DNA from: Trichobilharzia szidati
Lineage: Eukaryota > Platyhelminthes > Trematoda > Strigeidida > Schistosomatidae
Direction of reading: 5' to 3'
Length of the DNA: 64,000 nt
NCBI GenBank assembly: GCA_944472155.2
Contig: OX235272.1
Location: 89,224,020 to 89,288,019, forward strand
Shown: one piece after another, positions 1 through 64,000 of the stretch
Position numbering within the stretch: position 1 is the first letter of the stretch
Layout of the letters: every line of letters begins with the position of its first letter
Translations under genes and position numbers: made by a program
Notes under the pieces: model-generated
Told to the model about the DNA's origin: nothing
Seen by the model: only the letters and a program-made list of their open reading frames with translations
Database searches by the model: none

Positions 1-45
1 AGTCTGCGGTGGCCTACTGGAAATACTTTTCGGGATTCCTTATTA

Positions 46-534
46 GTTGGAGTATTTCATCATGAGCTGACATCGGTTAGAGAACCATTGGAAAACCTGC
101 AGGGAGTACTGGACAGCTGTACCGACCTAGCCTGGGACTCTTCTGCAGCGACTGGCCTTATCCAGGCAGTGACCTGGGGTTCTAATGGGAAGCTGTGACC
201 AGTAGGGTACAGCAGGTTGAAGGTGAGGCAGTAAGTCATCGAAGAAGACATTGAGAAGTGGTCACGCTATGTCATGAACTGACAAAAGTTGGAATTCATG
301 GGCCATCGGATCGTGTCCCAGTGCCTTAATGGTCGACGAGCTCACCTTGTAACCAGAATGTCCTGGGTTCGAACCCCGGTGGTGTGGGTGCGTACTGCTG
401 AGGAGTCCCAAACTAGGGCGAAACAGCTGTCCAGTACTCCCTGCAGGTTTTCCAATGGTTCTCTAACCAATGTCAGTTCATGATGAAATCCTTCAACCAA
501 ACAAACAAAATCTCTACAAAACCAATACTTGAAA
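46..534 (+). mobile_element. Hammerhead SINE, family b, inverted composite with TSD
   Basis: Retroposon of about 489 bp. It opens with an antisense copy of its own 3' end (about 50-150: inverted 'ggttctctaac' tail and antisense ribozyme), then a body with a tRNA-like head (B box GGGTTCGAACCCC at 366-378 region), a sense hammerhead (392-437) and the 3' tail 'caatggttctctaacc'. The flanks ATTCCTTATTA (35-45) and ATTCCTTACTA (535-545) differ at one base and read as an 11-bp target-site duplication, so the inverted composite inserted as one unit. Pol III transcription is inferred from the head. Non-coding: ORFs across it are incidental. Confidence 0.75.
392..437 (+). ncRNA. Hammerhead ribozyme (type I), intact core, SINE family b
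   Basis: Stem I is GTACTG (392-397) with CAGTAC (432-437). The core CTGAGGA (398-404) fits CUGANGA. Stem II is GTCC (405-408) with GGGC (416-419, one G-U pair), then GAAA (420-423). Stem III is the palindrome ACAGCTGT (423-430), followed by the cleavage-site C431 (a GUC triplet). All conserved catalytic nucleotides are present, so self-cleavage is predicted. The very short palindromic stem III matches the schistosome Sm-alpha hammerhead layout, which works best as a dimer or with tertiary contacts. Confidence 0.75.
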
Positions 535-545
535 ATTCCTTACTA

Positions 546-1084
546 ATTAGCATTTTTTTCAATAAAATTGTTGAATTAACTGTTACGTCAGTTGTAATAT
601 GGAATTCACAGAATTAATATATTGATTACCTTTTTTTAGTTCACAGCTACTAATCAATACCAAACAAGATATGAGCAAATACCATTCAAAGTTCATACAC
701 GATACCTATAATAATACTTTTTAATGAAGTCGTCTAAGTTATTGGATGAGGTATTTAGAGGAGTATATAAAGTTTTAGCCAGAAAAACAATTCAGTGGCT
801 AACTGTCATTCTAAAATTCTAAAATTAGAATAAATGAAAAAACTTAGACTTTTTAAAACTTACTACTTGTTAGTCGACTGTCGTGTTGTGTTCTCAATGA
901 CAGTGAGCTGGAGCTTTCTTCTTACTTGACTTACCGTATTCTGATGAAGCCTGTTTTGTCAAGTATGCCCATATCATCTGATTGTTTCCATTCTGGTTAA
1001 TTCTCAGTCGGACTGTTCCAAAATGAATAGCATTTTATCAGAAATTAGTCAGTGGTCCATTTGTCGAATGGTCTTAAGCTGTAT
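546..1084. other. Intergenic, no feature seen
   Basis: AT-rich sequence with no supported ORF, RNA or repeat boundary. Confidence 0.5.
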
Positions 1085-1970
1085 TATTATTATTGTTTCC
1101 TTTAATTCCTAGAGGAACATAGGGCTTCAGCCGTGCGTTTCCATTGCGTTCGGTTCTCTGCTAGAGTCTTCACCTGGCTCCACGTCTGCCCACACGTTTT
1201 CATCTCCTCTCCACATGACCTCCTCCAAGTCACCCTTGCACTGACGACCAACTCGCCGCTTCCCAATCGGGTTCCACTCGAGCAATGGCTTGTCTAGTGA
1301 TGTCACTTGATGGTTTCCTCAGAGTATGACCAGCCAATCCATCTCCATTTCTCCCTGCCTATTTGTTTCACAATCAGTTGCTGGTTGGTTCGCTCCCATA
1401 GATCTCTGTTGCTGATCTTTTCTGGCCGGTCAACTGATCTTGAGTATTGAGTGAAGACAACTGCTAATGAAGGTCTGCAGTTTGCTTGAGGTGCTCTTTG
1501 TGACACGCCAAGTCTCTGATCCGTATAGTAGTACTGACTTCACATTGGAGTTGAAAATCCCGATCTTATTTTTGATGCTGAGCAGTGCTGTTGAACTCCA
1601 CACAGACTTGAGAGTAGTGAAAGCTTGTCTTGCTTTTCCGATTCTTGCTTTGATATCCTCGTCAGTTCCACCTGTAGTTGGAACGATGCTTCCCAGGTAG
1701 GTAGTTAGATGAAGGAGGTTGTTTCTTTCAGGTTCCTTCCATTTATGCTGATTGCTGTCTGTTGTTGTTGTTGTTGGTGTTGGCCAGGAATCTTCATCAC
1801 CTCCGTTTTCTCTATGTTCACCTGGAGTCCTATCTTTGATGCTTCTTCTGCCAACTTGTTACTTTTCACTTGCATATCTTCCAGTTTGTGGGAAATCAGA
1901 CATATGTAATCGGCGAAGTTCAGATCCTCCAAGTTTTTTGTGTGAGTCCATCTTATGCCTGTTTCATCAG
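1085..1970 (-). pseudogene. LINE (RTE/SR-type) 3' fragment, degenerate
   Basis: 3' part of a non-LTR reverse transcriptase on the minus strand, running from the RT catalytic box to the 3' end. Translating 1932 to 1705 gives an RT motif read as FADYICLIS, in which the second catalytic Asp of FADD is Tyr, followed by 'EEASKIGLQVNIEKTEV'. Further on, frames give 'WPEKISNRDLWERTNQ' and 'RKWRWIG', the conserved C-terminal region of this family. Frameshifts separate these blocks. The 3' end abuts a short ATT-rich tail near 1083-1094. This is the commonest LINE family in the window (also at 3.3, 10.3, 13.4, 16.5, 40.1 and 42.2 kb). Inactive. Confidence 0.75.
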
Positions 1971-2289
1971 GTCTTAAGCTGAATCCCTCCCAAATTGTCA
2001 GATTGTCAATTTCACTTTAATACACAAACGTGATTCACATGGAGTAGTTTATTCTCATCATCCTTGTATCGTGGATGGTACTGATTTCGAGTGTTAAATA
2101 TCTTGGACTGTGTATTTCCTCTGAACTTCCCTCGTCTTTCCAAATCATGTTAATTTCGAAAAGGATATTTCATTTAACCTTCTACATAAGGAAGTTACGA
2201 CTGTCTGGTATCACTCAGTCTGTATTTTTATAGTTTGTTAGTTCTTGTATTCTACCTGTTGTTCTTTATTGCCCATCCCTAAATCGGGT

Positions 2290-2605
2290 CGCGTGTGGGG
2301 ACAAGTACTAGCCGAAGACATTGGCTAGGGGTCGCGCTATGTCGTGAATTGGCAGAAGTTGGAACTCATGGGCCATTGGATCGGGTCCCAGTGGCTTAAT
2401 GCTTTACGAGCTTGCCTTGTAACCAGAAGGTCCTGGGTTCGAACCCTGTTGGTGAGTGCGTACTGCTGAAAAGTCCCAAACTAGGACGAAACAGCTGTCC
2501 AGTACTCCCAGCTGGTTTTCCAATGGTTCTCTAACCAATGTCAGCTCATGATGAAATCCTGTAACCCAACATTCAAATCCTTACAAACCAACACCCGTAA
2601 ATCTT
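2290..2605 (+). mobile_element. Hammerhead SINE, family b
   Basis: Body with a tRNA-like head (A-box-like 'cccagtggcttaatg', B box GGGTTCGAACCC near 2434-2446), ribozyme and tail. The 5' antisense part is missing. The hammerhead (2460-2505) keeps stems I, II and III and GAAA, but its core reads CTGAAAA, so the essential G8 is A and cleavage should be lost. Confidence 0.7.
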
Positions 2606-2609
2606 TCCT

Positions 2610-2990
2610 GGGCTATCTAAAAATGACTTTGTTACACTGCGAAGGGCACTAAAAGCTGTCAGTAAGGGGAGTGAGATACTGCTAAACCATCTTGTTAATA
2701 CTATTGTAGGTAGATAGCTTGACTCATAAAATAAATTAACGAATATCATATTGTTAGAATGAGAGGATTCTGTCTATACACAACTCTCCCCTTGCATCTC
2801 ATCAGGTAGAACTAAAAGTAGTGTTAAAAGACTTTAAGCTCAGATGACTACGATAATACTTTATTTGGAACGCATTTTATGTGATGGGAAATATCTTAGA
2901 TATGAAACTGCTAACTTACTGTCACAGAGTAAGTAAACGGATCTTCTTATTCTTTCTGTCACTAATATTATTATTACTATTGTCGAAAAT
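2610..2990 (+). repeat. Dispersed repeat, paralogue of the Merlin-bearing copy at 30.6-31.8 kb
   Basis: Shares 'gactttgttacactgc', 'aagctgtcagtaa', 'ccttgcatctcatca' and 'gtaagtaaacgg' with 30640-30938 and 31709-31830. This copy lacks the Merlin insertion, so it serves as a paralogous empty site. Nature of the repeat unknown; no coding signal recognised. Confidence 0.6.
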
Positions 2991-3299
2991 AAACATCTGA
3001 TCCCAATAATTCATGAAGAATTATCCTTGGTTTCACCGGCTGTGAACCCATGGCATAATCTTGAAGCACTGGAGTGTTGGTTTTCTATAGTCTTCAGCTA
3101 TGAACACCTGTGACTTTAAAATAAGAAGTAAACGCGTAACTGTCCATTATGAAGGCAGGTATTTTATCTTCTGACTGTCATATGCCTGCTATTGTCCATC
3201 TACAACATAATCCAGCCTCATTCAAACTGTTTGCATTTCAGTGAGGTAAAGCCATGCCGAAATTAGTGGAGCTCTGACAAAAACTCTAAGTGAATAATT

Positions 3300-4235
3300 C
3301 AACTATTCAACAGAGAGAAAACAGAAGTAGGTGATGAAGATTCCTGGCCAACAGCAACAGCAACAGCGTCGGTAGCACAGTGATTAGGACTCTCGTCGAA
3401 CATGCACATGGGCCGGGGTTCGATCCCCTGCCGACGCACACCTGATATCTATGGTTGGCCTGCAAAATTTGGGCTACCGATGTCACATGCTGAAAATTCC
3501 ATACCTGTACTAAAAACTACGTGTGGCATCAAGCTGTAATAAAAAAAAACAACAGACGACAATCAGTATAAATGGGAGAAATCTGAAAGAAGCAACCTCC
3601 TTTACCTACCTATCTACCTATCTGGGAAGCATCGTCCAAACTACAGACAGATGAAACTGATGAGGATATCAAAGCAACGAGGATCGGGAAAGCAAGACAA
3701 GCTTTCATTTCTTCCAAGTCTGTGTGGAGAGCAACAACACTCAGCATCAAAAATAAGATTCGGATTTTCAACTTCAATGTGAAATCAGTGCTCCCTTTTA
3801 TACAAATGAGAGACTTGACACCATGTCACGAAGAGCACATTGAACAAAATACACACCTTCATCAACAGCTGTCTTCGATCAATACTCAAGATCAGATGGC
3901 CAGAAAAGATCAGCAACAGAGAGGGATCTCTGGCAATGAGCGAACCAACCCATCAGGAACCAATTGTGCAACAAATATGTAGGAAGAAATGGAGGTGGAT
4001 TGGCCATACTCTGAGGAAACCATCAAGTGACATCATTAGACAAGCCATAGCTCGAGTGGAACCCAAAAGGGAAGCGGCGAGTTGTTCGTCAGTGCAAGGG
4101 TGACTTGGAGGAGGTCATGTGAAGAAGGGATGAAAGCATGTGGGCAGACTTGGAGCCAGGTGAAAACCTTATCAGAGGGCAGAACACAATGGAGACGTGT
4201 GGCCCTATGTTCCTCTAGGAATCAAAGGAAAAATA
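3300..4235 (+). pseudogene. LINE (RTE/SR-type) 3' fragment, plus strand
   Basis: Same family as 1085-1970 but on the plus strand. Pieces translate to 'VMKIPGQQQQQ', 'INGRNLKEATSFTYL', 'DEDIKATRIGKARQAF', 'KNKIRIFN', 'INSCLRSILKIRWPEKIS' and 'KWRWIGHTLRKPSSDI', spread over shifted frames. The RT core itself is absent. A SINE (3366-3551) sits inside the CAA-rich stretch, flanked by CAACAG on both sides. The 3' end is 'gaatcaaagg' followed by a short AAT tail (about 4230-4244). Dead copy. Confidence 0.75.
3366..3551 (+). mobile_element. tRNA-derived SINE, family d (no ribozyme)
   Basis: Head 'gcgtcggtagcacag' with B box GGGTTCGATCCC (near 3417-3428). The 3' part reads 'ctgaaaattccatacc' and ends in an A-rich run. 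Inserted in a LINE with a CAACAG duplication. No hammerhead core is present. Confidence 0.7.
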
Positions 4236-4381
4236 ATAATAATATTTCTTTGGGTTTCAAGTTGGCTTCAAGCTTCAGCCTTGAAGTTTCAGTAGCAATA
4301 GTCTTTTAACGACAGAAGATAAACGAAGTTCTACATATTTATTTCCCTTAATGAATCTGAATAAAGGAAGAATAACAGTCT

Positions 4382-4905
4382 TTGGAGAATAAAATGGTAC
4401 TACCATTTATTTATCGTTGGCTTCTCATCATCTGCTTACAGCTCACAGATATTATTAAGTATATCTACAGAAATGTCACAAGATCGTTCAAAATTATCAA
4501 AAGGCGAAAGAGTTCATCCCTCCTTAAGTTTGCTGAAGCAATCTCCATCAAGTGCCTGAAACTCGATTTCTGTATTCAGAAAGAAGCGGTTATCAGTAGT
4601 CTTTCCTTTCCTATCCTGGTAACTGGATGTTTTCACCCTCTCTTTCATTTGATTACATAGTGCCGAAAGTTTCCATTGTGTATGATTATTATTGTTTGGG
4701 ATAAAGTGTTTATTATTACTATTATATATATTATTACTGTATGCATATACCGATTGATTGATTTTTTGCTTAAAAATGAACTCAGTGCAAGTATATTAAA
4801 AGTTTTTCTGTAGATATACTTAAAAATGTCTTTGGGCTGTAAGCAAGCAGCTGATGAGAAGCCAACGAAATAAACAATGATGGTACCATTTTATTCTGCA
4901 AAAAC
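4382..4905 (+). mobile_element. Penelope-like element (PLE) 3' fragment with inverted terminal arms
   Basis: About 60-bp arms at 4387-4443 and 4838-4898 are inverted copies, with a second inverted pair at about 4455-4475 and 4808-4830. Between them 4382-4660 encodes a decayed PLE C-terminus ('AEAISIKCLKL', 'FCIQKEAVISSLSFP'), which aligns by eye with 'AEALVIQKLKP...CIQKKYVQPLSLPW' in the copy at 18.8 kb. Inverted flanking repeats are typical of PLEs. The right arm carries a minimal hammerhead. Confidence 0.6.
4847..4899 (+). ncRNA. Minimal hammerhead ribozyme of a PLE
   Basis: Stem I is GCAG (4847-4850) with CTGC (4896-4899). Core CTGATGA (4851-4857) and GAAA (4867-4870) are intact. Stem III is A-rich and ends in a palindrome centred on GGTACC. 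Stem II is almost absent (one G-C pair). This matches the minimalist hammerheads reported in metazoan PLEs. The mirrored copy in the left arm (about 4388-4436, minus) has lost C3 and has GATA for GAAA. Confidence 0.55.
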
Positions 4906-5304
4906 TGTTGTTCTTGCTTTATTCAGATAAGCGAAGTGTTAACGTACCTTTTTATTACGGAAAAACACATCATATTTGTACATTTTCAACCACATTAATA
5001 GTCAGCTAGGTTAGCGGACAATAAACTGTTCTGATTGGTTGGCAACTGGCCCAACGTTAAGCAGAAGTATGAAAAGTTGTCCAATGAAATTATTTCCAGA
5101 CCACAACGTAAACTAGATTCAGACTCGAGGAATAAACACTTCTAACCCTTAGCCGCTCACTTAAAATGTCGATTTCAACTTTTGGCCACATCCTATCATC
5201 TATATAGCACACTTCATAGTATTATTCTCTTTTACGGGATGAGGTTACTAGCCTCAATATTCCTTTTTTCCCAGGCTTTCCATCATCTACGAGACGTTTA
5301 GGAG

Positions 5305-5379
5305 TTCATCGATAGAGGGTCAAATCACGGACCACATGAGACGTGGTTGGAGAGTATTCTACCGCTGAACTACCAACGC
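5305..5379 (-). pseudogene. tRNA-Gly-like sequence
   Basis: The minus strand reads GCGTTGGTAGTTCAGC then GGTAGAATACTCTCC, close to the 5' half and A box of eukaryotic tRNA-Gly. The 3' half is poor: the B box reads GTGATTTGACCC and the acceptor stem does not close. Best read as a tRNA pseudogene or a tRNA-Gly-derived SINE head. Confidence 0.45.
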
Positions 5380-5590
5380 GGTTGCCCACGTTCATTTCCC
5401 CTAAAATCAGATGACACAATTGGTTCGAAGTTTTCTTGGGATCTTGAAACTGAATTCTCATTATCACTACCTGAAATAATCGTAAATGAATAGTAATAGT
5501 AGATTTCAATAGTTTTATTTTTGAACTGATTGATTCACACGTGCAAACTGTAGAGGTGCTTCATTCAATTCTACTACTTACTTATCAGCA

Positions 5591-6500
5591 GTGAAAAAAA
5601 ATCGCCACTACTCACTTTCAAGAGGGTCTTTCTCCTGCAAGAAACTACTCACCCAGCATGTGAAAGACAAAGCTGTCGCATTAGGCCACTTCAACATGCA
5701 TATACAAGTTCACTTGCTCTTGTGGAGCTTAGTACATTGGCCGTACCATGCGCCGGCTTGTAAAACGCGCGCGGGAACACTATCCAGCATGGTTAGCAAA
5801 GGGAGAACGCAAAGGGGTATACATTTCGATAACAGAACATCTGGTGAATTCTGGACATTCAGGCCCATTTGAAAAGTCCTTCAAAGCCATATATTCGAGA
5901 TCCGATCCAACATACCAAAGGGAGTGAAATCAAGACACCTAGGAATAGCTGAAGCACTGGCGATCCAAAAACCCAAACCTACCCTGTGTCCAAAAAAACT
6001 TACGTTAAACCGTTATCCCTACTGTGGTCATCATGAAAAGTCAGTCTCACCAATAATGATTATCCTTTAAACTTTCTTGTCTAACCTTCCCGTTTATTTG
6101 TTATATTTACCTTTTAAATCCCGATCTGCATTGTTAGATTTGGTTACTGTTTTTATCTTTATATGTCCAAAACTCCTACCCATTTCTTTAATACTAACTC
6201 CTTAACCCGTCATTATACAAACTGACTAGCTTTCTAGTAATTATAATCCTATTTTGTCTTTTCTACCCGATCGTCCTGATTAGTAAACGTTGCAATTTTT
6301 AATTTGACCTTTGACCTGAAATATTTCTAGAATAGTGCCACTACCTATCTTCTGTTTATTACACTTAGTGATCTTATTAATCTGACCTCTGACCGGAAAT
6401 AATTCCGGGAATTTTCCCACACATTCAATATAAATACACGAATGTACAGCCTAGTTGATGACTTCGTCGAAAAGAAAATTTTCTTCATACAACTGGTTCC
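5591..6500 (+). pseudogene. PLE (GIY-YIG type) 3' fragment
   Basis: Coding pieces in several frames match the GIY-YIG region of the copy at 18.8 kb: 'SRGSFSCKKLLTQHVKDKA', 'SITEHLVNSGHSGPFEKS' and 'EALAIQKPKPTLC'. The YIG motif itself is garbled by frameshifts. The 3' untranslated part (6050-6500) matches the arms at 18376-18800 and 19500-19900, including 'gaatgtacagcctagttg'. Non-functional. Confidence 0.65.
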
Positions 6501-6537
6501 CTTGATAAATTTCGATAAAGAAAGGAAGACGAAATTT

Positions 6538-6584
6538 GCAGTATAAAATGATATCATTCTATTTCACAGGTTCTCATCAGCTGC
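6538..6584 (-). ncRNA. Minimal PLE hammerhead, left arm
   Basis: Mirror of the right-arm motif: stem I strands at 6581-6584 and 6538-6541, core at 6574-6580 (TCATCAG on plus), long stem III containing ATGATATCAT. Core residues intact. Confidence 0.5.
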
Positions 6585-7293
6585 AGAATACCTGAAATTA
6601 CAATGGTTATATAAATGATAATAACATACTTTAATGTTTGAGTAGTAGTAGAGAAGAGATAAAATTGACGCATCCAAAAAAGAATGAAAGCATTACAATT
6701 TTTAGTTTAAGTTTTCATCATCAATTTATACACTTTCAAAGTTGAAAAGAGGGGGGAGGGGTAAGACAGAAAACAGAAAATACTGATTAGCAGAAACAGT
6801 GTTAGCTAGTAGGTTCACATAGCAACTCCAAACAACAAAGGCGGTTACAGTTTATGAGATTAAGATTTGTTCAGTGAGTTGAGATCACTGAATCAGATGA
6901 CTAACTAATATAATCGAAATCAAAATTCAGTTACCAAGGTAGTGAGAGGTTTGATTTGATTTTTGATTTTGATTAGTCATCTAATTCAGTGATCTCAACT
7001 CACTGAGCAAATCTCAATCTTATAAACTGTAACCGCCTTTGTTGTTTGGAGTTGCTATGTGAACCTACAAGCTAACACTGTTTCTGTTAATCAATTTTTC
7101 TGTTTTCTGTCTTACCCCTCCCCCTCTTTTCAACTCTGAAAGTGTATAAATTGATGATGATAACTTCAACTAAAAATTGTAATGCTTTCATTCTTTTTTG
7201 GATGCGTCAATTTTATCTCTTCTCTACTACTACTACTCAAACATTAAAGTATGTTATTATCATTTATATAACCATTGTAATTTCAGGTATTCT

Positions 7294-7340
7294 GCAGCTG
7301 ATGAGAACCTGTGAAATAGAATGATATCATTTTATACTGC
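7294..7340 (+). ncRNA. Minimal PLE hammerhead, right arm
   Basis: Stem I GCAG (7294-7297) with CTGC (7337-7340). Core CTGATGA (7298-7304) and GAAA (7313-7316). Stem III is about nine pairs, closed by the palindrome AATGATATCATT, then U16.1 (7335) and H17 = A (7336). Stem II is essentially missing, so monomer activity may be weak. Confidence 0.55.
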
Positions 7341-7366
7341 AAATTTCGTCTTCCTTTCTTTATCAA

Positions 7367-7794
7367 AATTTTCTTCGCTGCAACCGTCTTTTTTATAATT
7401 CCTATGATCCAATGTGTATATTCAGTGTCTTTTTCCTTAAAAACTCTCTCAGCTATAAATTATCTGTCTTTACATGATGGAAACCTCTCACCTAAAACAG
7501 TAGTTCTTACTAGTCAGATAGAGGTAATCTAAACACGAAATGGCTGTTCTGTTCATCTTGTTCTGAGGTCATCAAACTCAGCCGATCATTTCACAGGGGG
7601 CGAATCAGCTGAGACTCTGGTTATTGGCTTCAAACTCCTCACATCAGGCGGTTGTATGCGCCATCATACTAATTTTCTGGGTTTCTTGATGAACATTTAT
7701 AGTACTAAACATATCATGTGTTGTGATCGGAAATATTTTTGTTTTGATTCCGTCAATTTTACTCTTTTACTCTCAGTTTTACACTTTGCTCTCC
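7367..7794. other. Intergenic, no feature seen
   Basis: AT-rich, no ORF or repeat boundary that can be supported. Confidence 0.4.
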
Positions 7795-7995
7795 AACCAC
7801 GCATGTGGTCCGGGGTTCGATCCCCGGCCACCGACGCACTCCTTTACCTCGCTAAGCCAGTAATAGGACTGGTAAAGAGGGAAGGTTGGGCATGAGGCTA
7901 GCAACCCCATCCCGTTAAAATAAGCACCACTGCTACCGAAACTTCAAAGCTCTAGATTGAAGCCGTATGTTCCACCGGGAACGCAAAGGAAGAAA
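7795..7995 (+). mobile_element. tRNA-like SINE fragment, family e
   Basis: Starts inside a tRNA-like head (B box GGGGTTCGATCCCC near 7811-7824). The body 'gaggctagcaacccc...gaaacttcaaag...atgttccac' recurs at 9059-9255 and 56690-56820. No hammerhead core. Confidence 0.55.
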
Positions 7996-8184
7996 AAAAC
8001 TCTTCGTTTTATTAAGATGGATTGATTTTTGTCTTGTTTTTTCACTTAAGCCAAATTGTTATTTTGTTGTCTTAAAGGTTATTTTGTAAGGGAAAGTAAT
8101 TTTGAAACACAGTAATATGCTCATATAATGATTGGGAATTAAAATAATGCTTCCACTTAAATAATATTATAACTATCATTTGTA

Positions 8185-9015
8185 ATTATTATTCCGTTAG
8201 GCTCCGAGTGGGAAATAAAGCTTCAACAGCCCATCTACATCTTGTCCTGTCCTCCACAGTCCTCTTTACACGACTCCACGATAACCGATAAGCTCTCTTC
8301 CCTTCATAAGATCCCTACCATGTCACAGTCGGATCCGTGCCCAACTCGTAATTTTCCATTAGGGGTTCTACTTGACGCCCTACGTGGCGCGTGATGTCAC
8401 ACAACGGTTTTGTTAGCGTATGTCCGATCCACCTCTATTTTCTTCTGCATATTTGTTGATCAATATGTTCTTGGTTGGTTTCTCGGCTGTCAGAGTTCCT
8501 TGTTGCTTATTCTTTATGGCTGACTATATGATCTTCAATATGCAACGAAGACAGAAGTTGATTAATGTCTACAGACTGCTGGGAATGCTTTTCGTTATGT
8601 GTGCGTGAAGTCTCTGAATCATACAGTGCTATAAATCCAAATTTTGTACTTTATGCTGCGTGCAGAAGATTTCCACAGTGATTTCAGATAAATGAAGGTC
8701 CTTCTTACTCTTCCGATCCTTGTTCTGACATCCTCATCAGTACTGTCTATAGTTAGATCTATGCTACCCAGTTAAGTGAAGGTAGTGATGTCTTCCAAAT
8801 TCCTCCCGTTGACAGTGATTGGTGTTTGTTGTTGTTATTGTTGGTCGTTTGGTGTCAACATCAACGTCTGTCCTGTCTATGTTCACCTGAATTCCTATCT
8901 TTTCTGCCTACCTCTTCTGCAAATTTGTTGATTTTCACCTCTAGGTCTTCGAGTTTGTGTGGCACTAGTCCTAAGTCATGCACAAAGCTCAGGTCTTTTA
9001 GAGTATTTTAGTTGG
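8185..9015 (-). pseudogene. LINE 3' fragment, divergent subfamily
   Basis: The minus strand gives scattered LINE C-terminal pieces such as 'QQICRRK', 'RWIGHTLTKPLCDI' and 'TVEDRTRCRWAVEALF', related to but clearly diverged from the family at 1085-1970. Its 3' end near 8185 has an ATTATTATT tail. Relatives: 14.2-15.2 kb, 16915-17165 and 53465-53810. Dead. Confidence 0.6.
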
Positions 9016-9058
9016 CCAGACTTATTTTCTTCCTCTCATTCTCCATGTTTCAATAGTA

Positions 9059-9255
9059 AAATGCTTATTAGCTACTCTGGAGATCCTAGTTCGATTCCCA
9101 ACTGACGCAGACCTAAATGTCAAGTAGTTTATTAGCCGGTATTAAGCCACCAAAACAGCAAGGATGAGGGGTGAGAAAAACACCACAGCTAATGAAACTT
9201 CAAAACCTGGAGCTCCATGTTCCACTCCGAAGGTAGGGAATAAAAATCACATTTT
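9059..9255 (+). mobile_element. SINE fragment, family e
   Basis: Decayed copy: 'gttcgattccc' B-box remnant near 9092, then the family e body ending 'atgttccactccgaagg'. Confidence 0.45.
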
Positions 9256-10261
9256 ACAGTTTTATAGATACACAGTATTTGTAAAGAATAACTGATAGCG
9301 ACAACAACGATGTTTATATACCTGTAGACACTGTTTAAGAAGGTAAATTCCTTGTACATCTAAATGTGTGAACGAGTATGCTCGCTTTACATCAAGCTAT
9401 CGTATACTTTTTATACTGATCATAGAATCCGATACTGTAAAGCAAAATAAGTTCACTGACTGTCCGCTACAAAATTCAGTCGAATATCGACCGATTTCCT
9501 TTTTTTTACTTCACTTTGTGCTGGTAAATTTCATTTCCGGCATAGACTAGAGTCTTTATTTTTGATGACTTTAATGAATTCACCTCATTTATACAGGTTT
9601 AAATACCCTTTTATTTATGAGAATATGGAAAGGGAGAATTGTCGGCATTTAATAGAACATTTCCTAATTTTATTGAAAATGCGAAGAGTCGTTGTTTGAT
9701 CATAAATAATATTCATTGAAACAATTAAAACAATTTAATTAATTAAATTTACTATTTGACATTTAATACTTTAACTAACTTTTAATAAAATAATCGTTAA
9801 GGAGGCATATTTGAATAGACAGACTTTCAAATGAAATTTTAACCGGTATAGTGTATGATAGTTGTAATTTGTCCCCTTTAAAGATGTTCTAAAATAATAG
9901 TAGCATTATTGTGTACATTAGGGAAATGGCAATTGTAACGAAAAGTTTAATCGTGACGGTTTTCAGATTAGTGGTTCAGTAGTTGTCGAAAAAATGGACT
10001 GTCTACTGAGGAGCTCAACTGCCAACCAAGTAAAGCTTTCATGATTTTTCAGGTATGTGAGTTGTATGTAAATGTCTGCTCGCTGTCATCACACTAGTCG
10101 TCGAATCTTTCCAATGTACATACAAAAGATGTAACTTGTTTAAGCTAATTTGTAGTCACCGTTGATTGATTGTAGTAACGCAATAATTATTTGAAAACTC
10201 CATCCTGAACGGTATAATTACAAGATTGATACTTATTTGGATGTTTCAGCCAACTTTGTAC
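9256..10261. other. Intergenic, no feature seen
   Basis: AT-rich sequence without a supported gene or repeat. Confidence 0.4.
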
Positions 10262-11190
10262 TTATTATTATTGTCTCCTTTAGTTCATAGCCGCACGTCT
10301 TCATTGCGTTTGGTTCTTTGCCATCGTTTTCACCTGGCTCCATGTCTGACCACATGCTTTCATCTCCTCTTCATATGACCTCCTCCATGTCACCCCACCC
10401 TCGAACTGACGACCAACTCACGACTTCCCATTCGGGTTCCACTCGAGTGGTTGACTGGTGTGTGATGACCCTCACTTGACGGTTTGTCTTCTCAGAGTAT
10501 AGCAAATCCACCTCCATTTCTTCCTGAATATTTTTTGCACAGTCGGTTCCTTATGGGTTGGTTCGCTCATTGCTACAGATCCCTTTCTGTTGCCGATCTC
10601 TTTTGACCACCTGATCTTGAATATTGATCGAAAACAGCTGTTGATGAAGGTCTGTGGTTTGTTCGAAGTTCTCTTCGTGACACGGTGCCAAGTCTCTCAT
10701 CTGTATAAAAGGGAGCACTGACTTCACATTGGAGTCTAAAATCCGGATCATATTTTTCATGCTGTGGGCTGCTGATCTCCACTCAGACTTGAGAGAAATG
10801 AAAGCTTGCCTTGCTTTCCCGATCCTTGTAGCTTTGATATCCTCATCAGTTCCGTCCACCTGTATTTGAAACGATGCTTCCCAGGTAGGTAGGTGAAGGA
10901 GGTTGCTTCTTCCAGATTTCTCCCATTTATACTGATTGTTGTCTGTTGTTGCTGTTGGCCAGGAATCTTCATGACCTCTGTCTTCTCTATGTTCACCTGA
11001 AGCCCCCTGTCTTTGATGCTTCTCCTTCTATCGCCAACTTGTTGCTTTTCACTTGTATATCTTCCAGTTTGTGGGAAGTCAGACATATCATCGTTGAAAT
11101 CCAGACCCATCAAGTATTTTGTGTGGGTCCATTTTATGGCTGCCTCCTGGTTGCCCGGCCCTCTGTCTGTCACATTATCCAGTCTACTGC
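10262..11190 (-). pseudogene. LINE (RTE/SR-type) 3' fragment
   Basis: On the minus strand 11173-10757 reads 'IKWTHTK...LDFNDDMSDFP', where the RT FADD box has become FNDD. It continues through 'LQVNIEKTEVMKIPGQ' and 'INGRNLEEATSFTYLP'. A second frame (10859-10551) gives 'DEDIKATRIGKARQAFISL' and 'SNVKSVLPF'. 10500-10262 is the 3' end. Frameshifts and missing residues mark it as dead, but it is the best-preserved 3' half of this family here. Confidence 0.75.
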
Positions 11191-12164
11191 AATCAGAAAA
11201 ATCATTTTAACTTTGTACTTACCTTCCACTTTTCTCCTAGGTTACATATCATTGTCCTGAAGTTTGTGTATCATCTTTTGAATTGATCCTTATTATTTGT
11301 CTATATCCTTGAGTAATCCCTCATTTAAACGCTTCTCTTCGTGGTTGTGTGATAATGCTGATAATGTGTTGTTTTGCAATGCCATTTTGCTTGAGTGAGT
11401 CAAGCTCATCCTAACCTTGGACTATATTCAGGAACTGTTTGTACTTCATTCTTGCTAAAATAGTTTAGACCCCACTTTTTTGGGAATATTCTTCTTGATT
11501 ATTGGAAATTACTCACGGTTGATTTGGGTAAATAGTATTATTCTACGGTACTTGATTTGTACTTGAGAAACTAGTTGAGGGAGAAAGAATAGTAACATGA
11601 AGAAACATGGGAGAGATCACAAGATTTTTGACCTGCATCGCCATCAGTCTCCAGCCATTGGTTCTTAGAATCTCTAGGATCCCTGCCAGGCAGTTTACAC
11701 CTCCTTACGTGCTTAGGTCGAACCAGCTGTCAAATATTTCGTGAAGTGCCACCAAGTTTTGATTTGACCAACCCTACTTCTTTTCCAACCTAATCTCATG
11801 TCAGCTGACATTGCCCAACGATGAATACGGTGGCAGGGCTATTGAAACACGTATCCTCTCCATCTCCTCAGTTAACACTTTACGCCTAACCTCAGTACTG
11901 ACTTCAGTGTTATACCACTTGACTCTGGTAGGCACTGCTAGTCACTCTCAACCTCATAAAACAGATTTAAATCATAGCAGGAAAAAGGCTATCTGATTAG
12001 ATTCATATGCTCAAACCATTCAACATTTACACCACCACTCATCTCTATAGCATACACACGGAATCTACATCAAATGGAAGGAAATTACAACCCACTTAGA
12101 AGTTGGACAATAAAGTTCAGTCTTCAGATTGGTGGAACTGCAAGTTGAAGACTGATGTTTTGAG
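11191..12164. repeat. No gene; contains a low-copy dispersed repeat
   Basis: 11590-11990 shares stretches such as 'cacctccttacgtgc' and 'ctttacgcctaacctcag' with 42840-43180. Function unknown. The rest is AT-rich intergenic DNA. Confidence 0.4.
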
Positions 12165-12600
12165 TGCTATCAGTAAGTAGTATCAAGTTTGACCACAAAT
12201 TGATAGCAGTCAGAGAAGCTTTAGAGAACCATGCAATACTTGACAGCTGTTTAGTTTTAGTTTGGGACTTACCAGCAGGGCTCTCAGGACCTTTCGGTTA
12301 CAAGGCGAGTTCGTAGACCATTCAGCCACTGGGACCAATTACACTGGCTGGCAGGTGCACTACAATCACGAATTGGTAGAAGTTAGAATTCATGGGCCAT
12401 TGAGTCAGGTCTCGGTGGCTAAATAGTCTATGGGCTTGACTTGTAACCAGAAGGTGATGGGTCCGTATTGTTGAAGAGTCTCAATCTAGGACGAAACAGC
12501 TGTCTAGTACACTCTGCTGGTTTTCAGTGGTTATCTAACTGATATCAGTCTGTTTTCAAACCTGAGGCAAATTCAATCCCTACAAACTAATTCTTGAAAA
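12165..12600 (+). mobile_element. Hammerhead SINE, family b, inverted composite, decayed
   Basis: Antisense half (about 12190-12340), then a sense tRNA-like head and a hammerhead relic (12465-12510). Its core reads TTGAAGA, so C3 is lost. Stem I survives only with wobble pairs. The palindromic stem III ACAGCTGT is intact. Confidence 0.6.
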
Positions 12601-13390
12601 GTATTTAGTAAATAGAAGTAACAATACTGTATTCAAACAACGCCATCTTGTGCATTTGTTGAAACCATTTTATTTTTTAGTCAGTAGTGCATATTTTGTT
12701 TGTATTTTTATGGATTTTCTTAGTTGTAGGTAGCATGCATAACTGCTAGCGTGTTATTTCCATCAACCGCTCACAATTTATAAATCACGTGTTCATCAAC
12801 CTTTCATTCATTAATTAACACTATTGATTATCTTAATAAATCCAAGTATGAGGCTACTGCATACGGTGTATTGATTTTTCTTTCCATTTAAAGTGTGTAT
12901 TTTGTACTTGCTCTGAGGAAATATGATGGGAAGCACACTCAGTTGGCTGTATTGGTACAAATAAGTTGTGATGCGAAATCGGAAGATATTAATTAGTTTG
13001 TGTGAGTGACCTTGAGCTTTCCTGTAGAGTTAAGACTGTGTTAGTAGCCAATTAGAAATTAGATAAGTAATGTTATTCGGAAACTCTTTAGTGTGCCATA
13101 AGTACTTTCTTTTAAATAGAGTTGGTTTAAAGTTTGTTGCGAATATTTTTGTTATTTAAAAATGATTTGTTGCTTTTATTTTTCCAATTAAAAGCCTTAA
13201 GAATTTTCTCAAATTGTCAGCTGAATTTACCTAGTTTGACTAATGAAAATGATAAATATTTAAATGACTTAATACATAAAAATTATAAGATAAAATTAAA
13301 CTAATGTGGTCAGATGAATGCCTGGGAATTTGAGTTTTTAAAAGTTTCAGATAGCATGACATCTAATGCATACTGAATGACAGTCAAATC
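12601..13390. other. Intergenic, no feature seen
   Basis: AT-rich, no supported feature. Confidence 0.4.
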
Positions 13391-15185
13391 TCTACCTCAA
13401 CTTCGTCGACTTTGAAAAGGCGTTCGACAGGGTTGACCACGAAGTAATTTGGAAACTATTTCAACATTACGGAGTGCCTGAAATATTTATCAGCCTCATT
13501 CAGCAACTATATGACAGTAACACGTGTCAGGTGATCCACTATGAGGAATTCAGAGAAGCCTCTGAAGTGAAGACAGGAGTAATTTAGGTTTTTTACGAGT
13601 TGACCACAGATTGATATCAGTTAGAGAAGTATTGGAAACCAAGGAGTACTGGGCAGCTGCTGTATCATCCCAGTTTGGGAATCATCGGCAGTACGCACCC
13701 ACTGCCACGGGTCGAACCCAGGACCTTCCGGTTACAAGGCAAGCTCGTATACCATTCAGCCACTGGGACCCGATTCAATGGCTCATGAATTCTAACTTCC
13801 ACAAATTCGTGATTTAACACGACTCCAACCATTATCGTTGGTGGGACATCCATCCACACACGTGACATCTAATTGGACCTCACTGGTCACGACTTCTTAC
13901 TAGAACTCCAGGAATTTCCATCCTGTAGCAAGTCACTAGTGAGCATCAGATTAATTTTCTATAGTTTGGTTTGTAAGGGTTAGTTTTGCTTTTACGAGTT
14001 GATCACGGATTGATATCAGTTAGAGAACCATTGGAAACCAGGTCCTGGGTTCGACCCGTGGCAGTGGGTACGTACTGCCGATGATTCCTAAACTAGGATG
14101 AAACAACAGCTGTCCAGTACTCCTTGGTTTTCAATGTTTCTCTAACTGATATCAATCCGTGATCAACTCGTAAAAATATAACTGACTCTTACAAAACAAG
14201 CTATAGAAAAGTAATATAAGGCTGCCTATTATCACAGACGATATTCCTAGTTACGGTGGATTGGATTATTCGTCAGACTGTGGGGAGCGAGAAGGCAGGA
14301 ATACACTGGACCGACAAGAAGACTGTTGAAGATCTGGTTTTCGCGAGTGGATAATTTATGTCTAATGTCACTTAAATTCGAAGAATTACAGGCGAAAAAC
14401 AACAGGTTAGCAGAAGAGGTAGACAGCAAAATAGGACTTCAAGTGAACATAGAGAAGATGGGGACGATGAAGATATACTTAACCAAACAATAAGGACTAA
14501 AAGCACCAATTACTTTCATTGGGAGAAATTTGAAAGAGGTCGCTTCCTTCAGTTATCTAGGCAGCATCATTTCAACTACAGGCAATCGGCACGAATGAGG
14601 ATGTCAAAACCAGAATCGGAAAGAGAAGGCAGAGCTTCGCCAATTCTAAATAAGTCTGGAAATTTACTGCATAGCAAAGCATGATAAATAAGATTCAGAT
14701 TTTCAACACCAGTGTTAAATCCAATCATTCTTTATGGATCATAAACTTGGAACTGACATCGTGAAAAGCATTTCCAGCTAGCTAAAGACTTTTATCAACA
14801 ACTGCCTCCTCTGGCTCCATATTGAAAATCAGATGGTTGGCCAGAAAGAATTAGGAAGAAGAAACACTGAGATCGAACCAATCAGGAACCTATTGTTGAG
14901 AAAATATGTGGAGGAAAATGGAAATGGACCGGATACATGTTAAGGAGATAACTGAATGACATCACGCGCTAGGCTATCACTCGAGTGGAATCCGAATAAC
15001 AAACGACGAGTAAGTCATGGGTCCGAGAGTGACATAGAGAAGATCGTGTGAGGAGGAGGGGGAGGAGATGACAGACTATGGGCAACCGTGGGGCGGCTAA
15101 AAAGGAGTACAGAGGACAGGATGAAATGGAGATGGGCTTTTGAAGCCCTATGTTCCACACGAGACCTAAGGGAATAATAATAATA
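13391..15185 (+). pseudogene. LINE reverse-transcriptase relic split by a SINE
   Basis: 13391-13586 encodes RT blocks 'LYLNFVDFEKAFDRVDHEVIWKLF' in pieces (catalytic Asp in the DFEKAFD motif) and 'SEVKTGV'. The sequence resumes at about 14221 with 'CLLS', 'AGIHWTDKKTVEDLVFAS' (FADD box destroyed) and later LINE C-terminal pieces to about 15165. The break holds a 620-bp SINE complex flanked by AGTAATTTAGG (13578-13588) and AGTAATATAAG (14210-14220). The 3' end is followed by an AAT-rich tail (15170-15190). Dead. Confidence 0.7.
13589..14209 (-). mobile_element. Hammerhead SINE complex, family b (two units, one folded back)
   Basis: 13589-13985 is a minus-strand unit (antisense ribozyme near 13648-13700, tRNA-like head, 5' part). 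13993-14174 is a foldback unit: about 50 bp beginning 'ttttacgagttgatcacgg' is repeated inverted at its other end. Between these is a plus-strand B box and ribozyme whose core is CCGATGA (U4 changed). Imperfect 11-bp duplications flank the whole complex inside a LINE. Confidence 0.65.
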
Positions 15186-15684
15186 GTAATAATATATAAA
15201 TATAATGCTACCCTTTAACTATCATACTTAAAACATGATATTTTTGTTCACTGTGCTATTTCAATTTTACCTTTGACTAGTGCCCTCTAGTGATAAAATG
15301 TGCTACGTGATAATATGGATACATTGGCGAATCTGTCTGTTTTTCATTGCAATGTATTTTGAAGACAACTGTACATTTCAATTTTTACTGTACTGAAATA
15401 AAGTTTCCGACAACTTTACAATATTTTTATCTAAATTTATGATTTTAGAAAGTTATGTACCATAAGTGTAACTATGTGCATTTTGATCAGATTTTTTAAA
15501 ATGTCTGTTAAACTATCTATTTATAGAAAGTTGAAATAAGTTGAATCGCTTGAAAGTAACTCAAATGTGGTCAGTTGTTTTCATTAATTTCAGCGAATGA
15601 AATCGAAGACCAGACTGATTAGTCACCAGGGCTTAACCTAAGTCATGTTTCTAGTCTCCAGTGTTTGTGTTGATGCAGTTCTAT
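15186..15684. other. Intergenic, no feature seen
   Basis: AT-rich, no supported feature. Confidence 0.4.
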
Positions 15685-15979
15685 TGTGGTGAGAGCAGCC
15701 TGTTAGCCAAATTGGTAGACAGCAATTTACGTCAATGAATGTTTACGTCCCAAATCTTGGTCATGAGAAAAACAAGAACAAAGACTTTGCGTGGGCGGAT
15801 ACGATTCGCAGATATATGGTATGATCATCAAAGAAACGGCCACAAAGAGATGACAGATTAACTTTCAGCGAGAAAACAACCAATCAGAAGACGCTGTTTC
15901 TCTGCTAACAATAACGAATAATAATGTACATAAAAATATATAAATATTTGTTGCCTGATTCTTGTCTTCTGTCGTTACG
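15685..15979 (-). mobile_element. Solo LTR, minus orientation, 4-bp TSD
   Basis: 295 bp, reverse complement of the LTR family at 31956, 34009 and 52649. It is flanked by CTAT on both sides (15681-15684, 15980-15983). The terminal dinucleotide at one end has changed from CA to CG. No internal coding region follows, so it is a solo LTR. The 4-bp duplication and the length of the longer copies suggest a Ty3-type element such as Boudicca; this assignment is from memory. Confidence 0.65.
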
Positions 15980-16029
15980 CTATCAATCAAGTTTGAAAGG
16001 TGTTCATCAAGCTAAGTGACTGATAACAG

Positions 16030-16425
16030 TTGCTGTGCATTTCGAAATCGTGTCGAATGGTTGGAGGTACTCGGCAGGGAGAGTTAGAAATCGTCATTGG
16101 GGCGCATCTATAATCTCAAAAGGAGTTGTTTCCCCTAAGAGATTCAAACCCACAGCATGAAGTGCTGAACTCAGAGACTTTATCCCTCAGTCAGTACAGT
16201 TCAACAGGGAGTCGGTTGTATTTCCAAATGAATATCTCAGTAGTAAAATCACTGACTGCAAGACTAGATGATGTGGTTGCGAATCTTCTAAGAGATATCA
16301 CTTTCTTCCAGGTTGCAGATACACCTTGCTGGTGAATGTCAACAAACACGCAGCTTATGTCCAAGTGTCCCTGCCAACTGCCTCTAGTCAACTGATATTA
16401 AACTGAAGGCTATCTGAGGAGAATA
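16030..16425 (+). mobile_element. Hammerhead SINE, family c, decayed composite
   Basis: Ends are inverted: 'ggttggaggtactcggcagg' at 16059-16078 against 'cctgccaactgcctc' at 16372-16386. The 3' part 'gcagatacaccttgctgg' matches family c at 28.4 kb, but the ribozyme core is broken ('ttgctggtgaatgtc'). Confidence 0.5.
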
Positions 16426-16469
16426 ACTTTATTTCAGACTTAACCATGACTATGGGAAATTATTGCTAT

Positions 16470-16790
16470 CATCATTATTGTTTCCTTTAGTTCCTAGAGG
16501 AACATAGGGCTTCAGCCGAACGTCTCCATTGCATTCGGTTCTCCACCAATGTTTTCACCTGACTCCACGTCTGACCGCATGCTTTCATATCCTCTTCACA
16601 TGAACTACTCCATGTCACCCCACCCTCGAACTGATGACCAACTCGCCGTTTCCCATTCGGGTTCCACTCGAGTGATGGCCTGGCGTGTGATGTCACTCAC
16701 TTGATGGTTTTCTTGGAGTATGGCCGATCTACCCCTATTTCTTCCTGCATATTTGTTGCACAGTTGGTTCCTATGTTCGAAGGTAAACGA
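16470..16790 (-). pseudogene. LINE (RTE/SR-type) extreme 3' fragment
   Basis: Minus strand: 'RKNRGRSAILQENHQVSDI' region and 'TRVEPEWETASWSSVRGW', the C-terminus of the family at 10.3 kb, truncated at its 5' side. Short ATT tail near 16470-16480. Confidence 0.65.
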
Positions 16791-16914
16791 ATTACAATAA
16801 ATTCTACAACTTCCTGTCCAGTAAAACACAAGAGAAATGAGAGTTTTATGCAAATAAGTAAATGTAACACACAATTCGAAAAGCCGACTGTGGGAAATGT
16901 TATCTGTTAACTTA

Positions 16915-17165
16915 TTATTATTCCCTTAGCTTCTGAGTAGAGCATATAGCCTCAACAGGATATATCTCCACTTTATCCTATCTCCTGCATTCCTTTTTGA
17001 CCGGCTCCACAACTGTCATCTCTCCTCACACGACTCCCTCCATGTCACCTTCAGACCGATGCCCAGCTCGTTGTTTCCCATTCGGGTTTAACTTGACCGA
17101 CGGCCTGGTGCGCGATGTCCCTCAACAGTCTTATCAGTGTGTGTCCTATCAGTCTCCATTGTCTT
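16915..17165 (-). pseudogene. LINE 3' fragment, divergent subfamily
   Basis: Matches 8185-8450 in layout ('cttctgagtagagcat', 'atgtcaccttcagacc', 'cccattcgggttta'). Minus-strand LINE C-terminus, 5'-truncated. TTATTATT tail at its start. Confidence 0.5.
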
Positions 17166-17879
17166 CGGCATACTCCCCTGGAAAATTAAAATTTTATTGA
17201 TCATAAGACCATTCGATGTAACCTTCTGTTGGCATTTTGTTGTTGACCTCATAAGTAATGACTGAAGGTGAAGTGCGAAAATCTCGTTGGTGGCAAAGTT
17301 TGAACTAACAGCTTCTGAATTACCAGTCTAGTGCTTTGAATCTTTTAACTAAGTTGGTACGGTATTTCTATCATCAGGTCATATTTGTGCTCGTATATTC
17401 AGCTAGGCTGAGTCTAAAAGTGTATGAAGGGTTGTCGAACATTACATATATAGCGAGCTTAGTAACTGTACAAATATTAGAATAAAAATCCAAGTTAATG
17501 AAATGATAGTGTAACAGTATATTATAAAAAATACAGTTAACGAGTTATATAAATTAATGGTTACTTGGTGATACAGTTAAACGTCCGCTGTTACAAATTA
17601 TTAATATAATCCACAGAAGTGTTCATTGCTCGAGTCATGTTTACTAGTAGAAGCTGTGCACCGATTGTAGAATAGTCTTCGGATGAGGATGAGAGGTTCC
17701 TGAAAAATCCAGAGGATACAACACGGTTAGTAGTGAAGCAAGTAGACAGTATGGAGCAGTGAGAAAACGAAGCGTCGAGTAGCACACTGTATTTTTGATT
17801 GTACTCCGAAGTTATGTATATTTTACAATGAATCGTTTTAAACAAAAGTTATGTACAATGTATTATACAATCATATTGT
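17166..17879. other. Intergenic, no feature seen
   Basis: No supported gene or repeat. Confidence 0.4.
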
Positions 17880-18075
17880 TCCAGACTCCACAGATGTACC
17901 TGGAGTTCCAAGTGAGTGGTGGTACTCCAAACTGGGACTTGAACCTAGCACCCAAAGTGTTATCCACTAGGCCACCTGAGGCACTATCACTCATTGGGCA
18001 TTGGAGGTAAATTCAGCTGACAAGTTCCCAAAGTGGACGAAACGTGCATCTTGAATTCCACTGCTAATCACTATT
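17880..18075 (+). mobile_element. Hammerhead SINE, family a-like, composite
   Basis: An antisense tRNA-like head ('gttatccactaggccac', inverted A box) is joined to a sense hammerhead at 18011-18056. Stem I pairs ATTCAG with TTGAAT, a changed but still paired stem compared with other copies. Stem II GTTC/GGAC and GAAA are kept. The core reads CTGACAA, so G8 is lost. Confidence 0.55.
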
Positions 18076-18119
18076 CACGAGATAAAATCATCTTCTTATC
18101 CTCAAACATCGTCGAACCT

Positions 18120-18240
18120 GAACTTAACTCTTGAAATGTGATGTTAGGCGGTTGGAGGCAGTCAACAGAAAGCTGTGGACCTAGATTTTGTGCTTAGTGT
18201 CACTTGTCATCAACGCATATCTACAAACTCAATGGTATCT
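18120..18240 (-). mobile_element. SINE family c fragment
   Basis: 'ggttggaggcagtcaacag', 'ggacctagattttgtgct' and 'cacttgtcatcaacgc' align with 43600-43680. Ribozyme core decayed. Confidence 0.4.
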
Positions 18241-18375
18241 TGATAAGTATTTCCATTCTATGTACAATGAGACTATAAGTGGAAAGTTAATGACCTATTT
18301 AACTCTAAGTCAGACATCATAGTTACAAGACTGGAGAAAATTTATAATCACCAGTGTAAAACCCTCAATGAAATA

Positions 18376-19906
18376 TTAAGAATAAAAAGATAGTTGCAGT
18401 GAAGGAAATTTTATTTTCGACGAAATCATCAACTAGGCTGTACATTCGTGTGTTTATGATAATAAATGGGTAGGAAAGTTCCAGAATAATTTCTGGTCAA
18501 GGGTCAGATTAATAAAATTACAATTAGGAATTAAAATGTCATAATAAATAGGGGGACGAATAAAGCTCAGACAAAGTAGCATCATAATTACTGAGAAGAT
18601 TGAAATATTGTGCAATTAGGGGTAAGAAATGTAGAAATAACAAAAATAGACAGGATGTTTGGATAAAAAATCTAGTGGGATCATAACTAATGTGACGAAT
18701 AATTGTTTATGTAATCAGGGATTAAATATGTAGAAACAATAAAATGACAAAATAGACAGGAAGTTTGGATAAGAAAGGCAATGGGATAGTCACTTTTAAA
18801 AGAATTACCTGTTTATGATGGCCACGGCAGGGACAAGGGTTGAACGTATTTCTTTTGGATACATAGCGTGGGTTTGAGCTTTTGGATGACTAGTGCCTCG
18901 GCTATGCCCAGATGTCTTGGTTTTACTCCCTTTGATAGGTTTGATCGAATCTTGTATATTATTTTGAAGGATTTTTCGGATGGCGCTGAATGTCCTGAAT
19001 TGACCAGATGTTCTGTCACTGAACTATATACCCGTTTTCGTTCTCCTTTTACTTGCCAGGCTCGATAGTGTTCACGAGCGCGCTTTTCAAGTTGGCGCAT
19101 GGTACGGCCGATGTACTCATCTCCGCACGTGCAAGTAAACTGGTATATGCAAACAGAAGTGGCCCAATGCGACAGCTTGTCTTTCGCGTTCTGGCTGAAC
19201 AGTTTCTTGCAGGAAAACGTCAGTCGTAGGCTTGCGGCGAAGTATGTCTTCCTCAGAGATTTACAGAGGCGTTTACAAAGGATTTCTGCTTCAATGTCAC
19301 CTTTGAATTCTAGATGAAGCAGAAATATCTTCTTCGGGACGGATTGAACTTGTTCGGAAGTCTTCTTTGATTTGAGGTTCTTGTCTATGAACCTAGGCGG
19401 AAAACCGTTTTCCATCCAACCGTTTTGCCATCCAAAAGCTCAAACCTACGCTACGTATCCTAAAGAAATACGTCCAACCCTTGTCCCTGCTATGGCCATT
19501 ATAAACAGGTAATTCTTTTAATAGTGACTATCCCATTACCTTTCTTATCCAAACTTCCTGTTTATTCATGTTATCTTTAAGTTTTTCTTAATCCCTATTT
19601 ACACTACCATATTTTCATATCCACACTTCCTGTTTATTTTGTCATTTTATTGTTTCTACATTTCTGACCCCTGATTGCACAATATTTTAATCTTCTCAGT
19701 AATTATGATGCTACTTTGTCTGAGCTTTATTCGTCCCCCTATTTATTATGACATTTTAATTCCTAATTGTAATTTTATTAATCTGACCCTTGACCAGAAA
19801 TTATTCTGGAACTTTCCTACCCATTTATTATAAAACACACGAATGTACAGCCTAGTTGATGATTTCGTCGAAAATAAAATTTCCTTCGCTGCAACTGTCT
19901 TTTTAT
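18376..19906 (-). mobile_element. PLE fragment bracketed by inverted arms
   Basis: The left arm (about 18376-18890) and right arm (about 19432-19906) are inverted copies of a PLE 3' end, including the last codons and the whole 3' untranslated part. Between and overlapping the left arm lies the GIY-YIG coding fragment on the minus strand. The left arm is longer in one segment (18600-18720), where related 'ggatgtttggata' and 'ggaagtttggata' stretches are repeated. Confidence 0.7.
18813..19415 (-). CDS. PLE polyprotein C-terminus: GIY-YIG endonuclease fragment
   Basis: Open for 200 codons; the first ~60 form the tail of the RT-to-endonuclease linker. Residues about 88-180 form a GIY-YIG domain: 'CIYQF' (Tyr91) takes the GIY place, a C-x-C pair sits at 95 and 97, 'EYIGRTMRQLEKR' holds the YIG (101-103) and the following Arg residues, 'TEHLVNSGH' is at 134-142, and 'IAEAL' supplies the expected catalytic Glu (173). 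In full PLEs this domain nicks target DNA for priming by the upstream telomerase-related RT. The RT is absent here, so this is a 5'-truncated piece with an incidental start codon. No internal stop or frameshift interrupts the domain. Its stop lies inside the left inverted arm. Confidence 0.7.
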   Translation of the reverse strand: MENGFPPRFIDKNLKSKKTSEQVQSVPKKIFLLHLEFKGDIEAEILCKRLCKSLRKTYFAASLRLTFSCKKLFSQNAKDKLSHWATSVCIYQFTCTCGDEYIGRTMRQLEKRAREHYRAWQVKGERKRVYSSVTEHLVNSGHSAPSEKSFKIIYKIRSNLSKGVKPRHLGIAEALVIQKLKPTLCIQKKYVQPLSLPWPS

Positions 19907-19910
19907 TATT

Positions 19911-20735
19911 CCCTATGATCAAATATTAAAAAATTTAATACCTCCCTCAGTTTCTTCAATTATTTTTTTAAATTGTTTTTCAGCAATATTGTCAACCCTA
20001 CTCCGTCTATTTCTCATACCTGCATAGTTTGTATTGTCACATGGAACAAGATGGATGAATCGATACACAAACATGCAAGATCTAAATTTGTCAGTGTTAT
20101 CATCTGCCAATTTATCTGACTGAATAACACACTGGTTCGTTCTGTTCTGTTCTGTACTTCAATGTGAAATTGTACTGTTTCAGTGTAAAATCTATTTGTC
20201 ACAGCCATAAATAATGACGCATTAATACTACTACTATTACAAGCATCACATGACTCTATGTAGGAGTATGCATGAATGTGATGTTTTAGAGTTGAAAATA
20301 AAGTGTATGCGTTTCTATCTCATCAAATAGTCTTTCTTAATCACATTATGCGCACAGGTTCCGAAAATAATAATAGCTGCTATTAGCGTGTTGTAAAGAC
20401 AACGTTTTTTTCAAGTCTGCCACCAACGCAGTTTTACCAGCAGTGTACTTGCTTTTGGACAATGAATGTGAAATGTAATTTAACACTCATAATATTTGTT
20501 CCAGCGTGTTTTATTTAAAAAAAATAGACTTAATTCTTACAGATTATTTCAAGGTTTATTTATACTCATGGTAAACTGATAGGTCAAGAATATGCTGGAT
20601 GTTGTTTTAATAACTTCTCTTTATTAGTGTGAACAACATTCTGTTCATGTGTTCCGTTATCTACAAACTAACCAGTTGGATTGATGATGAATAAGTGGTT
20701 GGAACAGCTGACAGTAAGGAATTTTTACTAATTAA
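19911..20735. other. Intergenic, no feature seen
   Basis: AT-rich; no supported gene or repeat. Confidence 0.4.
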
Positions 20736-20737
20736 TG

Positions 20738-21095
20738 TTGGTTGGAGGATTTCATGATGAGCTGAGAACCATTGGAAAACCAGCTGGGAGTACTGGACAG
20801 CTGTTTCGTCCTAGTTTGGGACTCTTCATCAGTACGCACCCACCGGAGTTCGAACCCAGGACCTTCTCGTTACAAGGCGAGCTCGTAGACCATCGAGCCA
20901 CTGGGACTCGATCCAATGGTTCTTGAATTCTAACTTCTGCCAATTCACGACATAGTGCGACCATTTCGCAATGTCTTCTGTGACGAGTTACTGCCTCATC
21001 TTTGACCTGCTGTACCCTACTGGTCACGACTTCCCACTAGAACCTCAGGTTAACTGCCCGAATAGGGCCAGTCGCTAGTGAGCATCAGATTAATT
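20738..21095 (-). mobile_element. Hammerhead SINE, family b, minus strand
   Basis: Complete body in reverse: tail and ribozyme (about 20786-20842), tRNA-like head (B box GTTCGAACCC complement near 20848-20860), 5' end 'attaatctgatgctc' (reverse of about 21079-21093). Stem II, GAAA, stem III and stem I are perfect, but the sense core reads AUGAAGA after GUACUG, so C3 is A and activity should be lost. Confidence 0.65.
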
Positions 21096-21228
21096 TTCAA
21101 GTATTAAACAATTTAAATAAATATTAAACAAATTTATAACAGAAAGCATGTAATGATGGCTATATTTTTTGTCAGGCTGGAACTCCGTTATATATATGTG
21201 ATAAATGAGACACACGAATACCAGATAT

Positions 21229-21238
21229 AATAAAGAGA
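21229..21238. repeat. 5' target-site duplication of the RTE element
   Basis: AATAAAGAGA, repeated exactly at 24613-24622 directly after the (TGA)n tail. The first A of the downstream copy is shared with the tail. Confidence 0.85.
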
Positions 21239-21458
21239 TGGAGCTCATAAGTCCAGAAAGACAGTCCATCTTCGGGAGACAACCCTGAGGAAAAATCGGT
21301 CTTGGATAGGAGATGGGTGCCACCAAGACCTATCAAACCCAATACTGGGCAGATGGAGCTCATGAGTCCTGAAAGACAGTCCATCTTCGGGAGACAACCC
21401 TGAGGAAAAATCGGTCTTGGAGAGGAGATGGGTGCCGTCAAGACCTATCAAACCCAGT
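21238..21458 (+). repeat. Tandem 5' monomers (115-bp unit, about two copies)
   Basis: Unit 1 starts at 21238 and unit 2 at 21353, both with 'atggagctcat'. They differ at few positions. The ORF start codon (21428) lies in unit 2. The equivalent ATG in unit 1 (21313) is out of frame and opens a short upstream ORF ending at 21372. Tandem 5' monomers resemble promoter monomers of some LINEs; a promoter role is inferred. Confidence 0.7.
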
Positions 21459-24400
21459 GTAATGCTATGATGAGAACAATATCAGTAAACGCCATGCCGG
21501 ATCGGTCGGGGCCCGGTCTAACAACGACCGCGCTTTCTGCTGCCGTGTCGCAGGGCAGAAGTGATAAGTTAGCTACTGAGACACACCGACTAATAAAACT
21601 CCCAAATGCTGACACAGTCATAGGAAAATGGAATGTTCGAACGCTTTATGCCTGTGGGAAAGTAAAAGAACTGACCCATGAACTCAGTAAATACCGATGG
21701 TACATCCTAGGCTTATCAGAAGTTAGGTGGACAGGCTCGGGAGTAACAACTACAGAAGAGGGTCATAAGATATGGTACAGTGGGGACGAAGAGAAACACC
21801 AACATGGTGTGGGTTTCATCGTAAACAAAAAACAAGTTAACTCTGTAATAAGCTGTAGACCCGTAAACAATAGAATCATTTCTCTACGAGTTAGGGTTCA
21901 ACCACTTAACATAACAATAATACAAGTTTATGCGCCTACATCTGAATACCAGGACGAGGAAGTAGAATGCTTCTATGATGAACTAGAGGAGTGTATTAAT
22001 GAGGCTCCGAAAAAAGACATTCTTATTGTCATGGGTGACTGGAATGCTAAGGTAGGTGAAGATGCATATGACCAATGGGCAGGCACAGCTGGACGTTTTG
22101 GATTAGGTGAAACCAATGAGAGAGGAATAAGACTGCTGGAATTTGCAAGCAGCCACAAGCTCACACTGGCCAACACTCTATTCCCTCATAAGACATCAAG
22201 GAAAACAACATGGCACTCACCTGACAACAAAACACATAGCCAGATAGACTACATTCTGTTCCCAGCAAGATTCAAGTCAAGCATTAACAAGGCTAAAACC
22301 AGAACTTTTCCTGGAGCAGACATAGGCAGCGATCATGACATGGTTTTAATGACTATAAAATTAAAACTAAAACAGAACCGCAGACAAATAAGCCCTCGAA
22401 TCAGATATGACCTAGAGAAACTTAGGGACCCAAACATAGCAGAAATGTTTAAGGCAAATGTAGGGGGCAAGTTCGCTGCACTTACCTTGATTCACGACAA
22501 TATCGATTCACTCACTGAAAGCATTAAAACAGTGCTGTATGAATCAGCAACAGAAGTTCTGGGTAACAAAAGAAAGAAAATCAAACCATGGGTCACAGAC
22601 GATATTTTAAACCTGTGTGATACAAGAAGAGAACTAAAAAAGAAGAAAGGACTTAATTCCCAGTACAGGGAAGAGTATAGAACAGTAGACAAAGAAATAC
22701 GCTCCAAAATGAAGAGAGCAAAAGAGGGCTGGATTACTGAACAATGTAATATCATCGATAATAGCTTAAGGGGAGGCAACAATAAAAAAGCATTCGAAAC
22801 ACTGAGTAAGCTGACCAATACGAAACTGAATAGAGCAACCGTAATTGAGGATGGTAAAGGCACCCTCTTAACAGAAGAAGCAGATATCCTTAGAAGGTGG
22901 ACAAAATACTGTAAGGGACTCTACAATCATAAAATAAGCCCTAATTATAGCCTAATAAACAATTCATGCTGGGACAATAGGGAGATCGGTGATTCACCCA
23001 TACTAGAGTCAGAAGTAGAGGAAGCAATAAAATCACTTAAGGGAGATAAATCACCAGGAATTGACAACATACCGGCAGAACTAATTAAACATGGTGGACC
23101 ACAAACAGTTAAATGGCTGAAAGCAGCCTGTCAAAAAATCTGGCAAGAAAAAGAATGGCCTAAAGAATGGACTCAGTCACTAATCATTCCAATATTTAAG
23201 AAAGGGGACGCAAAGCAGTGCGAGAACTACAGAACAATAAGTTTAATCAGCCACCCAAGTAAAGTCATGCTGAAAGTAATATTGAACAGACTCAAAAAGA
23301 AAGTAGAGGAAATACTCTCAGAAGAACAGGCCGGATTCAGGCCGGGCAGAAGCACTGCTGAACAAATTTTTAACATAAGGGTACTAAACGAAAAATGTCT
23401 ACAACACCAAAAAATGCTAGTACACAACTTTATCGATTTTAAGAAGGCCTTTGACTGTGTGTGGCACGAAGGCTTATGGCAAGTCATGAATAACTACAAT
23501 ATAGATAAAAACATAATTGAGGTTATTAAGTCTTTATATAACAAATCTAGTAGTGCAGTATCTCTAAATAATCAAACTGGCGAGTTCTTCAGAACAACTA
23601 TAGGAGTACGCCAAGGGTGCATTCTCTCACCAGTCCTCTTTAATTTATTCCTCGAACATATTATGACACAAACCCTACATGACTTTACACCGACACTTAG
23701 CATAAACGGAAGACCAATTTCCAACCTCAGATTTGCTGATGATATAGCCCTCATTGGGGAAAACATTGATCAAGTTCAGGACCTCACCTCAAGACTTGAT
23801 GTTGCAACCAAATCTGTGGGCATGGAAATCAGCACAGAAAAAAGCAAAATACTCATTAACGGAGGAAACAACTCAGATAAATGTATCAGACTTGATGGAC
23901 ATGTATTAGAAGAGGTTGAAACTTTCAAATACCTTGGGTCTACCCTAACAAAAGATGGAAGGTCCACTAAGGAAATAAAAATTCGACTAAACCTAGCCTC
24001 TGCCACCATGTCCAAGTTAGGGAAAATATGGAAGAGCAACATCAGCGTCTCAGCAAAAATGAAACTCTACTCGTCACTGGTCCTCTCTGTATTCCTATAT
24101 GGATGTGAGAGCTGGACCCTGAATGCAGAGACAGAAAGAAGAATACAAGCCTTCGAAAACAAAAGCTATAGAAGGATCCTAGGAATAAGTTACCTTGAAA
24201 GGAAAACTAATGAATATGTCTTACACCAGGTCCATAGACTGGCAGGAAAACAGGAACCACTCCTTTCAATCGTAAAGAAACGGAAACTACAATGGTTCGG
24301 CCACACGGTAAGACATGACACATTGTCCAAAACGATTCTACAAGGCACAGTAGGAGGAGCACGAAAGAGAGGTCGACCGAATAAGAGCTGGCTTGACAAC

Positions 24401-24520
24401 ATAAAAGAGTGGACTGAAATGCCCTTGGATACGCTACAGAAAATAGCATTAAACCGAGAAGAATGGCGAAGACTGATAGCGCGAACTGTCATAGCACCCC
24501 CAAGACGAAAGTCAAGGGAC

Positions 24521-24523
<3 letters not shown>
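21428..24523 (+). CDS. RTE retrotransposon ORF: endonuclease-reverse transcriptase
   Basis: 1031 residues, no stops or frameshifts. The APE-like endonuclease (about 64-315) has all expected catalytic residues: 'WNVRTL' (Asn69), 'SEVRW' (Glu98), 'VYAPT' (Tyr168), 'MGDWNAKVG' (Asp204, Asn206), 'IDYIL' (Asp274) and 'SDH' (301-303). The RT (about 540-810) shows 'KSPGIDNIPAEL', 'GFRPGRST', 'FIDFKKAFD', 'GVRQGCILSP' (726-735) and the catalytic 'FADD' (769-772). The C-terminal part has 'CESWTLNAETERRIQAFE' and 'RKLQWFGHTVRHD', as in RTE proteins; no RNase H follows. The product would nick target DNA and copy its RNA there (target-primed reverse transcription). The ATG at 21428 is the first in this frame after the monomers; MPDRSG at 23 is an alternative start. 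The stop TGA is the first unit of the tail repeat. Likely competent, untested. Confidence 0.9.

Positions 24524-24613
<90 letters not shown>
24521..24613 (+). repeat. (TGA)31 microsatellite, 3' tail of the RTE element
   Basis: 93 bp of perfect TGA units. The first unit is the ORF stop codon. The poly-Met reading of this stretch in another frame is an artefact. Confidence 0.9.
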
Positions 24614-24614
<1 letters not shown>

Positions 24615-24769
24615 TAAAGAGAAACTGACAACAGTTAAAAAGAAAAAAATGTTCCTAAAATTGTAATTTAATGCGGAAGTGGCTAGTGAAGTCTTACATC
24701 TGTGATTATCAAGAGCAATAAAACGGACTTATACTGCCGCCACTCTTTGTTTGTCATTTTCCAGTCGAC

Positions 24770-25055
24770 CAACTATGCTTGCTCAAGCGAAAGACAAGTT
24801 ACCTAGCTGTGCCATTTCTATGTGTATCTACGAATTTAACTGCTCCTGTGGAGAAAGTTATATAGGGCGAACAACTAGACAGCTCAACAAACGTATTTCT
24901 CAGCATTTTCCTTTATAGTTCGGAAAAGGCCAAATAGAATCTATAAGAAGTTTTATTTTGACCCATTTGATTGATAGCGGTCACCAAGTGGACAGAAGTA
25001 GTGCCTTCAAAGTTATCCATTGCATTCCATTCGAAGATGTCTGATCATGTAACTT
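24770..25055 (+). pseudogene. PLE GIY-YIG fragment
   Basis: The plus strand reads 'CIYEFNCSCGESYIGRTTRQLNKRISQH' in two overlapping pieces, with the C-x-C and YIG motifs intact. A stop follows, then 'ILTHLIDSGHQVDRSSAFKVIH'. It is cut off by a SINE at about 25060. Dead fragment of the same PLE group as 18.8 kb. Confidence 0.65.
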
Positions 25056-25059
25056 GAAG

Positions 25060-25292
25060 TCAGTTGGTGGTTGGTGAATAGCAGTGGAATCCAGGATGCG
25101 CATTTCGTCCTATTTGGGATTCGTCATCTGTATGTACCTTCATTGGTGTTTGAGACTATGGGTACTGGGTTCGAGCCTCGGTGGGAACACCATCATTCAC
25201 TGACTGGGGAATGCAGGTACATCCAGTGACGAGTCCCAAGTAGGACGAAATGCGCATCCTGGATTCCACTGCTAGTCACCATGATCCAATTG
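25060..25292 (+). mobile_element. Hammerhead SINE, family a (Sm-alpha-like), inverted composite
   Basis: Antisense ribozyme (about 25085-25135) at the 5' side, sense tRNA-like B box GGTTCGAGCC (near 25169), sense ribozyme at 25220-25268. Stem III is the palindrome ATGCGCAT and stem II GTCC/GGAC is perfect, but the core reads 'ccag-TGACGA': C3 is deleted. Ends are inverted 'gcagtggaatcca' and 'tggattccactgc'. Inserted in a PLE. Confidence 0.65.
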
Positions 25293-25324
25293 ACAATGTA
25301 GTATTTAAAACAATTAGTCCCTTT

Positions 25325-25925
25325 TATAAATTTGGATAGTGTTATTAGAAGACGGAGATTATATGAAAAATGTGTGATGTATTTGCTCTATACATTTCGA
25401 ACAATCTGATCACACATTTACTTGTCAAGTCGATATACATGAAAAAATTAAAGGCAATTAAATTAAACAGAGTGACAAAAAAAGGATTTAAGAATGATTA
25501 ACACAAACGTTTGGTAATCCAATCAAATAAGGATTACCAAGGTAAGTTAAGAGTAATAATAAACTGTTTTAACACAGAGGCGGGGTGGGTGCTTAAGTTT
25601 ATGAATAGCTATAGCCTCAGCTTATTTCAGTAAGCGCCCTTGACCGTTTTTATAGATGACCTTAAAGGCTGAGTTAACATCAATCTTATGGTTCATCTCG
25701 ATTAGGTGTTTAGCTATAGACGAAGTTGGTAGTCTGACACCTGTGTCTATTGGTTTTCCACAATTCATTTGTTTAATTTAATTGACCTTAATTTTTCATA
25801 TATATCGACTTGACAAGTAAATGTGTGAGGGATCAGATTATTCAAAATGTATAGCGCAAATACATCACACATTTTTCACATAATCTCCATCTTCTAGTAA
25901 CACCGTCGAAATGAAGTATTGTTTA
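25325..25925 (-). mobile_element. PLE fragment bracketed by inverted arms
   Basis: Inverted arms of about 155 bp at 25325-25480 and 25760-25925 (for example 'cacatttacttgtcaagtcg' against its reverse). The central part encodes, on the minus strand, 'SIAKHLIEMNHKIDVNSAF' and 'AEAIAIHKLKHPPRLC', the C-terminal half of a PLE GIY-YIG domain with one stop. Same plan as 18.4-19.9 kb with unrelated arm sequence. Confidence 0.6.
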
Positions 25926-28100
25926 ATAATAATAATAATAATTTGCTTTATTCCAAAACAGTACATGTGATACAGAATGGAATTCTCAGCATTTTTACTA
26001 CAGTATTGCATCCAGTTAGTACATTATCAATAAATAGAATTCTACATAGATTAAGGAAACCACAGTTCATTATTACAACAACACATTGGCATGTCGGTAG
26101 CAAAGGTAAAGCTGAAACAGTGTTTGAAGGTGTTAGAAAAGTGGGAGCTGTCTTATTAACTGGCGTAAGCGAGAGAAAGAAACAAAGCAGCACATAACGG
26201 AAAGAGAAGAGAGAGAAAAGGAAAAGAAAGAAGGAAAATGTTTATTTTCATTGTTCATTGATTTTTTTTAAATCTGCAGTAATTTTGTATTCTTATGCGA
26301 TCATCTCATAGTCTCCAGTGTCTAGTTATAGTTACTTTAAACTTGGTGATTTTGGTGAGTTTATTACTTCTCATCTACTCAGTATTGTTGATCTTTTGGT
26401 GATTTCTGTCACAGAAAACTGTCTTAAATTTGAAATAACCAGTGGATTCAAGCGCTGAATTATCTTTCTGGTAATTGAGTTTTAATATTCTGAGCATTTT
26501 ATATCGAAGTCAGTCGAAGATGGATACCATAAAGGTTTAATTTTATCACTTCACTCGCATTCACACCTTTATTGTTAGGAAAATACTTTTCGGCTAGTTT
26601 AAATCCATTTGATGTAATCCGCATCCTCTTTCTATCTCTCTTTGTGGTACGCTGCAAATGTCAGCACGGAAAAGTGCAAACAAGCTCACGAATCACCTTG
26701 AAATAGCCAATCAGAATAAACCTGGCGAATTTCAGATGAAAAAAGCCGAGTATATTCATGAAAAAAAATATTGAATGTAGTGCTAAAATATTAAATAACA
26801 CATATTTGTTTAAGAAGGTTCAAGAATAACTCCAAGTTTCTAACAGGAGTATCGGAATTCACCCAAATGAGTATCGCCCATGGTCAGAAGCTAAGGTTAC
26901 GAGTCAGGCATGGTGCGGACGTTCCATGTCCCCACAAAGACTTTTTCTTTTGGCGCAAGGAGTTTCATCGTGCTGAAGTTTCTGTATCAACTTTGTTTAC
27001 AGGGTGGGGTTGCTAGCCTCACGCCTGAGAAGGGGGTTGTTACATTAAATTATAGTTTACAGAGAAGCGATCTTGTGGGTTGCTCCCATTAGAATCAGGA
27101 AAACGAGGAATAAAGCAGTCAGGATAACACCAGCAAAAGGAAAATAATTCACAACAGGAAGGGCAGCGACAACAACAATAAAAAGCCTTAGCAGTAGTAT
27201 CGCAGTCATATACAGTTAACCAAAATGATACCAAAATCATAGACTCACTGAATTGAGCCGACTTGGACATGTAAATCCATCAATATATACAATTAAAGAT
27301 ATTAGTGTTAGACAGTGACAAAATGGCTAGCAGATAGTTATAGGCATTATCGGTCAACAAGATTATATCCACAGATTCAGTGTTAGAAAGACAAATAATT
27401 ACAATAAGTTCCACAACTTCTTGGCAAGAAATTCCACAGAAACAAGAGTTTTATGTAACTGAGTAAATGTTCAGTCAGGCATGGGGTTAGACTTAAGGCC
27501 GTAAATCATGAACAGCACTCATTATAGGTAGTAAAATCGATGTCTCTATTAGTACTGCACTTACTGCCTGACTGATCGTTTCATTTATGCACTCGTTCCC
27601 GTGGTTCACTGTTCTTTATCTTTATCAGATGAAGTGATCGCCTACTTGGAATTTTGATATTTTATAGAATAGAAGTACGTAATGGAAAGCCTCTCAGTCT
27701 TCATATTAAGACATTGTCATTTCATATTATGTCTTCGACACATGACAGTTTCGACTCGTAGAGCAATTTCATACTTGCCCGTTGAGTTCCACAGTTAGTA
27801 TTATGTGAAATCAGTGCAAATAAACAAAGTGTAATCACTTCATTTATTGTCATTAATAAACATCTTATTATTTGTGTAACATATTTATTTACTATTTTAG
27901 GTTCTTAATTAACGCAGCTTTGTTTATGACTTTGTCTTTCCATCATAGAAGTATTCTGAAGTACAACACGTTAAACTGACTCACTACTACGTGACAGTGA
28001 CCTATTTGATTGACTGAGCTACCTAATTTTTCATAAAATACAGTGCGTCAAATCTACTCAGTTGTACTTTGTGTTAACCACCATTTGTTTACGTCCTTGA
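25926..28100. other. Gene-poor stretch
   Basis: 25926-26000 is a minus-strand retroposon tail: (AAT)n then 'tttattccaaaacagtac', matching tails at 30151-30240 and 32309-32370. The stretch 27380-27480 resembles 16785-16880 ('attacaataagttccac', 'gagttttatg') and is a dispersed repeat. No gene could be supported in the rest. Confidence 0.4.
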
Positions 28101-28118
28101 AGAACAATCTATACTCAC

Positions 28119-28290
28119 GTGCATTTTTTAATGGCTTTCGACATACTACGTCGGGCGAGGGCGTATGCTGCGGATAGAATGAAATTCCTTCCAATAATGT
28201 ACTGTAGACTATTGTTTAATTTTAAGAATTTGTCGTAAGGAGTAGATAAGGCCAAGATGGAAATTATACACTGTACTTTTGGTACCAAAA
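28119..28290 (-). CDS. Possible host coding exon
   Basis: The minus strand is open through 'SAPKILVPKVQCIIS...LSTPYDKFLKL...GRNFILSAAYALARRSMSKAIKKC' and ends at a strong splice donor, GTGAGT (plus 28118-28113), with exon phase 2. The upstream edge is unclear: a repeat shared with 43510-43600 begins near 28292, and possible acceptors (TTCTTCAG; AAAAG) lie there. Composition and the donor look like a real exon, but the protein is not recognised and no partner exon was found. It could be chance. Confidence 0.3.
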
Positions 28291-28291
28291 T

Positions 28292-28575
28292 TTTTGGTGC
28301 AGACTGAAGAATTCTATCAGTCAAGTTTGCTATGTGGCCACCATATTAGGTGACTCGTCATCACGGTCCACTTTGAATTGTTGATATTAGGTAGTTGGAG
28401 GTAATCGGCAGGAAGCCTGACTGCAGCACTGGGTGACGCGGGTTCGAATCTCAGAAGGGACATGGATTCCTTCAAGACTGCAGATACGCCTTGCTGATGA
28501 GTCCCAACTAGTACGAAACCTGGGTCAAAGGCTTCCTGTCGATTACCTCTAACTATCTAATATTCTGTACTATAT
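28292..28575 (+). mobile_element. Hammerhead SINE, family c, inverted composite
   Basis: The 5' part 'gatattaggtagttggagg' and 3' part 'cctctaactatctaatatt' are inverted copies. Between lie a B box GGGTTCGAATC (28440-28450) and a hammerhead (28488-28532). 28292-28390 matches 43510-43600 and may be 5' flank of the family c unit. Confidence 0.6.
28488..28532 (+). ncRNA. Hammerhead ribozyme, SINE family c
   Basis: Core CTGATGA (28494-28500) and GAAA (28515-28518) are intact. Stem III is ACCT with GGGT (28518-28525), cleavage-site C28526. Stem I GCCTT/AAGGC has a G-A mismatch next to the core. Stem II (GTCC...GTAC) keeps two outer pairs only. Probably a recently weakened ribozyme. Confidence 0.5.
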
Positions 28576-30563
28576 ATAAACATGTTCAGAATAAACTTCT
28601 TATTAATATCATTATTATTATTATTACCACTACTATTATTATTATAGATTTAGCATCATATCCAACAAATTCATTAGATAAATCCAACAAGCGTTATTGT
28701 TTTCATCAATATGAGAACTAAGATGCTTTGGGTAGTCTTTTCAACTTGATGTCTGTGTTGTCAGGTGCCTTAGTTTATTTGTCAAGCTGCTAACTCAATG
28801 GACAGACTTTCTTCAGGACTAGTTAGTAGCCAGTGAACAAAATTTGTTATGATTTCATGAGTGTTTGGATTAAGTCATTCCGTCCTACAATGGGTGAGTG
28901 TCATCCTGAATAATTTGATGGTATATTCTATGAAATACGCAACTGTTGGTGTAGATTTAAGTAACAGGGAAACCTAATCTTTCTGTATGATTGAAGATAC
29001 GCCTTGTTGTTGAGGCCAGACAACCGAGAAAACCCAAGTCAAACAGGTTTCCCTAAAGATTAACTACTTTTTTTTACCTTAATACCTAATATTCCCCATC
29101 TCACTAACTAGTACTGACAATAATGAATATTTTATTGAGACAAACACAGTCTTTTGTTCAATAAAAATGTTTGAGTACGAAGTATACTCACTAGCTTACT
29201 CACTCTACTCTACTGCTAGATTATTATTCATCACAGTTTATTGCTGACTTCAACAACTTTGTGACCTTAGGAGAGAAAGAGATTAAAATTTGATGAGTCA
29301 TACACTCAGTAATGATTGATTAACAAATTGTCGTCATTATAAAATAAAGACTGGAGCAGAAATGAAACAAGCATTACAGTTTATTAAAGTATATTCTATG
29401 TTCTAAGCGACAGAGACAATGTTAAGAGTGAAACCTATGACTTGCTTTGTTGTTAATAACATAATTTTAGGCTCTTTTATTTCTCTCTTATTTTGTATTC
29501 TATAGTGAACTCCTTCTTAAACATACTTAGCTACCTAAATTATTAACATTGGCTTACTTTTTTGTACTTTATTCCTTCTTTTGTGTATCTACTGGTTCCG
29601 ACTATATTAGCACTATGAGCATTACAAAATTGTCCTGTCATTAACCATCATGTAATTATTAGTTTTTGTGGTTGTTTTTTATATTTTTTTTCGACAATAT
29701 TAACTGACAATCATTGGTTGTGAACGCCATTGTCACCACCTTAAAAATTTTGTATTATTCAGGATTACTCACACTACCACTACAAACACTGCATTAGACC
29801 TGACAATAAAAAACAGAACAACAACCCTGAAATGTTATTTTATGATTGTTTAGCGTTGTTTCAACCAAATTAACTGATCATCTTGGCGATAAACATTCTT
29901 AAATATCATTTCATAACTTCTTGTATGACTATAGCTTTACTGTCACCATGCATAATCACATCATAGCTTCCACAACCCAATACTGAATTATTATTATATG
30001 ATGTTTATTTTCCTTTCTACTTTTTGGTATTTTTTCGCATTTAAAAAAAATTTTGTTTGTTTTTTTGCTGTTGTTGTCTTTATATTTTTTTTCTTGAAAA
30101 TACTCTTTTTAAACGTTGGATAAAAATTAGAATATTGTAGATATGTGCTGAAAATTCCACACTGTACCACTAGTACTGTTAATGGAATAAAGCAAATTAT
30201 TATTATTGTTATTAAATTATTATTATTATTATATTTCAAGTTTAAACTACCTGAGGAAAGAACAAACAAGCACTGACAGTTGACAGATGAAAATTTTAGT
30301 CATGTGGTCTATGGGAAAAATCAGTCACCCATATCAGATACTAGACTTATTTAGATGTAAAGTGATGGATTTAGTTCCTCTGATAAAGGAATTTGATAAC
30401 AGATTAATTTGTTGGCATCTCAATGCACAGATATGGGTAAAAAACGTTTACCTTATATTAGAATCATGATTTGCTCATATCTTCGGTATTGTACTAATTT
30501 GTCTTCCTTTCATGCTTCTTATCTTGTTTGATAAGTATCCTTCATTTGATATTCCGCCAGGTG

Positions 30564-30596
<33 letters not shown>

Positions 30597-30640
30597 TATA
30601 TTAATATCTGTATTTATATACTACTTATATGTCTTGTCAG
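28576..30640. other. Gene-poor AT-rich stretch
   Basis: Several ATT/TTA microsatellites (28608-28645, 30195-30235). 30151-30195 reads 'ctgaaaattccac...ggaataaag', the shared 3' tail of a retroposon. A (TA)n tract is at 30559-30600. No gene supported. Confidence 0.45.
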
Positions 30641-30938
30641 TAGAATACATGTTTAGTCAGCATCAGAAACCATCATTTCCAGGGCTACTTAAGAAAGACT
30701 TTGTTATACTGCATAGGTCACTAAAGGCTGTCAGTAGGGCTAGTGGGATGTTGCTAAATTAACTGGTTATTACTGTTGTAGATGGACACATGGACTTCTG
30801 CAAGAGATTGGCAAATAATATCTTGTCTGACTCTGAACATCCTCTCCATACACAACTCTCTCCTTGCATCTCATCATCTGGGTAGAACTAAAAGCAACTA
30901 TAGACGACTGTATGCTCGGACGCCTAAGTACAAAAACT

Positions 30939-31708
30939 GGCAACTCTAAACAATAGGAACCCAAACCAAAACGACCTACGAACGCACAAACGACCTTGAG
31001 AAACCAATCAGGTGACTCTGTTGTTTCTAGAAGTAATTATGGATGCCCTACACCTTTTGCGTTGTTAATTCGCTCTGGATCTGTTTGGATAAGGGACTGA
31101 TTGCAGGGTCTAAAATATAATCGCGGGAGATTACGAGCAAACCAGCAATGGATATTAGGTATCTATGACACTACCCTCAGAAAAGGATATATTGAGGCGA
31201 TTCTTAATCGCAGTGCTGGTGTATTATTGCCTATTATCCAGCGCTTAGTGCTGCCCGGGACCACTATTCACACAGACAAATGGAGTAGTTATGGTCAATT
31301 GTCGAATCTCGGGTATATTCATCATGTAGTCAATCACACAGACGGTTTTCGCAATCCTTTGGATGGAACTCATACTAATTGCATCGAAAGTTTCTGGAGT
31401 CACCTGAAAAAAAGGATTAGATTGGTGAATGGATCAAGAAATCCAATGATATACAGTTATCTGGATGAGTTTATGTACAGAAGTTGGTTTAACATGAGTA
31501 TGAAGACTCCTATGAGAAACTGGGAGCACTTTTTGCAACATATACAAGAATGTTATCCTTTGTAACATTGCTTTACTTTTATATAAACGATTTTTTACAA
31601 TTATGCGCCGTTTCTTTGAGCCTTCTGATTGGTCGAAGCTGTCCTTGACAAGGTTGTTTGTGCGTTCGTAGGTCGTTTCGGTTTGGGTTCCTATTGTTTA
31701 GAGTTGCC
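30939..31708 (+). mobile_element. Merlin-type DNA transposon, internally deleted
   Basis: Terminal inverted repeats of about 57 bp (30939-30995 and 31652-31708) differ at two positions and start GGCAACTC. CAAAAACT flanks both ends (30931-30938, 31709-31716): an 8-bp TSD, as expected for Merlin. At 770 bp it is shorter than autonomous Merlins and lacks the transposase N-terminus, so it is a non-autonomous derivative. Confidence 0.85.
31101..31565 (+). CDS. Merlin transposase C-terminal part (IS1595/ISXO2-like)
   Basis: 154 codons if read from a TTG directly after a stop (31098-31100); no ATG start fits. It covers the second and third acidic residues of the DDE domain: 'THTDKWSSY'-like 'IHTDKWSSYGQL' (Asp59) and 'HTNCIESFWSHLKKRI' (Glu96), plus 'NRGR', 'YDTTLRKGY' and 'YLDEFMYRSWF'. 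The first catalytic Asp, seen as 'HIDETVL' in the copy at 44.3 kb, and the N-terminal zinc-binding part are deleted. The family cuts and pastes DNA and relates to bacterial IS1016/IS1595. This copy cannot be active alone, but its remaining frame is intact, so the deletion may be young. An ordinary C-terminal end is reached (stop 31563-31565). Confidence 0.75.
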   Translation: MQGLKYNRGRLRANQQWILGIYDTTLRKGYIEAILNRSAGVLLPIIQRLVLPGTTIHTDKWSSYGQLSNLGYIHHVVNHTDGFRNPLDGTHTNCIESFWSHLKKRIRLVNGSRNPMIYSYLDEFMYRSWFNMSMKTPMRNWEHFLQHIQECYPL

Positions 31709-31955
31709 CAAAAACTCTACAATACCTTATTTAGCATACATTTTGTGTGATGAGAAAACCGTAAGACAGGAAATTACCAGCTTACTGAGGAACTCTAAGT
31801 AAACGGTATTGTTTTTTGTTCTCATTATTACATTGTCGTTATTATTTCCACTTGATTTAATTTTATATTCACTTCTTATTGAACAATATTATCAATTTAA
31901 ATGCCTTATTTTAGTTAGTATCCCTGTAATGAGAAAATTAGATGTAATATTGTAT

Positions 31956-32301
31956 TGTGACAACAGAAGACAAGGGCCAGGCAACAGATCGTTTATTAAG
32001 GAAATCAACACATATTTATAGCTTTTCATGTACATTATCATAGATTATTGTTAGCAGAAAAACACAGTCTTTTGATTGGTGGTTTCTCACTGAACGTTTC
32101 ATCTTTCTTTCATTTCTTTGTGACTGTTTCTTGAATGTCAGATCATCTCCATATGCTAACTGTATCCGCCTACGCAGAGTCTGCTGTGGTTGATTGCTGA
32201 GTCAGTCTATGTTCATATTTTTCTCACTACCGATATTGAGGACGCAAATATTGACGTAAATTACCATCTACCAATTTGGCTAGCAGCCAGCTCTCACCAC
32301 A
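31956..32301 (+). mobile_element. Solo LTR, plus, TSD GTAT
   Basis: 346 bp from TGTGACAACAG to CTCTCACCACA. GTAT flanks both sides (31952-31955, 32302-32305). Same family as 34009-34349. Confidence 0.75.
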
Positions 32302-32305
32302 GTAT

Positions 32306-33154
32306 TACAGGGTGAAAATTCCACATTTGTACCAAAAGTACTGTTTGGAATAAAGTTATTATTACTGTTATTATTGTTAATATTATTAACTATTAAGGTA
32401 AATTTTTTCTTAACTTATCAATGAAGTGAGTTGGTTTACTTCCTTTAAGTACTCATTTTATCTCGGATTCAACTCATGCTTATTTCAGTAATGTTGTGTA
32501 TATGTCTGTCATCTGTCCGATATCAACTGACAGTAGAAGATATGTGGCTAAGTGATACAAATACAGGATTATTAGTGAACTAGAATTGGGACACATTTAG
32601 TCTAGGAACATCTCTTTTTTATCGCCTGCTCAAATATCTTGTGGGCTTCAGTCATTATTACCTTGACTCTATACCTAACACAACTTCTGAATTATAACCA
32701 TCTTTTAAAGAAACTACTTCAAATGGTGTGTAAAGTTTTTTGGTCATGTCGTGTCCTTTGAGTTGTATGATATAATTCATGAATAATCTCCATCTAGATA
32801 GACATTAATGAAAAAAATATTCAGTTCAGTGAAGAGGCTCTTTTCGGCAAATTCATTTTTAACTGTACAAAGCTGAATGAAAACGACTTACCACCGGGAT
32901 CCGATGCATCTGTAGTCCTGACGCCCTAAAAGCAGAACTAGATCTTCTGAAAGGAACAAAACATAACTTATTCAAAAAAAATGTTACATGAACCTGGATC
33001 TTAAGGGAGACTTAACCTGCGGTATCCTTAAGTGGAGAATTTCATCATCTTTGAGAACTCCATTCTTCACAGTAACGCTTAGAGTTGTGTTCTCTAGTCG
33101 TCCATTGGTTTGAAGAAGCCTTAAGGATAGGAGCTGGCATCTGACTACTTCTGT
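32306..33154. other. Retroposon tail and PLE arm
   Basis: 32309-32370 is a 3' retroposon tail with ATT repeats. 32820-32862 ('gttcagtgaagaggctc') is inverted at 33765-33800, so the PLE fragment at 33155 is also bracketed by inverted arms. No gene otherwise. Confidence 0.45.
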
Positions 33155-33520
33155 GTGCGTACATATATACATATAAGTTCACCTGAACTTGTGCAGTCAC
33201 GTATGTTAGTCGTTCGACTCATGTCCGGTCTAAAGAAGGTTCAAGAACACTACGTCATGTGGCTGCAGAAAAACACTAGTGGCTCTATACGGAATTCGAT
33301 AATCGAACACCTTATCGATAACAGTCATTCCATCTCAACAGCTACCCTCTTCAAATTTATCTACAAAGTGAAGTATAACTTGCCAAAGGCAATACGCTTT
33401 CGTCTTCACTGCATTGCTGAATCTTTAGCAACTTAGTTAGAAAAACCGGAGCTATGCATACAAAAGAAAACTATTCAACCGCTTCTACTGTCATGGTAAC
33501 TGCCTCGTTGATTTCTACTG
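33155..33520 (+). pseudogene. PLE GIY-YIG C-terminal fragment
   Basis: Reads 'VQEHYVMWLQKNTSGSIRNSI', 'IEHLIDNSHS', 'FKFIYKVKYNLPKAIRF' and 'CIAESLAT', a stop, then 'LEKPELCIQKKTIQPLLLSW'. The YIG part is missing. Close to the minus-strand copy at 62.8-63.1 kb. Confidence 0.6.
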
Positions 33521-34008
33521 ACTTGTTTGTTTGTCTTACTCCTTGTAGGTCTTGTATTTCTTTCGAACTCTTGCATAATTCCATATTTTCCATTGTTTCT
33601 ATGTGCGTCTTGATTACAACTGATTTACTAAATTATTTATCTTAATACGTAACTCTAGTACACCTACATAATATTAATAACTATGGTTGTGACACCTTAT
33701 CACTTTTGCTACTATTTTGTTACATAAAATAACTGTAAATAAATGTGATTGTACATCTAAAGAAAATCAGTTTGTCGAAGAGCCTCTTTGCTGAACTAAC
33801 TGTCTTGCTTTCATTATTGCATGATTTCACTGAGTACCTTTCCTTGTCATCGTGGGTAAAATTTATTTTGATAAAGTCTCACAGTGTTATACAGAAATAT
33901 CAACTGATGGCGTTTTGAGCACAGTTTGTTGCTTATAATACTCGCACAACTGTTTACTTCATTTATATAATTCCATCATTTTTCATCGATTGATTTGATT
34001 GGTAGTAG

Positions 34009-34349
34009 TGTAACAACAAAAGACGACGGCCAGGCAACAGATCATTTATTAAGGAAATCAACGCATATTTATATATTTTCATGTACATTATTATAGATTA
34101 GTTAAGCAAACAAACACAGTCTTTTAAGAGATTGGTAGTTTCTCACTTAAAGTTAATCTTTTATCTCTTTGTGACTGTTTTTTGAATGTCAGATCACCTA
34201 TATGTTAACTGTATCCGCCTACACAAAGTCTTCTGTGGTCGGTTGTTGAATCACTCTTTGTTCATATTTTCTCACGACAAATCTTGAGAAAGTAAACATT
34301 GACGTAAATTACTGTCTACCAATTCGGCTAGTAGACAGCTCTCACCACA
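34009..34349 (+). mobile_element. Solo LTR, plus, TSD GTAG
   Basis: 341 bp from TGTAACAACA to CTCACCACA, with GTAG at 34005-34008 and 34350-34353. Confidence 0.75.
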
Positions 34350-34429
34350 GTAGTATTGTCCATATTTCCAGTATGAGTGATGAGTCATTCCTATTGCATT
34401 TATTGGGTGTAGACTCGATCGATGAACAA

Positions 34430-34965
34430 GGATTCATTAATCAACCTCTCTCTCTCTCTCCACCTACCTATATTACTTCTTAGAATTTTGACCCTCTCCC
34501 ACCATGCTATTGTGTCGTTATGTGTTAATACATGCATGCAGTGTAATCGCTGAGCTTTTTTCTAAATTACTTATCTTTGCGAGTGGGGTCAACCATTCTT
34601 AACTTAGCTAAATTATCATGTTCCGACAATCTGACTACCCCTGATCTACTAGTTTGACCTATGTAGGGTATTTTGTAAATTATATTATTTTGTCTAATTG
34701 GGTCAACCGCTGGAGGTCCTTTGACCTACAGAGCTTGTCCTGCCTCAGTGAGTCAGTTTGCAGGTTTGAATGCCACTGTAATTCTGCTTCGTTAAAAATC
34801 CTACGTAGGGTCTCAGATGTCCCCTCCTTTTTTGGTACAACAGTAGATGCCTTATATTCTCTCCTATTTATGTTATCATTAATAGTTTCTTCATTATTTT
34901 TTATTAATTTATTATTTTATTTTATTTACTATCATGTGATACTATTGATTCAGTGTAATTTAAAA
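34430..34965 (-). pseudogene. PLE linker and GIY-YIG fragment (second PLE lineage)
   Basis: Minus strand: 'VVPKKEGTSETLRRIFNEAELQ', 'NIIYKIPYIGQTSRS' and 'VVRLSEHDNLAKLRMVDP' in shifted frames. The GIY-YIG core is shortened: the Cys-rich piece before YIG is missing. It differs from the 18.8-kb lineage in the GQTSR context. Dead. Confidence 0.55.
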
Positions 34966-34969
34966 CAAC

Positions 34970-36490
34970 ATTAATTTTGTTAATAACAGTAATTCTTTAA
35001 TTATTATAGTCGTATAACTGTAGAACCTGATGACGCATTTATCGAAAAGAATATTCTTTGTACGCTAAATTCAGTCTTTTGAGATCTTAATGCACATTTT
35101 GAATCAATTAAATTGAATCGCTTGTCAGACGATACAACTGTATAATTCATAGAGAATTCAAATAAGTTCACTTCATATTTGAGTTTGTGCTAAAGATGTT
35201 TAGTTTTTGAAAAATAATTTCTAGCTTCGCAGTTAAACCGGTTTCGTGTCGTGATACTGAGTTGAACACTAACATTTCTACTTATTTAGGTATCAGTAGT
35301 TTTGTCATTCTACTGTTTCAGATTCTTATGACAAAGATTTTACATACTATCAGCCTTAGTATTAATTGTTATTATCGTTTTTAAAATGTGAATTCCTATA
35401 TGCATTTATTTCACTTCTCCTAACGTAATATGTGAAAAAGATTCTGTTCTAAATTATAATCATAAATAAAGTGCTTTGTCGTTTTTCATTTTGTACAAAA
35501 GTAACAAATCGTTACTGTCTGAAGACTGTGAGAATGAATTATTTTTTTCTCAAGAAATACATGAAGTATTCATTGAATGAATCGTTGTTTGTCAATATTT
35601 TAAATAACGCGGGTCATTCACTCTAATACATTTAAACAAAATAGTAAAATAAGTGCGCCTTTACAAATTTCAATTTGTATTATTTTTTTCAACAAATAAT
35701 CTATTACTTTTGTCATTTTGTGAGATAATCTTCGTTCTTATTATCATTTTAAGTGATAATATTAAATCTAGACTGAATTTCATTGTTGCGTAATAGTAGA
35801 TTGAGGGATTCGTGGGCGTTACATGTATATACGAACAAACAGATGAACAAGCAAACAGAATGACTGAACGTAATTCAAAGTTAGAAAATAAAATAAAATG
35901 AAATTTCAATTAAATTTTTGCACTACGCATTTGGATTGTTTAAATAATTGTAATTTTGAGTGTATAAACACAAATCAATAGTCGGTACGCTATAAATAAA
36001 CGTGATTACAAAACTTCAGGTATTTTAGTTGACACCATGTACTAACTACTGTTGTGTAGCTCTATTTTAACCAAACTAGCGTACACGTATATCCTAGTAC
36101 TTCTTCGCGTTTATAATTGTGTCCTAACGTTGTGATTACTCGACATCCACAACGTAATTCAAAAGGCACTTGCGAAGGAATACGATCGTGTATTATCGCA
36201 TTAATCAAAATTCAAAAATTGAGCGAGTACAAAAGTATCAATTGTTAACACGCAATCTTTAGAGTGACAAACAAATCAAAGTCCAATTACATAGTGTAAG
36301 TATACCACGATGATGAGTAATAAAATGGGTCACTACACTACAAAGTGAAACAGTATTGTTTACTAGTTGACGATTGGAACCAAAAGTTAACAGTCATAAT
36401 CATAGCTTTAATTGTTTTCTTATCTTTGTTGTTAGAGAGTGTTGAGATCTTTCCTGTTACAATTATTGTGCTCTGACTTGATAAATAAAG
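34970..36490. other. Gene-poor AT-rich stretch
   Basis: 35026-35075 has a hammerhead-like 'cctgatgacg...atcgaaaag' followed by the palindrome AAGAATATTCTT, probably a PLE terminal relic, but stem II does not form. No gene supported. Confidence 0.4.
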
Positions 36491-36496
36491 CTATTG

Positions 36497-37085
36497 GTTT
36501 GATCACGGAATGACATCGGTTAGAGAAACACTGGAAAACCTGGGGGTACTGGACAGCTGTTTCCTCCCAATTCAGGACACTTCAGCTGTTGGGATATAAT
36601 CCAATGACCCATCAGTTCTGACTTCTGCCACTACTCCATGGTTTTCACTGGTTCTTTAACTGGAGTCAGTTCATCATCAAACTTGAAATCAATCCAACCC
36701 CTGCAAACCAACAACTGAAAATTGATTTGATCCTCACTGTTGACTGAACACAGGATGAATTTGTTTGAAATCCTGCTGAGCAGCCATGACCAGAGGAGTC
36801 CATAAAGTTGGGTGTAAAGACGAATAATCTCCGATGACATTGGCTGCAGGTCACACTATATATCGCAAATTGGCAAAAGTTAGAATCGATGGGTACTTGG
36901 ATTCCGTCCCATTGTCAGAATGACCAAAGAGCTCGCCTTGGGTTCGATCCCGGGTGGGGTCATGAATGCATATTTTGAAGAGTCCTAGACACAGACGAAA
37001 TAGCTACCTAGTAATTCCTGGTTTTCAGTGATCAAACCTAAAACTAATCAGATCTCTGCAAACCGGTACTTGGAAACAGCGCTTC
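36497..37085 (+). mobile_element. Hammerhead SINE, family b, decayed composite
   Basis: Antisense 3' end (36505-36560), then tail and body pieces, B box GGTTCGATCCC (36940-36950) and a ribozyme relic near 36970-37020 (core TTGAAGA). Confidence 0.5.
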
Positions 37086-38300
37086 TGTTATCGATCCCTC
37101 TTTCAACTACATTACGTTTATTTTTGTTTGAGGATTTCCCTTTGTGATTACATGCAACTGCGAATTTAAGCTTTTCGTCAGATTTCTTATTTTACCCAGG
37201 CCTTTTAACCAACTTTTGACAGTGTGATGAAGTTTAATTGATCGACACCTGAAATTTTCCCCGGGGCATTTGGCATTTATTAAAAAACTGGATGGAACTC
37301 GTCTAGGAGATCTGTGACTTAACTCATTTGAAAGACTGATTTGTGTGTGACTATCTGCTTAAATATATATATATATATATACGTCTTAGCCACACTACCC
37401 GCTTACCCGATTTCCTGGACCAGTATAACTTGATGCCCAGGCTACTCTTTACACTGCCCAGTTAATAAAAGACCATATAAGATTTGTGTGTATGTGGTTG
37501 TTCTAGCATTTATCAAGGCAAAACAGTACAGCGGGGGGGGGGTTACAAGAATACAACAACTCAGCACAATGTGTCCACTAGGCATTGGTCCCTAAAGACA
37601 GTCAACTGTCGACTGTCTGTCTTCGTTTTATATCCAGCAGTGGAGACAAACAAATTGTGAACTAGGAAGATGAATTATTCTAAGTCTTTCTTATCCGTCT
37701 GAGAGAATTTCTGTGATCCGAATACATTCATAGACCTCTTCATCACCAGATCATTAAACATGATTAGTGCTGGATCAGAGTGACCTAAACAGCAAGCACT
37801 AATTTTATTGACTTTTGGATGAATATATCACAAGTGCACATAAGTAGATTCAAATCGTATGCATTCATTACATTGACTGATTAAAAAACATCTAACTAGT
37901 TGACACGATAAGATTAGAATAATAAAGATTAAACAATGCGCCATTATTGATTTTCCCTTTTTTCGGCAGCTCTCATAGATTCAAAGCAAAATTTTGTGAA
38001 ATTATCAGTCCTCAACTTTATTTTATTTTTGACAGCGGATGGTGTATATTCTTATGAGGTGGCAAGTGTGGGGGGGTTGATTTTTAAGTCCCTTGGTTGA
38101 GGCGGTTTTCACTTTTATTTTCAAGAAGTTAAATGTGTTTTTATGGATCAAAGGAGGTAAAATTTAGTTGAAACAAGTGAATCTGATATATGTGTGTTTC
38201 AGGTTATCATTATCTACGCGGTAAAGTGCATTGATCCGTGTGGAGCATCTTTAATAGTACATCTGTTTTTGAGTGTATTTAGTCAAGACTACATTTAAAC
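37086..38300. other. Gene-poor stretch
   Basis: (TA)n at about 37363-37382 and a G9 run at 37531-37539. No gene supported. Confidence 0.4.
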
Positions 38301-38313
38301 GCTTATCATATAT

Positions 38314-38870
38314 TAATTGGTGGATGGTGACTAGCAGTGGAATTTAGGTTGCGCATTTCGTCCTACTTGGGACTCGTCATCAGGATGTACCTGCACTCCT
38401 CAGTGAGTGATGATGCTCCCACTGAGGCTCGAACACAGTGACCATAGTTTCAAACGCCAAAGCGTGACTCACTAGACCACTCGGGCCACTAGCACTTCTG
38501 TCCGGTCAATCGCAGGGGAACCTAAAACTGAATTGAATAATCAATATGACCCGTTGCACAAGAGGTGGCTCTCGTGGCCCAAGTGGTCTAGTGGATAACG
38601 CTTTGGCGTTTGAAACTATGGGCATTACTTGGTTCGAGCCTCGGTGGGAGCATCATCACTCACTGAGAAATTCAGGTACATCCAGTGACGAGTCCCAAAT
38701 AGGACGAAATAGGAATCCTGGATTCCACTGCTAGTCACCATCCACCAATTAACTTCTAATTACATGCCCAGACATCGTCGAAGCATCTGCACAAGAAGGC
38801 GACATGTCAACCTGAGACCGAGCACTTTGGTCCAATCAATCGACGGGAAAATCTTAAATTCAATTAAATA
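38314..38870 (+). mobile_element. Hammerhead SINE, family a, inverted composite with 13-bp TSD
   Basis: A minus unit (antisense ribozyme 38335-38395, inverted B and A boxes) is followed by a plus unit. The plus unit has A box GTGGTCTAGTGGATAACG (38582-38599), B box GGTTCGAGCC (38631-38640) and a ribozyme at 38678-38725 whose core lacks C3 (TGACGA). GCTTATCATATAT occurs at 38301-38313 and 38871-38883, so the 557-bp composite moved as one unit. Confidence 0.75.
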
Positions 38871-38883
38871 GCTTATCATATAT

Positions 38884-40130
38884 GTATAACAAACTTACTA
38901 TAAGAGATTTTGTAGATTTTAACTTAAGTGATCAGGTGTAGCTAGAGTATTATGCGTGGTTAGTTATTTAGAAGTCATTAACTTGGAGCAAACTTTTCAT
39001 GCTCCGGGATATGAGTAAGGGCCGATGATGTTCAAACGTATGACCCTTTGGCTGGAAATTGAGTACTTTAAGCCAATGAACCACATTCCCACCATCGTTG
39101 TATTTTCGACGGAATTGGCATCTTCTCGGAGATTCAAATTCAGTTTACCCAGTATTGTAGTCAAAGACGTTATTGTGTTACACACCAACTGAATTCATTG
39201 AAATCTACACAAGTTTTATTCTGTTGATGGAATTCAATATACTTTTGTTCATTACTTCAGATGCAGCCGTTAAACGCGTCTTCCTGTACCTGTAGAAGGA
39301 TTGTGATTCCTGCCTACTAGTCTTTGTTTGCTAAACATTTAAATGAGTCATGCATACTATGTCTTATTTTCCTTTTGTGTACTTATGAAGCGTGATCTGA
39401 TTGGCTGTTTATTTATATCTTTCAGATTGATTTTTTAAATGACGGTAATATAATATCATGTTAGGCCATTCAAACGAGTAATGCTTATTAGTGAACTAGA
39501 ATTTGGACGTGTTTATTCTAATTTTTTTTTTCAACAGACTAGCCACCGTCAATGAACTTGTGAGTATTATTTCCCTTTTTCGCCTTTAATGGAATAAGTA
39601 CTGATCTTCTAATGGCTTTAATGAACGCCTCAACCAAATACACTTGTCAAAGTTATCAGTTATCCAACTGCCATTAACATTACTATGGCAAATATTACTG
39701 ATAAGGAATTGTAAGTAGTATATTAGTGACGTCTTCTGCAAGAATCTTGAATTGAGGAGTTATAGATTAAGTTAAAAAGGTGAGAAGCCAGCATATACAA
39801 AGCAAGGAATGAAGAAATAAAAAGCGGAGTGCGAATAACTTTTGCGGAATAAAGTCTAAATGTAATTCTGTTTTTTCAGTATTCCTGAGAAAATATATCT
39901 CATTAATTCACACTTTTGTGGCTTAACAAGTAGAAACAAGCTATTCTGTGGTTCTGTTCATTACTTTCCAATAAAACAAAGTATGCATTAAAATAATTCC
40001 ATTCAAGCTTTGAGAAACTAAACTCTATAATTCATGTTTTGTGCAGCTTTAGTCCACCTTGTTCAATTATAACTTTGCTAATGATATGAGAAAATAATTT
40101 TGGCGCTATGGCAGAGTACAATTCCATATT
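38884..40130. other. Gene-poor stretch
   Basis: No gene or clear repeat boundary supported. Confidence 0.4.
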
Positions 40131-40134
40131 AATA

Positions 40135-41395
40135 ATTGTCATTGTTTCCTTTAATTCATAGAGGAACATAGGGCTTCAGCCATACGTCTCCATTGCGTTC
40201 GGTTCTCTGCCACCGTTTTAAGCTGGCTCCACGTCTGACCACATGCTTTCATCTCCTCTTCACATGACCTCCCCCATGTCACCTCATTGATGCCCAACTC
40301 ACCGTTTCTCATTCGGGTTCCACTCGAGCAATGGCCTTGCGTGTGATGTCACTCACTTGATGGTTTGTTTTCTCAGAGTATGGCCAATCCACCTCCATTT
40401 CTTCCTGCATATTTGTTGCACAATCGGTTCCTGGTTGGTTAGTTCCCAGAGATCCCTGTTGCTGATGGGGTTCTTTTTCTGGCCATCTGATTTTGAGTAT
40501 TGAGCGAAGACAGCTGTTGATGAAGGTCTGTAGTTTGTTCAAATTGCGCTTCATGACGCGGCGCCAAGTCTCTGATCTGTATAGTAAGTAGCACTGACTT
40601 CATATTGGAGTTGAAAATCCGGATCATATTTTTCATGCTGTGTGCTGCTGATCTCCACTCAGACTTGAGAGAAATGAAAGCTTGCTTTGCTTTCCCGATC
40701 CTTGCTGCTTTGATATCCTTATCAGTTCCATCAGCCTGTAGTTGTAACGATGCTTCCCAGGTGTGTAGGTAGGTAAAGGAGGTGTCTTCTTTCAGATTTC
40801 TCCCATTTATGTTGATTGTTGTCTTTTGTTGTTGTGGTTGTTGCTGTTGCCATTGGCCAGGAATCTTCATCATTCCCCTCTGTTTCCTCTGCGTTCACCT
40901 GAAGTCCAATCTTTGATGCTTCTCCTATCGCCAACTTATTGCTTTTCACCTGCATATCTTCCAGTTTGTGGAAAGTCAGACATATCATCGCTGAGATCCA
41001 GATCCTCCAATTTTTGTGTGGGTTCATTTTATGCCTGTTTCCTCATTGCCCGCTGTCTGTCACATTATCTAGTCTACTGCACTCAGGAAAATCACTGGAG
41101 ATATTAGGCAGCCTTCCTTGTCTTACTCCCGTCTTCACTTCAAGGGATTCCGTGAGTTTCTCATTGTGGATTACGTGGAATGCAGCGTTGTCGTACAACT
41201 GTTCGATGAGATGTATAATTGTTGGCGGCACCCTTTTGCAGTGGCGAAGTAGTTTCCAAATCACCTCTCGATCGACGCTGTCGAAGGCCTTTTCAAATTC
41301 AATGAAGTTGAGATTCCAATGCCATAATAGAATGACTTTATTTGATATCACACAAAGGGAGACAGTATTACTATCTGGATCAGGTTGTGAGCTTA
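40135..41395 (-). pseudogene. LINE (RTE/SR-type), RT core to 3' end
   Basis: Longest copy of this family. The minus strand from 41330 gives 'FEKAFDSVDREVIWKLLRHC' (catalytic Asp kept), 'EVKTGVRQG', a decayed FADD box ('ISAMICLTF'), 'KARIGKAKQAFISLKSEW' region, 'NKLQTFINSCLRSILKIRW' and 'EMEVDWPYSEKT'. Frameshifts at several points. The 3' end near 40135 carries the usual 'gaggaacatagggc' (plus-strand view). Confidence 0.75.
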
Positions 41396-41639
41396 ATGTG
41401 CTGCCAGTGAACACATCAATGTGATCAAAATAAATGTCGAAAACTTCCAGCTGGAATTAGTTTGCAAGTATCTATTGTTCCAGGTAAAATTGTGTGTAAT
41501 TCCATATTAGGTAAGCTTATTTTAATAATCACACAGTGATGCAGTATTGAGGACTGAATGACAACGTTTAGAGCATGAATTATTGCTCATTATCATGTAA
41601 ATTTAGTCACACAGTTTCACAGTTTGTCTTATATGTATT

Positions 41640-42065
41640 TTCTTTCTTTCTGTCTCTCTCACTTCCTTTTGTTGTTTGTTGCCACTTTCCATATCTCCAG
41701 TATAGGTGTTGCCTGATTCCGATTGCACGTGTGCAGTGTTGAATCGACAAACAATGCTTCAGCGATTAACCTCTCTTTCCATCTAACTGTGTTACTTTTT
41801 TAATTCCACCCACCCTATTGTGTGATTACTTGCAAGTGAATGCAGTGCAATGGCTGAGCTTTTTTCTAGGTTATTTAACCTAGCAGGGTCAATCATTCTA
41901 GGTCTAGCTAAATTTTTATGTTCCAATAATCTAGCTGACCCTGATCTACTAGTTTGACCTATGTAATTGACCTCACAGTCATTAATTGCATGGTATTTGG
42001 TAAATTATATTATTTTTCTTAATTGGATCTATTGGGTCCTTAAGTATGCATATATTTCAATTAGT
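41640..42065 (-). pseudogene. PLE GIY-YIG fragment (second lineage)
   Basis: Minus strand: 'NIIYQIPCNDCEVNYIGQTS', then 'SARLLEHKNLARPRMIDPAR' and 'SSAIALHSLASNHTIGW'. The Cys pair and YIG are intact, but stops and shifts surround them. Same lineage as 34.4 and 47.1 kb. Confidence 0.6.
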
Positions 42066-42189
42066 CTGAAGTTTCCAACTGATTTTGTAATTGTCCTCGA
42101 AAGAGTACAACACCAGGCTAAATTAAAGTGTTCATATTAAAGTTTTTTCAAGTCCTATGTGACTGACTCATTGCTTAGCTTAAACAAAA

Positions 42190-42680
42190 AATTCTGATTT
42201 TCAACACCAATGTTAAGTCGGTCACTTCTTCTATATTGTTCAGAAACCTGGAATGTCAGGTAAAGCATTTTGAACAGGCTACTTCAGACTCTTATCAACA
42301 GTTGCCCCCTTCACCCCCCCTTCACTGAAGACTGGATGACCAGGTGGCCTGAAAGAATTAGGAACAAGAAACTCTGGGAACTTACCAACCAATAACCTAC
42401 TGGCCAACAAATATTTCGGAGAAAATGGAGGGAGATTGGACATACACTGAGGAAACTGTCGTGTGACATTATATGCCAAGTCATCGCTCGAGTGGTACCC
42501 GAGTGAGTGATGAGTTCGGCATGGGTCCAAGGGTGACATGGAGATCGCGTGAGGATGAGATGAAAGCCTTTAGGCAATCGTGGGGCCAGATGAAGAGAAC
42601 TGCAGTAAAACAAGACAAGATGAAGATGTGCTGTTGAAACCTTATGTTCCACTAGAAACCCAGGGGAACAATAATGAATA
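42190..42680 (+). pseudogene. LINE 3' fragment, plus strand
   Basis: Pieces 'LINSC', 'WPERIRNKKLWELTNQ', 'FRRKWREIGHTLRKLSCDI' and 'VIARVVPE' over several frames. 3' end near 42665 with a short AAT tail. Confidence 0.6.
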
Positions 42681-43349
42681 ATATACATGACTGACTGAGT
42701 CTGATTGAATTTCAGCATAGAACTTTGTACAGAACTGTAGTCGTTAAAGTTTTCGTACTCCGCATAACAAAGGTAGAGAAGAAATGCAAGGGAACTGTAA
42801 TGAATGGAAATGCACGGGAGAGAGAGAATAATCACAAGGAGAAATCTAGGAATTTAATGAATAAGAACGATTACGAAGAGTGATTATATCTCACCAACGA
42901 GAACGATTTTGAGCCATATCACCAGAGTCTCGAGGACACAGGTCAGACAGTCTACACCACCTTATGTGCCAAATTTTAATGCTACCACTGCTAACTATTT
43001 ACCAATGTAATCTGATATCATTTAACATTGATGGTTGGGCATGCGTATCGCATATCCGAGTCATCTCAATCTATGCAGCTTCATGATTTCACCGACTGAT
43101 TTGCCCTCCTTACATAGCACTCTACGTCTAACCTCAATATTACTCACCGAACAATTCTACTTAACACATAAGTTAGAACACAGACACCTACGGTCAAAGA
43201 CAACTAGACTATTTAAACGGTCACGTCTCACAGCCATAAAACAGGCAGTATTGAATTGCTTCACAGTACACCCATCCTTTGATTGACATCTGGATGTCAA
43301 GTCTGCTCCAGGAATGACATAAGCTGGTGAATGCCACAATAGGCTTTTA
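42681..43349. repeat. No gene; low-copy repeat
   Basis: 42840-43180 shares short stretches with 11590-11990. No ORF of note. Confidence 0.35.
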
Positions 43350-43489
43350 GGCGAAGTTACACTCTAAGCACCAGTAAGCACAATTCATCAAATGACCTTG
43401 AACGCACTAGTCACATGAAGAAGACTGTTATTCGTATTATATATATATATATATATATATACTTTGATTGGACACTAGTAACTAGTGTG

Positions 43490-43795
43490 ATGTGTCTAGT
43501 CCTTTCTTTGGTGCAGACTGAATTCCATCAGTCAAGTTTGCAATGTGGCCACCATTCTAGGTGGCTCGCCATCACGGTGCACTTTGAGTTGTTGATATTA
43601 GATGGTTGGAGGCAATCGGGAATAAGCCTTGGACCTAGTTTTCGTGCTAGTTGGCACTCACCAGTCATCAAGGAGTATCTACAACCTTGAGGGAACTTAT
43701 GTCCCTTCTAAGATTAGAACCAGCATCACCCATTGCTGCAGTGAGAGACGTTACCACTGAGCTATTCGAGCTCGCAACTGACCTTCTGTGGGACT
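43490..43795 (-). mobile_element. Hammerhead SINE, family c, nested in Merlin
   Basis: Minus orientation: ribozyme relic (43625-43685), then the tRNA-like head in reverse with A box TAGCTCAGTGGTAACG (about 43752-43768) and a GGTTCTAATC B-box relic. The core is broken ('TTGATGACTGGTGAGT'). Confidence 0.55.
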
Positions 43796-43844
43796 GTATA
43801 TATAAATATATATGAAAATAACGTATAAAAAAGGTATAAAAGTG

Positions 43845-44449
43845 TTGCACAGTATACCTTTCTCTGGCGGGTGATAAAAATGAGTCCCAGCTTTTTATAG
43901 GTGCATCAATAGAGAAGTTGGACCATACTTTATACATATATTCATCTAAAAGGCTTTAAATAACATTCTTTTGAGATCTGTTAATGGCTCTAATCCTTTT
44001 CTTCAATCTTCCTCAGAATCCCTCAGTACAATTGGTATGGATCCCATTAATGAAATCCGGAAAATCATTAGTGTAATTTACTCTATGGTGAATATATCCC
44101 AGGGATGACAATGAGTTAAATCCTTTCCATTCATCTGTAAGTACTACAGATCCTCGTTTCACCAATCTAGTGATGATGGGTATTAAAGTATTTGGCTTTC
44201 TATCTGTTATTCTCACGGAAGATCCTTTCCGTAAAGTGGTATCGTGCAATCCAATCACCCAAACATTATTTGCTTTTTCATGACTACGGTTGTATTTCCT
44301 GTTTCATAAGACTGTTTCGTCTATATGTGCAATAACACCTTCTCCTCCCAATAAAGAAGTAAGTCTCTCCATTTTCCGAGATGCGATATCTCTGAAGTAC
44401 TGGTACCACTGAACGGCTGTAGCTCTCATAGTGTTTTTCAAAACCCAGT
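43845..44449 (-). pseudogene. Merlin transposase pseudogene
   Basis: Minus strand, N- to C-terminal: 'WYQYFRDIASRKMERL', 'GEGVIAHIDETVL' (first catalytic Asp), a stop, 'RKYNRSHEKANNVWVIGLHD', 'VVLTDEWKGFNSLSSLGYIH' (second Asp), 'GIHTNCTEGF' (third acidic residue, then a stop), 'LLDEYMYKVWSNFSIDAPIK' and an end near 43850. More N-terminal sequence lies beyond the SINE at 44937-45230 ('FGVDQDFQYYLDVRLIKNGR'). Two in-frame stops, the SINE and diverged ends make it dead. Together with 31101-31565 it supplies the whole family domain plan. Confidence 0.7.
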
Positions 44450-44460
44450 AATTACAAATA

Positions 44461-44925
44461 TTAGCCAATGGATTGATATCAGTTAGAGAACCATTGGAAA
44501 ACCTGGGAGTAGTGGAAAGCTGTTTTGTCCGAGTTTGGGACTCATTAGCAACACACATCCACCGGGTGTCGAGCCCAGGACTTTCGGGTTACAAGGCGAA
44601 CTCGTAGACCATTCAGACACTGGGACCTGAATCAATGTCCTGTGAATTCTAACTTGTAACGGCTCGTGATCTTAGCTTGACTGGCGCCAACCAATGTCTT
44701 CGGCGAGCATTTGTCCTCACTCCTGACAGGATGGACTTCACACTGGTCACGACTTCTCACTAGAATTCCAGGAAACTCTGTCCTGTAGCCAGTCGCCGAT
44801 GATTCCCAAACTAGGATAAACCATCTTTCCAGTACTCCCTACTCGTTTTCAATGGTTCTCTAACTGATATCATTCCACTGTCAAACTTGAAAAGCAAATC
44901 AAATCCCTACAAACCAACTCTTGAA
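44461..44925 (-). mobile_element. Hammerhead SINE, family b, inverted composite with 11-bp TSD
   Basis: 465 bp bounded by AATTACAAATA at 44450-44460 and 44926-44936. A full minus unit (ribozyme 44500-44550, tRNA-like head, 5' part to 44775) is joined to a plus-strand copy of its own ribozyme and tail (about 44783-44880). Both ribozyme cores are mutated. It interrupts a Merlin transposase. Confidence 0.8.
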
Positions 44926-45274
44926 AATTACAAATAAACAAAATCTGGGTTAATGACATATGGGATCTATCAGAAAATAATCCTACGAAGTAATGTATTC
45001 ATCGTCTTATCTTCCCTCACAACGCTGAACATATCCATCAACCGATCTACTGAAGCTTTTTATATTCATGCTACCTTCAAATGAACGAATTCTTCCATTT
45101 TTAATCAGTCTCACATCTAAGTAGTACTGGAAATCTTGGTCTACACCAAATTTCAGACACAACTTTGTTAGAGCAGATATTCCACTTGGAGAATCTCACT
45201 GGTCCATTCAAGGTCATTGGCGCGGTCCTACTCCGTTGGGTAGTTACTGGTGCTTAAAGTTTAACCTGTCCGCC

Positions 45275-46250
45275 TTTTGTATCCATATTGAGATTTCATC
45301 AGAAATCAGTACATTATGGCTGATGAAACTTCCTAAACAAATGAAGTGGTCAACCCGCCCACATATATTTGCTGAGACTAACGCATCAGAAAAAACAAAC
45401 ACCAAAATAGTCCACCAAGTGGAACGGAAATCTATTACTAATTTTGTGTTTATACATCTCAAAAATAGAAATGATCATATGATGAATTGAATATCAAAAT
45501 TAACAAAAAAAAACGTAGTCTACTTAAAATTTTTACAGTTAAAAAACCCAAAAGTTTTAAAAAAATTATCATAATGCGAACCAATCATCTAGTTAATATA
45601 TTCTAACAGGAATTTCTATACGCATATTTGAAAGTGGATTAATTTACATTTGTAAATGATATAATAACTAAACATATGCGTTAGTTGAAATTCATATGTA
45701 TATCTCACTGTATAACTTAAAAAATATAACCTAATTCACTTACGACTGTATTTACAAATTTTCGAAATATACGATCTTAATCCATGTAAAACAGTTAGTG
45801 TTCACTGATGTTCCTAAGTCTTCTGGACAATTTGAGGCGGCCTGTATTAATCATTGGGCTACAGAAATTGCTTTCCACCAAAAATGGTTAATTTCATCTG
45901 AATTTATCATTGTTTTAATCATCCAGTTATATCAAATGAACTTGCGCGCTGATTTAACTTGCTTCCAAGTAAATGCTGTGCTTTTCTTCAACGAAATGAA
46001 GATATACTTCAGATTATCACTTTGCATGTAAATCGTGTATGAAGAAAAGAGCATTTTCGAACTAAATATGATGAAAATTTTTGTACCATATGTTCGCGTA
46101 TCGCCTGAAATGAAGCTTTATCATTATTATTGCGTTTAGCATGCAGTTCGCTCCTGTCACATTTAGGATTTTTCTGTAGGAGTGGTCTTCTTTGGATTCA
46201 AGTACAGTGATAAGGAGGGAAATGGCTGAACTTGGTGACTGTTTTACTCT
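45275..46250. other. Gene-poor AT-rich stretch
   Basis: 45800-45870 ('ggcggcctgtattaatcattgggc') resembles 51664-51690, a low-copy repeat, possibly PLE. No gene supported. Confidence 0.35.
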
Positions 46251-46254
46251 TTTG

Positions 46255-46466
46255 GGCAAAGTTAAACCTTAAGTACCACTAACTACCAATCAGCAAATGA
46301 CCTCGAACGCACCAATCACGTGAAGGAGGCATTTTCGGGTATGGAATACATATATTAGTGAAATAATGCATAAAAACTGTAGAAAAGTGTTACAGAGGAT
46401 ATTTTGCTCTCACATGTGATATAAATAGCTCCCAGTTTTAGGTTGGAGTATCAACAGAGAATAATT
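46255..46466 (-). mobile_element. Merlin end fragment
   Basis: 'ggcaaagttaaaccttaag' (46255-46273) and 'caaatgacctcgaacgcacc' match the left end of the Merlin at 43350. 46400-46460 matches the transposase 3' region at 43860-43920. The rest is missing. Confidence 0.5.
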
Positions 46467-46654
46467 CCATTGTGGGTAAAATTTATTTTGATAAAGTCTC
46501 ATAGTTATATATGTCCAAACCAAGTTCACTTTTAACAGTGTGAAAAAATTCGAACAATGGGTATATGATATTCATTATAATAAAGGTTTTTTGTATTTCC
46601 CAATGAATGAGAAACAAAACGATATTGTTTTCACTGACGTTTCGCTATTTAATG

Positions 46655-46840
46655 CGTCGGTGGCACAGTGGTTAGGACTCTCGCCGACCATGCACATGGT
46701 CCGGGGTTCGATCCCCTGCCGGCGCACACCCGATATCTATGGTTGGCCTGAATTTGGGCTACCGATATCCATGCTGAAAATTCCATACTTGTACTGAAAA
46801 TACGGTGTGGAATCAAGCTGTAAATAAAAATAAAAAAAAA
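46655..46840 (+). mobile_element. tRNA-derived SINE, family d, best-preserved copy
   Basis: Head with a 7-bp acceptor-like pairing (GCGTCGG with CCGGCGC), T-arm GGGGTTCGATCCCC and A box 'tggcacagtggttagg'. The tail 'ctgaaaattccatact...gtggaatcaagctgtaa' ends A-rich. Other copies: 3366 and 55458. Confidence 0.7.
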
Positions 46841-46869
46841 ATTAAACCGGAATTTACAAAATCTCAGCA

Positions 46870-46870
<1 letters not shown>

Positions 46871-46902
<32 letters not shown>
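46871..46902. repeat. (TA)n microsatellite
   Basis: Alternating TA tract; similar shorter tracts at 43438-43460 and 56583-56604. Confidence 0.8.
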
Positions 46903-46908
<6 letters not shown>

Positions 46909-47044
46909 AAGAGTTAAGGGGTGAGAAAATAGACTTAGGTCAAGTTAAAGGGACATATTGAAAGTAAAAATAACAATGAAGATCACTAAACCATATAACA
47001 AAGGTAATAGTACGTCTGCTATGATATCAAAATAAAGTTTACTA

Positions 47045-47860
47045 ACTTGATCATCGTCCGTCTGTCTGGGGGCATTTTTAGTTGTCAAGTTGGTCAATTG
47101 GTAAAGATAACAAAACCAAGTGTAGATTGTTGGATTTGATCAGTGTGTAAAATTATAAAAGCAGCGTGTGTGTTGACATAATGAACTTGCATATCACATT
47201 CATGTTGATTTTGTCACTTGATGGGGGAGGGAGGTGTTGTAACCAGGTCAGATTCTGTATTAGTCCATCATTCCTATTCAGGCAATCTGGATTCCATTTG
47301 ATATGAAGCGCTCTTGATATTAGACGTTCTTTGTGATTTCTGAAATGCTTTTTCTCGATTATTTCGATATTGTCAAAATCAATTTTGTGGCTTTATTCTA
47401 TAGCGTATAAACTCCCTGTGGCTGATGATTTTTCAAGTTTTTCTAGTTCACTAACTGGATTTCTCGGTGGTCGAATAGATGCTCTACGGTGTTCATTTCT
47501 TCTGATTTTGATTTCTCGAGATGTTTGTCCGATGTATATCGCATCACATTCCAAGCATTTTATTTCATAGACACAATTAGGTAGAGAATCTTTAGGGATT
47601 TGGTCTTTTATATGGACAAGGTTGCTTTGAAGTGTGTCTGATATTTTGAAGAAAACTCTAATATCGAGCTGATTGAGTACTCTTCTGATATCGTCTGACG
47701 TCTCTTCTCTATATGGAATGACGACTGTTGAGGTCCATACTTAATGTCAGTGTTGATTTTGTTGATGAATTTCCTTGGGTAGTTGTTTTGCTTGAGAGTT
47801 TCAGTAATGTTTGATATTTCTTCTTCTTTTTCTTTCTCATCCTTTAAGAAATAATGTTCT
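47045..47860 (-). pseudogene. PLE linker, GIY-YIG and 3' end (second lineage)
   Basis: Minus strand, from 47860 down: linker pieces, then 'CVYEIKCLECDAIYIGQTSR' (GIY Tyr, Cys pair, YIG), 'EIKIRRNEHRRASIRPPRNP', 'EKSSATGSLYAIE', one stop, 'KHFRNHKERLISRALHIKWN' and 'NRNDGLIQNLTWLQHLPPPS'. The domain is long and only lightly damaged: one stop and a shift near 47740. 60.8-61.4 kb holds two more partial copies. Confidence 0.65.
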
Positions 47861-48047
47861 CACCACTGCAGGGGAAGACTGACGAACCGTGTAATAGCTA
47901 TGTCTTCAGTGATCCGCAGCAGACTGGGACAAATCTGTACCTTAGTTACCGTAAATTATTTTCAAACGTCATTTCCGTGACCACTGTCTACCAGAGATAC
48001 AGAAAATGGTATTACGAAAATGTCAAATTCCTACAAAATGACCCTTG

Positions 48048-48435
48048 AGAATTAATCTTATGCTCACCGGTGAATGGCTACAGGATGAAGTTGACTGGAG
48101 TTCTAGTGGGAAGTTGTGACCAGTGGAGTCCTTTAGATCGGGTGTGAGGACAAATACTCGCCTGTGATGGTGATTAGCGGTCGCGATGAAATCACTAGTT
48201 GACAAAAGTTAAAATTCATAAGCCGTTGGGTTCTGGTCCAAGTGGTTTGGCCTCGTAACCTGAAGTGCTTGGTTCAGTCGCTAGCGGCGAGGTCATGGGT
48301 GCACACTGCTGCAGAAGCTTAAACTAGGACGAGACACATGCCTAGTACTCCATGGTTTTCAGTGGTCCTTTTACCATCAATCTGTGATCAAACTTAAAAC
48401 ACCCCAAATCCCTACAAACTAACTTCTGAGAATTA
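48048..48435 (+). mobile_element. Hammerhead SINE, family b, decayed
   Basis: Full-length unit beginning 'gagaattaatcttatgctc'. tRNA-like head without a good B box. Ribozyme relic (about 48305-48350) lost core and GAAA (GAGA). Confidence 0.5.
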
Positions 48436-48504
48436 AGTAAACGAAGTCAGAAAGATACGTGTGAACCTCGGCACCATTATGGACAATAAAATGCGCTTAA
48501 TGTT

Positions 48505-48612
48505 CACCCGGCGGGTGCGTACTGATGAAGAGTCCAAACTAGGAAGAATAGTCAGTTTCCAGTGGTTCTCTAACTGATGTCAGCTCATGATGTAATCCTT
48601 CATGCAGTCAAA
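48505..48612 (+). mobile_element. SINE family b 3' fragment
   Basis: 'gcgggtgcgtactgatgaag' followed by the family b tail 'ggttctctaactgatgtcag'. Ribozyme broken. Confidence 0.45.
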
Positions 48613-49187
48613 ATGTCATCAGCAAGTAAAATCTGTATCAGTGTGTGTTGTATCAAATAAAAAAATTTCTGTTGTGCAATTATAATTTACCAGAGTGCCC
48701 AAATCATATTCGTATCCTTACTGCTCTAACAGTCAAAAAACATTACTTGAACTGTTTGTTGATTTTCAGTTTGTTTGTTTTTGAAAAAGGGATATCTGAC
48801 ATGATTCCCGGAATTGATATTTATCGGAAATGAAGAAAATTTGAGAAACCTTGATTGTGTTTTGTTAGTTCATCAGTGTTTCCTCTAATATATATATGCG
48901 TAAACCACACGTGCGCATACATACACACACACATACAATTGTCGTCAAGTACTCATCCAGAATTGTGAAAACACCTTTGTTTATTACATACTTGTTCCAA
49001 CATAAATATCAACTGCAGGATGAAAATAAATAATCACAAGTGTGTTTTTGATAACAAGTTAAATATTTCATAAACATCTAACATCACAAATGAAATCACA
49101 AATATTTAATCGAGTAATTATTTCGTGCATCGGATTTTAAAGACATTCCGTTGAACTGAATATTTACAGACTATAGAAAGTGTCACA
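48613..49187. other. Apparently unique AT-rich DNA
   Basis: No repeat recognised; CA repeat near 48915-48945. It could hold the promoter and 5' UTR of the candidate gene that follows. Confidence 0.35.
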
Positions 49188-49242
49188 ATGGAACCACCTC
49201 TTGAAAAAACAGAGACTACAAATGTGTTCAACAGAAATCAAG
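49188..49242 (+). CDS. Possible first coding exon of a host gene
   Basis: ATG in a good context (cacaATGG) starts MEPPLEKTETTNVFNRNQ and one extra base, followed by the donor-like GTATAG. If joined to 49666-49717 the frame stays open and reads on as VIDSDWLFEESHVDGSY. No signal peptide. Not recognised. Very short exons are common in schistosome genes, but with two small exons this may be chance. Confidence 0.25.
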
Positions 49243-49665
49243 GTATAGAGATATTGCTTAATTGATACTTACATATGTATTACCGTTCTGGACAACAGGT
49301 ATTCATAGAAGCGTTTACGTAATGAATGCTGACTGGTAATTTCAATCCTCCTCTCATTGAATGAATGAACAGAGAATAGAGGTGTTCAGAGAATAATCGA
49401 ATATTTGTTCATTTCAGCACAGAACTTTTCCCCAAACTTCACTGAATAGACAACCATTAAGAACTAATCAGTATCGGTAAATTGTTCTATCTAGAGGAGT
49501 GCACATCTGCCTCCTTTCTTCATGACCATGTTACCATTCAGTCGTTGTGTCGAGATATTATGCACAGTATCTCACAACAAATGCTAGTTTGGGATGTGAT
49601 ATGCCTACCGTTTAACTTAATAAGCATCTAAGTGTTCGTATAAACGATTTGACTGACACTACCAG

Positions 49666-49717
49666 TTATAGATTCTGACTGGCTGTTTGAAGAAAGCCAT
49701 GTCGACGGAAGTTATCA
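49666..49717 (+). CDS. Possible second short exon (52 nt)
   Basis: Acceptor 'actaccag' and consensus donor GTAAGT (49718-49723). Entry phase fits the exon at 49188-49242. It encodes the acidic VIDSDWLFEESHVDGSY. The next exon was not identified with confidence. Confidence 0.25.
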
Positions 49718-49719
49718 GT

Positions 49720-50555
49720 AAGTATTTATGGGTGAATGTTTATGAAGTATTTCAAATTAGATTGAACTCGTTATTTAGTCAGGTAATTCCTAAATGGTGT
49801 GATGAGAACCAGTCGTTTCAAAACAAACACTACACTCGAATAACTGATCGGTTTCCATTAATCATTACGTACATTTCTCGAAGTTCTAAAAAGGGATATC
49901 TATGGACTTGGTGATCTGAACTATGAATTTCTTGATACCTGGAACTCTGATTTTCCGTCTTACCTCAAGTCCGTTTATTTAAACTGACTATAGAGTTTGT
50001 TATTCAGCAAAAGAATGAGGCTATAGAAATAAAAGAGCAGTTATAATGCACAATGTGAAGAAATATATATTCATTATAACTAATGCTTGAAAATTTTTCG
50101 CAGTCATTCTTTCTATTTTCGACATCTAGGCTTGAAACTTGTTTGTGAAATCAGTTTCCAGGATCCTGCCTTGCCTGCCAGATAGATTACTGTGTATGAC
50201 TGTTTTTTGTCGATATGGTGAACTACCGGAAATGAATAATATATTTTGGTAACTTAATAATGTATATAATACGTGCAGAATATTTTACTAATTATTTTTA
50301 ACTACTTGCTGTATATATAAGTAGGATAAAGCTAAACAAAAATTATTATTATATGGCAGACCATATCATTTTGCATTGAAATAAGTAATGGGTTTGGTAA
50401 AACAAAGTCTAAGGTTGTTAGTGGTTGTAATTTATCTTGCTTATTCTACTGAGGCTAAATGACTGATCTGTGTTGTCGACTTCAGTACTTGTGTGAGTTT
50501 TAATAGTCAGTTTATATGCACAAATACGAGTAAATACGTCTATGGAAGAGATCAG
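49720..50555. other. No supported feature
   Basis: Apparently unique AT-rich DNA; would be intronic if the exon model holds. Confidence 0.35.
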
Positions 50556-50559
50556 TGGC

Positions 50560-51560
50560 GAACTAATTTCTCACCAAGAACCAAAGTACCACTTAAAGAC
50601 ATCAAGCTAAGAGTGTAGCTGTGCCTGGCTTCTACAGTTCTCAAGTTCCAAGGGGAAATATAGGAAAAAAAAACTGACAGAGTTGCCATGGGGCCACCGA
50701 TATCTCCAACAGTGATATAGATATTTATGGATAAGTGGGAAAACCTAGGAAATCAAACGTTCAGCCCCATCCGCAAACTATTGTAGAGGTATGTAGGTGG
50801 CACACTGACGGTACAAAAACACGAGGATTAAACAGGTTTTGGAACAAATCAACTCAAAAGGAGAGGTAATTCAGTTCATTTATGAGTTGAAATGTCATAA
50901 AGGGAAGCTTTCAATGTTAGATATTCTCATTGAAAGGAAACAAGTTAGGAGGTTAAATACTAGTGCCTACAGAAGACTGAAACGTGCAAATCGATATTCG
51001 GGTTTAGGCTCATCCCATTACTTGTCAGTAAAAATTGGGTGTAATTTTTAAGCGGTAGGGTAAAAAAACTAAGTAGTGTCAGAGAAAATCTAAGGCAGGA
51101 AGTAAGATATGTATGTATATATACGAAGCATTGACAGTTAACGATCAACCCGATAAATTAAGCAGAGATTATGTAGCAAGCTGCAAGAATAAAATTGAAA
51201 GTAATAATTATAATACGGAAGACATGTATAACAAACATGCACCGAATGATGACCATAACAATAAGGAATTTAAATCATCCGTAGTACCTTCATACAAAGG
51301 AGAAATCTCGAAAACCTTACGTAGAATTCCTAACAACACAGGGAAAAGATTGGCATTCAAACCCACAAATTCAATTAGAAACAAGCTTTGAAGGTTAAAG
51401 GAACCTATGGAGTCTATTAAACAAAATAATTTAGTTTATCTAATATCCTGCAAGGATTGTCAGATCAGGTAGATTAATCAAAGTACTAGAATGGGGTCAA
51501 TAAGACTAGTTGAGCACAAAAACCTAGCAGAATCAAGATAAGAAATCTAGAAAGCAGCTC
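50560..51560 (+). pseudogene. PLE RT end, linker and GIY-YIG relic
   Basis: The only RT-bearing PLE piece here. Fragments: 'MGPPISPTVI' and 'IFMDKWENLGN' (RT motif before the catalytic box), 'RYVGGTLT' where YVDD is expected, so both catalytic Asp are Gly. Then 'LEQINSKGEVIQFIYEL', 'KLSMLDILIERKQVRRLNTS', 'AYRRLKRANRYSG', linker 'SYKGEISKTLRRIPNNTGKR' and a GIY-YIG start 'LVYLISCKDCQIR' with YIG changed. Several frameshifts. Clearly dead. Confidence 0.65.
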
Positions 51561-52033
51561 GGTTATGACGTCACATGCGGTTGCACACAATCACACAAGA
51601 GGATGGGAGAAGATAACAGTATAACATGGTGAGAGAGGAAACTGATAATGGAAGTTTATTTATAAGGCGGCCTATTTGAATCACTGGGTACTTGAATTTC
51701 AATCCGAGATGATGCATCTTATTTTCTTTAGTTCTCGTTGTTGGTAATCATTCAGTTATATCCGTAGGTCTCCAAATGTACTCGTGCACACTGTTAATTG
51801 GTTTTCAGCCTGTCGTTGAGCATTTCTGTGGGAACAAAGAAAAATACCGTAGTGGATTATTCTATTCTTCAGATATAACGTCACTGCGTCACATGATGCA
51901 CTGTAGATGGCTGCTTCCTTTACTTGAAACCCCTGGATGACGAGTAAATATTATTCAATAAACTACGCTGAAAATTATACATATTGTGTAAACCTGTTGT
52001 ACATAATAAAATTGTTATTGTTATTATTAATAG

Positions 52034-52331
52034 GACCAATTGGGAATAGGAATGATTTAACACCTGTCCACCTAAACATCTGGAAACCTCTACTACCCCT
52101 AGGACAAATAGAAAGGAAGAAAGACAGCTGTAAGAAACATGTTTGGAAGTTGTATAGTCACAACTGTGATGTGAATAATATGAAGGATAAATTACGTTCA
52201 AAACGTTATCCAGTAAATAATACTGTTTCACCACTTGATTTATGCAATAAGCAAAATGAAATATGGAATGACATCATTTTGCTCAAAAAGTTTTTCAAAC
52301 GCAGTTTGATAAATATACATAAAATTAGATG
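52034..52331 (+). CDS. Possible terminal host exon, cut by a SINE
   Basis: Open reading frame preceded by an acceptor-like 'ttattattaatag', entry phase 1, encoding about 98 Lys/Asn-rich residues ('NRNDLTPVHLNIWKPLLPLG', 'KKHVWKLYSHNCDVNNMKDK', 'SPLDLCNKQNEIWNDIILLK'). A SINE inserted at 52328 changes the last residues. Across its TSD the older frame runs a few codons further and stops at 52979. Not recognised; may instead be part of an unknown element. Confidence 0.3.
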
Positions 52332-52951
52332 GAGGATTTCATCATGAGCTGACATCATTTAAAGAACCATTGAAAAACCACCTGGGAGTACTAGACAGTT
52401 GTTTCGTCCTAGTTTGTGACTCTTCACCAGTACACACCCACCCACTGGCGTTCGAACCCAGGACCCTCTGGTTTCAAGGCGAGCTAGCTAGTAGACCATT
52501 AAGCCACTGCGACCCGATCCAATAGCCAGCCCGTGAATTCCAAATTCTGCCAATTCATGACATAGCACGACCACTTTGCCATGTCTTCTTCGATGAGTTA
52601 CTGCCTCACCTCACTGGTGTCAGCTCATGATGAAATCCTCCATCCAGTTGTAACAACAGAAGACAAGGGCCAGGCAACAGATCGTTTATTAAGGAAAGTC
52701 AACACATATTTATAATTTTAATGTACATTATTGTAGATTATTGTTAGTAGAAAATACAGTCTTTTGATTGGTTGTTTCTCACTGAAAGTTAACCTTGCTA
52801 ACTGTATCCGCCTACGCAAAGCCTTTGTTCTCAATTTCTCACCCCCAATATTGGAACATAAACATTGACATCAATTACTGTCTACCAACTTTGGCTAGCA
52901 GCCAGCTCTCACAACACAGTCGAAAAATCCCTACAAAAACCCATACTTGAG
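52328..52951 (-). mobile_element. Hammerhead SINE, family b, with nested solo LTR and 11-bp TSD
   Basis: Bounded by ACATAAAATTA at 52317-52327 and 52952-52962. Minus body with antisense-strand ribozyme at about 52386-52440 (sense core GUGAAGA, C3 lost), then a plus-oriented tail copy ('gtcagctcatgatgaaatcc'). The LTR 52649-52916 is inserted in that tail. Confidence 0.75.
52649..52916 (+). mobile_element. Solo LTR, plus, TSD CAGT, internally deleted
   Basis: 268 bp, TGTAACAACAG to CTCTCACAACA. CAGT at 52645-52648 and 52917-52920. About 75 bp shorter than the other copies. Confidence 0.7.
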
Positions 52952-52962
52952 ACATAAAATTA

Positions 52963-53464
52963 ATATTATGAACTAAAACAGAATACTTAATTTGATGAAG
53001 AACATAGTGAAAAAGAGAATTTTTACTGCTACAGGCTACTTTTTCGAATGCAATCGGTTGAACATCAATAGATCAAACTGGCCATTTAACTTTTGCATTC
53101 TGTTTTATATAGTTGTTTTTATTTTTATATATGGTTTTACTAGCGAGTATATGTATAGATAAGATTTATCAGTAGTATAAAAAGAGACGTTCTTTGGCAT
53201 TAAAATATCAAATAGCAAGGAGGTACGTTTGGTGTCAGAGAAGGAAAATGATACAGCGTTGTGAAGATATATGGGATACGTGAAAGGAACGCAAAGAAAA
53301 ACAATATGAAGGCCAGAGGTGACACAACACGAAGATTTGTGCGTTGAAGATAAGGTATACATAATTTGGCTATACAGAGATACTAATCTCTTGAATGTCC
53401 ATTGCAACTACAGTCTGACGGGTGATGAGGCATGAAAAAGTATTTAAAGAATGGAGTGATGCGA
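52963..53464. other. No supported feature
   Basis: AT-rich; the minus ORF at 53105-53407 has no recognisable content. Confidence 0.35.
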
Positions 53465-53810
53465 TTATTATTATTATTCCCTTAGTTTCCGAGTGGAACA
53501 TAGAGCTTCAGTGGGACATCTCTATTCCATCCTGTTCTCTACAGTCCTATTTAGTTGGCTCCACAATTTTCCGTAAGCTTTCATCTCCTCTTCATACGAT
53601 CTCCTACATTTCACTCTCTGAATTATGCTCAACTAGTCGTTTGCTATTCAAGTTACATTCGAGCGTTTGTCAAACGTGGATGTCACTTAACGGTCTCCCT
53701 AGAGTGTGTCTACTCCATCTTTGTGTTCTTCAGCCTGTATGTATAGCAATAGATTCTTGGCCGGTTGATTTCCAGCGTTCCTTGTTGCTTATCCTTTGTG
53801 GCTGGTTAAG
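53465..53810 (-). pseudogene. LINE 3' fragment, divergent subfamily
   Basis: Plus-strand view 'tccgagtggaacatagagc', 'ttcatctcctcttcatacg' and 'ccggttgatttccagcg' matches 8190-8540 in order. Minus-strand LINE C-terminus, heavily mutated. Confidence 0.5.
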
Positions 53811-53814
53811 CAAG

Positions 53815-54000
53815 GAAAAAAACACCTTGTAGATAGTGGGCATAAATTTGATGTTAATAATGAATTTTAAGTTATTTATTGTATTCCGACCAGTACTAAT
53901 TTCGGTTAACGAGTCCGTTTTCCAGATACACCTGAGGTCGTGAGAATCCACAAGAAGACATCTTTATATGAATGCTAAAAAAGTGGCAGTTTTGGCTTCG
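53815..54000 (+). pseudogene. PLE GIY-YIG C-terminal fragment
   Basis: 'LVDSGHKFDVNNEF', 'VIYCIPTSTN' and a decayed remainder; corresponds to 'HLIDNS...FKFIYKV' in other copies. Confidence 0.45.
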
Positions 54001-54680
54001 CCCTTTCACAATTTATCATTGTCCAAATTATTTTGCTCTTCCCATTACTTCATGTTTAATTGTGGACTACTTAGTTAATTTGAACACCCATTTTTCTGAA
54101 ATTACTTCTATCATTTTAATTGTTGTATTGATTTTCTTGGTTTGTAATCATCCACTTGATATGTTCATATTGACAAATTGTTTTTATCAAACTTATCACC
54201 CTTAGGCTGGTAAATTTTAGCCTTGTACTTAAAAAATTGCTTCATATATTAGAGTACAGCCATAAATAAGGATCTAATTTGAAAGCAGATATTTCTTCTC
54301 TCAGTCCTGTAGACTTGTTATTCTACTGAGGCTGAGTAACGCAGTTATAAAACAGGTTATAAAAATGCGTTGAAATACAAAGGTTTACTTTTCTGGATGG
54401 ATTATTCAAACAGTCATTAGTAGTTCTATTATAGTAAATAACAGCTGATCATCTTTAACTTTTTAGGTTCAAACTTCACTGACTACTTACAAAATGCAAG
54501 TAGTGTATTAGTTATGTTAAAATCTTTAATTATCCATGATGTTTCCTTCAAAAGAGACAGAGAAAATTGACTGAGTAAAGTGAGAGGAAGTGAATTTCGT
54601 TGTGAAATACATTGGGACAGATGATATTAACTAAATTAAACTCTATGAGTAATCACGCATTAGTCACACACAAACACACA
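54001..54680. other. No supported feature
   Basis: AT-rich; CA repeat near 54664-54681. Confidence 0.35.
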
Positions 54681-54693
54681 CAATTCTAATAAA

Positions 54694-55043
54694 TTTAATT
54701 GGTGGATGGTGACTAGCAGTGGAATCCAGGATGCGCATTTCGTCCTACTCGGGACTCGTCAACTGGATGTGCCTGCATTCCCCAGTGAGTGATGAGGTTT
54801 GAGCCCAGTGCCCATAGTTTCAAACGCCAAAGCGTTATCCACTAGACCACATCCAGATGACGAGTCCCAGATAGGACGAAATGCGCATCCTGGATTACTC
54901 CACTGCTAGTCACCATCCAACACTTAACTTCTAATTACATGCCCTGACATCGTCGAAGCTTCTGCACAAGAAGCCGACATGTCAACCTGAGACCAACCAC
55001 TTCAGTTTAATCAATCGACGGGAAAATCTAAAATTAAATCAAA
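54694..55043 (+). mobile_element. Hammerhead SINE, family a, inverted composite with 13-bp TSD
   Basis: AATTCTAATAAAT at 54681-54693 and 55044-55056. Antisense ribozyme (54718-54770) and inverted tRNA-like head (to about 54850), joined directly to a sense ribozyme (54850-54897) and tail. Sense core ATGACGA, antisense-unit core UUGACGA: C3 lost in each, all stems kept. Confidence 0.75.
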
Positions 55044-55385
55044 AATTCTAATAAATGTTGCAGACCGGAAATTCCCTGGCATGTAGGTAGAGTTTGGCAC
55101 TCCGGAAGCATTAGAAACATATTGCCTAGAATAAAAAAAACATAATTTAGTCCCTAAACTCCTGGAAAAATTGTACTTATCAGTATTTATGGCTGACTGA
55201 AATGATAGGTTTCATTCACTAATAGTTAGTATGACAAATCCCCTTTAGCGAATACTCATACTATTGTGATGATACTTTAGTGATGATTGGCCTGGTCTTT
55301 TATATTGAAAGAAAAACTCTCGTCTTCCGACTTACTGTCAAGTATAGTAGTGTAGTATTGTAGGAATAGATCTTCATTGTAGACA

Positions 55386-55870
55386 AGTATGAAGTTCTTA
55401 GCATGTGATTTAATTGCTCCTGTGGTGACATTTATGTTGGGCCTACTACTAGACACAGCGGTTAGGACTCTCGCCAACCATGCACATGGTCCGGGGTTCG
55501 ACCCCCTACCGACGCACACCCGATATCTATGGTCGGCCTGCAAAATTTGGGCTACCGATATCCATGCTGAAAATTCCATACTTGTACTGAAAATACGGTG
55601 TGGAATCAAGCTGTAATCAAAAAGTAAATTAGACAGCTTAGCCAACGTGTTGTTACTGAACATCTCCCATTGTGGTTTGGCAAAGGGTAGACAAAACAAT
55701 CCGTAGCTCAGTTCAGTCCCATTTAGTTGATAGTAGTCATGTGGTGGAGAAAAAAGGAGCTTTCAAGGTAATTCATCGTATCCCACCGAATCTTTCCAAT
55801 AGACTTCGTATTCGTCTACTGTACACAGCTGAGGAGATAGGCATTCGAACAGCCATTATCTCTCCCTTGT
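55386..55870 (+). pseudogene. PLE GIY-YIG fragment split by a SINE
   Basis: 'FNCSCGDIYVGPTTR' (55415-55455) continues after the SINE with 'RQLSQRVVTEHLPLWFGKG' and, in another frame, 'SHLVDSSHVVEKKGAFKVIH' and 'RLRIRLLYTAEEIGI'. YIG has become YVG. Dead. Confidence 0.6.
55458..55622 (+). mobile_element. tRNA-derived SINE, family d, inside a PLE
   Basis: 'cagcggttaggactctcgcc', B box GGGTTCGACCCC, usual tail. TAGACA flanks both sides (about 55451-55456 and 55630-55635). Confidence 0.65.
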
Positions 55871-55879
55871 TGGCCTATT

Positions 55880-56689
55880 AAAACATAACCAACTGATGAC
55901 TTCTACACCACCCCTTGTTTATGTTTTCAACCCCTTTCTTGTCATCCCTTAATCTTATCAAATCTTCATTAAAACGTGTTTTATTTACTTGCCTTACAAT
56001 CTAGCATTACTTAAACGGTTCATTTGTTTTTCTTAGCCTTTATCAACTACTACGTCCACCTGAACATTTGTTTATTTAATGGTGCTGTTTTTCGTTATTC
56101 TTGTTATCACAGATCGCCTCACTTTTTCAATCTTATTATAAACAGAATTATTATCATTACTATTATTATGACTTATTGCACAATTTATGTGCACAATCTT
56201 ATTATCCTATTGACAAAACACCATGATTGGTTTATATTTGAAATTTTATTTGTAATTTTATGGATATTAGAGTTAAGCCTGATGAGATTTAATTGAAAGT
56301 AATATTGTTCTAAACTCAAGAATTGCCTGGGGCATCATCTTTTCTTATGCCTCTTTCACACAAACCACTTTCTTTCCGAACGTTGTTACTTAGCTTTCTT
56401 AAATGCATTCATATTGGACTCAAAGACGCAACGAAGACAAGTGTAGTCTGAGATACACTACTGATATAAACCTTCAGGAACAGTATGAAGGTCAGCAGAA
56501 AAGATTAAGGTATTGAGAATTCTATTGGTATACCATGAGACTAATGCTCACCATTCCGTCAGGTCAAGTAGGAACGAATCGTTTATATATATATATATAT
56601 ATATGAGATTTTTGAGAAACTAAATGCCGTGATATTGAAACATGATTACAATCAAAAAGTTTTTATTGCATTTCACATTATTATTCTAG
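55880..56689. other. No supported feature
   Basis: AT-rich, with a (TA)n tract at 56583-56604. Confidence 0.35.
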
Positions 56690-56822
56690 GTAAAGAGGTA
56701 AGGCTGAGTATGAGGCTGGCAACCCAGTCCCGTGAAAAGAAACATCACAGCTTCTGAAACCTCAGAGTTGAAACCAAAAGCCCAATGTTCCACTCCATAC
56801 TTAAAGGAACAAAATCAATAAA
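56690..56822 (+). mobile_element. SINE fragment, family e
   Basis: 'gtaaagaggtaaggctgag', 'gaggctggcaacccagtccc' and 'atgttccactcc' match 7860-7980. Confidence 0.45.
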
Positions 56823-58025
56823 ACTGCACAGCCTGGTATTAAATTCATTGAAAAGAGTCTCTTCGTTGAATGTTATGTTCCAAAATACTTTTTGGTAAAA
56901 AATGGTCAAAATGTCTTGGTTAAATCTGCGATATTATTAATCGTTGGATTCCATTTTGGTATGAGGAAACAATTCATGGAGGCACAAAAAATACATAAAC
57001 TAATATTTTGAGCCACATCACCATGTATCACTACTTTTATTTCGTTTGTTCCGCCTACAAAGTTGGCTTACGAATATTATAGTAGTAGGTTTATGTCTTT
57101 ATATCGAAAGTGTTGTCATCACAAACTGCAATCTGGTGTTTGGAGAACCAATGAAAGCTTCTGTTTTATCCTAGTTTAGGATTCTTCATCAGAACGTACC
57201 CATGACCCTACTGGGGCTCGAAGCCAGGAAGTTCTGGGTACGAGATGAGCATGTAATAAGCTTCAACATATCAGTAGTTGGTTGAATGATGTGAAATAAT
57301 GCCATGAAAGTCTTTCAAAAATCAAATAAGTATGAAATATAAGACTGTACTCTGCTTAAAAGGGAGTTCTGATGTAATCTGAAGACGTTAGAAAACAAAC
57401 TTAAGCAAATTTGGCATCTTTAAAAACAAACATCTTGACCTTTTTAACAATGTTATGCACACTTCCCCGTGAAAACACTCCAATTAAATTATTTAAAAAA
57501 AGCATGACTACTAACATCCTGGTGGCTTGAATACTAGCAAATAATACTTCCAGATTACTTTTTGAAATGTTCATATCCAATCAGCGGACTTGGAATATTC
57601 CAGAAGTGTAACATGTATAAGTAACAGAAACTAAATAGTACAATAAAATGTCTTTTCAGTAAAAAAAACAACTTAGTTCTGAAGTCACAGTGTAGACACA
57701 AACGTACGTTTGGTTGGATTGTTCTTTTCCTCTTAAGTGTAATTTAACTTGTAATAAAACTTTTACTATTTTACAGCTTGTATCGTCCGTTTTTTTCTTA
57801 ATTAAAAATTCTACTTACTGACCACCAAAGTAGAATATAAAAGTTAAACATATAGAATCACTTAAGTTAGATCACATGTTCTCTCTCGCTTAAATGAAAT
57901 TTCCTACATTTGCTTAAGTTAATTAATTTTGTATATTGGACCTAAATGTTCCATCTCTGTTGTTATGTGTCAGCTACTAGTATGGACACTTCTTCGAAAA
58001 TGTCCGAAGATTACAACCATGATTT
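56823..58025. other. Gene-poor; one SINE b relic
   Basis: 57140-57245 is a minus SINE b relic ('ttttatcctagtttaggatt', 'ggggctcgaagcc'). Nothing else supported. Confidence 0.4.
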
Positions 58026-58029
58026 TTTT

Positions 58030-58240
58030 TAATGGATGGTGACTAGCTAACTGGATGTACCTGCAATCCCTAGTGAGTGATGGTGTGCAGAAGTGGCCCA
58101 GGTCGCCTAGTGAATAACGCTTTAGCGTTTTAAACTATGGTTGCCATGCTTGAGTCTCAGTGGGTACACTATCACTTACTAGGCATGCTGGTACATCCGG
58201 CTGAAAAGTCCCATAGAGGACGAAGTGCGAAATTTCCAAC
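58030..58240 (+). mobile_element. Hammerhead SINE, family a, decayed composite
   Basis: 'ggatggtgactagc' and part of an antisense unit, then A box GGTCGCCTAGTGAATAACG, and a ribozyme relic with core CTGAAAA (58201-58207; G8 lost) and GAAG for GAAA. Confidence 0.5.
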
Positions 58241-58326
58241 ATGTTCATCATTACACTAACTGATCAATGCGTACTTTGAATTTTTGTTTGAACTTAATTT
58301 CCCGGAACATATTTTGTTTTACATAG

Positions 58327-58490
58327 CAGGCTGTGATCCACAATTATTGTGTGGCGGCTATTGGAATTATCCAGTTAATAAAGTCGAAGTAAATGGAAAG
58401 GGATTCGAAACAGGGATCCATCGTTTGAAAGTCAGCTATTTGAGCCAATATGCCACATCTCCACCTACATTTAATAAACTACATTACTAA
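58327..58490 (+). CDS. Possible terminal host exon
   Basis: Follows a pyrimidine-rich stretch and a tandem acceptor TAGCAG, entry phase 1. It encodes about 53 residues, starting GCDPQLLCGGYWNYPVNK, then 'VEVNGKGFETGIHRLKVSYL', ending 'NKLHY' and TAA. The composition looks protein-like, but it is not recognised and no upstream exon was tied to it. The use of either AG of TAGCAG would add or drop one residue. Confidence 0.35.
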
Positions 58491-58740
58491 GATGGTAGAA
58501 GTTCGATTTCAACTCACGAATGACAAATTTAAAAGTGATACACCTATGCTTCATATATATCAAAATAAGGAGGAATTATTATTTCACTTTGAGAAGATAA
58601 CGAATAATGAAATGACAACCACGTGTTGCGTAACAATTCTGTATTATAACTTGTTATAATGCGTAGCGAATGTTATTTAATTAACCGAGACATTTAGATG
58701 CAGACACAGAATCAAAATTTGTGTAAATCGTTAAAATAAT

Positions 58741-59765
<1,025 letters not shown>

Positions 59766-59767
59766 TA

Positions 59768-60260
59768 TTCACAGATTGATGTAAGTTAGAGAAGCATTAA
59801 AAACCAGGGAATAATGGACAGCTGCTTCGTCGTAGTTTGGGACTTTTCCGCAGTACGCACTCACGATCCCACCGCAAGAGATCGAACCCAGGGCCTTCAG
59901 TTAACGAGGTCATTTAACTCTCGAAAATTAATCTGATGCTCGCTAGTGACTGGCTACAGGATGAAATTGCCTGGAGTTGTAGTGAGAAGTTGTAATCAAT
60001 GGGGTCCACTAGGTCGGGAGCGAGGACAAGTACTCGCCACGGTATTGGCTTGCTGTCACGCTGAAAATATCGTGGATTGACGGAAGTTAGAATTCATAGA
60101 CCATGGATTCCAGCCCAGGTGGGTGAGTGGCCAACCAACTTGGTCTGTTTCGCTCTCTTGTGAGTTTGCACTGATGAAGAGTTCCGAATTAGGACGAAAC
60201 AGATGCTTGGTACTCACTGGTTTTCAGTGTTTCTCTAAGTTTTATCAATCCTTCTGATTA
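59768..60260 (+). mobile_element. Hammerhead SINE, family b, inverted composite, decayed
   Basis: Antisense ribozyme and head (59770-59930), then a full plus unit from 'aattaatctgatgctcgc' to 'ttctctaag'. The sense ribozyme (about 60168-60215) has lost C3 and its stem III palindrome is imperfect. Confidence 0.6.
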
Positions 60261-60779
60261 AACCATTAATATAAATATATAGATTCAGTGACAAATTTAA
60301 TGAATACAAGAATAGAGCTATAAAAATGGAAACATGGTGCTTGCCAAAGTGTTAAAATACTTTAGCTTGTGATCTTGGCAAGATTCTAAAGGTTACATAT
60401 TAAACTGCTGCGGTGTACAAAACAGCAGAACATCAGGTTGTTGTTAGAAACAGAAACATAGACAAACTCAAAGAACTACTGATAATTTGTTCTGATATGG
60501 TCACTGGTGTAGTGCACATAAATCGTAGGAGTCACGTTTGCAAACCTGTATCCATAAAAATCCCCGAGAGAGTTATACAAAAGTAACAACAACAAACAGA
60601 ATTCTTAAAAGGGAAGCAGAATGACTGAGTCCTCATTGTCTAGCTACTTGAACAATAAGATAGCGTCTGGTTCATCCTTTTCTTAGTCATATAGTATCTA
60701 GTTTACGTTTCGCTGTATAATGGTAATAGCTTTATCAAAGTATATTATTAAACCAGAATTTACAAAATTTCAGCTTATA
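60261..60779. other. No supported feature
   Basis: AT-rich, no supported gene or repeat. Confidence 0.35.
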
Positions 60780-61420
60780 TGTAACAACTTAATCATCCTT
60801 CCTCAGTATGGGGTCATTTTTGCGTTGTCAAGTTGGTCATTTGGTAAAGATAACAAAACCAAGTGTAGATTGTTGGATTTGATAAGTGTGTAAAATTATA
60901 AAAGCAGCGTGTGTTTTACATAATGAACTTGCTTATCACATTCGTGTTGATTTTGTCACTTGATGGGGGAGGGAGGTGTTGTAACCAGGTCAGATTCTGT
61001 ATTAGTCCATCATTCCTATTCAGCTCAGACAATTTGGATTCCATTTGATATGAAGCGCTTCTTATGATATTACACGTTCTTTGTGATTTCTGAAATTTTT
61101 CTGGATTATTGTCAACATCAGTTTTCAAAATCAATTTTGTGGCCTGATCAAGCGATATCAAAATCAGAAGAAATGAACACCGTAGAGCATCTGTTCGACC
61201 ACCGAGAAACCCAGTTAGTGAACGAGAAAAGCTTGAGAAATCATCAGCCTTAGGTCTACATGCTATAGAATCAAGCCACGAAACTGAATTTGACAGTATT
61301 GAAATAATCCATAAAAAGCATTTCAGAAATCACAAAGAACGTCTAATATCAGAAGCACTTCATATCAAATGGAATCCAAATTTTCAAAAGAATGGATACT
61401 GAATAAAGAATACTCTTTTC
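60780..61420. mobile_element. Head-to-head pair of PLE GIY-YIG fragments
   Basis: 60780-61155 (minus) matches 47040-47400, with 'SELNRNDGLIQNLTWLQHLP'. 61155-61400 (plus) encodes 'IKISRRNEHRRASVRPPRNP' and 'KHFRNHKERLISEALHIKWN'. The two fragments overlap in content and meet at an inverted junction near 61155. Confidence 0.55.
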
Positions 61421-61700
61421 GATAAATAGGGGTTGGACTTGCTTCTTTTGAACACAGAGCACTGGTTGTGTGAGACGAATTGCAATAGCCTCTGCTGTTT
61501 GGAGCATGCGGTGCTTCGATGATTTTGTTTTTCATTCAATGGGAAATACAAAAAAACCTTTATTATGATGAATATTATATACACAATGCCCAAATTTTTT
61601 CAAACTGTTAAAAGTGAACTTGGTTTGGACACATATAACTCCAATGGTATAATTTACTTTGGCCAGTATCTAAAATGTCTACGACCTGCTTATTCGTAAA
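61421..61700 (-). repeat. Repeat shared with 46468-46650
   Basis: Reverse complement of 46480-46640 ('aagttcacttttaacagt', 'gtatttcccaatgaatg'). It lies beside a PLE in both places and may be a PLE terminal part. Confidence 0.45.
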
Positions 61701-61989
61701 TTTCTACTAAACTTAAGAAAAAGAATTATCCTCAATGGCAGCTTGTTCCAGTACATGAGAAGACTGTTCCTGAGTGATGTCCTTACTTCGCAAAATGTAC
61801 TCCTGCGCTTTTTTCAACTGGATTTAGCCAAATGTCATGCATTTCTTGAAGGAGACAAAGAAGAGATATCATAATGTTGGATTGGTTTATACTTCAGGTC
61901 AGATAGGACTGTGTCACACGATCTGCTGTCAATTAATCTTTTATTTGAAGATGCTGGACAAAGAGAAAACATCATTCAATAAATTCCTC

Positions 61990-62500
61990 TGAAAATTCTG
62001 TACATTTAATAATAATACATTATATAAACATTGTTCAGAGTGAAGCCGTTACTATTAAAAAATTATTCAAAAAAAATTAAAATTAAAGGTAGCAGCGGAA
62101 CACTACTCAGTGATATAACTGAATATATTATCCAGTACTGGTCACTCACTAGGCAAGAGGAGAATTCATTCAAAGTTATCGGCAAAATCGAAAGAAACCT
62201 CCCGAAAATATTGGGAATACCGTATATTTTGCTCTGTTTAGGCCTTAGTGATTATGGTGGCAAACCCTGATTCATGTACACAGAAGAAAATTCTCCACCC
62301 CTTCCTTCTACCTTAGGTATAATTCCAAGCCCAACTGTAGTCAGTAATATATTTTTGTATTTTCCTTGTGACATTTATTATCTCGTGAAAAATCCCCATT
62401 CGAACATTATTAGAGAGAAGACCAGTAGTTCAGCGAAGAGTCACTTTTCGGTGAATTCATTTTCACAGCTGTACAGTAACAAGTATATACGAGTTATTTT
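61990..62500 (+). pseudogene. PLE C-terminal fragment
   Basis: 'ITEYIIQYWSLT', 'EENSFKVIGKIERNLPKILG' and, after a stop, 'YTEENSPPLPSTLG'. It corresponds to the end of the GIY-YIG region. 62425-62470 is inverted at 63735-63775 (PLE arm). Confidence 0.45.
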
Positions 62501-62784
62501 GTATATATGTATACATTAAATTTGTCAAATGAAAATACAATTAGTAAGTATTTGGTTGAGTTACGCAATACAAAAAACTTTCAGAGGAATTGGATGTTGA
62601 TATAAGAGGGTAGTAACAAAAGTGATGAGTTCTCATAAACGACTTTTAAAGAAGAGTTACGTGATAACATGAATAATTTGATGAAAGAGTTGTGAACAGG
62701 GTGTACATGGAAACAGAATAAAATACGGAATTACGTAACAGTTTTAATTAGTTAGAAAAAACAAGCAAACAAGCAAATGTTAAG

Positions 62785-63068
62785 TCAAATCAACAGAGTT
62801 GTTACCATGATAATAGAATTGGCTGAATAATTTTCTTTTGTACGCATAGTTCTGGTCCTTCTGACTGAATGGCTAGGGTTTTTGCAATGCAACGGACACG
62901 GAAATGTATTGTCTTTGCCAGGTTGTTCTTCACTTTGTAGATTACTTTGAAGGAGGCGTTTTTTGAGATGAAATGACCAGTGGTGACGAGATGTTCGATT
63001 ATTGCACTCCTTATACGGCCACTATTTCCTTTTTGCAGCCACGCTGGATAGTGTTCTTTGACCCTTTT
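62785..63068 (-). pseudogene. PLE GIY-YIG C-terminal fragment, open frame
   Basis: The minus strand stays open for about 90 codons: 'VKEHYPAWLQKGNSGRIRSA', 'IEHLVTTGHF', 'FKVIYKVKNNLAKTIHFRVR', 'CIAKTLAIQSEGPELCVQKK', 'IQPILLSW' then stop. The YIG part is cut off by the SINE at 63069. The usual Glu in 'IAEAL' is Lys here. Confidence 0.6.
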
Positions 63069-63435
63069 TTGAGAGGATGCGCGTCGTCAGATGGATGTAC
63101 CTGCATTCCCCATTGAGTGATGATGTTCCCACCGAGGCTCCAACCCAGTGCCTATAGATTGAAACTGCAAAACGTTATCCACTAGACCATTTGCGCCACG
63201 AGAGACACCTCTTGTGCAATGGGTCATATTAATTATTTCGTTCAATTTTTTTAGATTTTCCCGTCGATTGGTTCTGTGCGCATCCTGGATTCCATTGATA
63301 GTCACCATCCACCAATTAACTTCTAATTACACGCTAAGACATCGTCGAAGCATCTGCACAAGAAGCAGACATGTCAACCTGAGACCGAGCACTTCGGTCC
63401 AATCAATCGACGGGAAAATCTAAAAAAAATTGAAT
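63069..63435 (+). mobile_element. Hammerhead SINE, family a, inverted composite, ribozyme disrupted
   Basis: Minus unit with inverted B and A boxes ('gttatccactagaccat'), then the plus 3' part from 'gcgcatcctggattcc' on. The sense core is missing. Confidence 0.55.
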
Positions 63436-64000
63436 TGAAGAATTTATTATTTAAAAAAATTTTAGTCCCTTGCATTCCTAGTGTAACTTGGATTTCAGTA
63501 GCAGTGGTGTTTTCGTTTTAATGGGGTGGGTTTGCTAGCCTTACACACAAACTTCCCTTTTTGTTGGATTTACAACTAGCTAGAGGAGGTGAAGGTGTGC
63601 ACCAGTCAGGAATCGAACCCTAAACAACGTGTATGTAAACAATAAACTCATTTTTATCCTTGTATTATGTTTGACAGACTGAATGTACACACACATAAAC
63701 AAAAAATCGATCAGATATAACTTCGATAGCGTATCTAATTAAATGAATTCGCCGAAAAGACGGACTCTTCAACGGACTGTTTGTTCTCATTTCTATGGCT
63801 GGATGAATATTTTTTGTGAACATATTTTCAACTGAAGTTATTCACAAATAAAAGTGTGTATGTGTGTGTCGAAGAAAGTACGGATCATTGTTCAGACATT
63901 TTGAGTAGAGTTGAAAGAAGTAGTAGTAGAAATAATAATAATAAGTAGACGACAGGAAGTTGGAACCCATTAACTTGATGTCATCAATCAGCGAAACATC
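63436..64000. other. No gene; PLE arm relic
   Basis: 63735-63780 ('gaattcgccgaaaagacgg') is the inverted partner of 62440-62465. Nothing else supported. Confidence 0.4.

What the first reader, a model, noticed from the sequence alone, without database searches (positions are those of the whole stretch)
46..55043. Three hammerhead SINE families share one plan: tRNA-like head, short-stem-III ribozyme, and inverted copies of the 3' end
Families a, b and c have different heads and different ribozyme stems (stem III ATGCGCAT, ACAGCTGT and ACCTGGGT; stem I CCAG/CTGG, TACTG/CAGTA, GCCTT/AAGGC). Each has an antisense copy of its own ribozyme and tail at the 5' side. Schistosome Sm-alpha hammerhead SINEs are known. 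The shared inverted composite plan across three families is, to my knowledge, not described as such. It suggests a common replication route, perhaps snapback reverse transcription of cleaved or dimeric RNA.
Basis: partly seen in the sequence, partly recalled or inferred. Interest (0 to 1): 0.9.

Follow-up and report, generated by a model that had tools for sequence, protein, structure and literature searches.

The report
Penelope-style hammerhead SINE insertions
Small ribozyme-carrying mobile elements in a blood-fluke-like genome sit as head-to-head inverted pairs, the layout left by Penelope-type retrotransposons, and most of the copies checked carry a ribozyme broken at the same catalytic base.

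Summary
The inverted plan is real. In the window, 15 of 21 clusters of hammerhead-SINE sequence join an antisense and a sense copy, tails outward (a 6 of 6, b 7 of 11, c 2 of 4; control strings 0).

The whole genome answered late. Of 95 family-a loci, 69 have this plan alone and 6 more contain it. One outer target duplication scores at least 10 in 31 of 69, against 22 of 1352 mismatched flanks. Ends follow a rule: one short-tail and one long-tail arm in 57 of 67.

Snapback and an inherited inverted master fit poorly: arms are often as different as arms of other insertions, and short and long arms are not separate lineages.

The anatomy matches published Penelope-like elements (PMC3846280, PMC11167929), and a Penelope-like relic in the window has it too. 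Best reading: Penelope machinery inserts these SINEs, proposed before from co-occurrence only (PMC7761336). This is inferred; no insertion was observed.

Unexpected: catalytic base C3 is not C in 1275 of 1553 genome copies whose other 28 motif bases match. In arms not chosen by the ribozyme pattern it is lost in 35 of 44, other core positions 21 of 401.

The parts
46..537 (.). b1 composite: antisense arm 46-146, sense arm 147-537 (intact ribozyme core in the sense arm)
   Evidence: mosaic map; core; borderline TSD ATTCCTTA 35-42/535-542
12183..12603 (.). b3 composite: antisense 12183-12334, sense 12335-12603
13582..14252 (.). b4 composite: antisense 13582-14039 (longer than one unit), sense 14040-14252
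15982..16407 (.). c5 composite (old, about 70% identity): antisense 15982-16229, sense 16230-16407
17884..18118 (.). a6 composite: antisense 17884-17980, sense 17981-18118; a c fragment 18119-18239(-) abuts it tail to tail
25030..25294 (.). a8 composite: antisense 25030-25142, sense 25143-25294; abuts a truncated Penelope-like relic on its left
28288..28563 (.). c9 composite: antisense long tail 28288-28416 ending 4 nt from the cleavage site, sense head, intact ribozyme and short tail 28417-28563
36497..37076 (.). b10 composite: antisense 36497-36627, sense 36628-37076 (longer than one unit)
38301..38883 (.). a11 composite with TSD GCTTATCATATAT at 38301-38313 and 38871-38883; arms 38313-38488(-) and 38489-38884(+)
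44450..44936 (.). b13 composite with TSD AATTACAAATA at 44450-44460 and 44926-44936; arms 44470-44794(-) and 44795-44930(+)
52330..52645 (.). b15 composite: arms 52330-52609(-) and 52610-52645(+, tail only); both ends short
54682..55056 (.). a16 composite with TSD AATTCTAATAAAT at 54682-54694 and 55044-55056; arms 54692-54848(-) and 54849-55053(+)
57935..58229 (.). a18 composite: arms 57935-58081(-) and 58082-58229(+)
59761..60276 (.). b19 composite: arms 59761-59915(-) and 59916-60276(+)
63084..63443 (.). a20 composite: arms 63084-63276(-) and 63277-63443(+)
2276..2602 (+). b2, simple copy without inverted arm
20734..21105 (-). b7, simple copy without inverted arm
28991..29103 (+). c fragment, simple
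43507..43799 (-). c12, simple copy
48023..48602 (+). b14 and b14b: two direct copies 73 nt apart; the first exceeds one unit
57161..57255 (-). b17 fragment
18371..19929 (-). Penelope-like relic (frame 18813-19415) with its 3' end repeated inverted at its 5' side: arms 18378-18888 and 19429-19910, AAATATTAA at 18371-18379 and 19921-19929
25330..25912 (-). second Penelope-like relic inside an inverted repeat, no significant TSD

Best explanation
The three families are tRNA-headed SINEs with a type I hammerhead (family a of the Sm-alpha kind), inserted by Penelope-type machinery. Shown: head-to-head arms with tails outward, one outer TSD of 11-19 bp in the better-preserved family-a copies, scattered inner ends, two preferred outer ends with one of each per insertion, and the same plan in a Penelope-like relic nearby. 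Inferred: the protein cuts both target strands and starts reverse transcription from each at a site 3' of the ribozyme, short on one strand and long on the other; the two cDNAs run inwards, from two RNA molecules or two units of one long RNA, and are joined where they meet. Also inferred: copying must pass back through the ribozyme, so transcripts that do not cut themselves give the full arms; most copies lack catalytic base C3.
For: Plan in 15 of 21 window clusters and 69 of 95 genome loci plus 6 complex ones. Adjacent listed ribozymes within 1.5 kb are -+ in 8 of 8 pairs among the first 100 places. Outer TSD score of at least 13 in 15 of 69, mismatched flanks 0 of 1352. Short/long rule 57 of 67, and 31 of 31 with TSD score of at least 10. 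Penelope-like relic with 512-column inverted arms and a 9-bp repeat (p 0.017) at the ends. Print: inverted pLTR, single TSD, optional tail on one arm (PMC3846280); cutting and extension of both strands from two internal sites, C3 and G8 mutants still insert in vitro (PMC11167929). LINE-like copies in the window end in (ATT/AAT)n; the SINE tails do not.
Against: No SINE-PLE sequence match was shown: a weak one beside a8 (17-38 of 1000 shuffles as good) is not proof. The published tail difference is 30-40 bp; here about 35 in b but about 110 in a and 70-90 in c. TSDs here are 11-19 bp, published 8-10. In vitro both strands used the same start sites; the strict one-short-one-long rule is not explained. 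An (A)ATT start seen in 3 of 4 window TSDs does not hold in 23 genome TSDs (AATT starts 2). Pfam calls GIY-YIG in one relic only and not in the 200-aa relic; 'Penelope' rests partly on a recalled C-terminal pattern. Two of three LINE-like pairs in the window are also head-to-head, though more than 1.2 kb apart. Families b and c not tested genome-wide.
Confidence: 0.7

Rival explanations
1. Snapback: the first cDNA or RNA folds back and copies itself, giving an inverted copy of its own 3' end (first reader; a self-priming variant on antisense RNA is suggested in PMC3846280).
For: Arms of one insertion are somewhat more alike than arms of different ones: C3 concordance 0.595 against 0.340 shuffled (37 composites), 89 shared changes against 46 expected; 7 of 16 composites with good TSDs have near-identical arms. 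b1, b4 and b13 in the window likewise.
Against: Each arm has sequence the other lacks in a8, a16, b13, c9. 8 of 16 composites with good TSDs have arms as far apart as unrelated insertions, e.g. L025 (14-bp TSD, 83.5% identity). One-short-one-long ends in 57 of 67 are not predicted.
Confidence: 0.1
2. An inherited inverted master element with fixed long and short ends, whose copies lose the middle to different extents.
For: Would explain one short and one long end in every copy.
Against: Long arms and short arms are not separate lineages: same-class minus cross-class identity 0.0002 (P 0.26). Single-strand loci end long in 4 and short in 15 of 20. Inner ends scatter over the unit.
Confidence: 0.05
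3. LINE machinery with twin priming makes the composites.
For: A LINE-like frame (endonuclease and RVT_1) is at 21428-24520; twin priming makes head-to-head inversions in L1 (recalled).
Against: Twin priming of one RNA gives non-overlapping arms (recalled); here arms overlap. SINE tails do not end like the LINE-like copies.
Confidence: 0.1
4. Chance neighbours inserted separately.
For: Repeats are dense; one tail-to-tail and one direct pair exist.
Against: 15 of 16 abutting opposite pairs face one way (2.6e-4 for a fair coin, my arithmetic); 8 of 8 in the genome list; single outer TSDs.
Confidence: 0.02

Closest known systems
Sm-alpha / Sj-alpha SINE-like elements; hammerhead W-element families W25.2, W26.2, W27.2, W36.2 of Schistosoma mansoni (PMC8490949 section 11 and passages; PMC2770079 passages)
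   Same: Type I hammerhead with short stem III; unit lengths 332-335 (my a: 329) and 399-428 bp (my b: 394-400); several families per genome; tRNA-derived SINEs reported.
   Different: Neither text describes paired inverted arms with one TSD; 8490949 mentions TSDs at one W25.2 copy and intra-element inverted repeats. I had no published sequences to align.
Penelope-like elements (Adineta Penelope, PMC3846280 passages; Anolis PAc, PMC11167929 parts 1-2 of 4)
   Same: Adjacent inverted copy, single TSD around the whole, optional tail on one arm, head-to-head order, priming on both strands at two internal sites, hammerhead nearby.
   Different: These SINEs have no frame; longer TSDs; larger tail difference in a and c. 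In Adineta some families have direct pLTRs only or no TSD.
Metazoan non-LTR retrozymes (PMC7229834 abstract and passages; PMC7761336 sections 6-7)
   Same: Small non-autonomous repeats with type I hammerhead; some copies longer than one unit.
   Different: Described as without promoter or partner motif; here A and B boxes and a partner-like insertion signature; most ribozymes broken at C3.

Membership tests
Sm-alpha hammerhead SINE (family a) | Type I hammerhead matching Rfam RF00163 | tested here: met
   54851-54895 scores 62.3 bits
Sm-alpha hammerhead SINE (family a) | Repeat unit of about 332-335 bp | tested here: met
   consensus unit 329, published 332-335
Sm-alpha hammerhead SINE (family a) | Pol III type tRNA-like head | tested here: met
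   A and B boxes in consensus; ARAGORN finds no tRNA
Sm-alpha hammerhead SINE (family a) | Sequence identity to the published Sm-alpha unit | not testable with these tools
   original papers not held; no published letters seen
Penelope-type insertion | Inverted copy abutting head to head | tested here: met
Penelope-type insertion | One TSD around the whole | tested here: met
   clear in a minority of copies
Penelope-type insertion | Optional tail on one of the two arms | tested here: met
   57 of 67; size fits the published 30-40 bp only in b
Penelope-type insertion | Mobilised by a PLE protein | not testable with these tools
   no activity data
Metazoan retrozyme | Active self-cleaving ribozyme | tested here: not met
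   sequence only: 2 intact cores among 34 window segments; 4 of 43 partner arms
Metazoan retrozyme | Circular RNA intermediate | not testable with these tools
   copies longer than a unit fit circular or tandem RNA

The most novel reading that the evidence does not exclude
Hammerhead SINEs of blood flukes are inserted by Penelope machinery that starts at a short site on one target strand and a long site on the other, and the ribozyme acts as a brake: because both start sites lie 3' of the cut, mainly transcripts whose ribozyme fails, most often at C3, are copied in full.
Probability: 0.35. Interest if true: 0.82.

Novelty: new variant of a known kind. Interest (0 to 1): 0.66.

Why it matters
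Which autonomous element moves Sm-alpha SINEs and animal retrozymes is open; PLEs were named from co-occurrence, with no motif to identify the partner (PMC7761336). A PLE-like insertion signature on thousands of copies makes the question testable by genome comparison and by a purified protein. The one-short-one-long rule constrains how a Penelope insertion works, and recurrent loss of one catalytic base suggests what the ribozyme does to mobility.

Tried and rejected
Rejected: chance neighbours; snapback as general route; inherited inverted master; cleaved RNA as usual template. Tried with little result: homology of the family-a long tail to a Penelope coding end beside a8. I first read a8 as the natural 3' end of a Penelope element; a complete end elsewhere showed that frame to be truncated, so I dropped it. 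I first wrote that family-a arms always come from different RNAs, from three window cases with different C3 alleles (a8, a11, a16); the genome sample showed a mixture. An (A)ATT motif at the TSD start failed in the larger set. A first mosaic map with loose penalties filled the window with chance segments and was replaced. DNA searches in viral contigs (2 scans) and genome contigs (1 scan) found nothing. Genome counts for lesions at other core positions could not be had (search unanswered).
Full report
What the window is. GC is 33-41% with dense repeats. It lies in a 1.11-Gb genome of 907 contigs (G000:C2:89224020-89288019). A Penelope-like protein relic matches six proteins: four from Trichobilharzia regenti, one from Schistosoma mattheei, one unnamed. 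The source is very probably a schistosomatid; the species is not established.

Checking the observation in the window. I read the copies and wrote one consensus unit per family, starting at the cleavage site and treated as circular: tail, prehead, tRNA-like head, hammerhead. Lengths are a 329, b 400 with an older variant B of 394, and c 270 (perhaps incomplete). A Viterbi mosaic alignment of both strands gave 21 clusters and 0 segments in two control strings. Fifteen clusters have an antisense arm directly followed by a sense arm: a 6 of 6, b 7 of 11, c 2 of 4. Of 21 abutting pairs 15 are -+, 1 is +-, and 5 are same-strand splits. The aligner leaves no gap at the joint, so joints may be off by a few bases. 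At the refined ends three composites have perfect TSDs (13, 13 and 11 nt, p at most 0.0013), b1 is borderline (p 0.051), and the rest show none (first run at older ends).

Checking it in the genome. The genome search answered only late. A 25-base ribozyme pattern with up to 3 mismatches has 17165 places, 0 for the pattern read backwards. I fetched 110 loci from the listed places of two searches: 40 from exact CTGATGAG matches and 70 from C3-not-C matches; these are the first listed places, not a random draw, and all are family a. After dropping 15 look-alikes (a rough rule that may also drop young copies, and that missed the pair L039/L040) 95 remain: 69 are -+, 9 are + only, 11 are - only, and 6 are complex and contain -+. 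Outer TSD score is at least 10 in 31 of 69 against 22 of 1352 mismatched flanks, and at least 13 in 15 of 69 against 0. Junction-to-flank scores of at least 11 occur 3 and 1 times. TSDs scoring at least 11 are 11-19 bp long. Without the mosaic, an inverted repeat sits at the ribozyme in 63 of 110 loci, against 10 of 110 random non-element points of the window; composites whose arms barely overlap escape that test.

The two-end rule. In family a the outer ends pile up about 32-50 and about 145-163 nt past the cleavage site. With classes set after seeing them (short 20-70, long 115-186), 57 of 67 composites have one short and one long arm, 2 have two short, 1 has two long, and 7 have an end outside both; all 31 with TSD score of at least 10 have one of each. 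In the window 11 of 15 composites have exactly one long arm and none has two (outer ends; thresholds 90 for b, 100 for a and c, chosen afterwards). Short and long arms have the same mean length (199 and 197 nt) and do not form separate lineages. So the rule is set at insertion, not inherited. I have no proven reason for it.

Templates. In a8, a16, b13 and c9 each arm holds sequence the other lacks, which excludes simple self-copying there. In the genome sample, arms of one composite are slightly closer than arms of different ones (0.879 against 0.857, 50 composites); C3 alleles agree in 0.595 against 0.340 after shuffling; 89 changes are shared against 46 expected. Among 16 composites with TSD score of at least 11, 8 have arms no closer than unrelated arms (rank 0.28 or more), 7 have near-identical arms (rank 0.03 or less) and 1 lies between. 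I read this as two RNA molecules, sometimes from the same locus, or two units of one long RNA. Fifteen genome segments, and in the window three arms and one simple copy, exceed one unit. Inner ends are not enriched at the cleavage site: 2 of 30 in the window (0.95 expected), 3 of 135 in the genome (4.5 expected). In the window 24 of 30 arms run uncut across it.

The same plan in a Penelope-like relic. tblastn with the 200-aa relic finds nine other places in the window at E 0.01 or less. Pfam calls GIY-YIG at 24814-24912 (E 3e-5) but not in the 200-aa relic; the homologues are named GIY-YIG, helix-turn-helix or reverse transcriptase proteins. I call the group Penelope-like from that and from a recalled C-terminal pattern. 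The relic at 18813-19415 has its 3' end repeated inverted at its 5' side (arms 18378-18888 and 19429-19910, 85.5% over 512 columns), with AAATATTAA at both outer ends (p 0.017). A second relic lies in an inverted repeat at 25330-25912 without a TSD. Against specificity: other compact inverted repeats exist at 4355-4928, 6507-7371 (with a 10-bp repeat at its ends, p 0.006, inside a Penelope-like relic) and 61028-61385, and LINE-like pairs more than 1.2 kb apart occur head-to-head twice and tail-to-tail once.

Comparison with print. Adineta Penelope copies have an adjacent inverted pLTR, one 8-10 bp TSD, and a 31-bp tail optionally on one inverted pLTR; some copies lack a TSD and one family mostly has direct pLTRs only (PMC3846280, passages). 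The Anolis protein cuts and extends both strands, starts at two adjacent internal sites, and C3 and G8 mutants of its hammerhead still insert in vitro (PMC11167929, parts 1-2 of 4). For animal retrozymes PLEs are named as likely partners by co-occurrence, with no motif to identify the partner (PMC7761336, sections 6-7). S. mansoni has four hammerhead W-element families of 415-428, 399-402, 403 and 332-335 bp (PMC8490949). Known schistosome PLEs include Perere-10 and Sj-penelope2 (PMC4465651, passages). The original Sm-alpha reports and two PLE-hammerhead papers could not be read.

The broken ribozyme. In the window C3 is lost in 17 of 33 ribozymes, the ten other scored positions in 37 of 326 (p 2e-7); in segments of 85% identity or more, 10 of 16 against 10 of 154. 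Lesions are A, T, G or deletion: 8 family-by-allele kinds at C3 against 1-5 at nine other positions. In the genome, with all other bases of a 29-base motif matching (either pyrimidine at N7), C3 is not C in 1275 places and C in 278, so 82% are changed, deletions not counted. Of the first 100 listed changed places 78 are A, 19 T and 3 G. The unchanged ones are skewed to one strand (200 to 78), as a tandem array would give; the changed ones are not (612 to 663). In arms not chosen by the ribozyme pattern C3 is lost in 35 of 44 against 21 of 401 at nine other positions, is the only lesion in 24 of 43, and 4 of 43 cores are intact. That sample leans towards loss, because most centres were chosen as C3-not-C and arms agree; with C3-intact centres 7 of 13 partners still lack it. 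Caveats: A may be an inherited dominant allele; in five window copies with A, CTGATGA also reads three bases upstream, in a register I judge unable to keep stem I; and no cleavage was measured. My reading, that copying must pass through the ribozyme so uncut transcripts win, explains broken ribozymes but not why C3 rather than other essential bases. A mutational cause at C3 or selection after insertion is not excluded.

Verdict. Penelope-type two-ended priming is the best reading (0.7), snapback unlikely (0.1).

Noticed in passing
G000 genome, family-a ribozymes: Catalytic base C3 is changed in 1275 of 1553 copies with an otherwise matching motif; alleles A, T, G, and deletions in addition.
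   Followed up: partly
G000 genome: Copies with C at C3 lie 200 on one strand and 78 on the other, suggesting a tandem array with intact ribozymes; changed copies show no skew.
   Followed up: no
24670-25294: A truncated Penelope-like coding relic abuts the antisense arm of composite a8; a second relic (25559-25723, minus) follows at once.
   Followed up: partly
19856-19873 (+): The Penelope-like 3' region contains TTGATGATTTCGTCGAAA, which resembles a very small hammerhead core; Rfam does not report it.
   Followed up: no
21428-24520 (+): Open LINE-like frame of 1031 aa with endonuclease and reverse transcriptase domains (Pfam), ending in a run of ATG repeats.
   Followed up: partly
30939-31708: Frame with a DDE_Tnp_IS1595 domain (31101-31562) between 60-bp inverted repeats of 97% identity: a small DNA transposon.
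   Followed up: no
6487-7376: Inverted-repeat element with arms about 93% alike inserted in a Penelope-like 3' end, flanked by AATTTTCTTC on both sides.
   Followed up: partly
18118/18119: Family-a sense tail meets a family-c antisense tail with no gap: the only tail-to-tail abutment in the window map.
   Followed up: no
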